This document shows, piece after piece, positions 1 through 64,000 of a DNA stretch of 64,000 bases. Both the position numbers and the translations under genes were made by a program. How positions within the stretch are numbered: the stretch's first letter is position 1; the number at the start of each line of letters is the position of its first letter. Below the pieces are notes generated by a model. It searched no databases, was not told the DNA's origin, and saw only the letters and a list, made by a program, of their open reading frames with translations. This DNA comes from Streptomyces sp. NBC_00457 (GTDB lineage Bacteria; Actinomycetota; Actinomycetes; Streptomycetales; Streptomycetaceae). Location of the stretch: NCBI RefSeq assembly GCF_036014015.1, contig NZ_CP107905.1, positions 558,001-622,000 of the forward strand, given 5' to 3'.

Positions 1-702
1 CACGCTGGCAGCTCCCGCCTGGTGGGCCGCCAGTACCGGTACATAGGCGACCACTCCCCCGTCGACGAGGGTCCGGCCCTCACGCACCACCGGGGGCAGG
101 ATCCCGGGAATGGCCGCGCTGGCCAGCAGCGCGGATTCGAGGTCTCCGTGGTCGAGCAGCACTGGGGCGCCGGTGGCGAGGTCCATGGCCACCGCGGTGA
201 ACGGGACCGCCAACTGCTCGATCCGCGACGGCAGCCCGGCCCGGGCGATCAGTCGCCGCAGGCCGCGGTCGGTGAAGACGCTGGCCCGTGTGGACAGGTG
301 GCCGAGTGGATACACCTCACGGCGGCGCAACTGGGTCCACACGTGGTCCAGCCATGGCGCGGCCCTGTTGGGGTGGGCGGCCGCGATGGCCCCGTTGAGT
401 GCACCCACCGAGGTTCCGATGATCATGTCCGGGATGAATCCGCGCTGCTCCAGCGCGTATCCGACACCGACATGCGCCGCTCCGAGCACACCACCGGCGC
501 CCACCACCACGGCCACAGGACGGGGAAGAGCGCGCAAGCCCGCCGAAGTCGGGTCCCCGGGCGACCGGCCCGATGACAGAGGACGCGTCCCCTTGTCGCC
601 CGTCACGGTTCGATGCCTCTTCTGGCCACGCCCGATCGCCGAGGCGCGCCCTCTGAAGGCAAAGCGTGCCAACGACACTGGCCCTCGACGAGTAACGCTC
701 AT
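1..702 (-). CDS. patatin-like phospholipase (C-terminus off the left edge)
   Basis: Predicted serine lipid acyl hydrolase. A glycine-rich oxyanion loop (VVVGAGGVLGAAHVG) is followed by the nucleophile elbow GTSVG and later by the VDGG motif carrying the catalytic Asp, the order expected for the patatin Ser-Asp dyad. The gene runs off the window at base 1, so the C-terminus is not seen. The ATG at 702 is preceded by GAAGGG; a second in-frame GTG at 606 has AGAAGAGG about nine bases upstream and is an equally good start, closer to the conserved domain. No signal peptide is evident. An ECF41-type promoter lies 48 bases upstream of 702, placing the gene in the putative regulon of this region. Confidence 0.8.
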   Translation of the reverse strand, partial: MSVTRRGPVSLARFAFRGRASAIGRGQKRHRTVTGDKGTRPLSSGRSPGDPTSAGLRALPRPVAVVVGAGGVLGAAHVGVGYALEQRGFIPDMIIGTSVGALNGAIAAAHPNRAAPWLDHVWTQLRRREVYPLGHLSTRASVFTDRGLRRLIARAGLPSRIEQLAVPFTAVAMDLATGAPVLLDHGDLESALLASAAIPGILPPVVREGRTLVDGGVVAYVPVLAAHQAGAASV

Positions 703-750
703 GAGATCGACCCTTCTCACACGGTGTTGGATCGCATTGGTTTCGCAACG

Positions 751-779
751 ATGACCGGGCAGCCGCCCAACCTGTGACA
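751..779 (-). promoter_or_regulatory. ECF41-type promoter of the patatin gene
   Basis: Read on the minus strand: TGTCACA (779-773), 16 bases, then GGTCAT (756-751). The architecture is the same as at ten other sites in the window. Confidence 0.75.
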
Positions 780-881
780 CGATGCTGCAAGGCTGGGAGC
801 GCGACGGTGACACCAACGACGTTTCGTGAGGGGCTGCTGGTCATCGTCCCGCACGGAGGAGGTCCACACTGCGGAGAGTCC

Positions 882-1832
882 TCAGGTGCTGTGCAGGACG
901 GTGCGTAGGGTCTGGATGGCCTGCTCCACTGCGGCAGTTGCTGCCGGTGTGCTCCGGAGAAGGTTGAGCATCATGAAGTCGTGCAGGGTGCCGTTGATTC
1001 GGATGCTCGTGGTGGGGACGTCAGCCTGGGCCAGCCTGCGGGCGTACGCCTCGCCCTCGTCCCGCAGCACATCGCTCTCGTCGACGATGACGAGCGCGGG
1101 CGGCAGCCCCTGCAACTCCTTCAGGCTCGCCCGCAGCGGCGATACGGTGGTCTCCGCCCGCTGGGCGAAATCGGTCGTGTAGCAGTCCCAGAACCAGGCC
1201 ATGGCCTTCGCCGTGAGGTAGGGGCCGGCCGCGAATTCCCGGTAACTTTCGGTGTTCTGGGCCGCGTCCGTCACGGGGTAGTACAGCGACTGGTGCGCGA
1301 AGGTCACATCACCACGCCGCTTGGCCATGAGGGTCAGCGCGGCGGTCATGTTGCCGCCGGCGGAGTCCCCGGCCACAGCCAGGCGGGAGCCGTCCAGCCC
1401 CTCGTCGGCGCCCTTGGCGGTGATCCACCGCGCTGTCGCGTACGCCTGTTCGATGGCCACCGGGTACTTGGCCTCCGGCGCACGGTCGTACTCCACGAAC
1501 ACGACGGCGGCATTCGTCCCCACGGCCAGCTCGCGCACCAGACGGTCATGAGTGCCGGCGTCGCCCGTCACCCAGCCCCCGCCGTGCAGGTAGAGGACGA
1601 CCGGCAGCGTGCGTTGACTGCCGACGGGCTTGACGATGCGTACCGGCACATCGCCCACCTCGGCGGGCACCGTGATCCACTTCTCCTCAATGTCCGGCTT
1701 CTCCACCGGCACTGCCTGCAGTTCGTCCAGGACCTTCCGGGCACCTTCCGGACCGAACTCGTACAGGAACGGCGGACTGGCCGTCGCGTCCGCGAGTGCC
1801 TGAGCCGCAGTCTCAAGAAGGGGCTTGGTCAT
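882..1832 (-). CDS. alpha/beta hydrolase, HSL-type esterase
   Basis: A 316-residue hormone-sensitive-lipase-family esterase predicted to hydrolyse short acyl or carboxyl esters in the cytoplasm. The HGGGW oxyanion motif lies near residue 83 and the nucleophile elbow GDSAGG near residue 160. A DESDVLRDEG segment and a late LHDFMM segment supply the catalytic Asp and His. The ATG at 1832 is chosen because GAGGAG lies eight bases upstream; the frame is open further upstream but without homology. An ECF41-type promoter sits 45 bases upstream. The promoter, leader and first codons are duplicated in decayed form at 3764-3889, so the locus has been copied within the region. Confidence 0.88.
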   Translation of the reverse strand: MTKPLLETAAQALADATASPPFLYEFGPEGARKVLDELQAVPVEKPDIEEKWITVPAEVGDVPVRIVKPVGSQRTLPVVLYLHGGGWVTGDAGTHDRLVRELAVGTNAAVVFVEYDRAPEAKYPVAIEQAYATARWITAKGADEGLDGSRLAVAGDSAGGNMTAALTLMAKRRGDVTFAHQSLYYPVTDAAQNTESYREFAAGPYLTAKAMAWFWDCYTTDFAQRAETTVSPLRASLKELQGLPPALVIVDESDVLRDEGEAYARRLAQADVPTTSIRINGTLHDFMMLNLLRSTPAATAAVEQAIQTLRTVLHST

Positions 1833-1877
1833 CACTGCGCTCCTCAGGTCGGCAGACTCTCGCCTGCTGTCACCCTT

Positions 1878-1906
1878 ATGACAAGGCACCTGCTGAAGGT
1901 GTGACA
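1878..1906 (-). promoter_or_regulatory. ECF41-type promoter of the esterase gene
   Basis: Minus strand: TGTCACA (1906-1900), 16 bases, TGTCAT (1883-1878). Downstream sequence matches the leader of the decayed copy at 3.8 kb. Confidence 0.75.
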
Positions 1907-2006
1907 TACGCCGAGACAGACCCAGACAACACGGTCGGTGTGCGGGGTCGCACTCCAACACTGCGGGGCCGCCCTCCAATACACGTCGGTCGCGCGTGCG
2001 GATGTC

Positions 2007-3632
2007 TCAGAGTCGGTTTTTGCTGGTGATCTCCGTGTACTCCTGCGCGGTCGGCTTGGTGATCTGCGTGCCTTCCCCGTAGAAGCTCCGGCTGAGCCTG
2101 GCACGCAGACGCTGAGGAAAGCGGGATCCGGCGTCCGGGCCTTCCCCGTTCCCCGCAGGACCGGTACCGATCGGCTGGTACTGCTCGTGTTGAGTGAGAA
2201 CGTGGAGTTGTTCTTGGCTGAGCGGCTCGTGCACCTCGATGAACTCGCCGTGCGGCAAACGCTTGATGATGCCGGTCTCGCGGCCGTGCAGCACTTTGTC
2301 GCGGTCTCGGCGCTGGAGGCCGAGTGCCCACCGCTTCGTTATGACGTAGGCCGCGAGAGGCCCGATGAAAAGGCCGATGCGAACTGCCCACGTCACTGAC
2401 TCGACCGAGACGTGGAAGCGGATGGCGATGATGTCGTTCGCGGCACCGATCCAGGCCACCAGATAGAAAGTGAGCCAGGCGACACCAAGTGCCGTTCGCA
2501 CGGGGCGGTTGCGGGGGTGGTCGAGGAGGTGCTGCTCACGGTCGTCACCGGTCACCCAGGATTCGATGAACGGGTAGGCACCCATGGCAAGGAAGAGACC
2601 AACGCCTGCCGACAGGGGGATCAGGTTATCCAAGGCCAGCGTGTGACCCCAGAAGGTGATCTCCCAGCCAGGCATGACCCGCAGCAGTCCGTCTGCCACA
2701 CCCATGTACCAGTCGGGCTGCGATCCGGCCGAAACCTGGTCGGCACGGTAAGGGCCGTACAGCCAGACAGGGTTGATCTGTGCGACCGCAGCCATGACGA
2801 AGATGACCCCGGCGACAAGGAAGAAGAACCCTCCGGACTTCACAGCACGTACCTTCAGCGGCAGGCCCACAACATTGTTGTTGTTCCGTCCCGGACCGGG
2901 ATACTGCGTGTGCCTGTGGTAGAGGACCATGAGCAGATGGGCTGCAAGAAGTCCCACCATGAGGGCAGGAATGATCAGAACGTGAATCGTGTTGAAGCGC
3001 GCCACCAGATCGTCCCCTGGAAACTCACCTCCGAAGAGGAACATCGAGAGGTAGGTTCCGATGATAGGGATGGAAAGGATTGTTCCGTTCACAACCATGA
3101 GTCCGGTTCCGGAAAGGAGGTCATCCGGAAGGTCGTATCCAGTGAGTCCTCCGAACATACCGAGAACCAGCAGAAGGAATCCAAAAACCCAGTTTAGTTC
3201 GCGAGGCTTACGGAAGGCGCCCGTGAAGAATACGCGCAGCATATGGACGAGCATGGCGGCGACAAAGATCAGCGCCGCCCAGTGGTGGGCCTGCCGTATC
3301 AGCAGGCCGCCACGGACGTCGAAGGAGATATGCATGGTCGAATTGAACGCCTCCGACACCAGCTGGCCCCTCAGCGGCGCGTAACTGCCCTGATACTCCA
3401 CTTGTTCCATGGACGGATGGAAGTACAGTGACAGATACATGCCCGTAATGATGAGGATGATGAAGCTATACAGGCATATCTCTCCCAGAATGAACGACCA
3501 GTGGTCCGGGAAAGCTCTTCGCGTTTTTGCCTTGACCACGCTGTAGACACCCAGGCGCCCATCAACCCATTCGGCAATCCTTTCCCCCTTCTCCCCTGTC
3601 CGCGCTTCGTTTCCCTGACTCCCGTCACCCAT
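2007..3632 (-). CDS. qcrB: cytochrome bc1 cytochrome b subunit, stand-alone paralogue
   Basis: A 541-residue membrane quinol oxidase subunit of the respiratory bc1 complex. The typical actinobacterial N-terminus (ADGRLG-like then FPDHWSFILGE) leads into paired transmembrane helices carrying the haem-ligand histidines (LIRQAHHWAALIFVAAMLVH and HVLIIPALMVGLLAAHLLMVLYH), the quinol-site PDWY motif, and a C-terminal extension. Length is normal for Streptomyces. The start at 3632 has a GGTGG/GGGGG purine run; a GTG at 3683 is possible. Neither qcrA nor qcrC is adjacent, so this is an orphan copy rather than the housekeeping operon. Codon use looks slightly less GC-rich than its neighbours. It could replace QcrB in a subset of complexes or protect against QcrB inhibitors; both are inference. 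Confidence 0.9.
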   Translation of the reverse strand: MGDGSQGNEARTGEKGERIAEWVDGRLGVYSVVKAKTRRAFPDHWSFILGEICLYSFIILIITGMYLSLYFHPSMEQVEYQGSYAPLRGQLVSEAFNSTMHISFDVRGGLLIRQAHHWAALIFVAAMLVHMLRVFFTGAFRKPRELNWVFGFLLLVLGMFGGLTGYDLPDDLLSGTGLMVVNGTILSIPIIGTYLSMFLFGGEFPGDDLVARFNTIHVLIIPALMVGLLAAHLLMVLYHRHTQYPGPGRNNNNVVGLPLKVRAVKSGGFFFLVAGVIFVMAAVAQINPVWLYGPYRADQVSAGSQPDWYMGVADGLLRVMPGWEITFWGHTLALDNLIPLSAGVGLFLAMGAYPFIESWVTGDDREQHLLDHPRNRPVRTALGVAWLTFYLVAWIGAANDIIAIRFHVSVESVTWAVRIGLFIGPLAAYVITKRWALGLQRRDRDKVLHGRETGIIKRLPHGEFIEVHEPLSQEQLHVLTQHEQYQPIGTGPAGNGEGPDAGSRFPQRLRARLSRSFYGEGTQITKPTAQEYTEITSKNRL

Positions 3633-3763
3633 GCCCCCACCACCATTCGTAAACCGTTCGAAAAGGGTTGTGTTTGACAGCACGGATTCCGCATCTCATG
3701 GCTCGCCGCGGGATCTTTCGGCGCTGGGCAATGACTTCAGGTCGCCAGGTTTGCCGATGTCGT

Positions 3764-3814
3764 TCACGGCGGGCCGGCCGTCGCCCCCACAGACTCAAGA
3801 ACGGGCTTGGTCAT
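3764..3814 (-). pseudogene. truncated copy of the esterase leader and first codons
   Basis: The minus strand reads MTKPVLESVGATAGPP then TGA, against MTKPLLETAAQALADATASPP at the start of the intact esterase (1832). The ribosome-binding region (GAGGAG-like) and the promoter upstream are also conserved, with an internal deletion of about six codons. No esterase homology continues past the stop. This is a partial duplication whose promoter still looks intact. Confidence 0.7.
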
Positions 3815-3860
3815 CGCTGCACTCCTCGGCTCAGTAAGCTCGTGGACTGCTTCCACCCAT

Positions 3861-3889
3861 ATGACCGGGCATGAGGCGTGGATGTGACA
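3861..3889 (-). promoter_or_regulatory. ECF41-type promoter in front of the decayed esterase copy
   Basis: Minus strand: TGTCACA (3889-3883), 16 bases, GGTCAT (3866-3861). It matches the motif exactly although its downstream gene is gone; qcrB starts about 230 bases further on in the same direction. Confidence 0.65.
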
Positions 3890-4046
3890 CGCAAGGCCGC
3901 GGGGACGGCGCTTGAACCCGTGCACCGTGGTTGCCGAGGGGACAGGAACCAGGTCGGCCCAGGCTGTTCACCAGCGCGTCTGCCGAGGTGGGCTACAGCA
4001 CCCGACGCGGGGGTGCCCCTGTCGTCGACGGTCTTCTCGCGGGGCC

Positions 4047-4631
4047 CTGGATTCGCTGTCGCCGGCCGAGCGGGCGGCGTTCGCACTCAATGACGTCTTC
4101 GGGATGACTCCGGGCACGGTCGCCGAAATTGTGGGACGCACCGAACCGGAGTGCGCCGAACTCGCCGACCGGGCCCGCCACAGTCTGCGGCGGCGGCGCT
4201 CTCGTCCGACGACGCCGGCCGAGCACGACGCCCTCGCCCAAGCCGTCCGCCATGCCTGCGTGAGGGAAGACGCCGAACTGCTGGCATCGCTGCTGCGCCC
4301 GGACGCCACGGTGTTCTTCGACGGCGGCGGCAAGGTCCGGGCACTGACCAGGCCCGTCCACGGCAGCCGACACGTAGCCCACAGCCTGCTGGCACTCCTG
4401 GCCCGCCGCCCACGCGTCACACTGACCACCCACTCCGTCAACGGCAGCACCGGCCTCGTCGCCCGCTACGACCACCAGGTTGCCGCCGTCATCAGCCTCG
4501 ACATCGCCGACCACCAGGTCGTACAACTCTGGGTCGTCCTCAACCCCGACAAACTCCGCCCCTGGAACCAGTCCGCCAACCCCAGCGGCACCCGCTCACG
4601 CGAGAACCTGTCAGAACGGGGCGACGGCTGA
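4047..4631 (+). pseudogene. C-terminal half of an ECF41-type sigma factor
   Basis: Starting at LDSLSPAERAA, this frame matches the sigma factor at 17873-18844 nearly continuously. It includes the sigma-4 helix-turn-helix and the SnoaL-like extension with both extension motifs, DGGGK and NPDKLRPW. The sigma-2 half needed for core polymerase and -10 recognition is missing; sequence upstream of 4047 shows no homology. The frame stays open for about 195 codons without a stop, and an internal ATG at 4103 exists. It is most simply a truncated duplicate, but a translated anti-sigma-like or decoy product cannot be excluded. Confidence 0.7.
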
Positions 4632-4938
4632 TCCTGATCTCTTCTTGAGGTTCTTTGATGGATCACCCGGCTGCACGGATGCCGACGCTCTCACCGACGA
4701 CGTCGGCCGGGATGCAGCGAAGCGTTCCATGCGGCCCCCACACGGCGGCTGAAGACCATCAGATACTGACCAACCATGTGTTTCATACCGTTGAGCACAG
4801 TCTCCCAACTCCACGATGACCTATTCAGAGTGAGTCATTGCATACCATGGCGGAGGGGAACCCAATGCCCGCGTTCAGACCGATCGGCACCGCACGTGAG
4901 CCGGGGCGCGGCACGTGGGGTTGAGATGAGAGGAACAC
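4632..4938. other. 307-base intergenic stretch without a recognisable gene
   Basis: No frame resembles a protein family here. It should contain the promoter of the gene starting at 4939, but I see no TGTCACA element and no convincing consensus. Confidence 0.5.
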
Positions 4939-5517
4939 ATGGCTTCCGCAACAGCGCATAACCTTGAGATCACCGCCGAGAGCCTTCAAGCGGACCTGGC
5001 CCGCCTGCAGGTCCAGAAGCAGGCGCTGGAAAGGGAGTTGGCCGCAGTCGTGGCGCATCTCAGCTCGGTGCAGCGGGCCCTCAGCGCCCTCGAACCCCTG
5101 ATGTTCAACTCAGCCGCGACGAACGTTACGGGTACGGCCGGTGCCGCGGGTACGCAGCAGGGTCGGGCCGTGACAACCACCGAGCCGGAGACGGACAGCG
5201 CTTCGGCCGAGCCTGCAGACACCGCCACGAAGGCCGCACCGAAGCCTCGGAAGCCGCGGCGCGGCAAGGAGGCGGAACGTCCTGTTGCCGTCGGCACGGA
5301 CGGGCAGAAGTCATACGGCAAGCTCACCGAGCAGATCATGGAGTACTTCGCCGGCATCGGCGATGTCGACGTGCGGGCCCGCGATGTCGCCGCGGCTCTC
5401 GGCCGTGACACCGACAGCGGAAGCATCAACGGTGTTCGCAGCACCCTTGACCGCCTGGTCGGTGCGTCCCGTGTCGAGCGGACCGGCCGAGGGCTCTACC
5501 GCGCCAAGCATTCCTAG
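4939..5517 (+). CDS. coiled-coil protein with C-terminal winged-helix-like domain
   Basis: 192 residues in three parts. Residues 9-60 form a heptad-like coiled coil (SLQADLARLQVQKQALERELAA). Residues 60-110 are a low-complexity Thr/Ala/Pro/Lys linker ending in the basic patch KPRKPRRGKEAE. Residues 120-190 look like a small winged helix (KLTEQIMEYFAG, RDVAAALGRD, STLDRLVGASRVERTGRGLYR). This suggests a DNA-binding or chromosome-associated regulator that dimerises through the coil. The ATG at 4939 has AGAGGA about six bases upstream. It stands alone between non-coding stretches. I do not recognise a named family, and the function is unassigned. Confidence 0.75.
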   Translation: MASATAHNLEITAESLQADLARLQVQKQALERELAAVVAHLSSVQRALSALEPLMFNSAATNVTGTAGAAGTQQGRAVTTTEPETDSASAEPADTATKAAPKPRKPRRGKEAERPVAVGTDGQKSYGKLTEQIMEYFAGIGDVDVRARDVAAALGRDTDSGSINGVRSTLDRLVGASRVERTGRGLYRAKHS

Positions 5518-6533
5518 ACCTCCCTGCTGGCCACCTATCGCTGGTGTGAGTGCCGCTGGACGGGTCGGCGGCCGAAAACCGCCTGGCCGTCGGGGAGCTG
5601 TCGCCTACGACCCGAGCCGTAGACCTGGGCCTGAGCCAGGGTTCACGGTGGGCACCGCACTGCCTGTCAGCACCCGTGCGTCAGCCTGGTGGCCGCAGCC
5701 GGGCCGTGGATGGCACCGGGCGCCACCCGTCGGGGGTCGCGTGGCGCCCGGGCTCTGCACCTGCGTGCTCTAATCGCAGGTGCCGCGTTCCGGGACCGAT
5801 CGCGGGGGTCTGTGTCCACGGCACCCGAACGCTGTGATCAGCCTATCAAACCGTTGCACCCCTACCGTCCCAACTCACACTAACTTCGAAGACAGTGTTA
5901 CGCGCAGGGTCTGCACCCCGACACCCCTGGCCAGTTTCATTCAGAGGGCTTCCACTTCAAAACGGGTCAAGTCGCCAAATCAACGCGGGCTGGAGGACCT
6001 CGCACACGGTTCTCCGCATCAGTGTTACGACCGATTGACAATGTCTCGAGTGACCCGAGGATCCGTGTCCAAGGGGGCAGCCGGAGGCGCGACGTGGCGG
6101 ATCCGGTCGGCGGTGCGGGTCGTCGCGGGCAGCGGGCAGACTCCGGGGTCCGACCAGACGTAGGCCAAGCAGCGCCGATGGTTCAGCTCTGATGCCACCG
6201 CTCGGTGTCCAACTTCTGCTCCCTGAAGCTCGGTTGCCGCGATACCGGGTCCGGGTGGATCGGATGCCGGGATGCACGACGGATCCCGGCGCGTTGAGCT
6301 GTGCGGGCACCGTCGGCGCGACGCCCCTGTTCACACGCGTTCCTGTGGCGCTGGCGCCGTGACGGCGACGGCCCTGCCATGCGTAGTCGTCGTCCCATGG
6401 GCACTCGGACACCTGGCCACGGCAGCGGAAACTCCGCCCCAAGCGGAGCTGCCCCGGAAACCGCAAAGGCATCGCAATCACATCGGCCCGCGCCCTGATG
6501 CCGCTCCTCAACCGCTGAACCCTTCCGACGTGC
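5518..6533. other. about 1 kb with no supportable gene
   Basis: All open frames are short and of atypical composition (Arg/Pro/Ser-rich, as in shadow frames). The 5850-6060 part is less GC-rich than its surroundings and contains TTGACA-like sequence, but nothing can be assigned. It may be decayed DNA. Confidence 0.5.
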
Positions 6534-7898
6534 TCACGCAGCCACGTGTCCGGTTGCCTCGCTCCCGGCGGAGCGCTGCGGGTGGCCGCGGTCGCCGCTC
6601 TCGAGGAACGCGTCCCGCGGGTGCTGCACCGCGGCGAGCGACACCAGATCCCGGCCGAACAGGGCAGCGGTGAGCCAGACGGTGAGAACGCGGACCTTGC
6701 GCTCCCAGGTGGGCACGGCCAGGACGTGATAGCCCCGGTGCATGAGCCAGGCAGGAAGTCCCTTGATGACGATGCTCTTGTACTGGAAGATGCCCCGCCC
6801 CAGTCCCAGCGTCGCCACCACGCCCAGACTGCTGTGGCGGTAGTCGCGGATTCTGCCGCCGCGCAGGCTCGCTGCGATGTTCTTCGCAAGGCGTTTGCCC
6901 TGCCGGACGGCGTGCTGGGCGTTCGGCACCGTGCGCGCCCCTGGTACCGGCGAAGCCAGATCCGGAACGGCCGCGTCGTCTCCCGCCGCCCACACATCCG
7001 GCACGGGTTCGGTGTCGGTCCCCACGCGAAGATCGGGGCGGACCACCAGCAGCCCTCGCTCGTCGACCGGCAGGTCCGTGTGGTTCCGCACGACCGGGTT
7101 GGAGGCGTTGCCGGCGGTCCAGACGATCAGTTCCGAATCGAACTCCTCTCCGTCAGAGAGCACGACGTGCCCATCCACGGCGGAGACAAGCTGCGTATTG
7201 AGGTGTACATGCGCGCCACGGCGTTCCAAGGAGCGCACCACCCACGCACCTGGCCTGTCGCTCACTTCGGGCAGAATACGATCCTGGGCCTCGACCAAGT
7301 GAAATGACAGATCGTCAAGGTCCAGCTCGGGATGGAACTTGAGCATCGCGGTAGCCAGCGACAGCAGTTCGCCGAAGCCCTCGACACCGGTGAACCCGCC
7401 GCCCACGAACGTGACGGTGAGCAGCTTGCGCCGCTCGGCACCAGGTGGCAGCGCCGCCGCCTGGTCGAACGCGGTCAGAAGCCGGTCGCGGATGGCCACC
7501 GCCTCCTCCACATGCTTCAGACCGATCGCCTGCTGCGCCAGCCCCGGTACGGGGAAGGTGCGGGTCACGGCGCCGGCCGTGACCACGAGGGTGTCATAAC
7601 GGAGTTCGTAGTCGGGTCCGTTCACTGGCCGGACGGTGACCGTCCGGTCCCCGTTGCGGATCTCGATCGCCCTCCCCGCGATGAGCCGGGTCCTGCGCAG
7701 GTGACGCCGCAACGACACGGCGGCATGCCGTGCCTCGACCGACCCGGCGGTCACCTCCGGCAGGAAGGGCTGGTAGGTCATGTACGGGCGCGGGTCGACA
7801 ACCGTGACCCGCGCCTCGCTCGCACGCAGCTTCTTCTCCAGGCCCCACGCAGTGTAGAAGCCCGCATAGCCACCACCGACGATCAGGATCTCGCGCAT
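6534..7898 (-). CDS. NDH-2-type NAD(P)/FAD-dependent oxidoreductase
   Basis: A 454-residue pyridine nucleotide-disulphide-fold flavoprotein resembling type II NADH:quinone oxidoreductases. The FAD-binding GGGYAGFY is at residues 8-15; the second nucleotide-binding loop TFVGGGFTGVE is near residue 170; the FAD-ribityl segment PDVWAAGDDAA is near 310. The late amphipathic/hydrophobic segment (LPAWLMHRGYHVLAVPTW) fits membrane association, so electron delivery to menaquinone is likely. The ATG at 7898 is the first consistent with family N-termini and has AGGAG/AGGGG upstream. An ECF41-type promoter lies 31 bases upstream. A second gene of this class sits with a sigma factor at 29.9-31.1 kb. Confidence 0.87.
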   Translation of the reverse strand: MREILIVGGGYAGFYTAWGLEKKLRASEARVTVVDPRPYMTYQPFLPEVTAGSVEARHAAVSLRRHLRRTRLIAGRAIEIRNGDRTVTVRPVNGPDYELRYDTLVVTAGAVTRTFPVPGLAQQAIGLKHVEEAVAIRDRLLTAFDQAAALPPGAERRKLLTVTFVGGGFTGVEGFGELLSLATAMLKFHPELDLDDLSFHLVEAQDRILPEVSDRPGAWVVRSLERRGAHVHLNTQLVSAVDGHVVLSDGEEFDSELIVWTAGNASNPVVRNHTDLPVDERGLLVVRPDLRVGTDTEPVPDVWAAGDDAAVPDLASPVPGARTVPNAQHAVRQGKRLAKNIAASLRGGRIRDYRHSSLGVVATLGLGRGIFQYKSIVIKGLPAWLMHRGYHVLAVPTWERKVRVLTVWLTAALFGRDLVSLAAVQHPRDAFLESGDRGHPQRSAGSEATGHVAA

Positions 7899-7929
7899 GG
7901 TTACCCCTGCTCCTTGTCTGTTCACCATG

Positions 7930-7958
7930 TAGACAGGACAGAGCGCCATGGTGTGACA
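7930..7958 (-). promoter_or_regulatory. ECF41-type promoter of the NDH-2-like gene
   Basis: Minus strand: TGTCACA (7958-7952), 16 bases, TGTCTA (7935-7930). Confidence 0.75.
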
Positions 7959-8067
7959 GCCAACGTCTGGGAACGCCGCAAGCCACACTGGCACGCGAGC
8001 CACTCCCTCAACCCGGGTGCAGGAGCGGATCTGAGTGAACGTGGCGCCTGCTCGCCGGCCCGGAAGC

Positions 8068-8306
8068 TCACCGAACAGCGGACTGACCCCACGGCGGCTC
8101 CGGCTCCGGCGTCAATTTCCCTGCCGATGAGGCAGTACCGAGAGTCCGAAGTCGGACGTCGGCCAGCTCACCGGCGGTGTGCGGGCCGCGGGCCAGGGTG
8201 CGCAGCAGCCGCAGCCGTACCGGATGGGCGAGTGCCTCCAGCCGAGGGCGTGAAACCGCCACCAGGTGGGGGCGACCGTAGACGCTGGGGATGAAGGTGA
8301 CCCCGG
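8068..8306 (-). pseudogene. fragment of an ArsR-type winged-helix regulator
   Basis: The minus frame reads VTFIPSVYGRPHL then directly LEALAHPVRLRLLRTLARGPHTAGELADV, after which homology stops abruptly. In full-length Streptomyces ArsR proteins of the long, ligand-domain type, a beta-strand like the first segment precedes a helix-turn-helix like the second. The recognition helix and everything after it are missing, and the join looks like an internal deletion. Confidence 0.5.
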
Positions 8307-8393
8307 TGTCGTGGGCGCGGCGGTCGCCTTGTCCTGCCGTTTGTCCACGATGATGCAGTCGCCGTCCGGTGCCAGGGTGACCGCCGGAGACCG

Positions 8394-8620
8394 ATGCGAG
8401 TGCTGATCCAATGCCCGTTCGAGCACAAAGGCATCCCCTTCGCGGTCGCCGTCAACGCGTTCGACGGGAAGATCCAGCACAACCTGCACGAGGTGCGGTG
8501 GGCGCTGGACCTGACCGAGCAGGTGCCGCTCTGATCGCCGTCGACCCGCGACAGACTGGCTCGGTCAGGGACGCACTCCTGATCGTCCTCGACTTCGCCC
8601 TCTCCCGCGCCGAAACGCGC
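8394..8620 (+). pseudogene. frameshifted fragment of a conservon-type (CvnD-like) GTPase
   Basis: One frame (ATG at 8394) reads GIPFAVAVNAFDGKIQHN and VRWALDLTEQVPL, then hits TGA at 8532. Homology resumes in the next frame with LIAVDPRQTGSVRDALLIVLDFALSRAE. In CvnD-type ATP/GTP-binding proteins of Streptomyces these two blocks are consecutive near the C-terminus (V.VN.FDG, then VP..D.R...S....L..L..HAL). The upstream G-domain is absent, so this is a decayed remnant. Confidence 0.5.
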
Positions 8621-8707
8621 CGCCGCGAACTGAGCGGGCCCCTCGCTGAGAGGTGGGTGTGGGCGACAGCCGCCCACACCCACCGCCCGACCCACCCGCA
8701 TCGAGGG

Positions 8708-8905
8708 TCAGCCGGCTGGCTCCGCTTCAGTGGTGACCGTCGTTTCCGTGGTCACGTGCGCCTCGTCGGCCCGAAGCGGTGTCTCGACGGCGACGTCGTT
8801 CTCGGCGCTGTCGCCGCTCTCCTCCTGCCGCCTTTTCAAGGCGAGTTCCCTGGCCCTCTCCTCGGAGTGCAGCCTCATCTCAGCCTCTGTCCGGTGCTCG
8901 AACAC
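8708..8905 (-). CDS. small charged protein, unknown function
   Basis: A 65-residue Glu/Arg-rich peptide with a predicted N-terminal helix (EAEMRLHSEERARELALKRRQEE) and a Thr/Glu/Val-rich tail. The GTG start at 8905 is supported by a strong AAGGAGG five bases upstream and by its position 12 bases after the cupin stop, implying one transcript from the ECF41-type promoter at 9447-9475. No family is recognised. Confidence 0.55.
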   Translation of the reverse strand: MFEHRTEAEMRLHSEERARELALKRRQEESGDSAENDVAVETPLRADEAHVTTETTVTTEAEPAG

Positions 8906-8917
8906 TGTGCCTCCTTG

Positions 8918-9361
8918 TCAGTGCCTGGCCCGCGGTGCACGCAGGTGGGTCCGCTGGGCCAGTTCGTCCTCGTCGACCAGGGTGAGCATCGGCCGGCCGG
9001 GTTCACACAGCATGGTCACGGTGAACCGGGTCCGCGCATCCGTCAGAGCGTTGCCGTCCTGATAGTGGATCACGTCGCCGCCAGGCTCCCAGAAGGTCTC
9101 ACCGGCCCTCACCACACGCTCGGGTTCACCCTCGATTTCGAAGCGCACCGCGCCTTCGATCACGTATCCGAAGGCCGGTCCCGAGTGGCGGTGCGGAGGA
9201 GTGCCGGGGTCACCGGGCGGCCACTCGACGAAGATGGTCATGGCCGAAGCACCCTCGGGGATGAAGGGCGGCTTGGCATCCTGCAGCATCTTCGCCGCCG
9301 TCTTCCACACCTCGGATCGCGGTTGAACGCTGGTCCTGCCCTCTGAGTCCTTGTCCGACAC
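8918..9361 (-). CDS. cupin-domain protein
   Basis: A 147-residue single-domain cupin. The first metal motif reads PGTPPHRHSGPAFGYVIEG (H-x-H ... E) and the second runs through GETFWEPGGDVIHYQ with a late His, so a mononuclear metal site in a beta-barrel is expected. The substrate is unknown; dioxygenase, isomerase or sensor roles are all seen in such proteins. The GTG at 9361 has GGAGGT eight bases upstream. It is co-oriented with the small gene that follows and is driven by an ECF41-type promoter 85 bases upstream. It is divergent from the reductase at 9751, which has its own copy of the promoter. Confidence 0.82.
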   Translation of the reverse strand: MSDKDSEGRTSVQPRSEVWKTAAKMLQDAKPPFIPEGASAMTIFVEWPPGDPGTPPHRHSGPAFGYVIEGAVRFEIEGEPERVVRAGETFWEPGGDVIHYQDGNALTDARTRFTVTMLCEPGRPMLTLVDEDELAQRTHLRAPRARH

Positions 9362-9446
9362 TGTGCTGCACCTCCATGGGTCCGCCCTGGGACGGACGAA
9401 CGACGACCGCCGTGCATCCCGGGGTTCACACAACCGTTTGGAAGTG

Positions 9447-9475
9447 ATGACCGGGCACCCGGAGCTTCTGTGACA
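9447..9475 (-). promoter_or_regulatory. ECF41-type promoter of the cupin gene
   Basis: Minus strand: TGTCACA (9475-9469), 16 bases, GGTCAT (9452-9447). A plus-strand TGTCACA at 9477-9483 abuts it and makes a TGTGACA/TGTCACA inverted pair, but that copy has no matching -10. Confidence 0.75.
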
Positions 9476-9683
9476 GTGTCACAACAGTGGCATGACGCCT
9501 GCCGTAGTCAGTGGAGTGCTCTACTTCGCCTACTTCGCCCACTTCACAACCGCCACCCGTGAAAGCATTCCGCCGTTCCCGGACTAGATTTCCCCTCCGC
9601 TGCAGACGTGTCGATCACCGGAGAGCTTGTCGAATGACTTCCGCAGACTCGTGACACCGGCCAAGAAAAGGAATCGCGGCCCC

Positions 9684-9712
9684 TGTCACAGATAGGGCCA
9701 CTGTCCTGTCTC
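9684..9712 (+). promoter_or_regulatory. ECF41-type promoter of the NmrA-like reductase gene
   Basis: Plus strand: TGTCACA (9684-9690), 16 bases, TGTCTC (9707-9712), 38 bases before the ATG at 9751. Confidence 0.75.
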
Positions 9713-9750
9713 TTCTGGTGCAACTCGAAAATCTCCGAGAGGAATCCGTT

Positions 9751-10497
9751 ATGAAGGTCGTAGTCATCGGTGGAACCGGGCTCATCGGCTCGAAGCTGGT
9801 CGGCAAGCTCAACGAGCACGGGCACGAGGCGGTCGCGGCCGCCCCCAACACCGGCGTCAACACGTTGACGGGCGAGGGCCTGGCCGAGGTCCTCAAGGAC
9901 GCCTCGGTCGTGGTCGACGTGTCCAACTCCCCCTCCTTCGAGGACAACGCCGTCATGGACTTCTTCCGCACCTCCACAACCAACCTCCTCAAAGCGGAGA
10001 CCGAGGCCGGCGTGACCCACCACGTGGCGCTGTCCGTGGTCGGCACCGAGCGCCTCCAGGAGAGCGGCTACTTCCGCGCCAAGCAAACCCAGGAAGAGCT
10101 GATCAAAGCGTCCGGCATCCCCTACTCCATCGTCCACGCCACCCAGTTCTTCGAGTTCATGAAGGGGATCGCGGACATGTCGACCGACGGCGACACCGTC
10201 CGGCTGGCCCCCGTCAAGATCCAGCCCATCTACTCCGACGACGTGGCCGCCGCCGTCGGCCGCACCGCGGTCGGCACCCCGGTCAACGGGATGGTAGAGG
10301 TCGCGGGCCCCGACCAGTTCCAGCTCGACGAGCTCATCCGCAAGGCACTCACCACCAAGAACGACCCCCGCACGGTCATCACGGACCCCCACGCCCCGTA
10401 CTCCGGCGCCCAGGTGAAGGAGACCACACTCCTCCCAGGCCCAGACGCACAGATCGCCCAGACCAAGCTCACCGACTGGCTCGCCCAGCAGCGGTAA
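9751..10497 (+). CDS. NmrA/epimerase-type NAD(P)-binding reductase
   Basis: A 248-residue atypical short-chain dehydrogenase with an N-terminal Rossmann loop (VVIGGTGLIGSKLV). It lacks a clear YxxxK dyad, having YFRAKQTQEELIKASGIPYSIV in the place typical of NmrA/SDR-a5 proteins. It may be an NAD(P)H-dependent reductase or redox sensor. The ATG at 9751 follows GAGAGGAA; upstream residues in the frame are not conserved. Epimerase/NmrA-type proteins are among the classic neighbours and targets of ECF41 sigma factors (the COE set: carboxymuconolactone decarboxylase, oxidoreductase, epimerase), and this gene has an ECF41-type promoter. A strong hairpin separates it from the YceI gene downstream. 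Confidence 0.85.
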   Translation: MKVVVIGGTGLIGSKLVGKLNEHGHEAVAAAPNTGVNTLTGEGLAEVLKDASVVVDVSNSPSFEDNAVMDFFRTSTTNLLKAETEAGVTHHVALSVVGTERLQESGYFRAKQTQEELIKASGIPYSIVHATQFFEFMKGIADMSTDGDTVRLAPVKIQPIYSDDVAAAVGRTAVGTPVNGMVEVAGPDQFQLDELIRKALTTKNDPRTVITDPHAPYSGAQVKETTLLPGPDAQIAQTKLTDWLAQQR

Positions 10498-10498
10498 G

Positions 10499-10529
10499 CC
10501 CTGCCGGTGGCCCCTGCCCACCGGCAGGG
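10499..10529. terminator. hairpin between reductase and YceI genes
   Basis: A perfect 12-bp stem (10499-10510 with 10518-10529) and a 7-base loop lie immediately after the stop of the reductase. There is no U-tract, as usual for Streptomyces. It may terminate or attenuate readthrough into the YceI gene. Confidence 0.55.
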
Positions 10530-10579
10530 GCCACCCCTTCATCGCCTTACGAGTTCCCATCGCGAAGGAACGGTCCGCC

Positions 10580-11167
10580 ATGTCTCATCACACGGACATA
10601 ACAACTCCGAATGCCTCTCCCTATCAAGGGCTGACGGGCATCTACACCATTGACCCGGCCCATAGCACGATCGCGTTTTCCGTCCGGCATGCCATGATCA
10701 CCAACGTACGCGGGAAATTCACCGCATTCGAAGGAACGCTCAGGCTCGACGGGACCCGTCCCACGCGGTCCGAGGCCCAGGTCAGTGTCCAGACCGGCAG
10801 TCTCGACACGGGCATCGCGCAGCGGGACGCCCATGTCACCGGCCCGGACTTCCTCGACTCGGCGACATTCCCTCTCATGAGCTTTCAGTCGACCGGGATC
10901 GTGGAGGCCGGCGACGGCCGGTTCCTCATGGACGGCGGCCTTCGGATCAAGGACATCGAAGTGCCCCTTCACATCGATCTCGAGTTCGGCGGCGCAGGCG
11001 AGGACGCCAACGGGCAGAACCGTGTCGGCTTCGAGGGCACGGCCACCCTGAAGCGCTCCGACTGGGGGATCGACTGGAACTCGGCGCTGGCCACAGGCGG
11101 AGTGCTGATCAGCGACAAGGTGAAGCTGACCCTCGACATCTCTGCCGTACGACTGGACACGCAATAG
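10580..11167 (+). CDS. YceI-family lipocalin-like protein
   Basis: A 195-residue YceI-domain protein, a beta-barrel that in characterised members binds isoprenoid or polyisoprenoid ligands. The family signature is clear: GIYTIDPAHSTIAFSVRHAMITNVRGKF at the N-terminus, later DFLDSATFPLMSF, and LKRSDWGIDWN near the end. No signal peptide is visible, so it is cytoplasmic here. The start at 10580 follows GAAGGAAC. It lies 82 bases after the reductase gene, separated by a hairpin, and may be expressed from the same ECF41-type promoter. Confidence 0.88.
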   Translation: MSHHTDITTPNASPYQGLTGIYTIDPAHSTIAFSVRHAMITNVRGKFTAFEGTLRLDGTRPTRSEAQVSVQTGSLDTGIAQRDAHVTGPDFLDSATFPLMSFQSTGIVEAGDGRFLMDGGLRIKDIEVPLHIDLEFGGAGEDANGQNRVGFEGTATLKRSDWGIDWNSALATGGVLISDKVKLTLDISAVRLDTQ

Positions 11168-11229
11168 CCCGAGCAGCCGAGAAAGGGACCGCCACGTCAG
11201 CCACAGTTGAGTCGCTGACGGCCGAAGCC

Positions 11230-11337
11230 ATGGAACTCGGGACCCGCGTGAAGGTACTGCGCCGGGAAACGGGACCGGAGCACATCACGTACCTGGACCA
11301 GTACGGCCCGTACGGCAGCGGCATCCCACCAGTGTGA
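11230..11337 (+). other. possible small ORF or gene remnant after the YceI gene
   Basis: The frame reads MELGTRVKVLRRETGP... and ends PYGSGIPPV before TGA. The open frame extends upstream to a GAAAGGGACCGCC purine-rich site followed by ACG instead of ATG, as if a start codon had been mutated. Composition looks protein-like but I recognise no family. Confidence 0.25.
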
Positions 11338-11352
11338 GACAGTGTGGCCCGG

Positions 11353-12021
11353 TCAGAGACCGTCCACGAATGTGACGGTCTCGCGGAGTGGTGCCCGGCC
11401 CGTGCGCGTGTCAGCCGCCGTGGTGTCCTCGAACCCGATCGACATACCGCAGAAGAGTATGAGTTCACCCGGGGGTAACAGGACCTCCGAGACGGTCCTG
11501 TGGTACTTCGCCCATGCCATCTGCGGGCAACTGTGCAGCCCTTCGGCGCGGAGCAGCAGCATGACGGTCTGCACATACATACCGACGTCGGACCATTGGG
11601 CCAGACCCATGTCGCGGTCGATGTAGCAGAACAGGGCGGCGGGCGCGCCGAAGCACTGCCAGTTCGCGGAGGCGGCTCGCTGCCGGGCCTCGACGTCCTC
11701 TCGCGGAATGCCCAGCGCGCCGTAGCGTTGCTCGCCGAAGGCGGATCGGCGCTCGCGGTAGGGGGACTTCAGTGCGGCCGGGTACTGCTGGTACTCCGGC
11801 TCGTCCCAGGACTCGCCCGAGGCCAGGCGCTCACCGGCCCGCCGCTTGAGTTCGGCCAGGGGCCCGCCGGTCACCACGTAGGCGTGCCACGGCTGGAGAT
11901 TCGAGGCGGACGGCGCCCAGGACGCGGCGGACACCACGCGCTCCAGCGTCTCCCGCGGGACCTGCCGGTCGCTGAAACCACGCACGGCCCGCCGACTCCT
12001 GACGGCCTCATAGACGTCCAC
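11353..12021 (-). CDS. nitroreductase-family FMN oxidoreductase
   Basis: A 222-residue FMN-dependent NAD(P)H nitroreductase. The N-terminal VYEAVRSRRAVRGFSD motif supplies FMN-phosphate-binding Arg residues, followed by ASWAPSASNLQPWH and the C-terminal GMSIGFED segment. The GTG at 12021 is preferred over upstream TTG 12135: homology begins exactly there, AGGAGAGG lies upstream, and the longer start would place the putative MarR operator inside the coding region. It is divergent from the azoreductase gene, with a shared intergenic operator, and so belongs to a small MarR-controlled quinone/nitro-compound detoxification set. Confidence 0.86.
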   Translation of the reverse strand: MDVYEAVRSRRAVRGFSDRQVPRETLERVVSAASWAPSASNLQPWHAYVVTGGPLAELKRRAGERLASGESWDEPEYQQYPAALKSPYRERRSAFGEQRYGALGIPREDVEARQRAASANWQCFGAPAALFCYIDRDMGLAQWSDVGMYVQTVMLLLRAEGLHSCPQMAWAKYHRTVSEVLLPPGELILFCGMSIGFEDTTAADTRTGRAPLRETVTFVDGL

Positions 12022-12090
12022 GATCGCCTGCCTCTCCTTTGCGCTCGGCGTACTTGTGCTCGCCGCACCCGCCTTCGTTTCACTCGGGAT

Positions 12091-12113
12091 GGTATCATTC
12101 AATACCGTCTCGT
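12091..12113. promoter_or_regulatory. candidate MarR operator between nitroreductase and azoreductase genes
   Basis: GGTAT(6)ATACC inverted repeat (12091-12106) runs into ATACCGTCTCGT (12102-12113). A near-identical 12-mer, ATACGGTCTCGT, occurs in front of the marR gene at 13363-13374 (11 of 12 match). Confidence 0.5.
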
Positions 12114-12184
12114 CTTTAACTATCGTCGAGCGCAAGTTCCCAGCCCGTGGTCACGCCCGGGCACCGTCTCTTTGGAGAAAGCCC

Positions 12185-12871
12185 ATGGTCACGCTGCTGC
12201 ACATCGACTCGTCCGTGCTCCCCGGCGAGGGGTCCTCGTCCCGTTCGGTCGCGGCCGCCTTCCTCAAGGCATGGGAGGAGCAGCACCCTGAGGGCACGGT
12301 GATCCATCGCGACCTCGCGACCGACCCCGTACCGCACATCACCGCCAGCGCCTGGACCGCTGGTTTCACCCCGCCGTCAGCGCACACGCCGGAGCAGTCC
12401 GCTGCGTTCGCCGCGCGCCTGAAGCTCATTGAGGAACTGGAGCGGGCGGATGCCGTTCTGATCGGCGCCCCCATGCACAACTTCTCGATCCCATCGACCC
12501 TCAAGGCGTGGCTCGACAGCGTGCTCCTGCTAGGCCGCACCGCGGGCGAGAACCCCTCCGCGCAGGGCACCCCGGTCATCGTCGTCGCCAGCCGCGGTGG
12601 TTCGTACGCGCCGGGCACCCCGCGCGAGGGCTTCGAATTCGTACAGAACTATCTGGAGGCCGTTCTCAGGGACACCCTCAGCCTGGACCTCGACTTCATC
12701 GTCCCGGAACTGACCCTGGCACCGCGCAATCCGGCCATGAACGAGCTGATCCCCCTCTACGAGGCCTCACGTGAGCGCGCCTTCGAGGAGGCGACCACCA
12801 AGGCCAAGGAGCTCGCGGAGCGACTGCGACGCGTGCGTGGGGGCGCCTACTCCTCACCGTCGGTGGGATAG
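12185..12871 (+). CDS. azoR: FMN-dependent NADH-azoreductase/quinone reductase
   Basis: A 228-residue flavodoxin-fold reductase of the AzoR/NQO family. It has the phosphate-binding start LLHIDSSVLPGEGSSSRSVA, the PMHNFSIPSTLKAWLDSVLLLGRTA FMN/interface loop, and VVASRGGSY near residue 140. It should reduce azo compounds and quinones by two electrons with NADH and act as a cytoplasmic dimer. The ATG at 12185 follows TTTGGAGAAA. Its 3' end overlaps the convergent marR gene by 25 bases. Confidence 0.88.
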   Translation: MVTLLHIDSSVLPGEGSSSRSVAAAFLKAWEEQHPEGTVIHRDLATDPVPHITASAWTAGFTPPSAHTPEQSAAFAARLKLIEELERADAVLIGAPMHNFSIPSTLKAWLDSVLLLGRTAGENPSAQGTPVIVVASRGGSYAPGTPREGFEFVQNYLEAVLRDTLSLDLDFIVPELTLAPRNPAMNELIPLYEASRERAFEEATTKAKELAERLRRVRGGAYSSPSVG

Positions 12872-13332
12872 GCGAACCGGGTCAGCAGATCCGTCAGTTG
12901 CTCGGGCTCGCCGGGCGCCAGTTCGGTGACCAGGCGCTCGGCCAGCGGCTCCGCCGCCACATGGGCGGCATCGTAAAGCTCGACACCCTTGGGTGTGATC
13001 TCCACCGCCCGTACCCGCCGGTCCCCCGGGACGGCCTTGCGTACTGCAAGGCCCCTGCGCTCCAGGTCGTCCACGACGCGCATGATGCCCGCCTTGTCCG
13101 AACCCGTCGCCGCCACCAGGTCCCGCTGCACCGTGGGCCCTCGATCGACGAGCACGATGAGGACGGCGAAATGCCGCAGCTCGATACCGAGCGGCCGGAG
13201 GGCCTCCTCCATCACGGCAGCCGCTCGCCAGTGCGCCCGGCGCAGCAGCAGGCCGAGAGCGAAGGGCGAGGCGTCCCCGGGACGGTCGATCACAGGCGGG
13301 GGGACGGCACGGGGAGGGATTTCGGCTGCCAC
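12847..13332 (-). CDS. MarR-family transcriptional regulator
   Basis: A 161-residue winged-helix repressor: dimerisation helix (LLLRRAHWRAAAVMEEALRPLGIELRHFAVL), recognition region (QRDLVAATGSDKAGIMRVVDDLERRGLAVRK), wing with DRRVRAVEIT, and a C-terminal dimerisation helix. It probably senses aromatic or quinone compounds and represses the azoR and nitroreductase genes as well as itself, since a related 12-mer lies upstream of all three. The GTG at 13332 is chosen because family homology begins soon after; no strong ribosome-binding site is seen, so it may be leaderless. Confidence 0.82.
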   Translation of the reverse strand: MAAEIPPRAVPPPVIDRPGDASPFALGLLLRRAHWRAAAVMEEALRPLGIELRHFAVLIVLVDRGPTVQRDLVAATGSDKAGIMRVVDDLERRGLAVRKAVPGDRRVRAVEITPKGVELYDAAHVAAEPLAERLVTELAPGEPEQLTDLLTRFAYPTDGEE

Positions 13333-13362
13333 GAGGCCACAGTACAACCATCGATTCGTTCG

Positions 13363-13374
13363 ATACGGTCTCGT
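13363..13374. promoter_or_regulatory. candidate MarR operator upstream of marR
   Basis: ATACGGTCTCGT, flanked by TTCG repeats (TTCGTTCGATACGG and TCGTTCGAAACGG). One mismatch to the element at 12102-12113. Confidence 0.45.
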
Positions 13375-13414
13375 TCGAAACGGTGGCCACGACCCGGAGT
13401 AAGGAGGCAGCGGA

Positions 13415-16183
13415 TCAGGCGGATGTCGCCTCGCCCTGGAGCCGCATAGTGCGGATCTCCCTGCGGGAGGAGATGCCGAGCTTCGAGAACACCTTGCGGA
13501 GATGCCACTCGACCGTGTGCCGGCTGATGAACAACTGGGCGCCGATCTCGGGGTTCGTGAGCCCCTCCCCCGCGAGCCGGGCAATCTGCGCCTCCTGCGA
13601 GGTGAGGGCCGTGGGCGTCACGACGGTGTGGCTGCGGACCTTCGCCCCCGTGGCCTGCAACTCGCCGCGCGCGCGTTCGGCGAACGCCGCCGCCCCGATA
13701 CGGCTGAACATCTCGTGTGCGACCTCCAGTTGGGCGCGGGCGTCGACGCGGCGATTCTGACGGCTCAGCCACTCGCCGTACAAGAGCCGTGCGCGGGCCA
13801 GCTCCACGCGGACCCGGGTCCGGGCGAGCCGCTCGATCGCCTCACGGTAGAGCTGCTCCGCGGCGTCGGCCTTGCTCAGGAGCGCCCGCGAGCGCGCTTC
13901 GACACCCAGTGCCCAGTCTGTGCCACTGGCTCGTGTCGTCTCCGCGAGTTGCTCGAGCGCGTCGGTCGCCAGCTCTGGCGAGCCGCTACGTACGGCCGCC
14001 TCGACCAGCTCGACCAGGCCCCAGCGCGGCGCGCCGAACTCCTGCTGGTGTCTGGCTGCCTCTTGGGCCGCCGTCACTGCCTCCTCGTATTGGGCGAGGC
14101 CGTTGCAGAGCACCGCATGGTGGCAGTGTGCGACCGTGGCCCCGAGCCCCTGGCCACGCTGCTCGGACTCACTGATCGTGGCGTCGATCAGCGTGCGTGC
14201 CTCTCGCTCGCGGCCGCGCACGGCAGCCAGTGCGAGAGCGCCGAAGGGCGGCTGGTTGCTCCCGATCGCCGCACTCACCGTTGTGACCTCCTCGATCACC
14301 GACGCCGCCGTCGCCAGCTCGCCGGCGAAAACGTGCACGACGGCGGACGAGTCGAGGGCGAGCGGGAGCTCGCTGAGCGCGCCGGCCTCACGGGTGATCG
14401 TCACGTGACGGGCCGCGACCATGTGCCAGCGCTCGAGGTCCCACAGATCCGCCGCGATGACCCCGGCGAGCAAGAGCCAGCGCAGCGACTCCTGGACGGG
14501 GACCTCCTCGTCGCAGAACGCCGTGAGGACTCGCTCGATCATCGGCACCGATGCCGCGTAGCCGTCCGTGAGACGCACGGAAAGGGCATCCAGCAGCTTG
14601 TCGGTCGCGCGCAGCAGCTGCGGCTGCGGCGCTCCGCGCGCCGCCTCGCCCGCCTCCCGGTACCCCGGACTGCGAGCCGACTGGCCGGCGAATATCACCG
14701 CCGAGACCGCTTCCAAGTAGGTCTCGCGAGCGAGCGCCACGTCGAACTGCTCGAGTCGGCGAGCGGCGGCGAGCAGCAGCGGAGGGGCCTCCTTGCCCCG
14801 GCCCTGCGCGAACGCGATTCCGGCATGCATCGCGTCGATCCGTGCCCACCTGAGCTCGTCGGGCGGTCCGGCCTTCACGGTCGCGAGGAGAGCGGCCGCC
14901 GGCCCGAACGCCCCGGCCTGGAATTTCGCTTGTGCAGCTTCGAGTGCGCGCTGCGAGCGGCGGACGGGATCTCGCGTCAGTTCTGACGCCCGCTGGAGGA
15001 ACGCGGCCGCCGCCGCGACGCCGCCGCGTGCCTGGGCCCGGCCCGCGGAGCGCTCCAGTTCGGCAGCTACCGTCTCGTCGGGCCCCGAAGCCGCGTCGGC
15101 CAGATGCCAAGCCCGGCGATCGGGGTCGAGCTGGGCATCGGTGACGTCGGCCAGGGCCTTGTGCGCCTCTCGACGTTCGCGTGGGCCCGCCGCGCGATAG
15201 GCCGCCGAGCGCACCAGTGGGTGCCGGAACATCACCCCGGTGCCGAGTGTGATCAGGTCCGCCGCGCCATCGTGCGATACGGCGGCGTCGACATCGATCC
15301 CCAGGCGCCCGGCCGCACGCCTCAGCAGTGTCACATCGCCCAGCGGTTCCGCGGCGGCGGTGAACAGCAGACGTTGCGTCTCGGCCGGAAGCGACTGGAC
15401 CCGTCGGAGGAAGCCCTGCTCGATCTGGCTCGACAGCGGCCATGCGTCCGGACGCTCGAAGCCGCCGGCCATCTCCGCCGCGGTCGGCCCATGCGGCAGT
15501 TCGAGCAGGGCCAGCGGGTTGCCTCGTGACTCGGCGACTATGCGGTCGCGCACCCGATCGTCGAGCGGCCCGGTGACGATCGAGTCAAGGAGTGTCCGGG
15601 AGTCTCGCTTGGTCAGCCCCGTGACGGGCAGCTCGGGGAGGCTGCCCAGAGCGTTGCCGGCGCTGGGCTCACGGACGGCGAAGACGAGCACGACCGCTTC
15701 CGCGAGCAGCCGGCGGGCCACGAACTCCAAGGTCAGCGCCGACGCCTCGTCCAGCCACTGTGCGTCGTCGACTACGCAGACCAGCGGCTGATCGCCCCCG
15801 GCCTCCGCGATGAGGCTCAGAGTGGCCAGGCCCACGAGGAACCGGTCGGGCACGGCGCCGGCGCGCAGACCGAACGCCGTACCGAGCGCGTCGCGTTGCG
15901 GCTCGGGCAACTGGTCGAGACCGGTGAGCAGTGGAGCGCAGAGCTGGTGCAGGCCTGCGTAGGAGAGTTCCATCTCGGACTGGACGCCGGCCGCCCTGAT
16001 GGTGCGGCATCCGGTGGCGCCGTCGAGGAGATGCCTCAGCAGCTCGGTCTTCCCGATCCCTGCCTCACCGCGCAGGACCAGGACACCGCTGTGCCCGGCT
16101 CTGGCGCCTGCGAGGAGGTCGTCGAGGGCCTTGCACTCGTTCTGCCTGCCGAGGAGTCCGGCCCTTGAACCGCTCCTCGCCAT
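13415..16183 (-). CDS. LAL-type LuxR regulator with AAA ATPase domain
   Basis: A 922-residue large ATP-binding regulator of the LuxR family. Walker A GEAGIGKT is near residue 40; the Walker B-like CVVDDAQWLDE near 130; the middle is a long alpha-helical TPR-like region; the C-terminus is a LuxR helix-turn-helix (LTSQEAQIARLAGEGLTNPEIGAQLFISRHTVEWHLRKVF). It is a pathway-level activator of unknown target. The ATG at 16183 follows AAGGGAG; the start at 16210 is less likely. It is clearly paralogous to the gene at 25108-27879 and to the fragment at 27881-28156. Confidence 0.88.
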   Translation of the reverse strand: MARSGSRAGLLGRQNECKALDDLLAGARAGHSGVLVLRGEAGIGKTELLRHLLDGATGCRTIRAAGVQSEMELSYAGLHQLCAPLLTGLDQLPEPQRDALGTAFGLRAGAVPDRFLVGLATLSLIAEAGGDQPLVCVVDDAQWLDEASALTLEFVARRLLAEAVVLVFAVREPSAGNALGSLPELPVTGLTKRDSRTLLDSIVTGPLDDRVRDRIVAESRGNPLALLELPHGPTAAEMAGGFERPDAWPLSSQIEQGFLRRVQSLPAETQRLLFTAAAEPLGDVTLLRRAAGRLGIDVDAAVSHDGAADLITLGTGVMFRHPLVRSAAYRAAGPRERREAHKALADVTDAQLDPDRRAWHLADAASGPDETVAAELERSAGRAQARGGVAAAAAFLQRASELTRDPVRRSQRALEAAQAKFQAGAFGPAAALLATVKAGPPDELRWARIDAMHAGIAFAQGRGKEAPPLLLAAARRLEQFDVALARETYLEAVSAVIFAGQSARSPGYREAGEAARGAPQPQLLRATDKLLDALSVRLTDGYAASVPMIERVLTAFCDEEVPVQESLRWLLLAGVIAADLWDLERWHMVAARHVTITREAGALSELPLALDSSAVVHVFAGELATAASVIEEVTTVSAAIGSNQPPFGALALAAVRGREREARTLIDATISESEQRGQGLGATVAHCHHAVLCNGLAQYEEAVTAAQEAARHQQEFGAPRWGLVELVEAAVRSGSPELATDALEQLAETTRASGTDWALGVEARSRALLSKADAAEQLYREAIERLARTRVRVELARARLLYGEWLSRQNRRVDARAQLEVAHEMFSRIGAAAFAERARGELQATGAKVRSHTVVTPTALTSQEAQIARLAGEGLTNPEIGAQLFISRHTVEWHLRKVFSKLGISSRREIRTMRLQGEATSA

Positions 16184-16476
16184 GGCAACTCCCTTGTCAG
16201 GAACTTTCACTCGGTATGGTAATCCGACTCGGGATCACCGCGCCCTGGGTCGACCGGGACGCGTCGGCTTCCCCGCGGGCCGCACAGCAAAAACGCGGTC
16301 CCGCCCGCCTCGCGACACGACCGTTCAGAACGGTTGCGAGGCCTGGCCACTGATTCACCGCAAACGACCACGAAGTCTCCTACGGCTTTCCAAGGGCGCG
16401 ATCGGCCATCCCCGTGCTCCACATTGGATCTCGGCGGCCCTCACGCCGCTGCCCCAACGGAACAGAGGAGCCGGTC

Positions 16477-17190
16477 ATGGACACATACCTGGCCGAAGCC
16501 GGCGAAGGCCGGGAGATGACGGATACGACGACTGAGCCGACGATCGATGGCCTGGACTACGCGACGTCGGTGTTCGTCCGTGCCAGGCCCGGACTCCTCA
16601 AGATCGCCGGTGGAATCGTGGGGAACGTGAACGACGCCGAGGACGTCGTCCAGGAGACGTGGCTCCGGTGGCAGGGCGCAAGTCGTGGGGTCGTCTCGAA
16701 CCCACGGGCGTTGCTCAGGACGACGACCGTGCGGCTGGCCATCAATGTCGTCCAGTCCGCCTGGCGACGCCGCGAAACCTGCGCCACTCCCTGGCTCCCC
16801 GAATCGGTAGACACCCGCGCGACCCCGGAAGCGGCGGCCGAGCGGCAAGACACCGTCGAGCGGGCGGTTCTCCTGCTGATGGGGGCGCTGACGCCGAGAC
16901 AGCGTGCCGCGTTCGTCCTCCGGCAGGGTTTCGGCTACCCGTACTGCAGGATCTCCGAGCTCCTACGCCTGAGCGTCGCCAATACGAGGCAGCAGGTCAG
17001 CCGCGCCCAACAGCGACTCGCCGTGAACGATCACCCGCAGCCGGTGGACTCCGTCGCGTACCGCCGTCTCGTCCAGGCGTTCCTCGCGGCAGCCCGGTCC
17101 GGCGACCTCGTCCACCTGGAAAGGGCCCTCGTCGCGGACGCCGACCCCCATCCGTCCGAGGGCCGCCTCCGACTCGGCGCCCGCCGGTGA
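16477..17190 (+). CDS. ECF41-like sigma factor lacking the SnoaL extension
   Basis: A 237-residue ECF sigma factor. Sigma-2 covers residues 30-100 (DAEDVVQETWLRWQ). The linker motif, WLPEP in other ECF41 proteins, reads PWLPES at 105-110. Sigma-4 covers residues 128-182. The SnoaL-like extension normally continues for about 100 residues after AFLAAARSGDLVHLERALVADAD; here it stops after about 25, so DGGGK and NPDKL are absent. In characterised ECF41 factors the extension controls activity, so a shortened form could be deregulated; this is inference. The ATG at 16477 has GAGGAG seven bases upstream. No ECF41-type promoter precedes it. Confidence 0.8.
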   Translation: MDTYLAEAGEGREMTDTTTEPTIDGLDYATSVFVRARPGLLKIAGGIVGNVNDAEDVVQETWLRWQGASRGVVSNPRALLRTTTVRLAINVVQSAWRRRETCATPWLPESVDTRATPEAAAERQDTVERAVLLLMGALTPRQRAAFVLRQGFGYPYCRISELLRLSVANTRQQVSRAQQRLAVNDHPQPVDSVAYRRLVQAFLAAARSGDLVHLERALVADADPHPSEGRLRLGARR

Positions 17191-17256
17191 TGTCCTTGCG
17201 TCCTGGTACTCCTGGTACCCCAGCTCGGCGTACGGCATCCGGGGCTGCGCCTGCCC

Positions 17257-17547
17257 TCATGCCGCCGTGGTGATCGTGCCCTCGGCCCGGCGGGTCCCGT
17301 ACCGCCTCATCGCTCGGCGTTCACTCTCCGTCGTACCGCCCCAAACGCCTTCCACCTGGCCCACCTGCACGGCCCAGTCGAGGCACTGCTGCACGACAGC
17401 ACAACGGCCGCAGACGGCCTTGGCCGCGTCGACCTGTTCGAGCGTCAGACCGCCCGTTCCTATGGGGAAGAACAGATCGGGGTCGACGCGTAGACAAGCG
17501 GCCCGTTCGCGCCAATACGTCGCGTAATCTCCGCGTTCAGCAGCCAT
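17257..17547 (-). CDS. WhiB-like iron-sulphur regulator
   Basis: A 96-residue Wbl protein. Four cysteines expected to ligate a 4Fe-4S cluster are present: one in the RAACLRVDPDLFFP segment and three in AVCGRCAVVQQCLDWA (CxxC plus C). The GVWGGTTE turn and a basic C-terminus (RRAMRRYGTRRAEG) follow. Wbl proteins bind sigma factors or DNA and respond to redox or NO. The ATG at 17547 has GGAGG about ten bases upstream. An ECF41-type promoter lies 95 bases upstream, back-to-back with one driving the sigma gene at 17873. Confidence 0.93.
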   Translation of the reverse strand: MAAERGDYATYWRERAACLRVDPDLFFPIGTGGLTLEQVDAAKAVCGRCAVVQQCLDWAVQVGQVEGVWGGTTESERRAMRRYGTRRAEGTITTAA

Positions 17548-17642
17548 GGGAAACGAACCTCCACGGATCGTCGTTCGGCGGGAGGCCCCGGAATTCGATC
17601 ACGTTGCTCGCGTCTGTGCGAAGAGGCCGGGGGTCGTCTCAT

Positions 17643-17671
17643 CAGACCGTGCGACCGGCCCAGGTGTGACA
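17643..17671 (-). promoter_or_regulatory. ECF41-type promoter of the WhiB-like gene
   Basis: Minus strand: TGTCACA (17671-17665), 16 bases, GGTCTG (17648-17643). Confidence 0.72.
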
Positions 17672-17749
17672 ACACCGTGCGGAACCCCGGCTACGGGGCC
17701 GCCAGGTCGGGTGCCCGGGCCGTGGCACCAGGTGATGCCCCGTGGGCTG

Positions 17750-17778
17750 TGTCACAGGATCCGTGCCTGCTCGGTCAG
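17750..17778 (+). promoter_or_regulatory. ECF41-type promoter of the sigma gene at 17873
   Basis: Plus strand: TGTCACA (17750-17756), 16 bases, GGTCAG (17773-17778). Divergent from the WhiB-like promoter, with 78 bases between the two -35 elements. Confidence 0.72.
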
Positions 17779-17872
17779 ACAGATTGAGCCGAGCGATGAA
17801 AGAGGTGTGCCGTGCGCGAGTACTCAGCCATCGGCCGCGGCGGCCCTGCTGCCGTCCGGGGGAGGCCGGCGT

Positions 17873-18844
17873 ATGGATGATGTCGGGGCGGTGCCGATCG
17901 GTGAGCTGGTCGAGGAACGCCGGTATCTGCTGGATGTCGCCTACTGGATGCTGGGCAGCGCTGGTGCCGCGGAGGCCGTGGTGGGTGATGCCTACCGCCG
18001 GTGGTACGGGTTGTCCGATACCGCGCGGGCAGAGATCGTAGTGCCCCGGTTGTGGCTTGCCAGGACGGTGGGCGGGATCTGTCTGGGGCGGCTGGCTTCT
18101 CCTGGCCGTCATGCGGCCAGCCTGAGTCCGACGGGCCTGAGTGCGACGGGCCTGCGTACGGTTGGCCGCCAGGACGAGGGCGACCGCGGGCCGGGGCGTG
18201 GCACGGGGGCCGGGGCGGGGAGCGAGGGCGCTCAGCAAGGACTGGGGGCGGAGATCAGTCGGGTTCTGCTGAGTGCGCTGGATTCGCTGTCGCCGGCCGA
18301 GCGGGCGGCGTTCGTACTCAGTGACGTCTTCGGGATGGCTCCAGGTGCGGTCGCGGACATCGTGGGACGCGGTGAGCCCGAATGCGCCGAACTCGCCGAC
18401 CGGGCCCGGCACAGTCTTCGGCTGCGACGTTCGCGTTCCACGTCGCCGAGCGACCACGACGCCCTGGCCCGCGCCGTTCGTGAGGCGTGTGTGAGCGGGG
18501 ACGCCGAACTGCTGGCGTCGCTGCTGTGCCGGGATGTCACCGCGTTCTTCGACGGCGGCGGCAAGGTCCGGGCACTGGCCCGGCCCGTCCACGGCAGTCG
18601 GCGGGTTGCCCGCAGCCTGCTCACCCTGCTGGCCCAGCGCCCGCGCACCACACTCGCCACCCACCCGGTCAACGGCGCCATCGGTCTCGTCGCCCGTTAC
18701 GGTCGAGAGGTCGCCGCCGTCATCAGCCTCGGCGTCGCCGACCACCAGGTCGTACAGGTCTGGGTCGTCCTCAACCCCGACAAACTCCGCCCTTGGAACC
18801 ACCCAACCGCCCATGGTGCCCCTGGCCCACACCAGAGCCCGTGA
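17873..18844 (+). CDS. ECF41-type sigma factor with degenerate sigma-2 region
   Basis: 323 residues. The N-terminal part (ELVEERRYLLDVAYWMLGSAGAAEAVVGDAYRRWYG) looks like sigma-2 but lacks the usual DAEDVVQE acidic core. The WLPEP linker motif is replaced by an 85-135 Gly/Ala/Thr-rich insert. Sigma-4 (LDSLSPAERAAFVLSDVFGMAPGAVADIVG) and the SnoaL-like extension are well kept, with DGGGK near 228-231 and NPDKLR near 301-306. It may be a sigma factor of altered specificity or a sigma-like regulator. The ATG at 17873 has GGGGGAGG seven bases upstream; an in-frame GTG lies about 70 bases earlier. An ECF41-type promoter suggests control by a related sigma factor. Confidence 0.8.
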   Translation: MDDVGAVPIGELVEERRYLLDVAYWMLGSAGAAEAVVGDAYRRWYGLSDTARAEIVVPRLWLARTVGGICLGRLASPGRHAASLSPTGLSATGLRTVGRQDEGDRGPGRGTGAGAGSEGAQQGLGAEISRVLLSALDSLSPAERAAFVLSDVFGMAPGAVADIVGRGEPECAELADRARHSLRLRRSRSTSPSDHDALARAVREACVSGDAELLASLLCRDVTAFFDGGGKVRALARPVHGSRRVARSLLTLLAQRPRTTLATHPVNGAIGLVARYGREVAAVISLGVADHQVVQVWVVLNPDKLRPWNHPTAHGAPGPHQSP

Positions 18845-18895
18845 CCGCGGCAAGGCAGCTGATCGCAAGGCGACGGTAGGTCCTGACGCACCGGC

Positions 18896-19828
18896 TCACC
18901 GCACGGGGTCGGCGTCTTCCGAAGCGGTCGCGAAACGGGAACGCGACTCGAGAAGCGCGGCGATCTTGCTCGGGCTGAACACCCACATCAACTGGTGGAT
19001 GCCTTCCCTCGAGGCGGCCATCGCCATGAAGGCGATGGCTTGGCCGTCTCGGTAGAGCAGCGCACCCGTGGAGCCGTTGGCGTCGACCAGCTTGGCCTCC
19101 GCCTCTCGCCAGAAAACCGGATAGGTGACCATCTTCGCCACATGTGCACGGCCCAGCACGGGTATACGAGCACAGCCCCGCATACCGTTCCCGTCGGACA
19201 GACTGACGACATCGGGGGTGAGGAGGGCCTCAAGCGAAGCCACATCCCCCGTTTGAGCCGCCGAGACGAAGGCACTGAGAAGGCGTCGGTGCTCCGCCGT
19301 GTCCACGCTCTCCCGCGGCTCGTCCGACAGACGCTTGCGAGCGCGGCTCACGATCTTCCGTACGTTGACGAGGCTGAGCTGAAGGATCTCGGCGATCTCG
19401 GGGTAGGCGTAATCGAACGCCTCGCGCAGGACGTACGCAGCGCGCTCCGTGGGGCTGAGCTTCTCCAGCACCAACAGCAGCGCCAATTCAAGGGCTTCCG
19501 CACGCTGCGCACCCAGCTCCGGATCCGAGCTCGTGTCGACGGGTTCGGGCAGCCACGGCCCTATGTACGTCTCCCGACGCACACGCGCGGACTGTGCGAC
19601 GTTGATGGCCAGTCGGGTCGTCGCACTCGAAAGGAAGGCGACCGGGCTGACCACCACGGAACGGTCGGTGTTCTGCCAGCGCAGCCACACTTCCTGAACC
19701 ACGTCTTCGGCCTCGACCACGCTGCCGAGCACACGGTAGGCGATGCCGAAGAGACGCCTCCGACACTGCAGAAAAACGGAAACGGCCTCTTCCAGGTCAC
19801 TCGTCGTGGGGGACGGCTCGACATCCAT
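18896..19828 (-). CDS. ECF41-type sigma factor, probably autoregulated
   Basis: A 310-residue complete ECF41-like factor: sigma-2 at residues 15-85 (AEDVVQEVWLRWQ), linker motif YIGPWLPEP at 88-96, sigma-4 at 115-170 (LSPTERAAYVLREAFDYAYPEIAEIL), then a SnoaL-like extension containing DGNGMRG in the DGGGK position and FSPSKI near the NPDKL position. The ATG at 19828 gives family-like spacing; an upstream in-frame ATG at 19969 would add 47 residues. An exact ECF41-type promoter at 20047-20075 predicts autoregulation, and a strong hairpin lies in the leader. It is convergent with the sigma gene ending at 18844. Confidence 0.88.
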   Translation of the reverse strand: MDVEPSPTTSDLEEAVSVFLQCRRRLFGIAYRVLGSVVEAEDVVQEVWLRWQNTDRSVVVSPVAFLSSATTRLAINVAQSARVRRETYIGPWLPEPVDTSSDPELGAQRAEALELALLLVLEKLSPTERAAYVLREAFDYAYPEIAEILQLSLVNVRKIVSRARKRLSDEPRESVDTAEHRRLLSAFVSAAQTGDVASLEALLTPDVVSLSDGNGMRGCARIPVLGRAHVAKMVTYPVFWREAEAKLVDANGSTGALLYRDGQAIAFMAMAASREGIHQLMWVFSPSKIAALLESRSRFATASEDADPVR

Positions 19829-19975
19829 AGTCCTGCGGTCTCCGTTCCTGCGGTCGCAATCGTCTAAGGGCGTGACCACGTGGCGGCTGCTCGGGGCGGC
19901 CGGATCTGACGCCTGGTACATGAGCACGCTTCGGGATGCCGCGATACGGCCGGGTGTCGTGGGCCGCATGGTTTG

Positions 19976-19998
19976 ACGGGGTCCTTGGAGGACCCCGT
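19976..19998. other. hairpin in the leader of the ECF41 gene
   Basis: A perfect 9-bp stem (19976-19984 with 19990-19998) and a 5-base loop, between the promoter at 20047 and the start at 19828. It abuts the alternative start at 19969, and the AAGGA in the loop/stem could be a sequestered ribosome-binding site. It could act as an attenuator or translational control element. Confidence 0.5.
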
Positions 19999-20046
19999 GT
20001 CGCTGAAAGTCACGGCTGCTCCCATCACGTCTCCCTCATAAGACAT

Positions 20047-20075
20047 AAGACAAGGGTCGGATCGGTTCTGTGACA
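20047..20075 (-). promoter_or_regulatory. ECF41-type promoter of the ECF41 gene
   Basis: Minus strand: TGTCACA (20075-20069), 16 bases, TGTCTT (20052-20047). Confidence 0.75.
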
Positions 20076-20209
20076 GGGTTGGGGCAGCGGAATTCCGCCG
20101 ACCGCCTTCACAACGACCGGCTTCGGCCAGACACACACCGCCTGCACGTACGCGCCGCGCGTCGTGAAGACGCCGGCCCCTGGGTGGTTCGGCGCCGTGC
20201 GCCAGTGGT

Positions 20210-20551
20210 TCAGCGCAGCGATTCCACGATGACCACGCACAGGCCGATCATCGTCACGGTGATCAGGGTCATGGTGGTCAGCGTGCCTCTCAGCCATCGC
20301 CGGATGCGGACACGGTGTTGCTCCTCGACCATGGTCAGGCTGTCGGTGATGTGCTCTGTCACCATGTGGGCGACGTAGGCCTGTTCCTCGAGATACCACC
20401 GCTCGATGTCCGTCTTCTGCTCCCGGTTGAGCCCAGGTGCCCGTGCGGTGAAGTCCGCCACGCGCTGGCGCGCCGCTTGCAGATGGGCTTCTTCGTACAG
20501 GAAGTTCCCAATGTCGATCAGGCCGCGCTCGGCCTCTTCCCTCGCGTCCAT
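20210..20551 (-). CDS. small tail-anchored membrane protein
   Basis: 113 residues. A charged helical soluble part (residues 1-85, e.g. REEAERGLIDIGNFLYEEAHLQAARQRVADF) precedes a single hydrophobic helix at the extreme C-terminus (LTTMTLITVTMIGLCVVIVESLR), so a C-tail-anchored topology is likely. No family is recognised. The ATG at 20551 (MDAREEA) has GGAG seven bases upstream; ATG 20572 has no ribosome-binding site. It has its own ECF41-type promoter back-to-back with that of the cation ATPase, suggesting a paired membrane function. Confidence 0.65.
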   Translation of the reverse strand: MDAREEAERGLIDIGNFLYEEAHLQAARQRVADFTARAPGLNREQKTDIERWYLEEQAYVAHMVTEHITDSLTMVEEQHRVRIRRWLRGTLTTMTLITVTMIGLCVVIVESLR

Positions 20552-20672
20552 GACGTGCTCCAGGTGAAGCATGAGGCCCGGTCGCGGCGAGACAGGATCC
20601 GGGCGGGTCGAATGCCGGGGCGTACGGCGGATCCCTCCAGGTGCCGCTGAGAAACTCTTCCCTCACACGAAA

Positions 20673-20701
20673 TGGACCGGACAGCCCGCCCGTCTGTGAC
20701 A
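20673..20701 (-). promoter_or_regulatory. ECF41-type promoter of the small membrane protein gene
   Basis: Minus strand: TGTCACA (20701-20695), 16 bases, GGTCCA (20678-20673). Confidence 0.68.
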
Positions 20702-20749
20702 CACACCGGGCCCACCCGTCCGTGGCACACCTCGAACCGGCACCCTGCG

Positions 20750-20778
20750 TGTCACACCCTCGCCTTGTGCCCGGTCAT
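20750..20778 (+). promoter_or_regulatory. ECF41-type promoter of the cation ATPase gene
   Basis: Plus strand: TGTCACA (20750-20756), 16 bases, GGTCAT (20773-20778), 58 bases before the ATG at 20837. The following ACGGGTG matches the same position at the esterase (AAGGGTG) and decayed-copy (ATGGGTG) promoters. Confidence 0.78.
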
Positions 20779-20836
20779 ACGGGTGTCCTACGTGTGGCAG
20801 CGGCCCATGTGCCCGCCGGCCCAAGGAGTGCGCTGA

Positions 20837-23575
20837 ATGACCGAGCCCATCACCAAACCCATCACCGAACCCGCGGCGGAGACGGCCGACCGCGCACCCG
20901 CCGCTGAGCCGGACGCCTATCGGCAGGCTCCCGACCAGGTGGCGGAACGGCTCGGCGTCGACCCGGGGGCGGGGCTGAGCACACGGCAGGTCTCCGAGCG
21001 CGCGGCGGTCCACGGCGCCAATCAGCTGTCCGAACCGGCCCGACGCCCGCAGTGGCTGAAGTTCCTGGACCAGTTCCGCAACTGGCTCATCCTCATCCTG
21101 CTGATCGCCGCCGTGGTGGCCGGAGCTATCGGTGACATCAGCGACGCAGTAGTGATCACCGTCGTACTGCTGATCAACGCCACGCTCGGTTACTGGCAGG
21201 AGCGACGTGCCGAGCGCAGTCTGGAGGCACTGCGCCGGATGCTGGTGCCCACGGCCAGGGTTCGCCGCGACGGCACGGAGCAGGTGGTGGAGGCGCGGCT
21301 CCTCGTACCAGGAGACGTGGTTCTGCTGGAGGCGGGCGACCGCGTACCGGCCGACGGTCGGCTGACCGTCGCGGAGACGGTCGAGGTGGCCGAGGCTGCC
21401 CTGACCGGTGAGTCCCAGCCGGTTGCCAAGAGTGTGACAACCTTCGATCACACCTCGATCACCTCGGTGCCGCTCGCCGAACGCACAACCATGCTGTTCA
21501 TGAACACCGCGCTGACCCGGGGCCGGGCCGAGATGATCGTCACGGCCACCGGGATGCGCACGGAACTCGGCGCCATCGCCGAGGCGTTGCGCACCGGGAC
21601 GGAGCCGCCCACCCCGCTCCAGGTCCAACTGGACAGCCTGGGCCGGCGGCTGGCGCTACTGAGCGGAGTCGCGGTCGTCGCCTATGCCCTGAGCGCGCTG
21701 GTCCGTGGTGAGTCGCTCTCGGACGTCGCACTGCAGGCCGTGGCCCTCGCCGTCGCCGCGATCCCCGAAGGCCTGCCCGCCGTACTGGCACTGACGCTGG
21801 CACTCGGTGTACACCGTATGGCGCGTCGCGGTGCCATCGTCAAACGACTGGCCTCGGTGGAGTCGCTCGGCGCTGCCACGGTCGTGTGCAGCGACAAGAC
21901 CGGCACGCTCACCCTCAACGAGATGACCGCACGGATCTTGTGGACCGCGGGCAGGCTCTACGACGTCACCGGGGAGGGGTACGGAACGGCGGGCGCCATC
22001 CGCATCCATGGCACGGAAGACGCCTCTGCACCCGACGATCTCCATGACGCGGTGCTTCCCTTCGCCCTGTGCAACGACGCACACGTGTCCGGCGGCGTCT
22101 TCATCGGTGACCCGACGGAAGCCGCACTGGTCGTCCTGGCGGCCAAGGCCGGTGTGGACGCCGACTGGCTGCGTTCGGAGCTGCCCCGCGCGGGCGAGCT
22201 GCCCTTCGACGGGGCCACCAAGTACATGGCCACCTTCCACACCGAACCAGACGGCCGCACCCGCGTCCACGTCAAGGGCGCGGTCGATGTCCTGCTGGAC
22301 ATGTGCACCGACGTGCTCACGGAGGACGGTGTGCGGGCCCTCGACGAACGGCACAGGGACGAGCTCCTCGCCGTGACGGGCCAACTCGGCGGCAGCGGAC
22401 TTCGGGTGCTGGGCGCGGCCACCGCCCTGATGGACGGCACACCGAGCGCGTTCACTCCGGCCGCGCTGCCCGGCCTGACCCTGGTGTCGGTCGCCGGGAT
22501 CGCCGACCCGCCCCGCCCGCAGGCACGGGAAGCGATGGCGCTGTGCCGCACGGCGGGCGTGGCCGTCAAGATGATCACCGGTGACCATGCCGACACGGCG
22601 GCGGCCATCGCCCGCGAGCTGTACATCGACGGCGATGTCGTGACAGGGGCCGAACTGGACCGGATGACCGAGCAACAACTCGCCGAGCGCATCGATGACA
22701 TCGGTGTGTTCGCCCGGGTCGCCCCGGAGCACAAGGTGGTGATCGTGCGGACGCTGACGAACCGGGGGCACATAGTCGCGATGACCGGTGACGGTGTCAA
22801 TGACGCGGCAGCGCTCCGGGCCGCCCACATCGGCGTGGCCATGGGCATCACGGGTACGGACGTGGCCAAGGAAGCCGCCGATGTCGTCCTCACCGACGAC
22901 GACTTCTCCACGATCGTGCAGGCCGTCCACGAAGGCCGCGCCATCTACGCCAACATCGTCAAGTTCGTCCGCTTCCAGCTGTCCACCAACATCGGCGCGA
23001 TTCTGACGCTGCTCAGCGCCTCTCTCGCCGGTCTGCCCTCACCGCTCACGGCGGCCCAACTGCTGTGGGTCAACATCATCATGGACGGTCCACCCGCGAT
23101 GGCCCTGGCCGTCGACCCCGCCCGTGACGATGTGATGCGCCATCCGCCGCGCGACCCGGGTGAGCGCATCCTGAACGCCCGCCGCCTCCTCGCCATCGGC
23201 TGGGCCGGTGCGGTCATGGCCCTGGGCACGGTGACGCTCTTCGCCATCGCCCGCTCCCACGTCGGGCCGGACACCGCCGTGACCATGGCGTTCACCACGT
23301 TCGTACTGTTCCAGCCATTCAACGCGCTCAGTGCCCGCGCGGACGGTGGCACGCTGCTGGGCCGACACCAGTTCCGCAACCGCGCGCTGTGGCTGTGCCT
23401 GGCCGGCGTCCTCGTCGTACAGGTCGCCGTCGTCCAACTGCCCTGGGCGCAGGCGGTCTTCGGGACCGTGCCGCTGACCGCGACCCAATGGGCTCTCTGT
23501 CTGGGCACCGCGTCCACCGTCCTCCTCGCCGAACTCGCCGTGCGCACCGCACGGTCGGCGCTGGGCGACAGGTAA
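20837..23575 (+). CDS. P-type cation-transporting ATPase (PacL/CtpF class)
   Basis: A 912-residue P-type ATPase. It has an N-terminal cation-ATPase domain, actuator TGES motif, PEGLPA in the ion-binding M4 helix, phosphorylation site DKTGTLT, nucleotide-domain KGA, MITGDH and the hinge MTGDGVNDA. The C-terminal transmembrane bundle contains NIIMDGPPAMAL. Motifs fit type II (Ca2+ or Na+/K+-like) pumps rather than heavy-metal types, since no N-terminal CxxC or CPC is present. It exports or imports cations across the plasma membrane using ATP. The ATG at 20837 follows AAGGAG. It is driven by an ECF41-type promoter and divergent from a tail-anchored protein with the same promoter. Confidence 0.92.
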   Translation: MTEPITKPITEPAAETADRAPAAEPDAYRQAPDQVAERLGVDPGAGLSTRQVSERAAVHGANQLSEPARRPQWLKFLDQFRNWLILILLIAAVVAGAIGDISDAVVITVVLLINATLGYWQERRAERSLEALRRMLVPTARVRRDGTEQVVEARLLVPGDVVLLEAGDRVPADGRLTVAETVEVAEAALTGESQPVAKSVTTFDHTSITSVPLAERTTMLFMNTALTRGRAEMIVTATGMRTELGAIAEALRTGTEPPTPLQVQLDSLGRRLALLSGVAVVAYALSALVRGESLSDVALQAVALAVAAIPEGLPAVLALTLALGVHRMARRGAIVKRLASVESLGAATVVCSDKTGTLTLNEMTARILWTAGRLYDVTGEGYGTAGAIRIHGTEDASAPDDLHDAVLPFALCNDAHVSGGVFIGDPTEAALVVLAAKAGVDADWLRSELPRAGELPFDGATKYMATFHTEPDGRTRVHVKGAVDVLLDMCTDVLTEDGVRALDERHRDELLAVTGQLGGSGLRVLGAATALMDGTPSAFTPAALPGLTLVSVAGIADPPRPQAREAMALCRTAGVAVKMITGDHADTAAAIARELYIDGDVVTGAELDRMTEQQLAERIDDIGVFARVAPEHKVVIVRTLTNRGHIVAMTGDGVNDAAALRAAHIGVAMGITGTDVAKEAADVVLTDDDFSTIVQAVHEGRAIYANIVKFVRFQLSTNIGAILTLLSASLAGLPSPLTAAQLLWVNIIMDGPPAMALAVDPARDDVMRHPPRDPGERILNARRLLAIGWAGAVMALGTVTLFAIARSHVGPDTAVTMAFTTFVLFQPFNALSARADGGTLLGRHQFRNRALWLCLAGVLVVQVAVVQLPWAQAVFGTVPLTATQWALCLGTASTVLLAELAVRTARSALGDR

Positions 23576-23628
23576 TCGCGCGGGGGCCAGTGGGCAGGTC
23601 GGGCTGGGGTCGCTGCTTGGTAGCACCA

Positions 23629-23934
23629 TCAGCCCCGCCGGACCGCCCCGAGCTGGGCCCGGTGCCGGCCGTGGGGGAAGGAGCCGAGCCGCAAGGTGCC
23701 CTGGTCGAGCGCGGTGAAGGAGTCCAGGTCGGCCTGCGCGGCGCGGAGTTCCCGGCGGATGGCCTGACCGCGTTCGGCCAGCGCGGCACCCGCCAGCGTG
23801 GGGCGGGCACCACGCGGCAGCCGATCGATCAAGGGCTGCCCGGCCTCCTGCTCCAGCAGGAACGTCTGCTGGGAGGCGGCGGAGGTGGTCATGCCGAGGG
23901 CTCCCGCCGCAGCGGTGAGTGAAACGCACGGCAT
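23629..23934 (-). pseudogene. truncated LysR-family regulator
   Basis: The frame begins inside the helix-turn-helix (SLTAAAGALGMTTSAASQQTFLLEQEAGQPLIDR) and ends a few residues into the effector domain (LGSFPHGRHR). About 15 N-terminal residues and most of the C-terminal domain are missing. The 5' break coincides with the start of the IS701-like remnant near 23.95 kb, so insertion probably removed the start. Confidence 0.7.
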
Positions 23935-23989
23935 CTCTAAATGTGGTTGCGTTGGATCTTGGGGCTGCTCAGCTAGATGGCGGGGTGCC

Positions 23990-25020
23990 TGCGGCCGTAG
24001 GTACGACCACCGTGATCACGAACGTTGTGACGGAGTTTCAGGCCAGGTGGCAGTGGAGGCCGCCATGGCCGAGCGGGAGTGGACGGCGGCGTTGGGGGCG
24101 GTGACCGAGGATGTCGCGGACTGCTTCGAGCGCCGTGAACCACGCGCTGTGGCCCAGGAGATGACCGAGGCGATGCTGGTGGAGCTGGACACGCGGAACT
24201 GCTGGACGCTCGCCCATGCCTTCGGCCACCGCGGGCCTCACCGACTACAGCACTGCTCTCCCGCGCCGCCGTCGGCCATGACCGGGCCCGGGTCGCCGCC
24301 TGGGCGACCGGTGAACTCACCGATCGGGACGTGGTGTAAGTCGTGGACGAGACCGGGGACGAGAAGTCCTTTACGGACTGCGTCGGCGCGGCCCGCCAAT
24401 ACTCCGCAGACTGGGCGTTATGGGCCTGTGCCAGGTCGCCGTCCACCTCACCTACGCGAGCCGGCACGGGCACGCTCCGATCGGCCGGGCCCTGTACCTC
24501 AGCGCCGAGTGGGCCGCCGACGAGGAACGACGCCTGTTCACCGGTGTCCCCGACGGGCACAAGCCCGGGCACGCCACCTTTCTGGTCCGCCGCCACCGCG
24601 ACACCCGTGAGCTCTCCATCTACTGCTCCACTCCGCCACTCCCATCACCCTGGCTGATCTTGTGGGCGTGGTGTGCCGCGGGTGGCGCGTCGAGGAGGAC
24701 TTCCACACTGCCGAGGGCGTCTGCGGCCTCACCCAGGGCCAGACCACCTGCTGGACCTTCTGGATGCGCCGGACTTTGATCAGCATGCTCGCCGACGTCC
24801 TGGCCGTCACCCGCGTCCGCACCACCACGGCCACCACCGGCAGCGAGCTCGCCCCACCCAGCGGCCGGAACTGTTCCAACCCCTGAGGATCACCGCCCTG
24901 CCCCGCACCCGACGCGACCGCGACCACTTCCTGCACTGGTTCGCGTGGCACCACCACCAGCGCCAAGCGGCCGATACCCACCGGAGATGGAACAACATCA
25001 CCGCCGCCACAACCACCTGA
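23990..25020 (+). mobile_element. decayed IS701-family transposase
   Basis: Homology is spread over shifting frames. MAEREWTAALGAVTEDVADCFERREPR starts near 24064; VVDETGDEKS (the first catalytic Asp region, DETG) is near 24344; VGLCQVAVHLTYASRHGHAPIGRALYLSAEWAADEERR is at about 24420-24540; LADLVGVVCRGWRVEEDFHTAEGVCGL and the final WFAWHHHQRQAADTHRRW end near 25018. At least three frameshifts and a deletion of the central catalytic part show that it is inactive. No terminal inverted repeats could be fixed by eye. Confidence 0.75.
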
Positions 25021-25107
25021 CCAGCCACGATGCCCTACCGATCAAGAACTACAGCTGCCGCGGCTGAGCCGAATTTGGTTCTTGCTACGCTTGCGCGGGC
25101 GGTGGCG

Positions 25108-27879
25108 ATGGCGAACGAAAACCCTCGAAGACAGCTGCACGGCCGACGCAGCGAATGCGGCGCGCTCGATCAACTTGCATCCGTCGTGGAGGCAGGACAC
25201 AGCGCTGTCCTGGTGTTGCGCGGCGAGGCCGGTATCGGTAAGTCCGCTCTCTTGGACTACATGGCAGAACGTGCTTCTGCACACCGAATCGCCCGGGGGG
25301 CCGGTGTCGAGTCCGAGATGGAGCTCCCGTTCGCGGGCCTGCACCAGGTGTGTGCTCCGTTCCTCGGTCGCCTGGAGCGCCTTCCGGGTCCGCAGGGCGA
25401 GGCTCTGGCTACGGCGTTCGGACTGAGAACGGGGCCACCGCCGGATCGATTCCTGGTCGGCCTGGCGGTACTCAGCCTGCTGGCCGACGTAGCCGCAGAG
25501 GAGCCGCTGTTCTGCCTGGTGGACGACGCGCAATGGCTCGACCGGGTCTCCGCACAGACCCTGGCCTTCGTTGCGCGACGGATGCTCGCCGAACCGCTCG
25601 CGTTGGTGTTCGCCTTCCGTGATATTCAGGGGCAACGCGAATTTGCTGGTCTGCCTGAGCTCACGCTCACGGGCATGAATGATGCCAATGCCCGCGCGCT
25701 GTTGGATTCGGTAATAGCAGCACCCATGGACGAGCGGGTCCGCGACAGGATCGTCGCCGAGGCTCGCGGCAACCCGCTCGCGTTGCTGGAATTCCCGCGT
25801 GGTCTGACAGCGGCAGAACTGGCCGGCGGCTTCGGACTGCCCGACCCGGGATCGATGGTCGGCCACATCGAGCAGAGCTACCTCCGGCGGGTTCGATCCC
25901 TTCCGCCGACGACGCAGCGGCTGCTGCTGACCGCTGCCGCCGAACCGGTCGGCGACGTGATGTTGCTGTGGCGCGCGCTGGAGCGACTCGGTATCGAGCC
26001 CGGCGCGGCCGCCGCCGCGCAAGCTGCCGGGATGATCGACATCGGCAACCTGATGCGATTCCGGCACCCGCTGTTGCGCTCTGCGATCTACTGGTCGGCC
26101 GACCCCGCCGAGAGGCGTGAAGCCCACCGCGTGCTGGCGGAGGTGACCGAGCCCACCCTTGATCCCGACCGCCGTGCATGGCATCGCGCCCTCGCGGCCA
26201 TGGGACCCGACGAGGCGGTCGCCGCCGAGCTCGAGTCATCGGCCGGGCGGGCTCAGTCGCGTGGAGGCACCACTGCCGCGGCAGCCTTCCTGGCACGCGC
26301 CGCCGTGCTGACCCCGGAACCGCGGCGCAGGGCGGCGCGCGCTCTTGCCGCTGCGCAGGCAAAGCTTCGAGCCGGCGCGCCGGAGGCCGCAGAGGAGCTA
26401 CTGGCAGTCGCCGAAGTGGGACCAGTGGACGAGCTTCACCACGCCCGCCTGTATCTCCTTCGTGCTCAGATCGCCTTCGCCTCGAGTCGCGGCAATGAGG
26501 CTTCTCCTCTCTTGCTGGCCGCAGCACGCCGACTCGCACCGCTCGACGCCGACCTCGCTCGCGAGACCTTCCTGGACGCTCTCTTGGCTGCCATCTACGG
26601 CGGGAGCCTTGGAGGTGGCTCCGACGTGCGCGCGGTGGCAACAGCCGCACGCGAGGTCTCGCCGGTTGCCCTGCCGCCGCGCAACGCAGACCTCCTCTTT
26701 GACTCTTTGGTCGTCAGGTTCACGGATGGGTACGTTGCCGCGGCCGCCGTCTCTCAGAACGCTCTGCGTTCGTTCGACTGGGACACCGACGCCGGGGAAG
26801 TGATGCGGTGGTGCCGACTCGCATCCGCTGTCGCGAGCGACATATGGGATGACCGAAGCTGGTCGGAGCTCGCCACGCGCCATGTGAGGACCGCCCGCAC
26901 CATCGGCGCCCTGGGCGAGCTGCCCCTGGCGCTCAGCTCCGCGGTCCTCGTCCACGTGTTCGCCGGCGAACTGGATGCGGCCGCGTTGCTCGTCGCGGAG
27001 ATCGCATCGGTGAACGAGGCGGTCGGCGGCAGCTTCGTTTCGTACGGCGCGCTCGGTCTGGCCGCCTGGCAAGGAGACGAACTCATGGCCGATGCGCTGA
27101 TCCAGGCCAAGATGAACGACGCCGTGGTCCGTGGAGAAGGTGTTGGCGTGACCGTCGCCCAGTGGGCCAGAGCGGTGCTCTGCAACGGCCTGGGCAAGTA
27201 CAAACAAGCGTTCGCAGCAGCGAACCAGGCAGAGACGAACGCGCAGGACGTGGCCGTGGCCCACTGGGGATTGACCGAGTTGGTGGAGGCAGGGGTGCGT
27301 AGTGGCGCGCGTAGTGCGGCTGTCGCTGCGCTGGGGCGGTTGACCGAGTTGACGGATGCGGCCGGCACGGAGTGGGCGTTGGGTGTCCAGGCGCGCTCGC
27401 GTGCGCTGGTCAGCGAGGGTGGCTCTGCTGAGCGGCTTCACCGGGAGGCGATCGAGCGGCTGGGCCGTACCCGGATGCGGGTCGAACTGGCCCGGGCTCA
27501 TTTGCTGTATGGAGAGTGGCTGCGTCGGGAGAATCGCCGCAGCGACGCTCGTACGCAGTTGCGGACCGCGCATGGGATGTTCTCCGGGTTCAGTGCCCGT
27601 GCGTTCGCCGAACGGGCCGGGCGTGAGTTGCAGGCGACCGGTGAAACGGTGGCCAGGCACGCGATCGCCACCCCAACGGCGCTCACCGCCCAGGAGGCGC
27701 AGATCGCGCGCCTCGCCCGTGACGGACTGACCAACCCCGAGATCGGCGCGCAGCTGTTCCTCAGCCCCCACACCGTGGAATGGCACCTGCGGAAAGTGTT
27801 CGCCAAACTCGGCATCACCTCCCGCAGACAACTGCGCACCACACTCACCGACCGACCACCCACCACAACCCTGGCCTAG
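25108..27879 (+). CDS. LAL-type LuxR regulator, paralogue of the gene at 13415
   Basis: 923 residues: Walker A GEAGIGKS near residue 45, CLVDDAQWLD, a long helical repeat region, and a C-terminal LuxR helix-turn-helix (LTAQEAQIARLARDGLTNPEIGAQLFLSPHTVEWHLRKVF). It is alignable along its whole length with the regulator at 13415-16183, implying gene duplication. The ATG at 25108 (MANENPRRQLHGR) fits the paralogue's start; the upstream frame is open to 25030 and the ribosome-binding site is weak. Codon usage from about 25080 to 27300 is less GC-biased than the 3' end. It lies directly after the IS701 remnant and may have arrived with it. Confidence 0.87.
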   Translation: MANENPRRQLHGRRSECGALDQLASVVEAGHSAVLVLRGEAGIGKSALLDYMAERASAHRIARGAGVESEMELPFAGLHQVCAPFLGRLERLPGPQGEALATAFGLRTGPPPDRFLVGLAVLSLLADVAAEEPLFCLVDDAQWLDRVSAQTLAFVARRMLAEPLALVFAFRDIQGQREFAGLPELTLTGMNDANARALLDSVIAAPMDERVRDRIVAEARGNPLALLEFPRGLTAAELAGGFGLPDPGSMVGHIEQSYLRRVRSLPPTTQRLLLTAAAEPVGDVMLLWRALERLGIEPGAAAAAQAAGMIDIGNLMRFRHPLLRSAIYWSADPAERREAHRVLAEVTEPTLDPDRRAWHRALAAMGPDEAVAAELESSAGRAQSRGGTTAAAAFLARAAVLTPEPRRRAARALAAAQAKLRAGAPEAAEELLAVAEVGPVDELHHARLYLLRAQIAFASSRGNEASPLLLAAARRLAPLDADLARETFLDALLAAIYGGSLGGGSDVRAVATAAREVSPVALPPRNADLLFDSLVVRFTDGYVAAAAVSQNALRSFDWDTDAGEVMRWCRLASAVASDIWDDRSWSELATRHVRTARTIGALGELPLALSSAVLVHVFAGELDAAALLVAEIASVNEAVGGSFVSYGALGLAAWQGDELMADALIQAKMNDAVVRGEGVGVTVAQWARAVLCNGLGKYKQAFAAANQAETNAQDVAVAHWGLTELVEAGVRSGARSAAVAALGRLTELTDAAGTEWALGVQARSRALVSEGGSAERLHREAIERLGRTRMRVELARAHLLYGEWLRRENRRSDARTQLRTAHGMFSGFSARAFAERAGRELQATGETVARHAIATPTALTAQEAQIARLARDGLTNPEIGAQLFLSPHTVEWHLRKVFAKLGITSRRQLRTTLTDRPPTTTLA

Positions 27880-27880
27880 C

Positions 27881-28156
27881 TCAAGACTGGGCCGACATCG
27901 CCGCGCCTTCGAGCTGCACGCTGCGGATCTCCTTGCGAGAGGAGATGCCGAGCTGCGAGAGCACCTTGCGGAGGTGCCATTCGACCGCGTCGGGGCGGAG
28001 GAACACCTGGGTGCCGATCTCGGGGCTCGTGAGCCCTTTGCCGGTGAAACGAGCGATCCACCTTTCCTGAGGGAGGTGAAGCTGTGCCTTTCCGATCTTG
28101 AGAGGTTTCCGTCGAACGGGAGTCTCGATCGGATGATCGCCGCCGGTGCCGGGCAT
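27881..28156 (-). pseudogene. C-terminal helix-turn-helix fragment of a third LAL regulator
   Basis: The minus frame ends IARFTGKGLTSPEIGTQVFLRPDAVEWHLRKVLSQLGISSRKEIRSVQLEGAAMSAQS, matching the C-terminus of the gene at 13415 (including the final EGxAxSA). Only about 60 residues of homology remain; upstream the frame is unrelated. It is tail-to-tail with the intact regulator ending at 27879. Confidence 0.7.
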
Positions 28157-28411
28157 GGGAACAGGGCCTCTTGGTAGTCATCCCGGGCCCTGTCGGTCCC
28201 GCCCCGTGGCCGGGAAATCCAGGGTGGTGCCCGTCCGGAGGACGTCGATTGAGCTTGGTGCCGATCATTGAGCCCGTTTGGAAGTCGGACGCGGGGGCCG
28301 AGCGCAGGAGTTCAGTGTTGTTGCCACGAGTACGCAAGCGGGGGTCTTCGAATCCTGTGGCCCCGGAAGGGCGGGTACCGCCGTCGTCATGGCCAGGGCG
28401 GGAGGCACGGC

Positions 28412-28545
28412 ATGGATGAGATGGAACAGCGGTGCGCGGGCGTGGACCTCGGCAAGGCCGACTGCAGGGTGTGCATCTGGGTGCCGGAAAAGGGCGGCTT
28501 CGTGATCCCGGCGGAAGCAAGCGCCTGCGTAGCGGGCCTGCCGAT
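28412..28545 (+). mobile_element. N-terminal remnant of an IS110-family transposase
   Basis: MDEMEQRCAGVDLGKADCRVCIWVPEKGGF matches the start of IS110-type DEDD transposases (C-G-D-x-G-K-x, the first catalytic Asp). A good ribosome-binding site (GGAGG) precedes ATG 28412. Homology ends near 28500 and the YjbR remnant follows on the other strand, so the rest was deleted. The 28160-28411 stretch upstream has no gene and could hold the element's left end. Confidence 0.55.
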
Positions 28546-28562
28546 CGTCTTCGGCAGGTCGC

Positions 28563-28918
28563 CTACCGCGCCGGAAGCCGCGGTGCCGGCTGCCGCACCT
28601 GCGCGGCGAGACGCTTGGGGGCACGCGCCAACCAGGCACGTCGTACCCAGTGGTTGAGGTGTTGCCCGTCGATCTCCCCCAACGGGACGCGTACGCCGAT
28701 CCGCACCGCGCCGCGGGTGTACGGCTTCGTGGCCGGGTGCGCGGCGAGCATCTCGTCCGCGTCCTTGGCCGGAAGGTGAAGGCGGACGTACTTGTCCTTG
28801 CCCAGCGAGGCGAACGGCTTGTCGCCGACCATGAAGGCGGCCGTCGCGGTGCGGGTGGCCTGCTCGACGGTCTCGGGGAAGGAGAGCGCCGCTTGCGGAG
28901 CTGGGCAAGAGACGTCAT
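28563..28918 (-). pseudogene. MmcQ/YjbR-like protein, frameshifted and 3'-truncated
   Basis: ATG 28918 starts MTSLAQLRK. A single-base loss then shifts the frame, and homology continues in another frame as ALSFPETVEQATRT, AAFMVGDKPFASLGKDKYVRLHLPAKDADEMLAAHP and LNHWVRRAW. This is the YjbR DNA-binding-like fold with the usual F.V..K.FA core. Its end abuts the IS110 remnant. If the frameshift is an assembly error it could be a real gene of about 118 residues. Confidence 0.55.
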
Positions 28919-28969
28919 GGGCACACGTTGGCACACCGGGTCCTTCGTGGATTCCATGTCGGCGCCGGG

Positions 28970-29929
28970 TCACCACTGGGTGATGAGCGGTGTGTCGGGT
29001 TCATGTTGGCGCCAGGCTTCGGTGAGGCGGGCGAGGCGGGTGGGGGCGGCGATGCCGCGCACCGTTGCGATCCGGCCGCTCGCGAGGTCGAACGTCGCGA
29101 TGCCCCTGACCTGGTCGCCGATCACGAAGAGAATGGCAGGGGCGCCGTTGACGTGCGCGTAGTGGATGGCGGGCGTGCCGCCCGCAAGGCGCCGTTTCGC
29201 GGCTGTGGGTTTGAGGCCGGCCCGTACGACGGCGGCGACACGCTGCGGAGTGTCGAACCGCAGCAGCTTCGCTGCCGTGCCGCCGACGCCGTCGGAGATC
29301 GCGATCGCGTCGTCGGTGAGCAGCGCCACCAGCCGTTCGGTGCGCCCAGAGGTGGCGGCGGCAAGGAATTCCTCGACGATCCTGCGGGCGGATGCCGGGT
29401 CGACCTCGCTGCCGTCGCGGCGGCGCTCGGCGGTGACGCGGCGCCGGGACCGGTGGAGGTGCTGCTGGCTTGCTGACTCGGTGATGTCGAGGATCTCGGC
29501 GATCTCGGCGTGGCTGTAGGAGAACGCTTCGCGCAGGACGTAGACGGCCCGCTCGACGGGTGACAGGCGCTCCATGAGCGTCAGCACGGCCAGGGAGACC
29601 GATTCCCGCTGCTCGAACGTCTCGGCCGGGCCGAGCATCGGATCGCCGTCGAGGAGCGGTTCGGGGAGCCAGGCACCGGCGGTGCGTTCGCGGCGGGCCT
29701 GTGCCGAGCGGAGCCGGTCGAGGCACAGGTTGGTGACGACCTTGGTCAGCCATGCTTCCGGCACCTTGATGCGCTCCCGGTCGGCGGCCTGCCAGTGCAG
29801 GAACCCGTCCTGCACGGCGTCTTCGGCGTCGGTGGCGGAGCCCAGGAGCCGGTAGGCCAGCGAGGCCAGCCGGTTCCGGCTGGCCTCGAACTGACTGGTG
29901 TCGAAGCGATCAGGGGCGGTGCCGTCCAT
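28970..29929 (-). CDS. ECF41-type (SigJ-like) sigma factor
   Basis: A 319-residue complete ECF41 factor: sigma-2 at residues 14-85 (LASLAYRLLGSATDAEDAVQDGFLHWQ), linker motif GAWLPEPLL at 86-93, sigma-4 at 112-170 (LSPVERAVYVLREAFSYSHAEIAEIL), then the SnoaL-like extension with ISDGVGGTAAK in the DGGGK position. The ATG at 29929 follows TAAGGTG and lies 10 bases after the oxidoreductase gene, so the two form an operon. This oxidoreductase-sigma pairing is the textbook ECF41 arrangement. Transcription probably starts at the promoter at 31203-31231. Confidence 0.92.
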   Translation of the reverse strand: MDGTAPDRFDTSQFEASRNRLASLAYRLLGSATDAEDAVQDGFLHWQAADRERIKVPEAWLTKVVTNLCLDRLRSAQARRERTAGAWLPEPLLDGDPMLGPAETFEQRESVSLAVLTLMERLSPVERAVYVLREAFSYSHAEIAEILDITESASQQHLHRSRRRVTAERRRDGSEVDPASARRIVEEFLAAATSGRTERLVALLTDDAIAISDGVGGTAAKLLRFDTPQRVAAVVRAGLKPTAAKRRLAGGTPAIHYAHVNGAPAILFVIGDQVRGIATFDLASGRIATVRGIAAPTRLARLTEAWRQHEPDTPLITQW

Positions 29930-29939
29930 GCGGATCACC

Positions 29940-31142
29940 TTAGGCGGCAACCCGCTTCTCGGCAGCGGCAGGTAGCGCGGCGTCCATACGGTGCTTGCGC
30001 TTGGGCAGGCCGAAGGTGGGGTGCGAGGTGGCCCACAGCGACATCTTGAGGATGCCCGCCTTGATCCGCGCGGGATTCCGGCCACCCATGTACTTCGGCT
30101 TCGCCTGCCCTTCGTCGTCGACCGTCTGCAGGATCCCGTCCCGCCGTCCGAGGCTGATGTGGTTGCCCTCGTAGACCAGCTTGGTGTTCGCGATCTTGCG
30201 GCCGGTCAGGCGGCCCACGATCGCCTCGACGGCCTGCCGGCCGGTGTAGCCGGCCGAAGCGCAGGACATCGGCAGCGGCCGGCCGTTGTCGCCGATGGCG
30301 TAGGCGCTGTCACCGATGGCGTAGACGTCCGCGTGCGAGACCGACCGCATGGTGCGATCGACGACGATCCGACCGTTCTCGGCGACCTCAAGACCGCCGG
30401 CGGCGGCGAGAGGGCTGACCGCGAACCCGGCCGTCCACACGGTCACGTCGGCCGCCAGGGCGGTGCCGTCGGCGCAGAGCACCCGCGCCGCTTCGACGGC
30501 TTCGACCTCGCTGTGCTCCAGGACGGTGATGCCCAGCCGGTCGCAGGCCTGACGCAGGTGGCCGCGGGCACCGGCGGAGAGCCGGGCGCCGAGCTCGCCG
30601 CGGGCGACCAGGGCCACCGACAGGCCGGGCCGGGATTCGGCGATCTCCGTGGCGGTCTCGATGCCGGTCAGCCCGTCGCCGACGACCACGACATTCCGGC
30701 CTTCGCCCCGCCCGCCCAGATAGTCCAGTCGCTCGCGCAGACGCCGCGCCGAGGGCCGGGCGGCGACGTCGAACGCGTGCTCGGCCACGCCGGGGACGCC
30801 ATGAACGTCACCGCGGCTGCCGAGCGCGTAGAGAAGCGTGTCGTAGCCGACCTCGCCGCCGCCGTCGGCGTCGGCCACGGCGACGACCTGGCGCTCGGGG
30901 TCGACGGCGGTGACACGGGCCAGACGCAGCCGTATCCCCGTGCCCGCGAAAACGTCGACGAGCTTCGGAGCCTCGATCTCCCGGCCGGCCGCCAACTGGT
31001 GCAGCCGCATGCGCTGGACGAAGTCCGGCTCGGCGTTGACCACGGTGATCTCGGTGTCCTCCGAGGACAGCCGACGGGCCAGGGTCCCGGCGGCGTAAGC
31101 CCCGGCGTAGCCGGCGCCGAGAACGACGATGCGGTGCTTCAT
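29940..31142 (-). CDS. NDH-2-like FAD oxidoreductase, partner of the ECF41 factor
   Basis: 400 residues. FAD-binding VVLGAGYAGAYAA is at the N-terminus, VVVGDGLTGIETATE near residue 150 is the NAD(P) loop, and ADVYAIGDSAYAIGD near 275 is the second FAD contact. The C-terminus is basic without a clear membrane helix. It is a flavin-dependent NAD(P)H oxidoreductase of unknown acceptor. Oxidoreductases are standard neighbours of ECF41 genes. The ATG at 31142 follows AGGAG. The family is shared with the gene at 6534-7898, but the two are not close paralogues. Confidence 0.88.
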   Translation of the reverse strand: MKHRIVVLGAGYAGAYAAGTLARRLSSEDTEITVVNAEPDFVQRMRLHQLAAGREIEAPKLVDVFAGTGIRLRLARVTAVDPERQVVAVADADGGGEVGYDTLLYALGSRGDVHGVPGVAEHAFDVAARPSARRLRERLDYLGGRGEGRNVVVVGDGLTGIETATEIAESRPGLSVALVARGELGARLSAGARGHLRQACDRLGITVLEHSEVEAVEAARVLCADGTALAADVTVWTAGFAVSPLAAAGGLEVAENGRIVVDRTMRSVSHADVYAIGDSAYAIGDNGRPLPMSCASAGYTGRQAVEAIVGRLTGRKIANTKLVYEGNHISLGRRDGILQTVDDEGQAKPKYMGGRNPARIKAGILKMSLWATSHPTFGLPKRKHRMDAALPAAAEKRVAA

Positions 31143-31202
31143 GTGTTCGCTCCTGTCGGTTCGCTTGCTCTCGGTGACTTGAGCGGAACAGCGCCCCGAT
31201 TG

Positions 31203-31231
31203 CTGACAGGAACTGCATGTGTCATGGGTCA
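31203..31231 (-). promoter_or_regulatory. weaker ECF41-type promoter of the oxidoreductase-sigma operon
   Basis: Minus strand: TGACCCA (31231-31225), 16 bases, TGTCAG (31208-31203). The -35 differs from TGTCACA at two positions; spacing and -10 fit. Confidence 0.5.
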
Positions 31232-31263
31232 CAGAGCGGCGTGGACCGCGCGGACGGGGTTCC

Positions 31264-33746
31264 TCAGCGCCGCAGCGCCGCCCTCGCCGGCAGGGTCACT
31301 GCCAGCAGGCCCAGGCCCACCGCGCCGCCGGCGAAGGCCGCGTACACCAGGGGAGGTACGTACGGGGCCTCGCCGGTGAGGCCGCGCATCATCGGGATCA
31401 GTGTCGCGGCGGTGATGGCCGTGCCGAGGACGATGCCGGTCACCGCCACCAGGAGGCCTTCCCAGCGCAGCATCCGCATCACCTGGCGCCGGGTGGAGCC
31501 GACGAGACGGAGCATGCCGAGTTCGCGGCGGCGGTCGAGGACGGTCATCACGAGCGTGTTGACGGCGGCGACGGCGGCGAAGCCACCGAGGACGCCCGCC
31601 ATCGTGTAATTGGCCCAGGCGTTGAGCTCGCGGTCGGTGCTCTGCTCGACCACGTAGCCGGAGGCGTCGGTGACCTTGCCGAGCGGGGCGAGGGCCTGTG
31701 CGTCGCCGCCCCGTACCAGGAGCGTGCTGTCGAAGCCCGAGGTGACGTGGGCGGCCAGCGACGCGCGGTCCATGGTCACCGCGGCGAGGCCGAGCCCGCG
31801 GCCGTACACGGCGACGACCTCGGGGCTGGTCCTGGTGCCGTCGGGGAGGTAGAGGGGCAGTGTGTCGCCGACCTCGACCTTCGCCGACGTGGCGAGCGTC
31901 TTGTCGATGGCGATCCGGCCCTGGCCGACCCGGTCCAGGCTGCCGCTGCGCACGTCGAGGTCCTGCACCTTCGCGAGCTGCGCGCCGGAACCGGAGATGC
32001 CCTGGGTCGCCGAGCTCTGGAGCCACCGGTCGCCGCCCGACCCGACGGGCACGAGCACCTGCGTGTCGAGCAGGCCGACGGCCGCGTCGACGCCGGGCGC
32101 GCGGGTGGCCCGGTCGACGGCGTCGGCGGGCAGCCCGGCCGGGTCCGTGACCACGTGGTCCGCGGTGACGCCGGCACGCAGCTGCTTCGCGGCGACATGG
32201 CTCTCGCTCGTGTGCATGAAGACGAGCGTCGAGGCGAAGGCCATGGCCAGCACGATCGGGGTGATCGCGGAGGCCAGTCGACGGGCGTTCGTACGGGAGT
32301 TGGCGGCCGCGAGCGAGGCCGAGGCACCGCCGCCGCTCAGCGGGAGCCCGAACAGCTCCGCGCACAGCCGCGCCACCAGCGGGCCGAGCAGCGCGACGGC
32401 GAGCATGAAGAGCATGACGACTCCGAGGGCGGCGTTGGCCGCGTCCTCCCCCGCCGAACGGGCGGCGACGACGGTGAGGAACCCGCCGCCGACGAGGGCG
32501 CCCAGGCCCAGCAGCGTACGGATCACACCCGGCCGCAGTGGCTCCACCGACGCCTCGGTGAGCGCCTGCCCCGGCCTGATCTTCGCGGGTCGGCGCCCGG
32601 CGGCCCAGCCGGCGGTGAGCGCGGTCAGCAGTCCCGCGCCGACGGCGACGACCAGAGGGATCCAGGAGATGTGCAGGTCCACGGCCTCCGGAACGGCCCC
32701 GCGGGCCTGCAACTGCCCGAACCACCAGTGGGCGAGCCCGATCCCCGGCAGGCAGCCGACCAGACCGGCGGCGGGCGCGACGAGCAGCGCCTCCGCGGCG
32801 ACCGCGCGGCGGATCTGCCGCGGAGTGGCCCCGACGGCGCGCAGCAGCGCGAACTCCCGGGCCCGCTGGGCGACGGACAGCGCGACCGTGCCGGACGCCG
32901 TGAAGACGGCGACCATGGCGGCGATCCCGCCGAAGGAGCCGCCGAGCGCGGTGAGCATCTCCCTGGCGTACCCGAGTCCACGGTCCTCCACGGCGCCGCG
33001 ATCGTCCCCGGTGTGCACCCTGGCGCCGGAGCCGGCGAGCGCCTTCTCCACACCGGCGGCGAGCGCGTCGGCGTCCGCCCCGTCCTTCGCCAGTACGGCG
33101 ATGGCGTCGGCCTTGCCGGGATGCCCGGCCAGCGCGGAGGCCTGGGCGTCGGCGAACCAGCCCGTGGCTCCCTCGGCCATGTCGCCGGGTCCGGTCTTCG
33201 CCAGCCCGGAGACGCGGAAATCGGCGCGTCCGGTGGCGGTTTCGAGCACGACCGTGTCGCCGACGCCGGCCTTCGCGGCCCTCGCGGCGGCTGCGTCGAG
33301 TACGACCTCGCCGGTACGGGGTGCGGCACCGGAGGTGAGCGCGGCACCGGTGAAGGTGTGCGCTCCCCAGCCGTGGCCCGTCAGCGTGCCGTCGCCCTGG
33401 CGCACCGGGAACGTGAAGTCCGGCACCGCCCCTTCCGCGCCGGGCACGCGGGCCGCCTTGCCGGCCAGTGCGGCGTCCACACGTGCCGTGTCCGGCAGCA
33501 GGTCCGCCGACTCGGACCGGCTGTCCCCGCTGCCCGTGACGAAGCGGGCGTACTGGTCCGCGGCCACCACCACCGGCGCCGTGGCGTACCGCTCGGCCGG
33601 AACCGAGGCGCGGGCGCCCGTCTCCAGGAGGATGCCGCAGGCGGAGACGATCAGCGCCGCCATCATCAGCGCGACGAACGTGCCCGCGAACGACGCGGGT
33701 TTGAAGCGCACGGCCGCGCGGGCGAGGCCGTTGGGGGCGAACCTCC

Positions 33747-33750
<4 letters not shown>
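31264..33750 (-). CDS. FtsX/MacB-type ABC transporter permease
   Basis: An 828-residue integral membrane protein with two FtsX permease domains. An N-terminal transmembrane helix (FAGTFVALMMAALIVSACGILL) is followed by a large extracellular domain. Three helices run from about 240 to 430, a second extracellular domain follows, and a C-terminal FtsX core carries VMTVLDRRRELGMLRLVGSTRRQVMRML. It partners the ATPase encoded upstream in exporting a lipid, peptide or drug. Its GTG start at 33750 overlaps the ATPase stop (GTGA), indicating translational coupling. Confidence 0.9.
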
Positions 33751-34562
<812 letters not shown>

Positions 34563-34693
34563 GGTCCGTCCTCTCGCGATCTTTTCGAGCCGATGACTCG
34601 AAGCTACGGATCACGGTCTTGGCGAACCATGGCGGCTGCTGGCGGATCGGGGGTGGGGATAACCCCACGCGCCTTACCTGCGTCTGCGGCGGA

Positions 34694-35263
34694 TCATTTC
34701 GCTGATGCCACGCGGTAGCGGAGGTAGACGAATTTCGAACTGAAGGTGCGTGTCTCGACGAGTTCGAGATCCACCCGGCGCTCGTGCCGGGGAAAGAACG
34801 GAATGCCACCGCCCACCAGCACCGGGTGGACCATGACCCGGTACTCGTCGATCAGACCCAGCGCCGCGGCCTCGGCGGCGAGCGTCGCGCCGCCGATCGC
34901 GATCTCGCCCTCCCCCGGCTCGGCTCGCAACCGCTCGATCTCCTCCGCCAGGCCGCCGGAGGCCAGGCGCGCATTGCCCTGCACCGCCGACAGCGTGGTG
35001 GAGAACACCACCTTCGGGAGCGGGTTCCAGAGCGCGACCCACTCGAGTTCGGCCTCGTCGAGCGATCGATCCTGGTCGGCGGTCTCCCAGTACAGCATCG
35101 TCTCGTACAGCCGTCGTCCCAGCAGGTGGACGCCGACCTGTCGGATCTCGTCGATCCAGAAGCGGAAGACGTCCTCGTCGGGCACCGTCCAGTCGAAGTT
35201 GCCGTCCGGCCCGACGATGTAGCCGTCGAATGAGGCACCCATCGAATAGGTCACGCTGCGCAT
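34694..35263 (-). CDS. dihydrofolate reductase-family (RibD C-terminal-like) protein
   Basis: 189 residues. The DHFR-like fold starts YSMGASFDGYIVGPDGNFDW, with LGRRLYETM (NADPH-binding G-R) and IGGATLAAEA late in the chain; the C-terminus is FSSKFVYLRYRV. This family is related to the RibD reductase domain and common in actinomycetes; the substrate is unknown. The ATG at 35263 follows GAGGAGG. It stands alone. Confidence 0.87.
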   Translation of the reverse strand: MRSVTYSMGASFDGYIVGPDGNFDWTVPDEDVFRFWIDEIRQVGVHLLGRRLYETMLYWETADQDRSLDEAELEWVALWNPLPKVVFSTTLSAVQGNARLASGGLAEEIERLRAEPGEGEIAIGGATLAAEAAALGLIDEYRVMVHPVLVGGGIPFFPRHERRVDLELVETRTFSSKFVYLRYRVASAK

Positions 35264-35349
35264 CAGCAGTCCTCCTCGGTAACGGGTTCGACAGTATGAC
35301 CGCCGGACGACGCAGAACTCATCGCGGATCGCGGCATCCCCGGCCGGTT

Positions 35350-36048
35350 TCAGGACCAGGCGATCTCGCCATGCCGGGAGACGAAGCGTCCGGTACCGGC
35401 GCCGGGCCCCTCGGTGGCCAGGGCGACGATCGCGTCCGTGCCCTCGGTGACGGTTTGGGGGCCGCTGTGACCGTTGAGGTCGGTCGCGGTGTAGCCGGGG
35501 TCGGCGGCGTTGACGCGGATGTCCTTGAGCCCCTTCGCGTACTGCGTGGTCAGCATCGTCAGGGCCGCCTTCGACGAGGTGTACAGCGGCGCGACGACAC
35601 GCGACTCGGGCCGGTCGGGATCGTGGGTGAGGGCGAGGGAGCCCATGCCGCTGCTGACGTTGACGATCACAGGGTCGTCCGAGCGGCGCAGCAGCGGCAG
35701 GAACGCGGTGGTGGTGCGGACCACGCCGATGACGTTGATGTCCAGGACGGCGCGGGCGTCGGCGGCGGTGAGGTCGCCGGGATCGCCTACGGGGCCGTGC
35801 ACACCGGCGTTGTTGATCAGGACGTCGATCCTGCCCTCGTGTTCGGCGACGTCCGCGGCCGCGGCGGCCACGGAGGCGTCGTCGGTCACGTCGATGGGGA
35901 CGTAGCGGGCGCCGAGCGCGGCAGCGGCCTCCTCGCCCCTCTCGCGGTCACGGGCTCCCACGAGCACGGCATGGCCGTACTCGATCAGGCGGCGGGCGGT
36001 CTCGCGGCCGAGACCCTTGTTGGCTCCGGTGATGAAGGTGATCGTCAT
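35350..36048 (-). CDS. short-chain dehydrogenase/reductase
   Basis: A 232-residue classical SDR: cofactor loop TGANKGLGRETA, NNAG near residue 85, catalytic Ser in VNVSSGMGS and the YTSSKAA catalytic Tyr/Lys. The NAD(P)H preference is unclear. The ATG at 36048 (MTITFITG) is chosen because the Rossmann strand begins there. It is divergent from the XRE regulator at 36154, about 105 bases away, which is its likely controller. Confidence 0.9.
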   Translation of the reverse strand: MTITFITGANKGLGRETARRLIEYGHAVLVGARDRERGEEAAAALGARYVPIDVTDDASVAAAAADVAEHEGRIDVLINNAGVHGPVGDPGDLTAADARAVLDINVIGVVRTTTAFLPLLRRSDDPVIVNVSSGMGSLALTHDPDRPESRVVAPLYTSSKAALTMLTTQYAKGLKDIRVNAADPGYTATDLNGHSGPQTVTEGTDAIVALATEGPGAGTGRFVSRHGEIAWS

Positions 36049-36153
36049 GCCTTCGATCCTGGTCCCGGCCGGTAAGGCGGACCAGGGAGGCTTCGACGGT
36101 AGGACGACCAGTACCACCCTCGCGCCCCCACAGACGACCGGGGATGCGGGACG

Positions 36154-37029
36154 ATGGAGATCATGTCGATGTCACCCGGAACCGGACTGGGCGCGGTGCT
36201 CCGCACATGGCGGGACCGGCTGCCCCCGTCGGCCGCCGGGCTGCCGGTGGCCCGCGGGCGCCGGGCGGTGGGGCTGCGGCGGGAAGAACTGGCCGAACTG
36301 GCCGGGGTGTCGGTCGACTACATCGTGCGCCTGGAACAAGGACGGGCCACGACACCCTCGGCATCGGTGGTGGCGTCCCTGGCGCGCGCCCTGCAACTGT
36401 CCATCGCCGAGCGGGACCACCTGTACCGGCTGGCCCAGCTCGTACCGCCGGTGGACGGCACGATCTCCGACCATCTGCCGCCCGGCATGCAGCGGGTCCT
36501 CGCCCGCCTCGGGGACGTGGCGGTCGCCGTGTTCGCGGCGGACTGGCAACTGGTGTGGTGGAACCGTGGGTGGGCCGCCCTGCTGGGCGACCCCTCCCCC
36601 ACCCCGCCCCGGCTGCGCAACTTCGCCCGCGACAGATTCCCGGTCGACGGCGCCTCCCCCCGCCTCGCGCTGTGGCCGGTGACCGAGGCGGACCGCGACG
36701 CCACCGACGCCGCCGTCGTCTCCGACCTGCGCCGCGCCACCGGCCGCTTCCCCGAGGACAGCCGCCTGGCCGCGCTGATCCGCGAACTGAACGCGGGCAA
36801 CAGGAAGTTCGCCGCGCTGTGGGCGACGGGAGAGGTGGCCGCGCACCGCGAGGACCACAAGACGATCGACCACCCGTCGGTGGGCCCCATCACGGTGGAC
36901 TGCGACGTCCTGACCGACGGCGACTCCGAGCTCAAGATCGTCATCATGACCGCGGCGCCCGCCAGCGAGGACGAGACCAAACTCCACCTCACCGCCGTCG
37001 CCGGCCCACCGGCCACCACGCACAACTGA
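36154..37029 (+). CDS. XRE-family regulator with MmyB-like ligand domain
   Basis: 291 residues. An N-terminal helix-turn-helix (GLRREELAELAGVSVDYIVRLEQGRATTPSASVVASLARAL) is followed by the MmyB-like domain (VFAADWQLVWWNRGWAALLGD), which in related proteins binds a fatty-acid-like ligand. Such genes commonly sit divergent to an SDR gene, as here, and repress it. Start codons at 36154, 36163 and 36169 are all in frame; GGAG precedes the second. A hairpin follows the stop. Confidence 0.87.
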   Translation: MEIMSMSPGTGLGAVLRTWRDRLPPSAAGLPVARGRRAVGLRREELAELAGVSVDYIVRLEQGRATTPSASVVASLARALQLSIAERDHLYRLAQLVPPVDGTISDHLPPGMQRVLARLGDVAVAVFAADWQLVWWNRGWAALLGDPSPTPPRLRNFARDRFPVDGASPRLALWPVTEADRDATDAAVVSDLRRATGRFPEDSRLAALIRELNAGNRKFAALWATGEVAAHREDHKTIDHPSVGPITVDCDVLTDGDSELKIVIMTAAPASEDETKLHLTAVAGPPATTHN

Positions 37030-37050
37030 CCCGCGCGGAAAAAGCGCAAA

Positions 37051-37076
37051 GGCAAGGAGAGTGTGTACTCCTTGCC
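37051..37076. terminator. hairpin downstream of the XRE gene
   Basis: A perfect 9-bp stem GGCAAGGAG/CTCCTTGCC with an 8-base loop, 21 bases after the stop codon. It insulates the rox promoter region. Confidence 0.65.
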
Positions 37077-37099
37077 ACTCTCAACCTATAGCGCACTGG

Positions 37100-37118
37100 G
37101 GGGCTTGCGGCAAGGCCC
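37100..37118. promoter_or_regulatory. rifamycin-associated element (RAE) upstream of rox
   Basis: GGGGCTTGCGGCAAGGCCC, a 19-base imperfect inverted repeat 61 bases before the rox start. It matches the rifamycin-associated element reported upstream of many actinobacterial rifamycin-resistance genes, as I remember it, and would confer rifamycin-inducible expression. Confidence 0.8.
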
Positions 37119-37137
37119 CGGTCGGGCCGCAGAATGA

Positions 37138-38607
<1,470 letters not shown>

Positions 38608-38651
38608 CGCAGTGGCGCGCACGTTCGCCGCCCCCGCGGCCTGCCGTGTCT

Positions 38652-40376
38652 TCAGATCCACGTGTCGAGCCACATCCTCGCGCGCCAGTCGGCGTACGGG
38701 ATCGTCTGGCCCATGTAGACCGGGAAGAAGTAGATGAAGTTCCAGGCGATGAGCAGCACGAGCGCGCCCGCCGCCACCGTCCCCTGTATGCGACGCTTCT
38801 CAGCCGCCCCCGGCGGCCCCAGCACCGCTCCCAGCATCATCGTCACGGCCAGGCTCAGGTACGGCACGAAGACGACGGCGTAGAAGGAGAAGATCGTACG
38901 GTCCTGGTACAGGAACCAGGGCAGGTAACCGGCGCTCACCGCACAGAGGATGGCGCCGGCACGCCAGTCGCGGCGCAGTGCCCATCGGTAGAGCAGGTAG
39001 ATGAGTGCGCAGCACGCCGACCACCACAGGAGCGGCGTGCCGAGCGCGAGGATCGTCTGTGAGCAGTCGGTCGTCGCGGTGCAGCCGTCCTTCCCGGGCG
39101 CCGGCGACTCGTAGTGGAAGAGCACGGGGCGGCCGAGGACCAGCCAACTCCAGGGATTGGACTCGTACTTGTGGGGAGTGTGCAGTCCCACGTTGAACTG
39201 GTAGACCCCGTACTCGTAGTGCCACAGGCTGCGCAGCGGAGCCGGAATCCACGACCAGGTGCCGCCGCGGCCGTCCGCCCAGTGGCGTCCGTAACCGTTG
39301 CCGGACAGGAACCAGCCGCTCCATGTCGCCACATACGTCACCACACTGACCGCGGCGACGGACAGCACCGACCAGCCGAGGTCCTTGCGCAACACCGCGC
39401 GATACGGGCGGCGCGCCCCCGCCACGCGGCGGGCGCCGACGTCCCACAGCAGGGTCAGTGCCACGAAGAAGACCAGGAAATACAGGCCGCTCCATTTACT
39501 CGAAGCCGCCAGTCCCAGGCAGACACCGGCCGCGAGCCGCCATGGACGCAAGCCCGTCCCGGCATGATCACCCGTGTTCCCGTCCGGACGCGTACGGCCG
39601 TCCTCGCCGACCGGCAAGGCCGCCGCGAGCCGGGCCCGCGCCTGGTCCCGGTCGATCAGCAGACATCCGAACGCCGCGAGCACGAAGAACATGACGACGA
39701 GGTCCAGCAGAGCGGTACGGCTCATCACCACATGCAGGCCGTCCATCGCCAGCAGTGCGCCGGCCAGGCAGCCCAGCATCGTCGAACGGAACAGGCGGCG
39801 GCCTATTCGGCACAGCATCAGCACCGACAGCGTGCCCAGGAGCGCCGTCATGAAGCGCCAGCCGAACGGGTCGAGGCCGAACATCCCCTCACCGAGGGCG
39901 ATCACCCACTTGCCCATGGGCGGGTGTGCGACGAAGGCCCCGGTGTCGGTAAGAGAGATCACCTGGGGGTCCGCGAGTACCTGCGGGTCGGCGATCTTAC
40001 GGTCCGGCCAGGTGCCCTCGTAGCCGAACCGCAGCAGGGACCAGGCGTCCTTGGCGTAGTAGGTCTCGTCGAAGACGAAGGCATGAGGACGGCCGAGCTG
40101 CCAGAAACGTATCGCTCCGGCCAATACGGCGACGAGTACCGGCCCCAGCCAGTCCATCGCCCTCCCGAGGCGGTGGGCCGGTGCCGGGCCGAGCCCCAGG
40201 AATTCCCAGAGGCGAGTGGACGGCTTCGGAAAGGGCGGAACCAGGCGCTCGCGGGTGTCGGTCCGGGGGCGTTCGGTGTATCCGAACTGGCGAAGCCGGT
40301 AACGCCAGTTGGTGGGCGGCGTTGCCGGACGGGTGCCTTCAAGGACATGGGAACGGGGCGCGTTGCTACTCGTCAC
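38652..40376 (-). CDS. pmt: dolichyl-phosphate-mannose-type protein O-mannosyltransferase
   Basis: A 574-residue GT39 membrane glycosyltransferase that transfers mannose from polyprenyl-phosphate-mannose to Ser/Thr of secreted proteins. A cytoplasmic N-terminus is followed by the first helix, and the first extracytoplasmic loop carries FVFDETYYAKDAWSLL with the catalytic DE pair. About ten transmembrane helices follow, with VAHPPMGKW and the late PYADWRARMWLDTWI. The GTG at 40376 follows AAGG. This is probably the housekeeping Pmt, as its length and motifs are standard. Confidence 0.92.
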   Translation of the reverse strand: MTSSNAPRSHVLEGTRPATPPTNWRYRLRQFGYTERPRTDTRERLVPPFPKPSTRLWEFLGLGPAPAHRLGRAMDWLGPVLVAVLAGAIRFWQLGRPHAFVFDETYYAKDAWSLLRFGYEGTWPDRKIADPQVLADPQVISLTDTGAFVAHPPMGKWVIALGEGMFGLDPFGWRFMTALLGTLSVLMLCRIGRRLFRSTMLGCLAGALLAMDGLHVVMSRTALLDLVVMFFVLAAFGCLLIDRDQARARLAAALPVGEDGRTRPDGNTGDHAGTGLRPWRLAAGVCLGLAASSKWSGLYFLVFFVALTLLWDVGARRVAGARRPYRAVLRKDLGWSVLSVAAVSVVTYVATWSGWFLSGNGYGRHWADGRGGTWSWIPAPLRSLWHYEYGVYQFNVGLHTPHKYESNPWSWLVLGRPVLFHYESPAPGKDGCTATTDCSQTILALGTPLLWWSACCALIYLLYRWALRRDWRAGAILCAVSAGYLPWFLYQDRTIFSFYAVVFVPYLSLAVTMMLGAVLGPPGAAEKRRIQGTVAAGALVLLIAWNFIYFFPVYMGQTIPYADWRARMWLDTWI

Positions 40377-40458
40377 CGGATGACCTTAAGCAGTGACGTG
40401 GGCGGAGTAGTGGTGATCTGCGTTCTTGCCGGGCGCCCGCAATGCAGCCAACGCAACC

Positions 40459-40752
40459 TCACCGGTATGGTCGGCCCCAAGGGTCGGGGTACCGGATTCC
40501 CTGATGCGTTCGACCGCACGCAGGGTTGGGACATTTCAGTGTTTCAGACGCAGGATCCAGAACCGGCCAGATATAGCCGCAGTAGGCGCACGAGAGCGTA
40601 TATGCCGGATGCGGCGCCGACACGGTTTTCCTTCGAGGCGGCTCCGTGGGCTCATCCGCGTCACGCATGCTCCACACCCAATATGCCCACATCAGCAGCA
40701 GCATCCCGAGAACGGCACCTGATCCGATCCAGCCAACGACATCGTCTGACAT
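40459..40752 (-). CDS. small membrane protein with zinc ribbon
   Basis: 97 residues: one transmembrane helix at the N-terminus (VGWIGSGAVLGMLLLMWAYWVW), a Pro/Arg-rich linker, and a cytoplasmic zinc ribbon with CAYCGYIWP ... CPNPAC (CxxC and CxxxxC). The ATG at 40752 has AAGGGA upstream. It lies 63 bases after the Cys-rich gene below and probably forms an operon with it. Function unknown. Confidence 0.72.
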   Translation of the reverse strand: MSDDVVGWIGSGAVLGMLLLMWAYWVWSMRDADEPTEPPRRKTVSAPHPAYTLSCAYCGYIWPVLDPASETLKCPNPACGRTHQGIRYPDPWGRPYR

Positions 40753-40815
40753 GGCTCAGTCCCTTCTCTGTCGCCCTCTCCCGTCGAGGGGCCAAAAAAG
40801 CGGAGCCCGGTTCCG

Positions 40816-41253
40816 TCAACCGGCCTGTTTCGGCCGGAAGATGCCTCCGCAGCTTTGGTGCCTGGCCGGCCGCCGGCCGTGCCCGGTGACCTTGTCCACG
40901 CACACATGGCACATCCAGGAATCGCAGCGATCGCACCGCCGCGCGTAGAGCTGGGCGCTGACATCGGCCATCGGCCCAGCGAGATCCTCCTGGGTCAGAC
41001 CGAGGTTCGCGGCGATGTCCCATATGCCCTGCTCCCCCATCGGGTCGGGACGCAAGTCCTCAGGATCGATGGTTCGTCGGCAACTCACACATTTCGGATG
41101 CGGTTCAATGCGGTGGGACTTCTCCGTTCCGAGGTTGCCCGCTTGCTTCGGGGTTGACTCAGGTTCGGGTTCTGGTCCCTTCTCGGGAGCTGCCATGTCC
41201 CGGGATTCGCCGGTTGGTTGACTCTTCTTGCCTCTCCTGCGGAACCATTGCAT
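40816..41253 (-). CDS. Cys-rich (putative zinc-binding) protein
   Basis: 145 residues. A charged Pro/Glu-rich N-terminus (residues 1-50) is followed by CVSCRRTI, then CDRCDSWMCHVCVDK and a late His/Cys (HQSCGG), enough for one or two zinc sites. A RING- or ribbon-like protein-interaction role is possible; no named family is recognised. The ATG at 41253 lacks a strong ribosome-binding site. It is upstream of, and co-oriented with, the zinc-ribbon membrane protein. Confidence 0.68.
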   Translation of the reverse strand: MQWFRRRGKKSQPTGESRDMAAPEKGPEPEPESTPKQAGNLGTEKSHRIEPHPKCVSCRRTIDPEDLRPDPMGEQGIWDIAANLGLTQEDLAGPMADVSAQLYARRCDRCDSWMCHVCVDKVTGHGRRPARHQSCGGIFRPKQAG

Positions 41254-41365
41254 GGGGCGGATCGTAGTGGCGGGGATCGGGACCCCTCCCGAAGCTGGGA
41301 CAGTGCGTCATATGGCGCGTCCGTGTCGCCGGCGGTGGTGTCGGCGGGGCGGTGCGTGGCGACGC

Positions 41366-42130
41366 CTACGAGATCTCGGTCTCAGCCGTCGAAGCCCGAC
41401 GCGACTGTCCCCAATTCCTCATAGCCGGACCTGAATCGGGCGCCCGTTCCACGGCCCAGCGCCGCAAGGCAAGCCCAAAGCCCACTCCGGCGATCAGCGC
41501 GGGAACGGCCAACTCGGTTGCCAGCGATGCCACCCAGTCGGGGTTCATCTGCCGCGTCAGGCCGCTGGTGTACTGGCAGGTCGCCTGCGGCGGGAAGAAG
41601 CTGTACTCCAGCGTCTTCGGCGCCTGGGTCCCCCAGTCCGCCCCTGCCGCACAGGCCGACGACGGCCCCGCGACCAGCCACCATCCGGCGAACGCGTAGA
41701 CCATGAGGAAGACGGAGCCGAGCACGAAGAACGCCGCTCCCGTACGGCGGAGTTTCGCGGACCTGGACATCGGCACGACGAGCTCGCTGCCGAGTGGCGG
41801 ATCGAGACACTCGGCGATCAGGGCCACGAGCAGACAGACGACCAGGACCAGAAAGCTGCCCCAGAGCAGCACGTTGAGCACTCCCCCGCCGCCGATCGAG
41901 GAGACCTCTCCGTACTGGAACTCGCAGATGGTGGCCGGCGGAAACGCCTGATCCCGCACCCGCAGGAGCCGGCCCGGCCCCTGCGTCAGCCCGTGCTGGC
42001 ACCGCTCGTCGAACTCCATCATGCCGAACACGGCGATGGCCGAGCCGACCACCACAGCCCCGAAGGAGATTCCTGCCGCGGCCCATAAGCCGCCCGTCCG
42101 GTAGCCCCCATGCGTACGCGCGTTTGACAT
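41366..42130 (-). CDS. four-helix membrane protein, unknown
   Basis: 254 residues with hydrophobic helices near 15-38, 84-107, 130-155 and 210-230. Extracytoplasmic loops carry cysteines (CQHG, CEFQYG, SSACAAGADWG, CQYTS) that could form disulphides. The cytoplasmic tail is basic. No family is recognised. The ATG at 42130 is the first in frame. It is transcribed alone. Confidence 0.7.
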   Translation of the reverse strand: MSNARTHGGYRTGGLWAAAGISFGAVVVGSAIAVFGMMEFDERCQHGLTQGPGRLLRVRDQAFPPATICEFQYGEVSSIGGGGVLNVLLWGSFLVLVVCLLVALIAECLDPPLGSELVVPMSRSAKLRRTGAAFFVLGSVFLMVYAFAGWWLVAGPSSACAAGADWGTQAPKTLEYSFFPPQATCQYTSGLTRQMNPDWVASLATELAVPALIAGVGFGLALRRWAVERAPDSGPAMRNWGQSRRASTAETEIS

Positions 42131-42203
42131 TCGCGCACAGTAACCGACCGCAGGCCCGGCGGCGGAAGCGCGCCGCCGGACGCTGCCGTTCGCCTCCGGA
42201 GGC

Positions 42204-42926
42204 TCAGTCCACGTCCCCGTAGGACGTGCCGATCTTCAGAGCGTCCACGTAGTGGTCCACCGAGTTCGAGTCGGCGCCGTAGACACCCCACTTCGGGTGG
42301 TTCTCGCTGTCGAAGGTCCGGCAGTTCCAGCGCTGGGTGCCGCTGTTGAAGGTCTGCTTGGCGCCGTTGAACCAGAGTTCGACCCAGCCGCCGCGCGTCT
42401 GGTCGGACAGGTGGAGGCCGATGACGATGTGGTTCCAGGCACCGGCGGAGACGGACCTAGTCCAGATCGTGTGCACGGTTCCGTCCGGTTGCCGCTGGAT
42501 CACCGTCAGCTTGCCGCCGATCATCTTGAGCACGACGGGCCAGTTCTGCTGGTGGTCGCCGTACGACTTCCACTGGAAGATCGCGTTGTTGTCGACCGTA
42601 CTGGAGAGCTTGCTGGCCCAGCCCAGGTAGCGGGTGCTGCCGTTGGTGAAGGTGTAGTCGTCGCCGCCCACGACGATGCCGCGGCTCTCGCAGCGGTTGG
42701 AGCCGGCCGGCTTGCGGTAGCGCCACACCTCGCCCCGCGCGGATTCGTCCACCGCGGTCACGCTGCCGGGCGCGCCGCAGTTGCTGCCGATGTGGCCGAA
42801 GACGCCGGTGCCGCGGGAGGCGTCGCCGTCCCAGATCACCGCGGCATGAGCCTGGCCGGCCAGCAGGGTCATGACGGCCGCGGCTGCGGTGCAGACGGTG
42901 GCGAGTGCTCTGCGCTTGGTGTTCAT
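42204..42926 (-). CDS. secreted polysaccharide lyase (heparin-lyase-I/PL20-like)
   Basis: 240 residues with a Sec signal peptide (MNTKRRALATVCTAAAAVMTLLAGQAHA). The beta-jelly-roll lyase domain starts AVIWDGDASRGTGVFG and contains IFQWKSYGD..QNWPVVLKM, WNHIVIGLHLSD and a C-terminal GVYGADS. These segments are typical of the heparin-lyase-I-like/PL20 clan that cleaves uronic-acid glycans by beta-elimination. The ATG at 42926 has GGAGGG upstream. It is downstream of the GH95 gene and shares its orientation, so a joint glycan-degradation role is plausible. Confidence 0.78.
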   Translation of the reverse strand: MNTKRRALATVCTAAAAVMTLLAGQAHAAVIWDGDASRGTGVFGHIGSNCGAPGSVTAVDESARGEVWRYRKPAGSNRCESRGIVVGGDDYTFTNGSTRYLGWASKLSSTVDNNAIFQWKSYGDHQQNWPVVLKMIGGKLTVIQRQPDGTVHTIWTRSVSAGAWNHIVIGLHLSDQTRGGWVELWFNGAKQTFNSGTQRWNCRTFDSENHPKWGVYGADSNSVDHYVDALKIGTSYGDVD

Positions 42927-42969
42927 ATGTGCCCTCCTGTGTCGATGGTGTCGATCGGTGGGGGGTCGG

Positions 42970-43017
42970 GCGTCACGGATGTCGAGCGTCACGGATGCCG
43001 GGCGTCACGGATGCCGG
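42970..43017. repeat. three tandem 16-bp repeats
   Basis: GCGTCACGGATGTCGA (42970-42985) followed by two exact copies of GCGTCACGGATGCCGG (42986-43001 and 43002-43017), between the GH95 and lyase genes. They may be operator iterons or replication slippage. Confidence 0.85.
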
Positions 43018-43023
43018 GCCTCG

Positions 43024-45333
43024 CTACGGCAGGCCCCAAGCCGGGGCGTCGCCGTTGGCCGGGACGTTCCGTGGTGTGAGTCGCGGCCGGTCGCCGCGCC
43101 GGGTCACGACGGCCGTACGGCCCCGGCGCACGCCGACGGCGATGGTTCCGTCGCCGCGGTCGCGGTACGGAAGCCGGGAGCCGTTCGCCTTTTCGCGGAC
43201 CTCGATATCGCCGTCGATTCCGTGCCGCAGCACCAGCGGTTCGCCCGCCTCGCTCGTCACAGCGATCCAGTCGGTCCGGCCGCCCGACCGGGAGGCGTCG
43301 ACGAGGAAGGCGCCCTGCGTACGGACCCGGGAGATCGAGACGTCGGGCCAGGTCGAGGAGACAGCGGGGAACACCCGCACCACGCCGCCGTGGCTCTGGG
43401 TGACCATGTCGAGCAGCGACTGGCCCGCGCTGATAGGGCTCTCCAGCGCGAAGTTGGAGCCCTCGCGGTACATGGTGTTCGGCGTCAGGGCGCAGTTGTC
43501 GACGACGTTGCCGTCCAGATAGAAGCGCAGATACGACAGCGCCTCCTCCGCGTTGCCGAACAGCGTCTCCATGGATGAGGCGGCGGCGAAGCTGTAGCCG
43601 TGCCAGCGCGCCTGCATCGAGGTCCAGTGGTCGAAGGTGCGCCGCTCCAGCTTCTCCTGGAGGGGGTACAGCCACAGCAGGTGGGAGAAGTGGCGGTGGG
43701 ATTCGGCGAGGGGGACGCCGGCGCCGATCATCACGCCGTTCTCGTTCTCGTGGTACGGGACCAAGCGGGCGAGGATGTCGCGCCATCGCCCGGCGTGCGG
43801 GTCGTCAAGGCGCAGTCGTTTCGCCGAGGCCAGCAGCGTCGCACAGCCCCACTTCAGCAGCGACAGGTCGTACGTGCAGTCGGCGGCGTTGGCGTACTCG
43901 GGCGAGCGGGTCTCGGGCAGGTGCAGCCTGCCGTCCGCGCCATCGGTGAGGAAGCGGGCGTGGTGGTTGACCGCCTTGGTGAGCACCGGGTGGATGACAT
44001 GGCGCAGCACCTTGTCGTCCATGTGGTGGCGGTAGGTGACCCAGGTGTTGTGCAGGGCCCAGATGAGGTTGCCGGTGTGGTCGTTGGGGTCGATGCCGGG
44101 ACGGCCGACGTAGCGCGGGCCGGAGCGCAGTTGCCAGTCGCCGGGGTGGCAGAGCGCGTATGTCTCGCCGTCGCGCAGCTCCGGCCGGATGTTGGTCTCC
44201 AGGTTCTCGTGGTAGCGGGCGAAGGTGGGCGTGATGGCGTCGAGTTCGCGGTGGTTGGAGCCGTTGGCCACCGGATAGGTGACCTGGACGTTGGTGTTCC
44301 ACCAGATGTTGGTCCAGCCGTTGCCCGACTCGGGGAACCAGGGGCCGAAGACCGGGGTGACCGGGCCGCCCGCGCGGGTGGCGCAGGCCAGCTTGTAGAG
44401 CTGGATCCAGTAGAAGCGCTGGACCTTCTTGTCGGGCACGGAGACCAGGCTGCGCCGGTAGAAACCGTGCCACCAGCGCCGGTGCCGTGTGATCTCGCGG
44501 TCCGGGGCGCCGTCGAGCGTTTCGTCGACCGCACGGACCGCCTGGTCGCGACCCGTCGAGTCCGGATAGCCGTACGCGATGGAGGCAGCCAGCAATCGCC
44601 GTGTACCAGAGCGGACCTCGCGCCAGGCGGTGGAGTAGCCGCCGCCCGCGTGCAGCGGCTGCTCGACCAGGCCGAGGGTGACGGCCGGGTCCGGGTTGCC
44701 GGTGTAGTCGGGTGGCAGGCGGATGGTGCGGGTCGTCCGCGCGGGCAGCGGGGTGAAGCCCCACGTCGCGGACTCCTCGCCCGCGGTGGGTTCGAGGCGG
44801 GCGAGGAGCACGTCGCGGTGGTTCAGGATCAGGGCGCTGAACTTCGCTCCCCCGCGCGTGGTCGTGATCGTGCCGGTCAGTTCGGCGTCGTCGAGGTCGA
44901 GCCGCCAGTCCACGGCGGTGATGGCGCCGGCGAAGGTGAGGGTGAGGTGGCCGACGCCGAGCCGCGAGTATCCGATCGCGGCTTCCCATTGGCCGCGCTG
45001 GTCCTGCACCAGACCGTTGTTGATCATGATGCGCAGGACGTTGTCCTCCCCCGGCTTCCGGTAGAGGTGCGCGGCCATGTAGCCGTTGCCCAGGAAGGGT
45101 CCCTCCTGCCAGCTGCCGGGGACGCGTTTCCATAACATCGCGGCGTCGTCGAGCAGTTCGCCGTGTACATCGCGCTGGTGTGAGCGACCTGCCCACGCCA
45201 CGGGGGAACCGGCCGCGAGCACGGCCGCTGAGCTGCCCGCGACGAAGGCCCGCCGGGAGATCAGCGCTGCCGATGCAGCTTCCACCGTTAAAGCTCCGAG
45301 GAATGTGTGTCTGAACGAGGATGATTCGGGCAT
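43024..45333 (-). CDS. secreted GH95-family glycoside hydrolase
   Basis: 769 residues. A Tat-type leader (ISRRAFVAGSSAAVLAAGSPVAWA, with the twin Arg in SRRAF) precedes a GH95-like N-terminal beta domain (LWKRVPGSWQEGPFLGNGYMAAHLY). An (alpha/alpha)6 catalytic domain follows, with NIWWNTNVQVTYPVANGSN, TGNLIWALHN, PETRSPEYANAADCTYD and SHRHFSHLLWLYP. GH95 members are alpha-fucosidases or alpha-galactosidases; the substrate here is not defined. The ATG at 45333 has AGGAG nine bases upstream; longer starts exist. It is paired with the downstream polysaccharide lyase. Confidence 0.82.
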   Translation of the reverse strand: MPESSSFRHTFLGALTVEAASAALISRRAFVAGSSAAVLAAGSPVAWAGRSHQRDVHGELLDDAAMLWKRVPGSWQEGPFLGNGYMAAHLYRKPGEDNVLRIMINNGLVQDQRGQWEAAIGYSRLGVGHLTLTFAGAITAVDWRLDLDDAELTGTITTTRGGAKFSALILNHRDVLLARLEPTAGEESATWGFTPLPARTTRTIRLPPDYTGNPDPAVTLGLVEQPLHAGGGYSTAWREVRSGTRRLLAASIAYGYPDSTGRDQAVRAVDETLDGAPDREITRHRRWWHGFYRRSLVSVPDKKVQRFYWIQLYKLACATRAGGPVTPVFGPWFPESGNGWTNIWWNTNVQVTYPVANGSNHRELDAITPTFARYHENLETNIRPELRDGETYALCHPGDWQLRSGPRYVGRPGIDPNDHTGNLIWALHNTWVTYRHHMDDKVLRHVIHPVLTKAVNHHARFLTDGADGRLHLPETRSPEYANAADCTYDLSLLKWGCATLLASAKRLRLDDPHAGRWRDILARLVPYHENENGVMIGAGVPLAESHRHFSHLLWLYPLQEKLERRTFDHWTSMQARWHGYSFAAASSMETLFGNAEEALSYLRFYLDGNVVDNCALTPNTMYREGSNFALESPISAGQSLLDMVTQSHGGVVRVFPAVSSTWPDVSISRVRTQGAFLVDASRSGGRTDWIAVTSEAGEPLVLRHGIDGDIEVREKANGSRLPYRDRGDGTIAVGVRRGRTAVVTRRGDRPRLTPRNVPANGDAPAWGLP

Positions 45334-45517
45334 GCGCCATCTCCTCATGCCGATACATTGGATGACCCGCAGAATCGGCGACATTACATGCACTCGTCAA
45401 GGCGCAGAACAAGAATTGATCGGGTGAATGAGGTCGGAACACGGGAGGATCAGGCAGCTGGCGGGGTCAGCGGCCAAGGAACATCCGATGACTTCCGCTA
45501 CTGACGTCCAACCTGAG

Positions 45518-45985
45518 TCAGTCGGCCCTTTCGACATACGACGCCAGATTGGCCAGCGAGGAACTGATCCCCTCCTCGTGGGCCGCCTGGTCGATGCCGG
45601 ACGGCACACCCGTGGCGGTGACGGTCACCTCGGTCCCGTCACCGACGGCAGCGAGGAACCAGGTCATCGTCATCGTGCCCGCGTAGGACGGGTCGTCGGC
45701 CTCGAACACCGCCCGCTGCACCACGCGTTCCGGCGGCACCAGGTCGGCGAATTCGACGTCGACGACGTCCGTCGCGTCCGACGTCTTGCCGGGGCTGTCG
45801 GTGGGATCGAGGTAGGTGAGGACCATCCGGAACCCGCCGCCGGGCTGGGGATCCCACCGCTCGACCCGCCCGCGCATGCCGTCCGGCGGCAACCATGCCT
45901 CGAGGGACTCCCGGTCGAGGAGGGCACCGTAGACAGCCGCCGGTGGAGCCTCGATCAGCCGGCTGGCGCGGTCGATCCTGTCCAT
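45518..45985 (-). CDS. SRPBCC/AHSA1-domain protein
   Basis: 155 residues with the START-like fold of the AHSA1 group: IEAPPAAVYGALLDRESLEAWLPPDGMRG at the N-terminus, GGGFRMVLTYLD in the middle, PPERVVQRAVFE, and a C-terminal helix (GISSSLANLASYVE). It probably binds a small hydrophobic ligand; no partner is evident. The ATG at 45985 has a weak ribosome-binding site. It stands 58 bases downstream of the mycothiol-type gene in the same direction. Confidence 0.85.
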   Translation of the reverse strand: MDRIDRASRLIEAPPAAVYGALLDRESLEAWLPPDGMRGRVERWDPQPGGGFRMVLTYLDPTDSPGKTSDATDVVDVEFADLVPPERVVQRAVFEADDPSYAGTMTMTWFLAAVGDGTEVTVTATGVPSGIDQAAHEEGISSSLANLASYVERAD

Positions 45986-46043
45986 GAGAAGAGTCTAGAA
46001 CCGGAGATCCCTCTCGTGGCGGCTCTTGTGGAGTCGGCCGCGG

Positions 46044-46709
46044 TCATCGCGTCCCGCAGCGACCGCGCAAGAGCTCGGCACCGTCGCCTTCGAGGTCGTC
46101 GCAGTATGTCGCGCGCCCGGTCATCGCCATGACCAGCGCCAAGGTCGTACCCGAGACGAGCGGCCCGGAGCCGGTGGTGAAGGGGCCGTCCTTCGCGACG
46201 AGTTTCAGCCCGCCGATGCGCCCCTTGGCCACGACCACGAGGTCGGAGCCCCGGTAGTACTCCGCCACCCTCGTGACCACGTCGATCGGGTAGGCACGGC
46301 CGATGCCCAGCGGGCGGCGGATGTCCTCCGCGTGCACGATCGTCTCGCCGAGCATCGCGATGACGGGGAGGGGAGGATTGGTCGTACTGGGGACCACACG
46401 CTGGAATCTCGCCAGCGTCTCGGCCGGCGTCGCACCCAGTTGCTCGGCCAGCCGCATCGCCACCTGCCGGTCGAAGTCGAACCGGCAACGGAGCACACCC
46501 GCCAGCCACCGTACGGAGTTGAGACTCGCCGCGGCGGTGAGGTGTGCCAGTACCTCACGCACCGTCAACTCGGTGCACAGTGACGGCGTTTGCCACTGCT
46601 CGTCCGTCAGACCCGCGAGATCAGCAGCCAGCGCCGCTCGCTCAGTACGGATCAAGGGCCAAACGCCGGTCTTCCGGGAGCGGTCCGCTGCCAGTTCCGG
46701 TTCAGTCAT
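46044..46709 (-). CDS. maleylpyruvate isomerase-family (DinB-like, mycothiol-dependent) protein
   Basis: 221 residues. The DinB-fold N-terminal domain has LIRTERAALAADLAGLTDEQW, LTVREVLAHLTAA and IVHAEDIRRPLG, placing His residues in the metal-site positions of mycothiol-dependent enzymes. It probably acts as a mycothiol transferase or isomerase in detoxification. The ATG at 46709 follows AGGAG. It likely precedes the SRPBCC gene in one transcript. Confidence 0.83.
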   Translation of the reverse strand: MTEPELAADRSRKTGVWPLIRTERAALAADLAGLTDEQWQTPSLCTELTVREVLAHLTAAASLNSVRWLAGVLRCRFDFDRQVAMRLAEQLGATPAETLARFQRVVPSTTNPPLPVIAMLGETIVHAEDIRRPLGIGRAYPIDVVTRVAEYYRGSDLVVVAKGRIGGLKLVAKDGPFTTGSGPLVSGTTLALVMAMTGRATYCDDLEGDGAELLRGRCGTR

Positions 46710-46793
46710 GCGGGAGCGTCTCCTGTCAGGGTCCTGCTCTTGCTTACCGGAGAGAAGACCGTTGCCGCGGGGCGAACTCATCGCCCGCCGGTG

Positions 46794-47780
46794 TCACGGT
46801 CCGTGGCTGGGAGCCGCACCGACCCAGCGGTGATACGTATCCACGTCGACGTTGCTGCCGCAGACGATGGTGACGACGTGCCGTCCGGCGAAGCGGTCAC
46901 GGTCCTCGATGATCGCCGCGATGCCGAGCGCCGCCGACGGTTCGACGACGAGGCCGGCGTGGTCGAGGAGCATCCGCATACCGACGATGATCGACTCCTC
47001 CTGGACCAGGACGGCGTCGTCGGCGACCAGGAGGAGGTCGTCCAGGACTTCCGGGATGGGATACCGGCCGGCGACTCCGTCGGCGATGGTGTTCGTCGAG
47101 TCGGTGGTGACCACGCGCCGCCCGCGCCACGACTGTGTCATCGCCGGTGCGCCCAGCGGCTGGACGCAGATCACCTCGACGTCGGGAGCCAAGGCCTTCA
47201 GCACGTGCCCCACACCGGTGGCCAGCGCCCCGCCGCCCAGAGCGACCAGCACGGCGTCGAACGACGGCGCGGCGTCCACCAGTTCCAGGCCGATGGTCGC
47301 CGCGCCCTCGCAGGTCTCGATGTCCAGGCTGTCCTCGACCAGCCGGATGCCGTCGTACCGTGCGATGGACGCCGCCCGCTCGCGAGCCAACTCGTGGTCG
47401 CCGTCCACCAGTTCCAGCCCGGCGCCCAGGTCACGGATGCGATCAAGCTTGGCCACGGTCGCGAAGCGGGAGGCCACGACGGTCACATCGAGCCCCCGGC
47501 CGCGACCGGACCAGGCCAGCGCCTGGCCGAGGTTGCCCGCGCTGGCGCACACCACGGCCCGCGAGCCATCGTCGGCGAGCAGGCTCGCGACCAGTTCGGT
47601 GCCGCGGGCCTTGAAACTGCGGACCGGATTCGCCGTTTCGAGCTTGATGCTCACCGTGCACCCGAGATCGGGTTCCAGCGGCTCGCAGCGGTACAGGGGA
47701 GTGTCGAGAAAGACCGGGTCGATCACCCGGCGAGCCGCCCGGATCCGAGCGGTGTCGAGGCGCGTCGTGTTGGCGTCCAT
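46794..47780 (-). CDS. PLP-dependent threonine/serine dehydratase-like protein
   Basis: A 328-residue fold-type II PLP enzyme. SFKARGTE holds the lysine that forms the internal aldimine, CASAGNLGQALAW binds the PLP ring, and LVALGGGALATGVGHVLK is the Gly-rich phosphate loop. The C-terminus lacks an ACT domain, so this is a catabolic-type dehydratase or racemase (threonine, serine or hydroxyaspartate). The ATG at 47780 is chosen at the first family-like residue. It is divergent from the glyoxalase gene. Confidence 0.87.
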   Translation of the reverse strand: MDANTTRLDTARIRAARRVIDPVFLDTPLYRCEPLEPDLGCTVSIKLETANPVRSFKARGTELVASLLADDGSRAVVCASAGNLGQALAWSGRGRGLDVTVVASRFATVAKLDRIRDLGAGLELVDGDHELARERAASIARYDGIRLVEDSLDIETCEGAATIGLELVDAAPSFDAVLVALGGGALATGVGHVLKALAPDVEVICVQPLGAPAMTQSWRGRRVVTTDSTNTIADGVAGRYPIPEVLDDLLLVADDAVLVQEESIIVGMRMLLDHAGLVVEPSAALGIAAIIEDRDRFAGRHVVTIVCGSNVDVDTYHRWVGAAPSHGP

Positions 47781-47870
47781 GCGTCACATTCTCGCGTCGG
47801 GGTCCGTCAGTGCCGTGACGAAGCAACGCGACCCTCACTCGGGTCGGACCCGCGAAGGAAGGACACCACG

Positions 47871-48278
47871 ATGCTGACCAACATCATGTACGTGACGCTC
47901 TACGTCACCGACCAGGACCGCGCGCTGCGGTTCTACACGGAACAGCTCGGTCTGGAGGAGCGCGTCGACGTTTCCAGTCCGCTGGGCCGCTTCCTGACCG
48001 TAGGCGTCCCCGGCAGTCCCGTCGAGATCCTCCTCTGGCCGCACGCCGCGGCCTCGGGGCAGCCGGCCGAGGCCGACCCGGTGACCGCGCCCGGTCCGGT
48101 CTTCCTCGAATCGGACGACCTGAGGAAGGACTTCAAGGTGCTGCGCGACCGCGGCGTGGCATTCGACCAGCCCGAACCGGAGGACTACGCGTTCGGGGTC
48201 CGTATCGAGGCGGTGGACCCGGACGGCAACCGGATCTCGCTGCGCCAGCGCAAACGGCTGAGCAGTAGCGGGAACTGA
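47871..48278 (+). CDS. VOC/glyoxalase-family protein
   Basis: 135 residues with two beta-alpha-beta-beta-beta repeats (MYVTLYVTDQDRALRFYTEQLGLEERVD and FLESDDLRKDFKVLRDRGVAF) and the closing AVDPDGNRISLRQ. A divalent-metal site is possible through the His/Glu positions, but the substrate is unknown. The ATG at 47871 follows AAGGAAGGA. Confidence 0.87.
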   Translation: MLTNIMYVTLYVTDQDRALRFYTEQLGLEERVDVSSPLGRFLTVGVPGSPVEILLWPHAAASGQPAEADPVTAPGPVFLESDDLRKDFKVLRDRGVAFDQPEPEDYAFGVRIEAVDPDGNRISLRQRKRLSSSGN

Positions 48279-48541
48279 CGGCCCGTAAGCCTGTGTGCGC
48301 CGGAGCGCTCCCGTGCATATACCTGCCGGTTTGGTGCGCGGGCGCTCCCCCCATACGGGGAATTGAGCCCCGGCCGTCTGTTCGCGGCACCCGGCACCCG
48401 ATGCACTGGGGCATCAACCGATCATCCACATCTGTCATTCCAGCCCAACAACCCACGATCATCACAGGTCATCCCGAAAGGTCACCCCGAACAGCCCCGG
48501 GCGGGCAGTGCAGTACATCGGCGCACTACTAGGAGGCTTTC

Positions 48542-49180
48542 ATGGCACTCACGCAGTGGACGAGGTCAATGGAGTGGCTGGCCGCGGCGTCGGAGGATCC
48601 CCGTGCCTGCAAGGAGGAGTGGCAGAACGGCAGTACCGGGGTCACCCTGCTGGCCGCCGGACGGTTCTGGGACGTGCTCGTCGTGCCGGAAGAACTCGGG
48701 CTGCGGGTCGCCGAGCTACTGGAGGAGCTGCCGCTGCTCAACCCCGGTCCCTGCCTGTTGGATACCCGTCGCCGTCATGTGGGCTTCCTCCTGCCCCCGG
48801 AGCCGTATGCGGTCTGGATCGGCACCGGGCTGCGCCTGCTCGGCAGGGGCACGTGGATCGCCGCTCCCGCGCCGCACTGCCGCTGGGGCGCGCTGCGCTG
48901 GATCGTCCCGCCGGACGGCACCGGCACCCTGACCATGCCGGAGGTCCTGGAAGTGGCGCTGCAGCGGTGCGCCGGCGAGTTGTCCCGTCTCCAGGGACTC
49001 CCGGGTCTCCCCGCGCCCGCCGCGCACAGCCAGACGACGACGTCGGACGCACAGTGGGGCGACGGCCGGCAGGTGTCCGTCGCACGGAGGCTCACCGGCG
49101 ATCAGAGTCCGGCGATCGCACCCCGCCGACGCCCCACTCGTCGCGCAGATCGTCCCGTTGTGCCTGTGAGGAGCGACTGA
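48542..49180 (+). CDS. conserved hypothetical with primase/polymerase-N-like segment
   Basis: 212 residues. Segments such as FWDVLVVPEELGLRVAELLEELPL, HVGFLLPPE, WIGTGLRLLGRGTWIAAP and RWIVPPDGTGTLT resemble a Streptomyces protein group annotated as bifunctional primase/polymerase-like or hypothetical. The C-terminal 50 residues are basic and low-complexity. No catalytic acidic triad can be recognised, so enzymatic activity is doubtful. The ribosome-binding site (AGGAGG) seven bases before 48542 is strong. It stands alone. Confidence 0.65.
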   Translation: MALTQWTRSMEWLAAASEDPRACKEEWQNGSTGVTLLAAGRFWDVLVVPEELGLRVAELLEELPLLNPGPCLLDTRRRHVGFLLPPEPYAVWIGTGLRLLGRGTWIAAPAPHCRWGALRWIVPPDGTGTLTMPEVLEVALQRCAGELSRLQGLPGLPAPAAHSQTTTSDAQWGDGRQVSVARRLTGDQSPAIAPRRRPTRRADRPVVPVRSD

Positions 49181-49338
49181 CCGCGCGGCCCGTCGCGACG
49201 CCTCCCTGACGTCTCCTTCATGCAGTAACTGACCGGCGTCGTAGGGCGATTGCGACGTGGTGCGACTCCGATGGAACCGCGGCCGTGGCTGAGGCGTTCT
49301 TGCGCGTACGGGACGTGTGAGGCGAACAGGAGGGGTGC

Positions 49339-50892
49339 GTGCGAGGGCGTATCGGCAAACGGCAGTTGGCGTTCGGGGGCGGTGCGGCAGGTCTCGCGGC
49401 GGTCCTCGTCGTGGGGTCCGTGCTCGCGCAGGACGAGCCGCCGGACATCGACGCGCCGCACGCCTGCCGGACCAGCGTCGGCGGCACCGCACCCCTCGAC
49501 GGGACCGCCCGCGCCAAACCGTCCACCGTCACCTCCCCCACCACCGCAGCCCCCGACTTCGACGGCGACGGCCACCCCGACGTAGCCCTGACCGCGGGCC
49601 CGGGAGACGTCGAGAACGGATACCTCGGCGGGAGCATCCAGGTGGCGTACGGCTCGGGTTCCGGGACAGGCCTGGAGCGGTGCCAGTACCTCACGCAGAA
49701 CGACCCCGCCATACCCGGCACGGCACGCGACGAGGCGATGTTCGGGTCCGACGCGGTGGCCCGGGACTTCGACGACGACGGCTACACCGACCTCGCGGCC
49801 TCCGTGTTCGAGGGGGACGGCGCCCGTGTGATCCTCATGTGGGGGTCACCGCGAGGGCTGACACACGCCGCCCGGGTGCCGGGGACGGACGGCAGCCACG
49901 TGCCCGGGGTGCAGGAGCCCCTCCTCGAGGAGCAGCTCGCCGCCGGTGACTTCGACGGTGACGGGCATGCCGACCTTGTCTTCGGACTCGGCTCCGACAA
50001 GGGGCTGTTGAAGGGCCCGTTCCGGCGGGACGGCACTCCCGCCGGAACGGGCCCGGTGCCCGCGCCGCGGATGCCGGCCGGCTTCGCGCGCGAGGCGGCG
50101 TACCGGGATCTCGTCGCCGGGGACCTCAACGGTGACGGCATCGATGACCTGGTGAGCTTCCACGACGCCGACACCGGCGGCGAGGAGGAGTGGTCCGACC
50201 TGCACTGGTCCGGCAGTTACCTGCGGGGCGGCCGCGACGGCTTCGCGCGGCCCGACGCCACGCACGTCCCCGCCGGGGCGACGGCCACGGTGGGCGACGT
50301 GGACGCGGACGGCTACGGCGACCTGATCGTCAGCCCTCGGGGCGGCCGGGCGAGCCGCAGCTCGGTCACCGTGGCGTACGGCACCGAGAACGGCCCGGGG
50401 CCCCGGACCACCACCCTCGACCGGGACTCCCCGGGCGTGCCCGGCAAGGAGCCCCAGAACGAGGACGCCGTCTTCACGTCCCTGGACGCCGGCGACGTGA
50501 ACGGCGACGGCTCCGCCGACGTCGTGGCCGGGGCACCCCGGGCCGAGGTGTACGCGCAGGCGGGCCCAGAGGAGGTGCTGCTCTTCCTGGGCGGACGGCA
50601 GGGACTGACGGGCCGCAGCGCACGCGTGCTCGACGAGAGCGACGTCCGGGGCGTCCCGGGCAGCAACCACGCTTTCGGGCAGGCCGTCGGCCTCACCGAC
50701 CTCGACGGCGACCACCGCGCCGAACTCGTCGTGTCGGCACCGGGCGACGACACCGCCCCCAGCTCGGCGTGGCTGCTGCCCGGCTCCGCCGACGGCCCGT
50801 CCACCCAGGGCGTCACCCGCCTGCACGCCAGTTCCTTCGGCGATGCTGAGGGCGTGCCGTCCCTCCTGATGGGCTGGGGGTTCGCCCGCTAG
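49339..50892 (+). CDS. secreted FG-GAP/integrin-alpha-like repeat protein
   Basis: 517 residues with a signal-anchor helix (FGGGAAGLAAVLVVGSVLA). At least six FG-GAP blade repeats each carry a calcium-binding DxDxDGxxD loop: DFDGDGHPDVAL, DFDDDGYTDLAA, DFDGDGHADLVF, DLNGDGIDDLVS, DVDADGYGDLIV and DVNGDGSADVVA, with a seventh variant DLDGDHRAELVV. This predicts a seven-bladed beta-propeller, exported and possibly adhesive. The GTG at 49339 has AGGAGGGG upstream. No catalytic domain is fused. Confidence 0.87.
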   Translation: MRGRIGKRQLAFGGGAAGLAAVLVVGSVLAQDEPPDIDAPHACRTSVGGTAPLDGTARAKPSTVTSPTTAAPDFDGDGHPDVALTAGPGDVENGYLGGSIQVAYGSGSGTGLERCQYLTQNDPAIPGTARDEAMFGSDAVARDFDDDGYTDLAASVFEGDGARVILMWGSPRGLTHAARVPGTDGSHVPGVQEPLLEEQLAAGDFDGDGHADLVFGLGSDKGLLKGPFRRDGTPAGTGPVPAPRMPAGFAREAAYRDLVAGDLNGDGIDDLVSFHDADTGGEEEWSDLHWSGSYLRGGRDGFARPDATHVPAGATATVGDVDADGYGDLIVSPRGGRASRSSVTVAYGTENGPGPRTTTLDRDSPGVPGKEPQNEDAVFTSLDAGDVNGDGSADVVAGAPRAEVYAQAGPEEVLLFLGGRQGLTGRSARVLDESDVRGVPGSNHAFGQAVGLTDLDGDHRAELVVSAPGDDTAPSSAWLLPGSADGPSTQGVTRLHASSFGDAEGVPSLLMGWGFAR

Positions 50893-50926
50893 GACGGAGT
50901 CGTACCGTCCCTCCCTACGCAACCGG

Positions 50927-52327
<1,401 letters not shown>

Positions 52328-52462
52328 GCCGGCCAGCCTAGGCGGTCTCCGTTCGGATCATCTGTGCGGTTTCGGCTGACGCCGTGGCGAAAACGGGCCG
52401 GGGCCAGCCAAGCCGGTGGTCCACCGCCGTTGGGCCGACCAGGTGAGCAGAGGCGAGGCCGC

Positions 52463-53467
52463 TCACACCCGGACCGCCGACCCCCGCTCGCTCATCCGCG
52501 GCGCGCACAGGATCCGCTTCCTGCGCACCCGCTTCCCCTCGATCGCCGCGACGGTCAGCCGGGCCGCCTCCACGGCGATCTCGGCCAGCCCCCAGTCCAC
52601 CGTGGTCAGGGGCGGCGTGAGCACCCGTGACACCGGGTGGTCGTCGAAGCCGACCACGGACACGTCCCGGCCCACTTCGAGGGAGGCCTCGGCCGCCGCG
52701 CCGTACACGCCGTACGCCAGGGAGTCGGAGAAGCAGAACACGGCGGTCGCGGACCAGTCGACGTCCAGGACGCGCCGGGCCACCGCCGTCGCCTCGCCCA
52801 ACTCCTGCGGGCACGGCACCAGTTCGACCCACAGCCCCAGCCGGTCGGCCGCCTCGCGGACGTAGACGTCGGCGGGCCGGCCAGGTGTGCTGGGCCGGGT
52901 CGGGGTCAGAACGGTCACGCGGCGGTGGCCGAGTCCGTGCAGATACTCCAGTACGGCGTCGATGCCGGCCCGGTTGTCGAAGATGACCTGCCCGGCCGTG
53001 CGGGCCCGGCTCAGCGAGTCCCCGACGGCCACCACCGGCAGTGCGTCGGCGATCGCGGCCCAGCTCTCCGCCGAGGGGTTGACGGGCGAGACGAGCAGTG
53101 CGTCGACGCGCTGGTCGCGCAGTTGCTTGGCGAGCGCCAGCTCGCGCTCGGGGTCGCCGCCCGCGTCCAGGATCAACGCGTAGTGGTCGCTGGCCAGCAG
53201 TTCCCGGCCGATGGCCGCCATCAGCTGCTGCTGCCACAGATCCTGGAGATCGCCGGCGAGCACTCCGACCATGCTGGTGCGGCCGCTGGCCAGGGCACGG
53301 GCGATGGGGTCGGCCTCGTAGCCCAGCTCGGCCGCCGCCCTGCGGACCCGCTCCTCGGTCTCCTTCGAGACCTGCTTGCCGCGCAGGGCATAGGAGACGG
53401 CTGCGGTGGAAAGGCCCGTGGCCTCGGCCACCTCACGGAGGGTGGTGCGCTTATTGGGCCTGGCCAT
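52463..53467 (-). CDS. LacI-family transcriptional regulator
   Basis: 334 residues. The N-terminal helix-turn-helix (TTLREVAEATGLSTAAVSYALRGKQVSKETEERVRRAAAELGYE) with its hinge helix is followed by a periplasmic-binding-protein-like effector domain (MVGVLAGDLQDLWQQQLMAAIGRELL...). The start at 53467 fits the family. It is divergent from the amidohydrolase/dioxygenase pair, and the intergenic region contains three copies of a GTTAA(C/G)CGC half-site, so autoregulation plus control of that pair is expected. The inducer is unknown. Confidence 0.92.
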   Translation of the reverse strand: MARPNKRTTLREVAEATGLSTAAVSYALRGKQVSKETEERVRRAAAELGYEADPIARALASGRTSMVGVLAGDLQDLWQQQLMAAIGRELLASDHYALILDAGGDPERELALAKQLRDQRVDALLVSPVNPSAESWAAIADALPVVAVGDSLSRARTAGQVIFDNRAGIDAVLEYLHGLGHRRVTVLTPTRPSTPGRPADVYVREAADRLGLWVELVPCPQELGEATAVARRVLDVDWSATAVFCFSDSLAYGVYGAAAEASLEVGRDVSVVGFDDHPVSRVLTPPLTTVDWGLAEIAVEAARLTVAAIEGKRVRRKRILCAPRMSERGSAVRV

Positions 53468-53510
53468 GGCGGGAAGCCTACCGGGCCCTGTCCGCACTGT
53501 GGGCGCACGC

Positions 53511-53565
53511 TTGACACCACATCTGGTTAACCGCTTAAGTTAACCGCATCACTGAAGCGCTTAAC
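53511..53565. promoter_or_regulatory. promoter and LacI operator array of the amidohydrolase operon
   Basis: A TTGACA -35 (53511-53516) lies 17 bases from CTTAAG (53534-53539). Over and after it lie GTTAACCGC at 53526-53534 and 53539-53547, and an inverted GTTAAGCGC at 53565-53557. The AAGCGCTT palindrome core is typical of LacI sites. Repressor binding would occlude the -10. Confidence 0.65.
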
Positions 53566-53611
53566 AGCCGTGCCGTAACCCCGCCCACCTGCGCTTCCCG
53601 AGGACTGCAGC

Positions 53612-54502
53612 GTGCTCATCGACGTCCACCAGCACATCTGGCCAGCCGCCTTCATCGAGGTGCTGCGCGCCCGCACCACGCCGCCGTGTCTGGACGGCTG
53701 GACCCTGCACCTCGCGGGCGAGCCGCCGTATGTGGTCGACCCCGCCGATCACGAGGTCACCGCCCGCGCCCGCCTCGCCGCCGCGGACGGGCTCGGCCTG
53801 GCCCTGGTCTCCCTCTCCAGCCCGCTCGGCATCGAGTACCTGCCGCCCGCCGAGGCCACCGAGCTGCTGACCGCGTTCCACGACGGCGCCCTCGCGCTCC
53901 CGGACCCGTTCGGCGTCTGGGCCTCGCCCTGTCTGTCCGAGCCGGACCCCGAGGCCGTCGAACACGAGCTGCGCCGGGGCTGCGTGGGCCTCCAACTCCC
54001 TGCCACAGCACTGCTCGACGCCGCGGGCTGGCAGGAGTGCGCCCCACTGCTGGACGTCCTCACCCGCCTCGGCAAGCCCCTGTTCATCCACCCCGGCGCC
54101 GCCCCCGCCACCCAGGACACGCCCCCTTGGTGGCCCGCGCTGGTCCCCTACCTGCACCAGATGCACGCGTCATGGTTCGCGTTCCGCGCCTTCGGCCGCG
54201 CCCGCCATCCACGCCTGCGGGTCTGCTTCGCCGCCCTCGCCGGCCTGGCCCCGCTGCACGGCGAGCGGCTGGCGGCCCGGGGCGGCGGACGCGGCGCGAT
54301 CGACTTCGACGTCTTCTACGAGACGTCCTCCTACGGGACCCGCGCCGTGGACGCCCTCGTCCGGGCCGTCGGCATCGACGTGATCGTCAGCGGCAGCGAC
54401 CGCCCGTACGCGTCCCCCGTCATCCCCGACATCGGCACGGACGCCGCGGTCCACGCCCTGCGTACCACCAACCCGGACCGCCTGCTGCGAGGCCGCACAT
54501 GA
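53612..54502 (+). CDS. amidohydrolase-family (TIM-barrel) metal-dependent hydrolase
   Basis: 296 residues. The first metal motif is DVHQHIWP at the N-terminus (HxH), PLFIHPG near residue 150 supplies another His, and VSGSDRPYASP near the end supplies the Asp. This order fits amidohydrolase_2-type enzymes (decarboxylases, lactonases, hydrolases). The GTG at 53612 follows GAGGA. The gene sits 34 bases before the cysteine-dioxygenase-like gene and under a LacI operator. Confidence 0.83.
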   Translation: MLIDVHQHIWPAAFIEVLRARTTPPCLDGWTLHLAGEPPYVVDPADHEVTARARLAAADGLGLALVSLSSPLGIEYLPPAEATELLTAFHDGALALPDPFGVWASPCLSEPDPEAVEHELRRGCVGLQLPATALLDAAGWQECAPLLDVLTRLGKPLFIHPGAAPATQDTPPWWPALVPYLHQMHASWFAFRAFGRARHPRLRVCFAALAGLAPLHGERLAARGGGRGAIDFDVFYETSSYGTRAVDALVRAVGIDVIVSGSDRPYASPVIPDIGTDAAVHALRTTNPDRLLRGRT

Positions 54503-54536
54503 GCCTCGCCGACGGAAAGACAGAAAGGAGCCACCC

Positions 54537-55037
54537 GTGACCTACGAGTCCCTCCCGGACCGCACGCTCGACAAGCACGAACTCCGGGCACTCGTCGACG
54601 AACTCTCCGCCCGCCCCGAGCTGTGGCGCGAGCAGATCGCCTTCTCGCACGAGCAGCGGCACTACGCCTCCCTGTACCGGGACGAGTACGTCGACGTATG
54701 GCTGCTGTGCTGGACCCGGCAGAATGACACCGGCTGGCACGACCACGACATCTCCTCGGGCGCGGTCCGTGTCGTCCAGGGCGCCCTCAACGAGTCCAAC
54801 CCGCGCATCGGCGGCAGCCATCTGTCCAGCACGGTCGGTGCCGGCGGAGCGTTCTGCTTCGGGCCCGAGCACATCCACCGCCTCACCGGCGCCACCGACG
54901 ACACGGTCTCGATCCACGCGTACTCGCCGCCGCTGTGGCGCCTCGGCCAGTACGACATCACCGCGGACGGTGTGATGCGCCGCATCTCCGTCTCCTACGC
55001 GGACGAACTGCGGCCGCTGGACAACCCGGCGGCCTGA
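54537..55037 (+). CDS. cysteine dioxygenase-like cupin
   Basis: A 166-residue CDO-type cupin. Metal motif 1 is WHDHDISSGAVRVVQGAL (HxH with downstream residues), motif 2 is FCFGPEHIHRLTG (His), and YSPPLWRLGQYD is near the C-terminus. It oxidises a thiol (cysteine or 3-mercaptopropionate type) with non-haem iron; the exact substrate is not deducible. The GTG at 54537 has AAAGGAG upstream. It is the second gene of the LacI-controlled operon. Confidence 0.85.
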   Translation: MTYESLPDRTLDKHELRALVDELSARPELWREQIAFSHEQRHYASLYRDEYVDVWLLCWTRQNDTGWHDHDISSGAVRVVQGALNESNPRIGGSHLSSTVGAGGAFCFGPEHIHRLTGATDDTVSIHAYSPPLWRLGQYDITADGVMRRISVSYADELRPLDNPAA

Positions 55038-55110
55038 GCGCGACGCGGGAAGTGCCGCCGTGTGCCGTCGGTTCGCTGCGGCGCCATCGTGGCTGGTCGC
55101 GCAGTTCCCC

Positions 55111-55127
55111 GCGCCCCTTTGGGGCGC
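55111..55127. terminator. bidirectional hairpin between convergent genes
   Basis: GCGCCCC TTT GGGGCGC, a perfect 7-bp stem inside the familiar Streptomyces dispersed sequence GTTCCCCGCGCCCC. It lies between the dioxygenase and SARP genes, which converge here. Confidence 0.75.
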
Positions 55128-55129
55128 TC

Positions 55130-57988
55130 TCAGCTGTTCTCTGTCCGTTCGAGGGCGTCGAGTTGACGCTGGACGCGTTCGGCGGGCTGGTGGCGGTGTT
55201 GGTCCCGGTACATCGCGGCTGCCTCCTGCCAGGTGATGCGGGCCAGTTCCGGGTTGCCGAGCGCGTGGTAGCTGTGGCCCAGGCGGTCGAGCGTGTCGGC
55301 GGCCCAGTAGTCTCCGCCGATGGCGCGGTACCGGGACACGGCGAGCCGGTAGTGGTCCACCGCTTCGTCGTGGTGGCCGGTGTGGTGGGCGATGTAGCCG
55401 AGGCTGTCGAGGATGTCGGCTTCCACGCCCTCGTGCCGGATGCGGCGGGCCAACGGCAGTGCTGCCGCACAGTGGACGCGCGCCTGGTCGTAGTCCCCGA
55501 GCCGGGCGCTGTACCAGCCCACCGAGTTGAGCGCGGCGGCCCTGACCGCCGGCAGGTCCGCTTCCCGCTCCAGCTGTACGGCGAGGGTGGCGTGGTCCAG
55601 CGCCGCCCGCAGGTGATCCTGGCGCCCGTGTCCCTGTGCCAGCGCGATGTGGATGCGGGCCTGGGTGCCGTGGTCGCCGGCCTGCTCGGCCAGGCTCAGC
55701 GCATGCTCCAGTTGCTTGGTGGACTCTTCGTGTGCTCCGGCATAAGCGGCGGCGTGCCCGAGCCGCCACCGGGCCCGCACCTTCACGGCGAGCGAGTCGT
55801 CCGGATCGAGCGCGGCCAGTGCCGCCTGCCACATCGCCACTCGGTCGTGAACATGGCCCAGCAGACTCTGGAAGTGGTCCAGGCTCCATGCGAGCTGCCA
55901 CACGAGCCGGCGCCAGCCGCGGCCGGCCGCCAGTTCCTGCGCGGCGAGCAGATTGGGCAGTTCGTCGGCGAGCCACCGCACCGCCTCGGCCTGCGTGGTC
56001 AGCTGCTGCGGCCGGCAGCCGGGGCCGGGCGGGCCGAGCTGGGGAGGTGCGTCGTCCAGCTCCAGCACCATCAGACCGCGGGTCGCGCACGCGGTGTGCA
56101 GGTAGAACTCGACCAGTCGCCGCAGCGCCGCGTCCCGTTCGTCGGGCGCGAGGTCCTGCCGGCCCCGGTCGGCGGCGTAGAGACGCACCAGGTCATGCAT
56201 GCGCCAGCGCCCGGGCTCGTGCTGCTCGACGAGGTGCAGGTCCTCCAGGGCACGCAACGCCGCGCGGGCCTCCGGCGTGGGCAGGTCGGCGAGGGAAACG
56301 AGGGCGGACAGCCCGATGTCGGGACCGGGAGCAAGGCCCAGCAGGGCCAACAGCCGTGCCTGTACGGCGGTCAGGGCGTCGTACGACCATGACAGCACCT
56401 TCGGCAGACTCGCCGCGGGCGTGTCGTCGTCGAGGGCGTCGAGCCTGGTCGTGGCCTCGCGGAGTTCGGCGGCGATCCGGGCCAGCGGCAGGCGTGGGGT
56501 GCAGCCGGCGCGGCCGGCGACGATGCCCAGCGCGAGGGGGTATCCGCCGCACCAGATGAGCAGTTCCTCGACGGCGTCCGGCTCGGCGGCGGCCCGTGCG
56601 GTGCCCAGGCGCACGTCCAGGACGCGGCGCGATTCCTCCGCGCTCAGCGGGTCGAGGACGACGGGACGGGCACCGTGACGGGTGACCAGTTCGGTCAGTC
56701 TGCGGCGGCTGGTGATCAGGACGACGCAGTCCGGGTTGCCCGGCAGCAGCGGGACGACCTGGTCCGGGCTGCCGGCGTTGTCCAGCATCACCAGCATCCG
56801 CTTGTCCGCCAGCAGGCTCCGGTACAGGCCGGCCTGGCCCTGCAGCGTGGACGGCACGGCATGCGGGGCCACGCCCAGCGTTTCCAGGAAGCCGCGCAGG
56901 GCCGTGGTCGGCTCCATGGGCGGCACGGACGGATTGAAGCCCAGCAGGTCGACGAAGAGCTGACCGTCCGGGAAGTGTTCGGTGTGGCCGTGTGCCCAGT
57001 GCAACGCCAGCCAGGTCTTGCCGATGCCGCCCGCACCCGCGATCGCCGAGATGACGACCGCGGCCGGGCGTTCCGCGGCTGCGGCCAGGATCCCGTCCAG
57101 CCGCGCCAGTTCCTGCTCCCGACCGGTGAACCCCCTTGCGACTAAAGGCAATTGCGCCGGGACCGCCCGGCGACCGGGCCCCGCCTCGGCCGACGGCAGG
57201 GCGTCATGGGCCGTCGGCGAGGCGAATTCGCCGCGCAGGATGGCCAAATGCGTCCGCTGTGCCCCGGCCCCCGGGTCCGTCCCCAGCTCCTCGGACAGTT
57301 GCTTCTGCAGGTCGGTGTAGCGGGCCAGGGCCTCCGGACCGCGTCCGGCGGCCTGCAGCGCCCGCATCAGCGCCACGGTGAGCGGCTCGACCAGGGGATG
57401 CTCGGCGACCAGAGCGGTCAGCGTGCCGATCACCCCGGCGTGCCGGCCCACCCGGAACTCAGCATCGGCCCAGGCCAGCACCGCCTCGATGCGCTGCTGC
57501 TGCCAGCTCTCCCGGGTGCGGTCCGCCCACGCACCGGCCAGCCCGGCCAGCGGCTCACCGCGCCACAACCCGACCGCCTCACGCAGCATCGCCACCCGCT
57601 CGGCATCGGTGCGACCAGCCTCCCGGGCCTGTTCGAGCAGACGCCGGAACCGGTGCACGTCGACCCGGTCGGGCGGTACGTCGAGCAGGTAGCCGCCGGG
57701 GCCGCGCCGCAGCTGTGGCCCGGCGCTGTCCTCGCCCGAGCCGGCGGGTGCGCCCGTGCTCGCCAGCATCCTTCGGATCCGGGCGATGTGCGCGTAGAGC
57801 GAGGGACGCACCTGGGACGGCGGGTCCTCTCCCCAGACCCGGTCGATCAGCGTGTCCGTAGCCACCCAGCGGCCCGTATCCACCAGCAGTGCCGCAAGTA
57901 CCGTGCGCTGCTTGGCCGGACCGGCGTCCAGCACCGTGCCGTCCGCGCCTCGTAACTCCACCGTGCCCAACAGCAGAAAGTCCGTCAT
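55130..57988 (-). CDS. SARP/AfsR-type regulator with NB-ARC and TPR domains
   Basis: 952 residues: a winged-helix OmpR-like DNA-binding domain (MTDFLLLGTVELRGADGTVLDAGPAKQRTVLAALLVDTGRWV), the BTAD helical domain to about residue 245, an NB-ARC ATPase (AGAGGIGKTWLALHWAHGH Walker A, MLVMLDNA Walker B), then C-terminal TPR repeats (AALNSVGWYSARLGDYDQARVHCAAALPLAR and similar). This is the architecture of AfsR-like activators. The ATG at 57988 has GGGGAG upstream; the longer frame to 58075 is not conserved. No biosynthetic cluster is adjacent, so the target is unknown. Confidence 0.93.
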   Translation of the reverse strand: MTDFLLLGTVELRGADGTVLDAGPAKQRTVLAALLVDTGRWVATDTLIDRVWGEDPPSQVRPSLYAHIARIRRMLASTGAPAGSGEDSAGPQLRRGPGGYLLDVPPDRVDVHRFRRLLEQAREAGRTDAERVAMLREAVGLWRGEPLAGLAGAWADRTRESWQQQRIEAVLAWADAEFRVGRHAGVIGTLTALVAEHPLVEPLTVALMRALQAAGRGPEALARYTDLQKQLSEELGTDPGAGAQRTHLAILRGEFASPTAHDALPSAEAGPGRRAVPAQLPLVARGFTGREQELARLDGILAAAAERPAAVVISAIAGAGGIGKTWLALHWAHGHTEHFPDGQLFVDLLGFNPSVPPMEPTTALRGFLETLGVAPHAVPSTLQGQAGLYRSLLADKRMLVMLDNAGSPDQVVPLLPGNPDCVVLITSRRRLTELVTRHGARPVVLDPLSAEESRRVLDVRLGTARAAAEPDAVEELLIWCGGYPLALGIVAGRAGCTPRLPLARIAAELREATTRLDALDDDTPAASLPKVLSWSYDALTAVQARLLALLGLAPGPDIGLSALVSLADLPTPEARAALRALEDLHLVEQHEPGRWRMHDLVRLYAADRGRQDLAPDERDAALRRLVEFYLHTACATRGLMVLELDDAPPQLGPPGPGCRPQQLTTQAEAVRWLADELPNLLAAQELAAGRGWRRLVWQLAWSLDHFQSLLGHVHDRVAMWQAALAALDPDDSLAVKVRARWRLGHAAAYAGAHEESTKQLEHALSLAEQAGDHGTQARIHIALAQGHGRQDHLRAALDHATLAVQLEREADLPAVRAAALNSVGWYSARLGDYDQARVHCAAALPLARRIRHEGVEADILDSLGYIAHHTGHHDEAVDHYRLAVSRYRAIGGDYWAADTLDRLGHSYHALGNPELARITWQEAAAMYRDQHRHQPAERVQRQLDALERTENS

Positions 57989-58108
57989 GCGCTCCCCCGA
58001 GGTCACTGTGCACGAGCCCCTCACCAGTGAAGCAAGGTTCTCGCAAGGTTCCCGTCCATATTCACGCCACACCATGGGGACAGCGGTCGGTGACCACGCG
58101 GGGAGTCA

Positions 58109-58149
58109 CCGACCCGCTCGACCTCGTCGGGCCGGGTCGAGCGGGTCGG
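58109..58149. terminator. 15-bp perfect inverted repeat
   Basis: Arms 58109-58123 and 58135-58149 (CCGACCCGCTCGACC and its exact complement) with an 11-base loop. It lies just downstream of the decayed beta-propeller gene and upstream of the SARP gene, consistent with a terminator. Confidence 0.6.
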
Positions 58150-58177
58150 TCGTGCCGCGATGTTCGTGCCGGGGCGA

Positions 58178-58470
58178 TCAGGAGAAGTGACGGATGAAGA
58201 CGTCCGACGTGCCGTTGGTGTCGCCGGGCACGCTGTCGTCGGCCGTGGACTGGAAGACGGTGTCGGCCGATCCGCGTGTTTCTCATCCACAGGATTGAAT
58301 AGGCGACGTATTCCCCGTCACGGCTGATCACTGGGGGCTGGATCGGGGACAGTTGTCGTCGGCCTGGGTGCCGTCGGTCGCGACACTGATCCTCTCGGCA
58401 CCTGAGGGCTCTGCCGAGGCAGCTGCGGGCGGCACCCCGGTGACCGCGCAGACCACGACCGCCGCGGTCA
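58178..58470 (-). pseudogene. decayed PD40/TolB-like beta-propeller secreted protein
   Basis: On the minus strand: a signal-peptide-like LITALTAAVVVCAVTGVPPAAASA, then RISVATDGTQADDN, a frameshift, PVISRDGEYVAYS, another break, and ADTVFQSTADDSVPGDTNGTSDVFIRHFS ending at 58178. The ATDG...ADD.. and PVIS.DG.YVA.. words are typical of PD40 repeats. Most blades are deleted. Confidence 0.65.
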
Positions 58471-58479
58471 GGGCAGTGA

Positions 58480-59499
58480 TCAGCGGCGCCGCAGTGACGG
58501 GTCGAGCAGCGCCGGCGGGGTGTCGTGCTTCTCGTGCGGGGCTAGGTCGGTGCCGGGGGCGACGACGGCATCGATCGCGTCGAGCACATCGGCGGAGAGC
58601 ACGGTGTCCGCGGCGGCGAGTTGCGCGTGCAGGTGGTCCGGTGTGCGGGGGCCGATGAGGGCGCTCGTCACGCCGGGATGCGCGGTCACGAATCCGAGCG
58701 CGAGCTGGATCATGGTCAGCCCGGCCTCGTCGGCGACCTTGGCCAGCTGCTCGACGGCGTCCAACCTGGCCCGGTTGACGGGGAGGGAGAGGTCGAAGCG
58801 GTCGGGCATGAACGTGGAGCGGCTGGTGGTGACCTCCCGGCCCTCGCGGACCGCGCCCGACAGCCAGCCCGAGGCCAGCGGGCTCCACACCAGCACCCCG
58901 AGCCCGTACTGCTCGGTCACGGGCAGCACATGGGTCTCGATGCCGCGCTGGAGGATCGAGTAGCTTGGCTGTTCGGTGACGTAGCGGCTCAAGTGATGCT
59001 CGCGGGCGGCCCATTGGGCCTGCACGATGCGGTAGGCAGGGAACGTCGAGGAGCCGAAGTAGCGGATCTTTCCCGCGCGTTGCAGGTCGGTCAGCGCCGA
59101 CAGCGTCTCCTCGTCGCTGGTGTTCGGGTCCCACCGGTGGATCTGGTAGAGGTCGACGTGGTCCACGCCGAGGCGGCGCAGGCTGTCGTCCAGGGCGGTG
59201 ACCAGCCAACGGCGCGAGCTGCCCTGGTGGTTGGGTTCGTCGCTCATCGGCATGGTCGCCTTCGTGGCCAGCACGATGTCGTCGCGGCGGCCGGCGATGG
59301 CTTTGCCGACCAGCTCCTCCGACTCGCCGGCGCTGTACATGTCCGCGGTGTCGATGACGTTGATCCCGCCCTCGAGTGCGGCATCGACGAGGGCGGTGGC
59401 CTCGTCCTGGGTGGTACGTCCGATCCTGCCGAAGTTCATCGCGCCGAGCGCGAGGGAGCTGACCTGCACACCGGTGCGGCCCAAGGTGCGGTACTGCAT
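58480..59499 (-). CDS. aldo/keto reductase
   Basis: A 339-residue AKR-superfamily NADPH oxidoreductase: RTGVQVSSLALGAMNFG at the N-terminus, catalytic D-T-A-D-MYSAGESEELVGKA (Asp, Tyr), LATKAT (Lys), HVDLYQIHRWDP (His), and the cofactor-binding WSPLASGWLSG and ALIGPRTPDHL. The closest groups are YajO/TAS-like reductases of aldehydes and ketones. The ATG at 59499 has GGAGG upstream. It is divergent from a TetR gene with a shared operator. Confidence 0.93.
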   Translation of the reverse strand: MQYRTLGRTGVQVSSLALGAMNFGRIGRTTQDEATALVDAALEGGINVIDTADMYSAGESEELVGKAIAGRRDDIVLATKATMPMSDEPNHQGSSRRWLVTALDDSLRRLGVDHVDLYQIHRWDPNTSDEETLSALTDLQRAGKIRYFGSSTFPAYRIVQAQWAAREHHLSRYVTEQPSYSILQRGIETHVLPVTEQYGLGVLVWSPLASGWLSGAVREGREVTTSRSTFMPDRFDLSLPVNRARLDAVEQLAKVADEAGLTMIQLALGFVTAHPGVTSALIGPRTPDHLHAQLAAADTVLSADVLDAIDAVVAPGTDLAPHEKHDTPPALLDPSLRRR

Positions 59500-59530
59500 G
59501 ACCGTATGCCTCCATGGCGGATATCATGAA

Positions 59531-59577
59531 TAAGCGGAACGTTGCTCCGCTAACGATACGGAGCGATGTTCCGCTTA
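59531..59577. promoter_or_regulatory. TetR-type operator, near-perfect 47-bp palindrome
   Basis: Two 19-base arms (59531-59549 and 59559-59577) match at 17 of 19 positions around a 9-base spacer. The outer parts are TAAGCGGAAC and GTTCCGCTTA; the inner parts are GCTCCG and CGGAGC. It lies between the aldo/keto reductase and TetR starts, as expected for an autoregulated divergent pair. Confidence 0.75.
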
Positions 59578-59612
59578 GCAAGCGCGGCCGGCGAATCAGT
59601 GGAGGAAATGGC

Positions 59613-60206
59613 GTGGGGAACAACAGCGAGGAGGGCGTGGCACGCCCGGCCCGGCCCAAGCGGGCGGACGCCCGGCGCAACAAGGAGACCCTGCTCGACG
59701 CGGCCGCAGCGGTCTTCGTCACCGCGGGCGTGGACGCGCCGGTACGCGATATCGCGGCCCGGGCCGGCGTCGGGATGGGCACGATCTACCGCCACTTCCC
59801 CACCCGAGCGGATCTCATCATCGCCGTCTACCGGCACCAGGTCGACGCCTGCGCCGAGGCGGGGCCGGCCCTTCTCTCGGCCGCCCCGACCCCGCATGCC
59901 GCACTGGGACAGTGGATCGACCTCTTCGTCGACTTCCTGGTCACCAAGCACGGACTCGCCGCCGTGCTGCAGTCCGACAACTCCGGCTTCGACACGCTGC
60001 ACGCCTACTTCCTCGACCGCCTGGTGCCCGTCTGCGCCCAGCTGCTCGAAGCCGCGGCCGTCGCCGGGGAGATCCGCGCCGACGTGGACGCCTACGCGCT
60101 CATGCGCGGCGTCGGCAACCTCTGCATCGGCGCGGACAGCGATCCCCGCTACGACGCCCGCCAACTGGTCGCACTCCTCATCGCGGGCCTGCGCCGACCG
60201 CAGTGA
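59613..60206 (+). CDS. TetR-family transcriptional repressor
   Basis: 197 residues. The N-terminal helix-turn-helix (NKETLLDAAAAVFVTAGVDAPVRDIAARAGVGMGTIYRHFPTRADLIIAVY) is followed by an all-helical ligand domain. The GTG at 59613 has GGAGG seven bases upstream; a longer frame to 59514 would run through the operator and is rejected. It probably represses itself and the aldo/keto reductase, with an unknown, perhaps aldehyde-type, inducer. Confidence 0.92.
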   Translation: MGNNSEEGVARPARPKRADARRNKETLLDAAAAVFVTAGVDAPVRDIAARAGVGMGTIYRHFPTRADLIIAVYRHQVDACAEAGPALLSAAPTPHAALGQWIDLFVDFLVTKHGLAAVLQSDNSGFDTLHAYFLDRLVPVCAQLLEAAAVAGEIRADVDAYALMRGVGNLCIGADSDPRYDARQLVALLIAGLRRPQ

Positions 60207-60278
60207 AGACGTCGACGGCCGCCCGGCGGGAAGCCGGGCGGCCGTCGACGTGTCTCGTTTCGCGGGTGGGCGGTGCAC

Positions 60279-60584
60279 CTATTCCTGTGCGTGCCGAATG
60301 GCGTCCAGCACGATGTGCGCCACATGGTCGTCGGTCAGGCTGTACTGGGTCTCGCGGGCGTGACGCCGGGCCGTGACTATGCGCGAGGTGCGCAGCACCC
60401 GCAGATGCTGGGAGACCAGCGGCTGGCTCACGCCCAGTGCGGCGACGAGTTCATGGACGTACTTTCCGCCCCCGGCCAGTTCGCGCACGATGCCGACGCG
60501 CACGGGTGAGGCCAGCGCGCGCAGCAGGTCGCTGGCCGCCTGGAGAGTCTCCAGCGGCTCACGGGCAGGGGAAGGGGAAGTCAT
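60279..60584 (-). CDS. ArsR/SmtB-family metal-responsive regulator
   Basis: 101 residues: winged helix (LLRALASPVRVGIVRELAGGGKYVHELVAALGVSQPLVSQHLRVLRTSRIVTARR) and a C-terminal helix carrying DDHVAHIVLDAIRHAQE, which fits the alpha-5 zinc site (D/H...H/H) of SmtB/CzrA-like sensors. No alpha-3 CxC is present, so Zn/Co rather than As or Cd is likely. The ATG at 60584 is used; an AT-rich operator-like element lies directly upstream. It is associated with the zinc genes to its right. Confidence 0.88.
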   Translation of the reverse strand: MTSPSPAREPLETLQAASDLLRALASPVRVGIVRELAGGGKYVHELVAALGVSQPLVSQHLRVLRTSRIVTARRHARETQYSLTDDHVAHIVLDAIRHAQE

Positions 60585-60599
60585 CGCCACATGCACAAA

Positions 60600-60618
60600 T
60601 TAGCATATGACAATGATT
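60600..60618. promoter_or_regulatory. AT-rich metal-regulator operator upstream of arsR
   Basis: TTAGCATATGACAATGATT. It shares CATATGACAAT with the znuA upstream element (63874) and the CATAT..CAAT core with the element before the His-rich gene (61001). The TGACAATGATT part resembles Zur boxes. Confidence 0.6.
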
Positions 60619-60635
60619 CCCAGCGCCGCGGATTC

Positions 60636-60938
60636 TCAGTGGTCGTCCCAGTGCCCGTCGTGAACGGCGTGACGGTGACCGTCGTGCACGTAGTCGGTGT
60701 GGTCCTCGTGCGGGACGGCGACATGTCCGCACCCCTCACCGTGCTGATGGTCGTGGCCTTCGTGGGCGGCGTGACCGCCGGCGGCGCACTCGTCGACGTG
60801 GTCGCCGTGGACGCGGTGAATGTGGCCGTCGTGGGCGTAGTCGGTGTGGTCGCCGTGCGGGATGGCCACGTGTCCGCAGCCATCGCCGTGGGTGTGTACG
60901 TGGTCCTGGTGCGTGCGGTGGTCGGTGGCGGTACTCAT
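60636..60938 (-). CDS. histidine-rich metal-binding protein with internal duplication
   Basis: 100 residues of which 27 are His, plus 3 Cys. Two homologous halves, GDGCGHVAIPHGDHTDYAHDGHIH and GEGCGHVAVPHEDHTDYVHDGHRH, each contain a GCGHVA-PH-DHTDY motif. No signal peptide is seen, so it is probably a cytoplasmic zinc store or chaperone. The ATG at 60938 has AAGGAG upstream. It lies between arsR and znuB, co-oriented, with its own AT-rich operator-like element, so it may respond to metal excess or starvation independently of znuABC. Confidence 0.82.
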   Translation of the reverse strand: MSTATDHRTHQDHVHTHGDGCGHVAIPHGDHTDYAHDGHIHRVHGDHVDECAAGGHAAHEGHDHQHGEGCGHVAVPHEDHTDYVHDGHRHAVHDGHWDDH

Positions 60939-61000
60939 GGGGGCTCCTTGCGCATTCCTCTGACCGGCCGCGGACTCATGCCGGCTGATCCATTGCGACA

Positions 61001-61015
61001 TTAACATATAGCAAT
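61001..61015. promoter_or_regulatory. AT-rich operator-like element upstream of the His-rich gene
   Basis: TTAACATATAGCAAT, 12 of 15 identical to the arsR element. It lacks the Zur-like ATNATT extension, which suggests ArsR rather than Zur control. Confidence 0.5.
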
Positions 61016-61070
61016 TCCTGCATGCATCCAGCCCGGCAGGTGCGCTCTTCGGGCAGCCGGTGAAGGTCGG

Positions 61071-61952
61071 TCAGGCGGACTCGGGAACGGTTTCCCGCGC
61101 TCCCCACTGCCGGGTCCGGTACGTGCCCACCAGTCGGCAGACCAGGTAGATCGCGAACGAGATGGTGGTCACGTAGGGGCTGATGGGAATGCTGCTGCCC
61201 AGGGCCAGCAGGATCCCGCCCTCGATGGAGGCCACCGCGAAGAGCACGCTCAGCACGGGCAGCAGCACGGGAGACGCGGTGATCCGGGCGGCGGCGGCCG
61301 CGGGGGTGACGACGAGGGTGAGGACCAGCAGCGCGCCGACGATCTGCACGGACAGCGCGACCGCGAGCCCCAGCACGAGCATGAAGGCGAACGACAGGGC
61401 CCGAACCGGCACCCCCCGGGCCCCGGCCACCTCCGGGTCGGCGCTGGCGAAGGCGAGCGGGCGCCACATGATCATCAGCGCTACGAGCACCACGGCCGAC
61501 GTGCCGAGCAGCCAGGACATCTGCGGGGTGTCGACGGCGACGATCTGCCCGGTGAGGATGCCGAACTTGTTCGCCGCCCGGCCCTTGTACAGGGCGAGGA
61601 AGAGCACGCCGAGGCCGAGGCCGAACGGCATGAGAGTCCCGATCACCGAGTTGCGGTCCCGCGCGCGCGAACCGAGCAGCCCGATGGCTCCCGCGGCGAT
61701 GAGCGAGCCGACGATCGAGCCGCCCACGATGTTCACACCCAGCAGCAGCGCGGCCGAGGCCCCGGCGAACGACAGCTCGCTGATCCCGTGCACGGCGAAC
61801 GGCAGGTCCCGCATGATGACGAAGACCCCGACCAGGCCACCGACCAGGCCGAGTGCGACGCCGGCGATGAGGGAGTTGCGGACCAGGGCGAGCAGTTCGC
61901 CGTAGTTGTCGAAGTTGAAGATCTGCTGCCAGATCCCCTCGGCGATCGTCAT
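61071..61952 (-). CDS. znuB: zinc/manganese ABC transporter permease
   Basis: A 293-residue ABC-3-type permease with about eight transmembrane helices (e.g. SLIAGVALGLVGGLVGVFVIM, ALSFAFMLVLGLAVALSVQIVGALLVL) and the typical HGISELSFAGAS coupling segment. It forms the membrane channel of the zinc importer with ZnuC. The ATG at 61952 overlaps the znuC stop (ATGA), indicating translational coupling. Confidence 0.92.
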   Translation of the reverse strand: MTIAEGIWQQIFNFDNYGELLALVRNSLIAGVALGLVGGLVGVFVIMRDLPFAVHGISELSFAGASAALLLGVNIVGGSIVGSLIAAGAIGLLGSRARDRNSVIGTLMPFGLGLGVLFLALYKGRAANKFGILTGQIVAVDTPQMSWLLGTSAVVLVALMIMWRPLAFASADPEVAGARGVPVRALSFAFMLVLGLAVALSVQIVGALLVLTLVVTPAAAAARITASPVLLPVLSVLFAVASIEGGILLALGSSIPISPYVTTISFAIYLVCRLVGTYRTRQWGARETVPESA

Positions 61953-62830
61953 GGCCGTACTCCGTGGGGCAGTTCGGAGTGGTGCGGTGGCTGGGCCACC
62001 TCGTCGGGCACGCCGACGACCGTGATCCGGTCCCGGACCCGGATGACGTCGACCTGTGTGCCGTACAGCTGCGACAGCGCCTGAGAGGTCAGCACCTCGT
62101 CGGGGGTGCCGACCCGGAAGCCCCCGCGGGCGAGGTACAGCACGCGGTCCACCAGTCCCAGCACGGGGTTGATCTCGTGGGTCACGAACACCACCGCCGT
62201 GCCGTGCGAGCGGCGCCGGGAGTCCACCAGTTCCGTCACCGCTCGCTGATGGTGCAGGTCGAGGGAGAGCAGCGGCTCGTCGCACAGCAGGATGCGCGGG
62301 TCGGTCGCCAGCGCCTGCCCGATGCGGACGCGCTGGCGTTCGCCGCCCGAGAGCAGGGCGACGGGGACATCCGCGTACGCGGCGGCCCCGACCGAGGCGA
62401 GGACCTCGTCCACGCGGCGGCGTACGGCGCCCGAGCGCAGCCGCGGCCCGAAGCCGTGCCCGTCGATGCCGAAGCGGACCAGGTCCCGGGCGCGCAACAT
62501 CGCCTGCTCGGACAGTGTGGCCTGCTGCGGGACGTAGCCGATGTGCCTGCTGCCCTTGTGCGGCGGGCGGCCAAGAACCGTCAACTTCCCTGCGGACAGC
62601 TGCCGTTGGCCCAGCAGGGCGCGTACGAAGCTGGTCTTCCCGGATCCGTTGGGCCCGAGCACGGCCAGGAACTCCCCTGTCCGTACGTCGAGATCGAGGT
62701 CCTGCCACAGCACCCGCGCACCGTAGGACAGGGCCGCACCGCGCAGGCTGATCACCGCGGCGTCCGTGCCGCGGTCCTCGATCCTGCCCTCACGGGCACG
62801 GGGCAAGGAGGTCACCGTGGGCCGCCTCAC
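61949..62830 (-). CDS. znuC: zinc ABC transporter ATP-binding protein
   Basis: 293 residues: Walker A GPNGSGKTS near residue 60, Q-loop YVPQQATL, signature LSGGERQR, Walker B ILLCDEPLLSLD and H-loop VTHE. The N-terminal 30 residues are an unconserved extension. The GTG at 62830 overlaps the znuA stop (GTGA). It energises zinc import. Confidence 0.92.
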   Translation of the reverse strand: MRRPTVTSLPRAREGRIEDRGTDAAVISLRGAALSYGARVLWQDLDLDVRTGEFLAVLGPNGSGKTSFVRALLGQRQLSAGKLTVLGRPPHKGSRHIGYVPQQATLSEQAMLRARDLVRFGIDGHGFGPRLRSGAVRRRVDEVLASVGAAAYADVPVALLSGGERQRVRIGQALATDPRILLCDEPLLSLDLHHQRAVTELVDSRRRSHGTAVVFVTHEINPVLGLVDRVLYLARGGFRVGTPDEVLTSQALSQLYGTQVDVIRVRDRITVVGVPDEVAQPPHHSELPHGVRP

Positions 62831-63768
62831 TTGCCCAGCGCGCTCGCGAGCGCGTCGACGTTGCCGGTCATCCAGCCGATGTAGTCCTGGCCCTCGGGCA
62901 GGGTCTCGGTGACGGGGACGACGGGAATCCCGGCGGTCCTGGCCGCCCGCTCGACCTTCTCGGTCTGCGGTCCGGAGGTCTGCTCGTTGTAGACCAGCGC
63001 CTCGACCTTCTTGTCGGTGAACAGCGCCAGCGTCTCCTCCAGGGTCCTCGGGGAGACGTCGTCGCCTTCCTCGATGGCTTCGCTGAACTCCTCGGGCGTC
63101 TTGTTCACCAAGCCGCTCGCCTCGGTCAGGTACAGCGGCACCGGCTCGGTGATGGCGATCGGCTCGCCGCCGTGGCCGGCCTTGATCCGCGCTTCCTTCG
63201 CCTCCAGCGGTTTCAGTTTCGCCTTGAAGGCGCCCGCGTTCTTGGTGAAGGTGGCGGCGTCGTCCGGGTCGGCCTTGGTCAGGGCTGCCGCGATGCGGTC
63301 GGCGAGTTCGGCGGTCGTGGGGAAGTCGTACCAGACGTGCTCGTTGAGTTCCCCGCCCGCCGGGGCGGTCTTCCCGGAGACCTTGACGGCGTTGATCACT
63401 TCGGCGGACGAGTTGTCGCTGCTCTTCAGCATGCGGTCGATGAAGTCGTCGTAACCGCCGCCGTTCTCGACGACGACCTTCGCCTTGGACAGCGCCAACT
63501 GGTTCTGCGTATTGGCCTCGTAGGAGTGCGGGTCCTGGTCGGGATCACTGATGATCGAAGTGATGTCGACCTTCCCGCCGCCTATCTGCTTGACGATGTC
63601 GCCGTAGACGTTCGTCGAGGTCACCACGGCGACGGCGGACGCGGAAACGGGACTCTGGCCTGCGGCGGTGCCGCTGCCGGAGTCGGACGAACTGCCGCAA
63701 CCGGCCAGCAGGACCAGGGAAGCACCGGTGATGAGCGGCGCCAGGCGCCGAGGTGAGGACGCAGGCAT
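62827..63768 (-). CDS. znuA: zinc-binding lipoprotein of the ABC importer
   Basis: A 313-residue cluster A-I solute-binding protein. The lipobox LAGC ends a short signal peptide (Cys near residue 24). Metal ligands are expected at DPHSYE (His), NEHVWYD (His), ITEPVP (Glu in place of the common His region) and the late VYNEQTS segment. A long His-rich loop, frequent in ZnuA, is missing; the 27-His protein downstream may compensate. The ATG at 63768 has GGAGG upstream. First gene of znuACB. Confidence 0.92.
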   Translation of the reverse strand: MPASSPRRLAPLITGASLVLLAGCGSSSDSGSGTAAGQSPVSASAVAVVTSTNVYGDIVKQIGGGKVDITSIISDPDQDPHSYEANTQNQLALSKAKVVVENGGGYDDFIDRMLKSSDNSSAEVINAVKVSGKTAPAGGELNEHVWYDFPTTAELADRIAAALTKADPDDAATFTKNAGAFKAKLKPLEAKEARIKAGHGGEPIAITEPVPLYLTEASGLVNKTPEEFSEAIEEGDDVSPRTLEETLALFTDKKVEALVYNEQTSGPQTEKVERAARTAGIPVVPVTETLPEGQDYIGWMTGNVDALASALGK

Positions 63769-63873
63769 GAATGATTCCTCCGCAACCAGGGGGACGTCCA
63801 CCGGGCTCGATCTGTCCCGGTGTCAGCGCCACGCTAGATGGAAACGGATGTCAAGAACGCCTTCCAGTCATTC

Positions 63874-63892
63874 CATATGACAATCATTACCG
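63874..63892. promoter_or_regulatory. Zur-box-like element upstream of znuA
   Basis: CATATGACAATCATTACCG, sharing CATATGACAAT and ATT with the arsR element. TGACAATCATTACC resembles actinobacterial Zur boxes. The position about 105 bases before the start fits a promoter-overlapping operator. Confidence 0.65.
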
Positions 63893-64000
63893 GGAAATGA
63901 CTCTCTGTCGCCTTGGGCCGGCGCGGTACGGCTGATGCGTGACAGTCGCTGCGGGACGAGAATGGACATACCGCGCCGAAGAAGGATGAATCCCCTTCGC

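Follow-up and report, generated by a model that had tools for sequence, protein, structure and literature searches.

A putative gene-control island with one rare promoter type, apparently read by its own ECF41-like sigma factors

Introduction

ECF41 sigma factors are widespread, and the regulons reported for them in the accounts consulted here comprise one operon. Ecf41Bli of B. licheniformis and Ecf41Rsp of R. sphaeroides are described as acting on one target operon each, from promoters with a -35 element TGTCACA, a spacer of 16±1 bp and the consensus -10 CGTC (PMC3426412, Wecke et al. 2012). S. meliloti RpoE9, an ECF41 with a matching promoter, is likewise credited with one target, a CMD gene that probably shares its transcript with the sigma gene (PMC6180224). 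The initial annotation of the DNA studied here had put known ECF41 regulons at one or two genes. This is perhaps not universal, as an Azospirillum ECF41 is reported to control lateral flagella.

Parts of the arrangement reported below have counterparts elsewhere. Sigma factor iModulons of S. coelicolor include several sigmas that act on few clustered loci, for example SigJ on SCO1265-SCO1288; action on clustered loci is alike, but the sections of that report consulted here name no ECF41 factor and no such island (PMC11538686). ECF56 SigG1 is a SnoaL-bearing sigma with a separate antagonist, RsfG, and so offers a precedent for control in trans; it belongs, however, to another ECF group without the NPDKL motif, and the portion of the account cited does not present RsfG as a SnoaL protein of ECF origin (PMC7730460). 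In M. tuberculosis SigJ both halves are found in a single protein, unlike the class B/F9 set described below.

The DNA analysed here is a 64-kb stretch (the window) of the 10.8-Mb genome of Streptomyces sp. NBC_00457. It holds part of what looks, from its sequence, like an unusually self-contained gene-control island. Such islands, found in some soil Streptomyces, are blocks of 15–90 kb with spare metabolic and respiratory genes; ten to twenty-odd of the genes have one rare type of promoter in common, apparently read by sigma factors that the block itself encodes. The island resembles the Ecf41Bli and Ecf41Rsp systems in its -35 TGTCACA, 16-bp gap, WLPEP linker, C-terminal extension and probable targets (CMD, oxidoreductase and epimerase-like SDR genes among them); it differs from them in having 18–19 sites, more than one sigma paralogue, a -10 of YDGTC and what looks like a SnoaL protein split off from a sigma factor (PMC3426412).

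Results

The initial annotation had reported eleven exact copies of TGTCACA-N16-KGTC in the window. All eleven are exact, against a mean of 0.09 in shuffled sequence, and none of 100 shuffles reached eleven; the same scan found none between 32 and 64 kb, as had been stated. Coordinates given here are those of the 27-bp cores, the earlier spans being the core plus two extra bases. Eight sites lie on the minus strand, at 753–779 (TGTCACA-N15-CGGTC, heading a patatin-like gene), 1880–1906 (-10 TTGTC), 3863–3889 (CGGTC), 7932–7958 (CTGTC), 9449–9475 (CGGTC), 17645–17671 (CGGTC), 20049–20075 (TTGTC, heading the class B sigma gene) and 20675–20701 (CGGTC), and three on the plus strand, at 9684–9710 (CTGTC), 17750–17776 (CGGTC) and 20750–20776 (CGGTC). 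The promoters had been called identical, which holds for the -35 and for GTC but not for the base before GTC, G or T in the window. A weaker match at 31203–31231(-) reads TGACCCA...TGTC and was left out of the count because of its two -35 mismatches.

Each of the eleven sites, all said to point at a start codon, has a called gene downstream on the same strand. The distance, said to be usually 30–120 bases, is 34–103 bp for eight of them and longer before the patatin-like gene (237 bp), the cytochrome b gene (324 bp) and the sigma gene (221 bp), the starts being those of a simple in-house gene caller. The assignment of TGTCACA as an ECF41-type -35 agrees with the published -35 and spacer (PMC3426412), both of which the island sites possess.

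The leftmost gene in the window encodes the patatin-like protein (1–516, minus strand, the gene running on to window position -362; labelled by eye from the sequence); its family, F47, is motif-led in all three stretches that have it. Further genes on this strand encode an alpha/beta hydrolase of family F13 (882–1832, Abhydrolase_3 by domain match), a QcrB-like cytochrome b (2007–3539, family F14, NF050120 above cut-off) with neither QcrA nor QcrC among the neighbours scanned, an NDH-2/SQR-like flavoprotein (6534–7898, family F15, Pyr_redox_2), a cupin (8918–9361, family F2), a WhiB-like protein (17257–17547, family F23), the class B island ECF41-like sigma (18896–19828) and a 120-aa protein without a Pfam match (20210–20572, family F24). 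The plus strand carries a 175-aa remnant of a degenerate ECF41, consisting of the SnoaL part with DGGGK and NPDKL (4104–4631), an NmrA-like SDR (9751–10497, family F0) as the first gene after the 9684–9710 promoter, a YceI-like protein directly after it (10694–11167, family F6), a class C island ECF41-like sigma with sigma2-sigma4 and neither a SnoaL domain nor its own site (16477–17190), the degenerate ECF41 F9 (17873–18844) and a P-type cation-transporting ATPase (20837–23575), whose family occurs in fewer than three of the 13 stretches that were compared. Within the island or next to it are also two proteins that have AAA_16 and GerE domains; the WhiB-like protein lies inside it. No tRNA that might serve as an integration landmark was found in the window or in loci L023 and L024.

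A genome-wide search, as the initial annotation had proposed, returned 22 exact matches, against two for the motif read backwards, and their density is local: 19 lie within 43 kb, at contig positions 535848–578776. The cluster begins 22 kb to the left of the window, with eight sites there, so that the region of about 30 kb first recognised was correctly seen as a cluster but drawn too small. One site of this left arm reads GTGTC and belongs to a classical-looking pair of ECF41 (at 547116) and NDH-2 genes. As this is an ordinary ECF41 pair, not every site need share one regulon. The single YKGTC site outside the island (6772236) lies upstream of a cupin 51–58% identical to island family F2. The genome has 16 TIGR02957 matches, nine of them outside 524–588 kb.

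The spacing is rigid. In 13 stretches the spacer was 16 bp at 208 sites, 15 bp at one and 17 bp at three; in 80 named loci, chosen by protein only, it was 16 bp at 415 sites, 15 bp at four and 17 bp at six (five of the 80, L091, L098, L099, L114 and L121, overlap the stretches). The letters directly after GTC are A/T-rich. The -10 read YDGTC at 206 of the 208 stretch sites, the exceptions being one GTGTC and one AGGTC; the common variants, mixed within most stretches, were CGGTC (135), CTGTC (30), TGGTC (22) and TTGTC (13). C precedes GTC at 0/208 stretch sites and 3/415 named-locus sites, and the ECF41 consensus -10 CGTC is thus not what the islands carry. Twenty other ECF41 loci yielded 13 sites in 12 loci, with C or T before GTC and never G; T was found in both the island and the standalone groups. 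Eight of these loci had no site; at L149 the site and the sigma gene are 3.5 kb apart, and GTGTC and GCGTC occur together at L155.

At least 12 sites were present in 17 of 150 genomes of the genus (own included), the other 133 having a median of three. Stretches from ten of the 16 other site-rich genomes were examined and the sites were clustered in all ten; the 11 stretches with at least ten sites, own included, span 15–89 kb. The same gene families recur across islands of different species in scrambled order, and the promoters travel with their genes. A called gene follows within 450 bp for 189 of 202 sites (median 77 bp). By a rough operon rule, motif-led units hold 206 of the 484 genes in the 11 stretches, and the island is therefore only partly wired. 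ECF41-type gene counts, taken raw per genome with a count of 15 meaning at least 15, track site counts over the 150 genomes (rho 0.51; medians 13 vs 6). None of 265 genomes of the class outside the genus reached 12 sites; the two highest, with 11 and 9, had them scattered over contigs. Smaller sets were seen outside the genus in a Nocardiopsis (5 sites), an Actinacidiphila (5) and Catenulispora, where one of the two MAG loci had 7. QcrB was discarded as an island marker, the four plasmid matches inspected of 87 (H1, H2, H3 and H9) sitting in other settings. The NmrA copies were considered as a copied promoter cassette and rejected, within-genome identity being 0.37–0.76 among the best 40 pairs listed, except for the window genome's pair (0.99).

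Conservation was assessed at 80 loci of the SdhA-like flavoprotein. An exact site lay 60–79 bp before the start in 63, and the same place held one mismatch in five and two mismatches in one; these make up all 69 loci outside Microbacteriaceae (63 exact, six with one or two mismatches), whereas each of the 11 Microbacteriaceae loci had at least four mismatches. The count over all 80 was used, and the 98% core identity was not taken as evidence because its 63 rows had been chosen for an exact site. In those rows identity was 49% in the spacer, 39% in the 60 bp upstream and 69% from the -10 to the start. Coverage is uneven in other shared families. Within the stretches, sites were few at CMD (5/13), the F13 alpha/beta hydrolase (5/9), YceI (3/11) and DUF5134 (2/9), and AceE (0/10), MFS (0/8), DUF427 (0/9), F7 (0/13) and LuxR-LAL (0/24) had no motif-led members. 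Among the named loci a site was found at QcrB in 7/15, DUF5134 in 1/16 and YceI in 0/17.

A single branch sets the island sigma genes apart from the others (SH-aLRT 95; 0/500 shuffles). Of the two sigma factors singled out by the initial annotation, 18896–19828 lies inside this clade, but 28970–29929 lies outside it, on a long branch of unsure placement, and has no exact site upstream. For the most part the -10 letters go with the sigma clade. The ECF41 sigmas with GTGTC form a clade with an SH-aLRT of 95, and the sigma2 loop of the GTGTC and GCGTC clades differs from that of the islands, while that of the standalone sigma of L149 is partly island-like. An island has up to three sigma classes (A, B and C), class A being missing from the examined stretches of the window genome and of genome G141. 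The class B gene is preceded by its own site in 6/11 and has no regulatory domain in 3/11 (two gene calls of 243 aa and one of 201 aa). The class B sigma of the window scores 314.5 bits against the TIGR02957 cut-off of 323.25 and 259.9 against the SigJ profile cut-off of 271, the next-best family reaching 107.8 bits. Its linker, GPWLPEP, contains the WLPEP of ECF41 factors; its C-terminal extension has DGNG and SPSKI in place of DGGG and NPDKL and gives no Pfam SnoaL match at E 0.001. M. tuberculosis SigJ (PDB 5xe7) is its best solved relative (E 1.5e-41).

F9 (17873–18844) looks like an ECF41 that is shedding its sigma half and retaining its SnoaL half. It has no Sigma70_r2 match, its r4 match is below cut-off and the WLPEP linker is lost, so that it does not present the sigma2, linker and sigma4 of a working factor; the SnoaL domain keeps DGGGK and NPDKL. 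Among the named loci NPDKL is present in 32/33 F9 proteins and WLPEP absent from 33/33. Conservation within F9 is highest in the SnoaL part, which in class A, class B and the standalone ECF41s is the least conserved. The sigma4 half is ragged, and second copies are the most affected. A site of its own precedes 23/33 named-locus members by a relaxed pattern, and F9 adjoins class B in 7/11, against 0.44 expected and a maximum of 4 in 5000 shuffles. The best solved relative of the F9 model is again M. tuberculosis SigJ (PDB 5xe7; E 7.4e-13).

Discussion

The sites are, in our judgement, quite likely the promoters of an island-confined regulon read by island-encoded ECF41-like sigma factors. The most likely reader would be the class B sigma at 18896–19828, which itself has such a promoter. 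Island sigmas would recognise YDGTC, mostly CGGTC, and the other ECF41 clades of the genus GTGTC, GCGTC or TCGTC; this difference in the -10 may insulate the island from those clades despite the common -35. Regulation would run through the C-terminal domain of SnoaL type, the mode of control put forward for ECF41 factors, and part of this control may have shifted in the islands to F9, a candidate trans-acting regulator. The output would be respiratory and redox enzymes present as second copies, together with hydrolases: QcrB, the NDH-2-like and SdhA-like flavoproteins, OsmC, cupins, SDRs, CMD and, behind an SDR, AceE, to which sister islands would add the FdxA ferredoxin and its reductase. We read this output as a stress or alternative-respiration programme.

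A common -35 and gap could also let standalone ECF41 factors read the island sites, the -10 difference being neutral drift. The nine TIGR02957 proteins encoded outside the region, the ECF41-NDH-2 pair with GTGTC within the island, the T before GTC in both groups and the partly island-like sigma2 loop of L149 are in keeping with such cross-talk. It is nevertheless unlikely, since C before GTC is absent from the 208 island sites and rare (3/415) at protein-picked loci, G is absent from the 13 standalone sites, the -10 letters mostly track the sigma clades (SH-aLRT 95 for the GTGTC clade), and the sigma2 loop of the GTGTC and GCGTC clades is unlike that of the islands. The specificity might instead be divided inside the island, classes A, B and C each taking sites by -10 variant in several small overlapping regulons. 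Four common variants and up to three sigma classes make this conceivable; the mixing of variants in most stretches and the missing class A in the window genome and G141 speak against it, and we hold it to be a possible but doubtful arrangement.

That the motif is no promoter at all but the operator of an island regulator (LuxR-LAL, TetR or WhiB) is highly improbable: the AAA_16-GerE and WhiB proteins would supply regulators and some 5' distances exceed 200 bp, but the site is asymmetric and bipartite with a rigid 16-bp gap, keeps one orientation to genes, has A/T-rich letters directly after GTC, precedes the class B sigma gene in 6/11 and agrees with the ECF41 promoter as published (PMC3426412). 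F9, in turn, could be a functionless, dying paralogue, as its ragged sigma4 half and the shorter remnant at 4104–4631 would suggest. This is rather unlikely in view of the retained NPDKL and uniformly absent WLPEP, the SnoaL conservation reversed from that in class A, class B and the standalone ECF41s, its own sites and its adjacency to class B.

Taking the sites as promoters of an island regulon, a further, tentative proposal is that a private promoter code holds genes of mixed origin in one block and one circuit and, jointly, that the ECF41 one-component switch has been split into sigmas, some without SnoaL, and a free sigma-derived SnoaL protein that would control them in trans through an NPDKL-WLPEP contact. 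F9 would then be a possible case of an anti-sigma evolved from a sigma.

The initial annotation had expected a regulon larger than any described. The 19 sites in 43 kb stand before different genes, one of them in the GTGTC pair, and if these are targets they far outnumber the one operon beside the sigma gene reported for Ecf41Bli and for Ecf41Rsp, and also the lone target of RpoE9, as far as those accounts go; no large or island-confined ECF41 regulon appears in the portions of the ECF41 literature searched. An accessory gene set can, it seems, stay co-regulated though its order is shuffled. The broad agreement between -10 letters and sigma clade offers testable specificity determinants in sigma2, and the named targets allow a guess at the signal: quinone-linked respiration, redox defence or lipid hydrolysis. 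We presume that SCO7095-SCO7145 of S. coelicolor may be a counterpart of the island. SCO7120 is described as a QcrB paralogue (PMC7931247) and SCO7112 as a 298-aa ECF (PMC2631018).

Distribution of the candidate promoter sites in the genome

The eleven TGTCACA-N16-KGTC sites (candidate ECF41-type promoters) that the initial annotation had placed in the window were all found exactly at their positions (0.09 expected from 100 shuffles), and its absence of sites at 32–64 kb was upheld, with no exact match past 20.8 kb in the window. The clustering it described also held, but the extent of 30 kb did not. Across the genome, a single contig of 10,802,565 bases on which the window occupies 558001-622000, 22 exact matches were obtained, as against 2 for the pattern read backwards. 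Of these 22, 19 lie at 535848-578776, 0.4% of the genome; the region is therefore a 43-kb island, half of it beyond the left edge of the window. Outside the island, a single exact YKGTC site was present in this genome, at 6772236, upstream of a cupin gene of island family F2. A single GTGTC-type site, the 27-mer TGTCACAAGGGAGGCGCACACGGTGTC at G000:C1:4458737-4458763 (L025), is separate from the island and strongly conserved: at least 12 further genus genomes carry it unchanged, once each.

Of the eight sites in the left arm, taken from left to right, the first stands before a DUF5134 gene and the second before a decayed NmrA-like reading with an AceE-like pyruvate dehydrogenase E1 after it (both labelled by eye). 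The next ones lead a methyltransferase gene, OsmC, an OsmC-like reading that by eye is decayed, the pair of NDH-2 and ECF41 genes at 545823-548012, the gene for an SdhA-like flavoprotein and, last, that for an NmrA-like SDR. The eleven in the window lead genes for a patatin-like protein, an alpha/beta hydrolase, a QcrB-like cytochrome b, a flavoprotein of NDH-2-like type, a cupin, an SDR (followed by YceI) and WhiB, then the degenerate ECF41 gene F9 (window 17873-18844) and the class B ECF gene (window 18896-19828), and finally genes for a protein of 120 aa and a P-type ATPase. The island QcrB closely resembles actinobacterial QcrB proteins whose structures are solved. Six QcrB copies are present in this genome, and the one nearest to the island copy is 66% identical to it; the SdhA-like protein is only 38% identical to its nearest full-length paralogue there.

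The SDR genes at G000:C1:550438-551184 and 567751-568497 (window 9751-10497) have differing promoters and share 98% DNA identity across 808 bp; they are read as a recent duplication or conversion. Genes for PDH E2 (539677-540177), an SDR (535977-536800) and OsmC (542100-542555) look decayed by eye; whole members exist in sister islands. Aldehyde-dehydrogenase-like, AMP-binding-like and PIG-L genes (F25, F32, F36) are adjacent in sister islands (L034:3581-6859), and no such row was seen in the window's island.

Recurrence of the islands across the genus

At least 12 sites were present in 17 of 150 genus genomes, this one included, and the other 133 had a median of 3. Site counts per genome, uncorrected for genome size, correlated with ECF41-type gene counts (rho 0.51, a gene count of 15 standing for at least 15). 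Sampling 10 of the 16 remaining high-site genomes and adding the window's own island yielded 202 sites on 13 stretches, of which two were site-poor (G141b, 6; G084b, 5). A called gene lay within 450 bp downstream of 189 of the 202 sites (median 77), and none for 13. Gene order differed between islands. The site was kept at SdhA-like (14/15), QcrB (9/9), NDH-2-like (8/9), SDR (32/39), cupin F2 (11/14), ferredoxin (7/8) and ferredoxin reductase (6/7) genes. Families mostly lacking their own site included ECF sigmas (7/36), CMD (5/13), YceI (3/11) and LuxR-LAL (0/24); AceE had no direct site (0/10) and stood behind a motif-led SDR in 7 of 10 cases. As motif-led units hold 206 of 484 island genes, the island is only partly wired by the sites. 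Sequence evidence makes it quite probable that the sites constitute an island-confined ECF41-like regulon. A role in alternative respiration or redox defence is a doubtful guess drawn from gene names.

A second sample comprised 80 named loci, the best 80 of 574 from an SdhA-like protein search; 65 were titled Streptomyces, and five apparently correspond to islands already among the stretches, a slight overlap. These loci (1.57 Mb) contained 406 sites, with 1 in the backwards control. An exact site was found 60–79 bp upstream of the SdhA-like start in 63 of the 80, and at the same position five more carried one mismatch and one carried two. Eleven loci, which we take from organism names to be Microbacteriaceae, had at least four mismatches. 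Among the 63 exact-site loci, pairwise identity was 49% in the spacer, 39% in the upstream 60 bp and 69% from the -10 to the start; the site itself appears to be conserved more than the region. Four SdhA-like genes (L087, L089, L094, L125) have CGTCACA at the TGTCACA position, and exact searches therefore undercount the regulon.

Spacing and -10 sequence

A gap of 16 was found in 208 island sites (gap 15, 1; gap 17, 3) and 415 named-locus sites (4 and 6). The lesser peak at gap 11 (30 and 68, respectively) arises because TGTC often occurs within the spacer; gaps of 10, 12 and 22 gave 5–19 each. The -10 of the 208 island sites ended in CGGTC (135), CTGTC (30), TGGTC (22), TTGTC (13), CAGTC (5), or GTGTC, AGGTC and TAGTC (1 each). 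C thus preceded GTC in 0 of 208 island sites (3 of 415 in named loci), whereas the published ECF41 consensus -10 (PMC3426412) is CGTC.

Twenty standalone ECF41 loci outside islands were also sampled, 6 from this genome and 14 from the top of the ECF41 match list. Thirteen sites occurred in 12 of them, with C (7), T (6) or G (0) before GTC. By sigma clade the -10 was GTGTC, GCGTC, TCGTC or CCGTC, L155 having both GTGTC and GCGTC. Only one island site reads GTGTC, that of the NDH-2/ECF41 pair, and the sigma of this pair groups within the GTGTC clade.

Sigma factors of the islands

TIGR02957 matched 16 proteins in this genome, seven of them at 524–588 kb. In a quick tree of 53 of 75 rows (15 F9-type rows, F174, F140 and the rows of L151, L153 and L154 omitted), one branch (SH-aLRT 95) split 34 island sigma rows from 19 others; the window gene 28970-29929 was pre-assigned to the standalone group from an earlier grouping of sigma rows, and it and three island rows above 0.7 are among seven flagged for long branches. 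Over the 11 island genomes, class A (298 aa) occurred in 9, class B in 11 and class C (window 16477-17190), which is without the SnoaL part, in 9. The sigma2 loop reads the -10; it is QxTDRSVVxSP-like in class B and VxVDLxxVRDQ-like in the GTGTC clade. Class B is somewhat favoured as the main reader of the island sites.

F9 had lost WLPEP in 33 of 33 named-locus members and kept NPDKL in 32. With truncated and near-duplicate rows omitted, its pairwise identity was 0.58 in sigma2, 0.20 in the linker, 0.55 in sigma4 and 0.66 in SnoaL, as against 0.82, 0.90, 0.84 and 0.76 in class A, 0.88, 0.90, 0.77 and 0.74 in class B, and 0.84, 0.86, 0.84 and 0.62 in standalone ECF41. A structure model (mean pLDDT 75.9, pTM 0.50) was confident in the SnoaL part and sigma2 helices and weak in the linker and sigma4; SigJ was the best solved match. 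An own site preceded 9 of 14 island members and, with a relaxed pattern ([TC]GTCACA, YDGTC), 23 of 33 named-locus members. F9 adjoined class B in 7 of 11 islands, with 0.44 expected by shuffling, and in the same comparison class A in 0 of 9 and class C in 1 of 16. As NPDKL is reported (PMC7730460) to contact the WLPEP linker, a putative contact in trans from F9 to a sigma factor is a natural guess. Class A and most of class B, however, keep their own modified NPxK[LI]-like motif, which counts against it, and F9 is a tentative candidate for a trans regulator.

Outside the island, a further QcrB paralogue comes immediately after an ECF41-type gene (L150, G000:C1:868851-871159). Two further ECF41/QcrB sets in this genome lie 16–31 kb from each other. 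Mirror-image ECF41/QcrB copies at G000:C1 215087-248074 and 10554537-10587484 lie equally far from either end, suggesting a linear chromosome with long terminal inverted repeats. On a linear plasmid of S. xanthophaeus (L068, 11887-13608), a QcrB paralogue, perhaps a self-resistance copy, lies within a prenylated-polyketide-like cluster with mevalonate genes, a type III PKS and an aromatic prenyltransferase.
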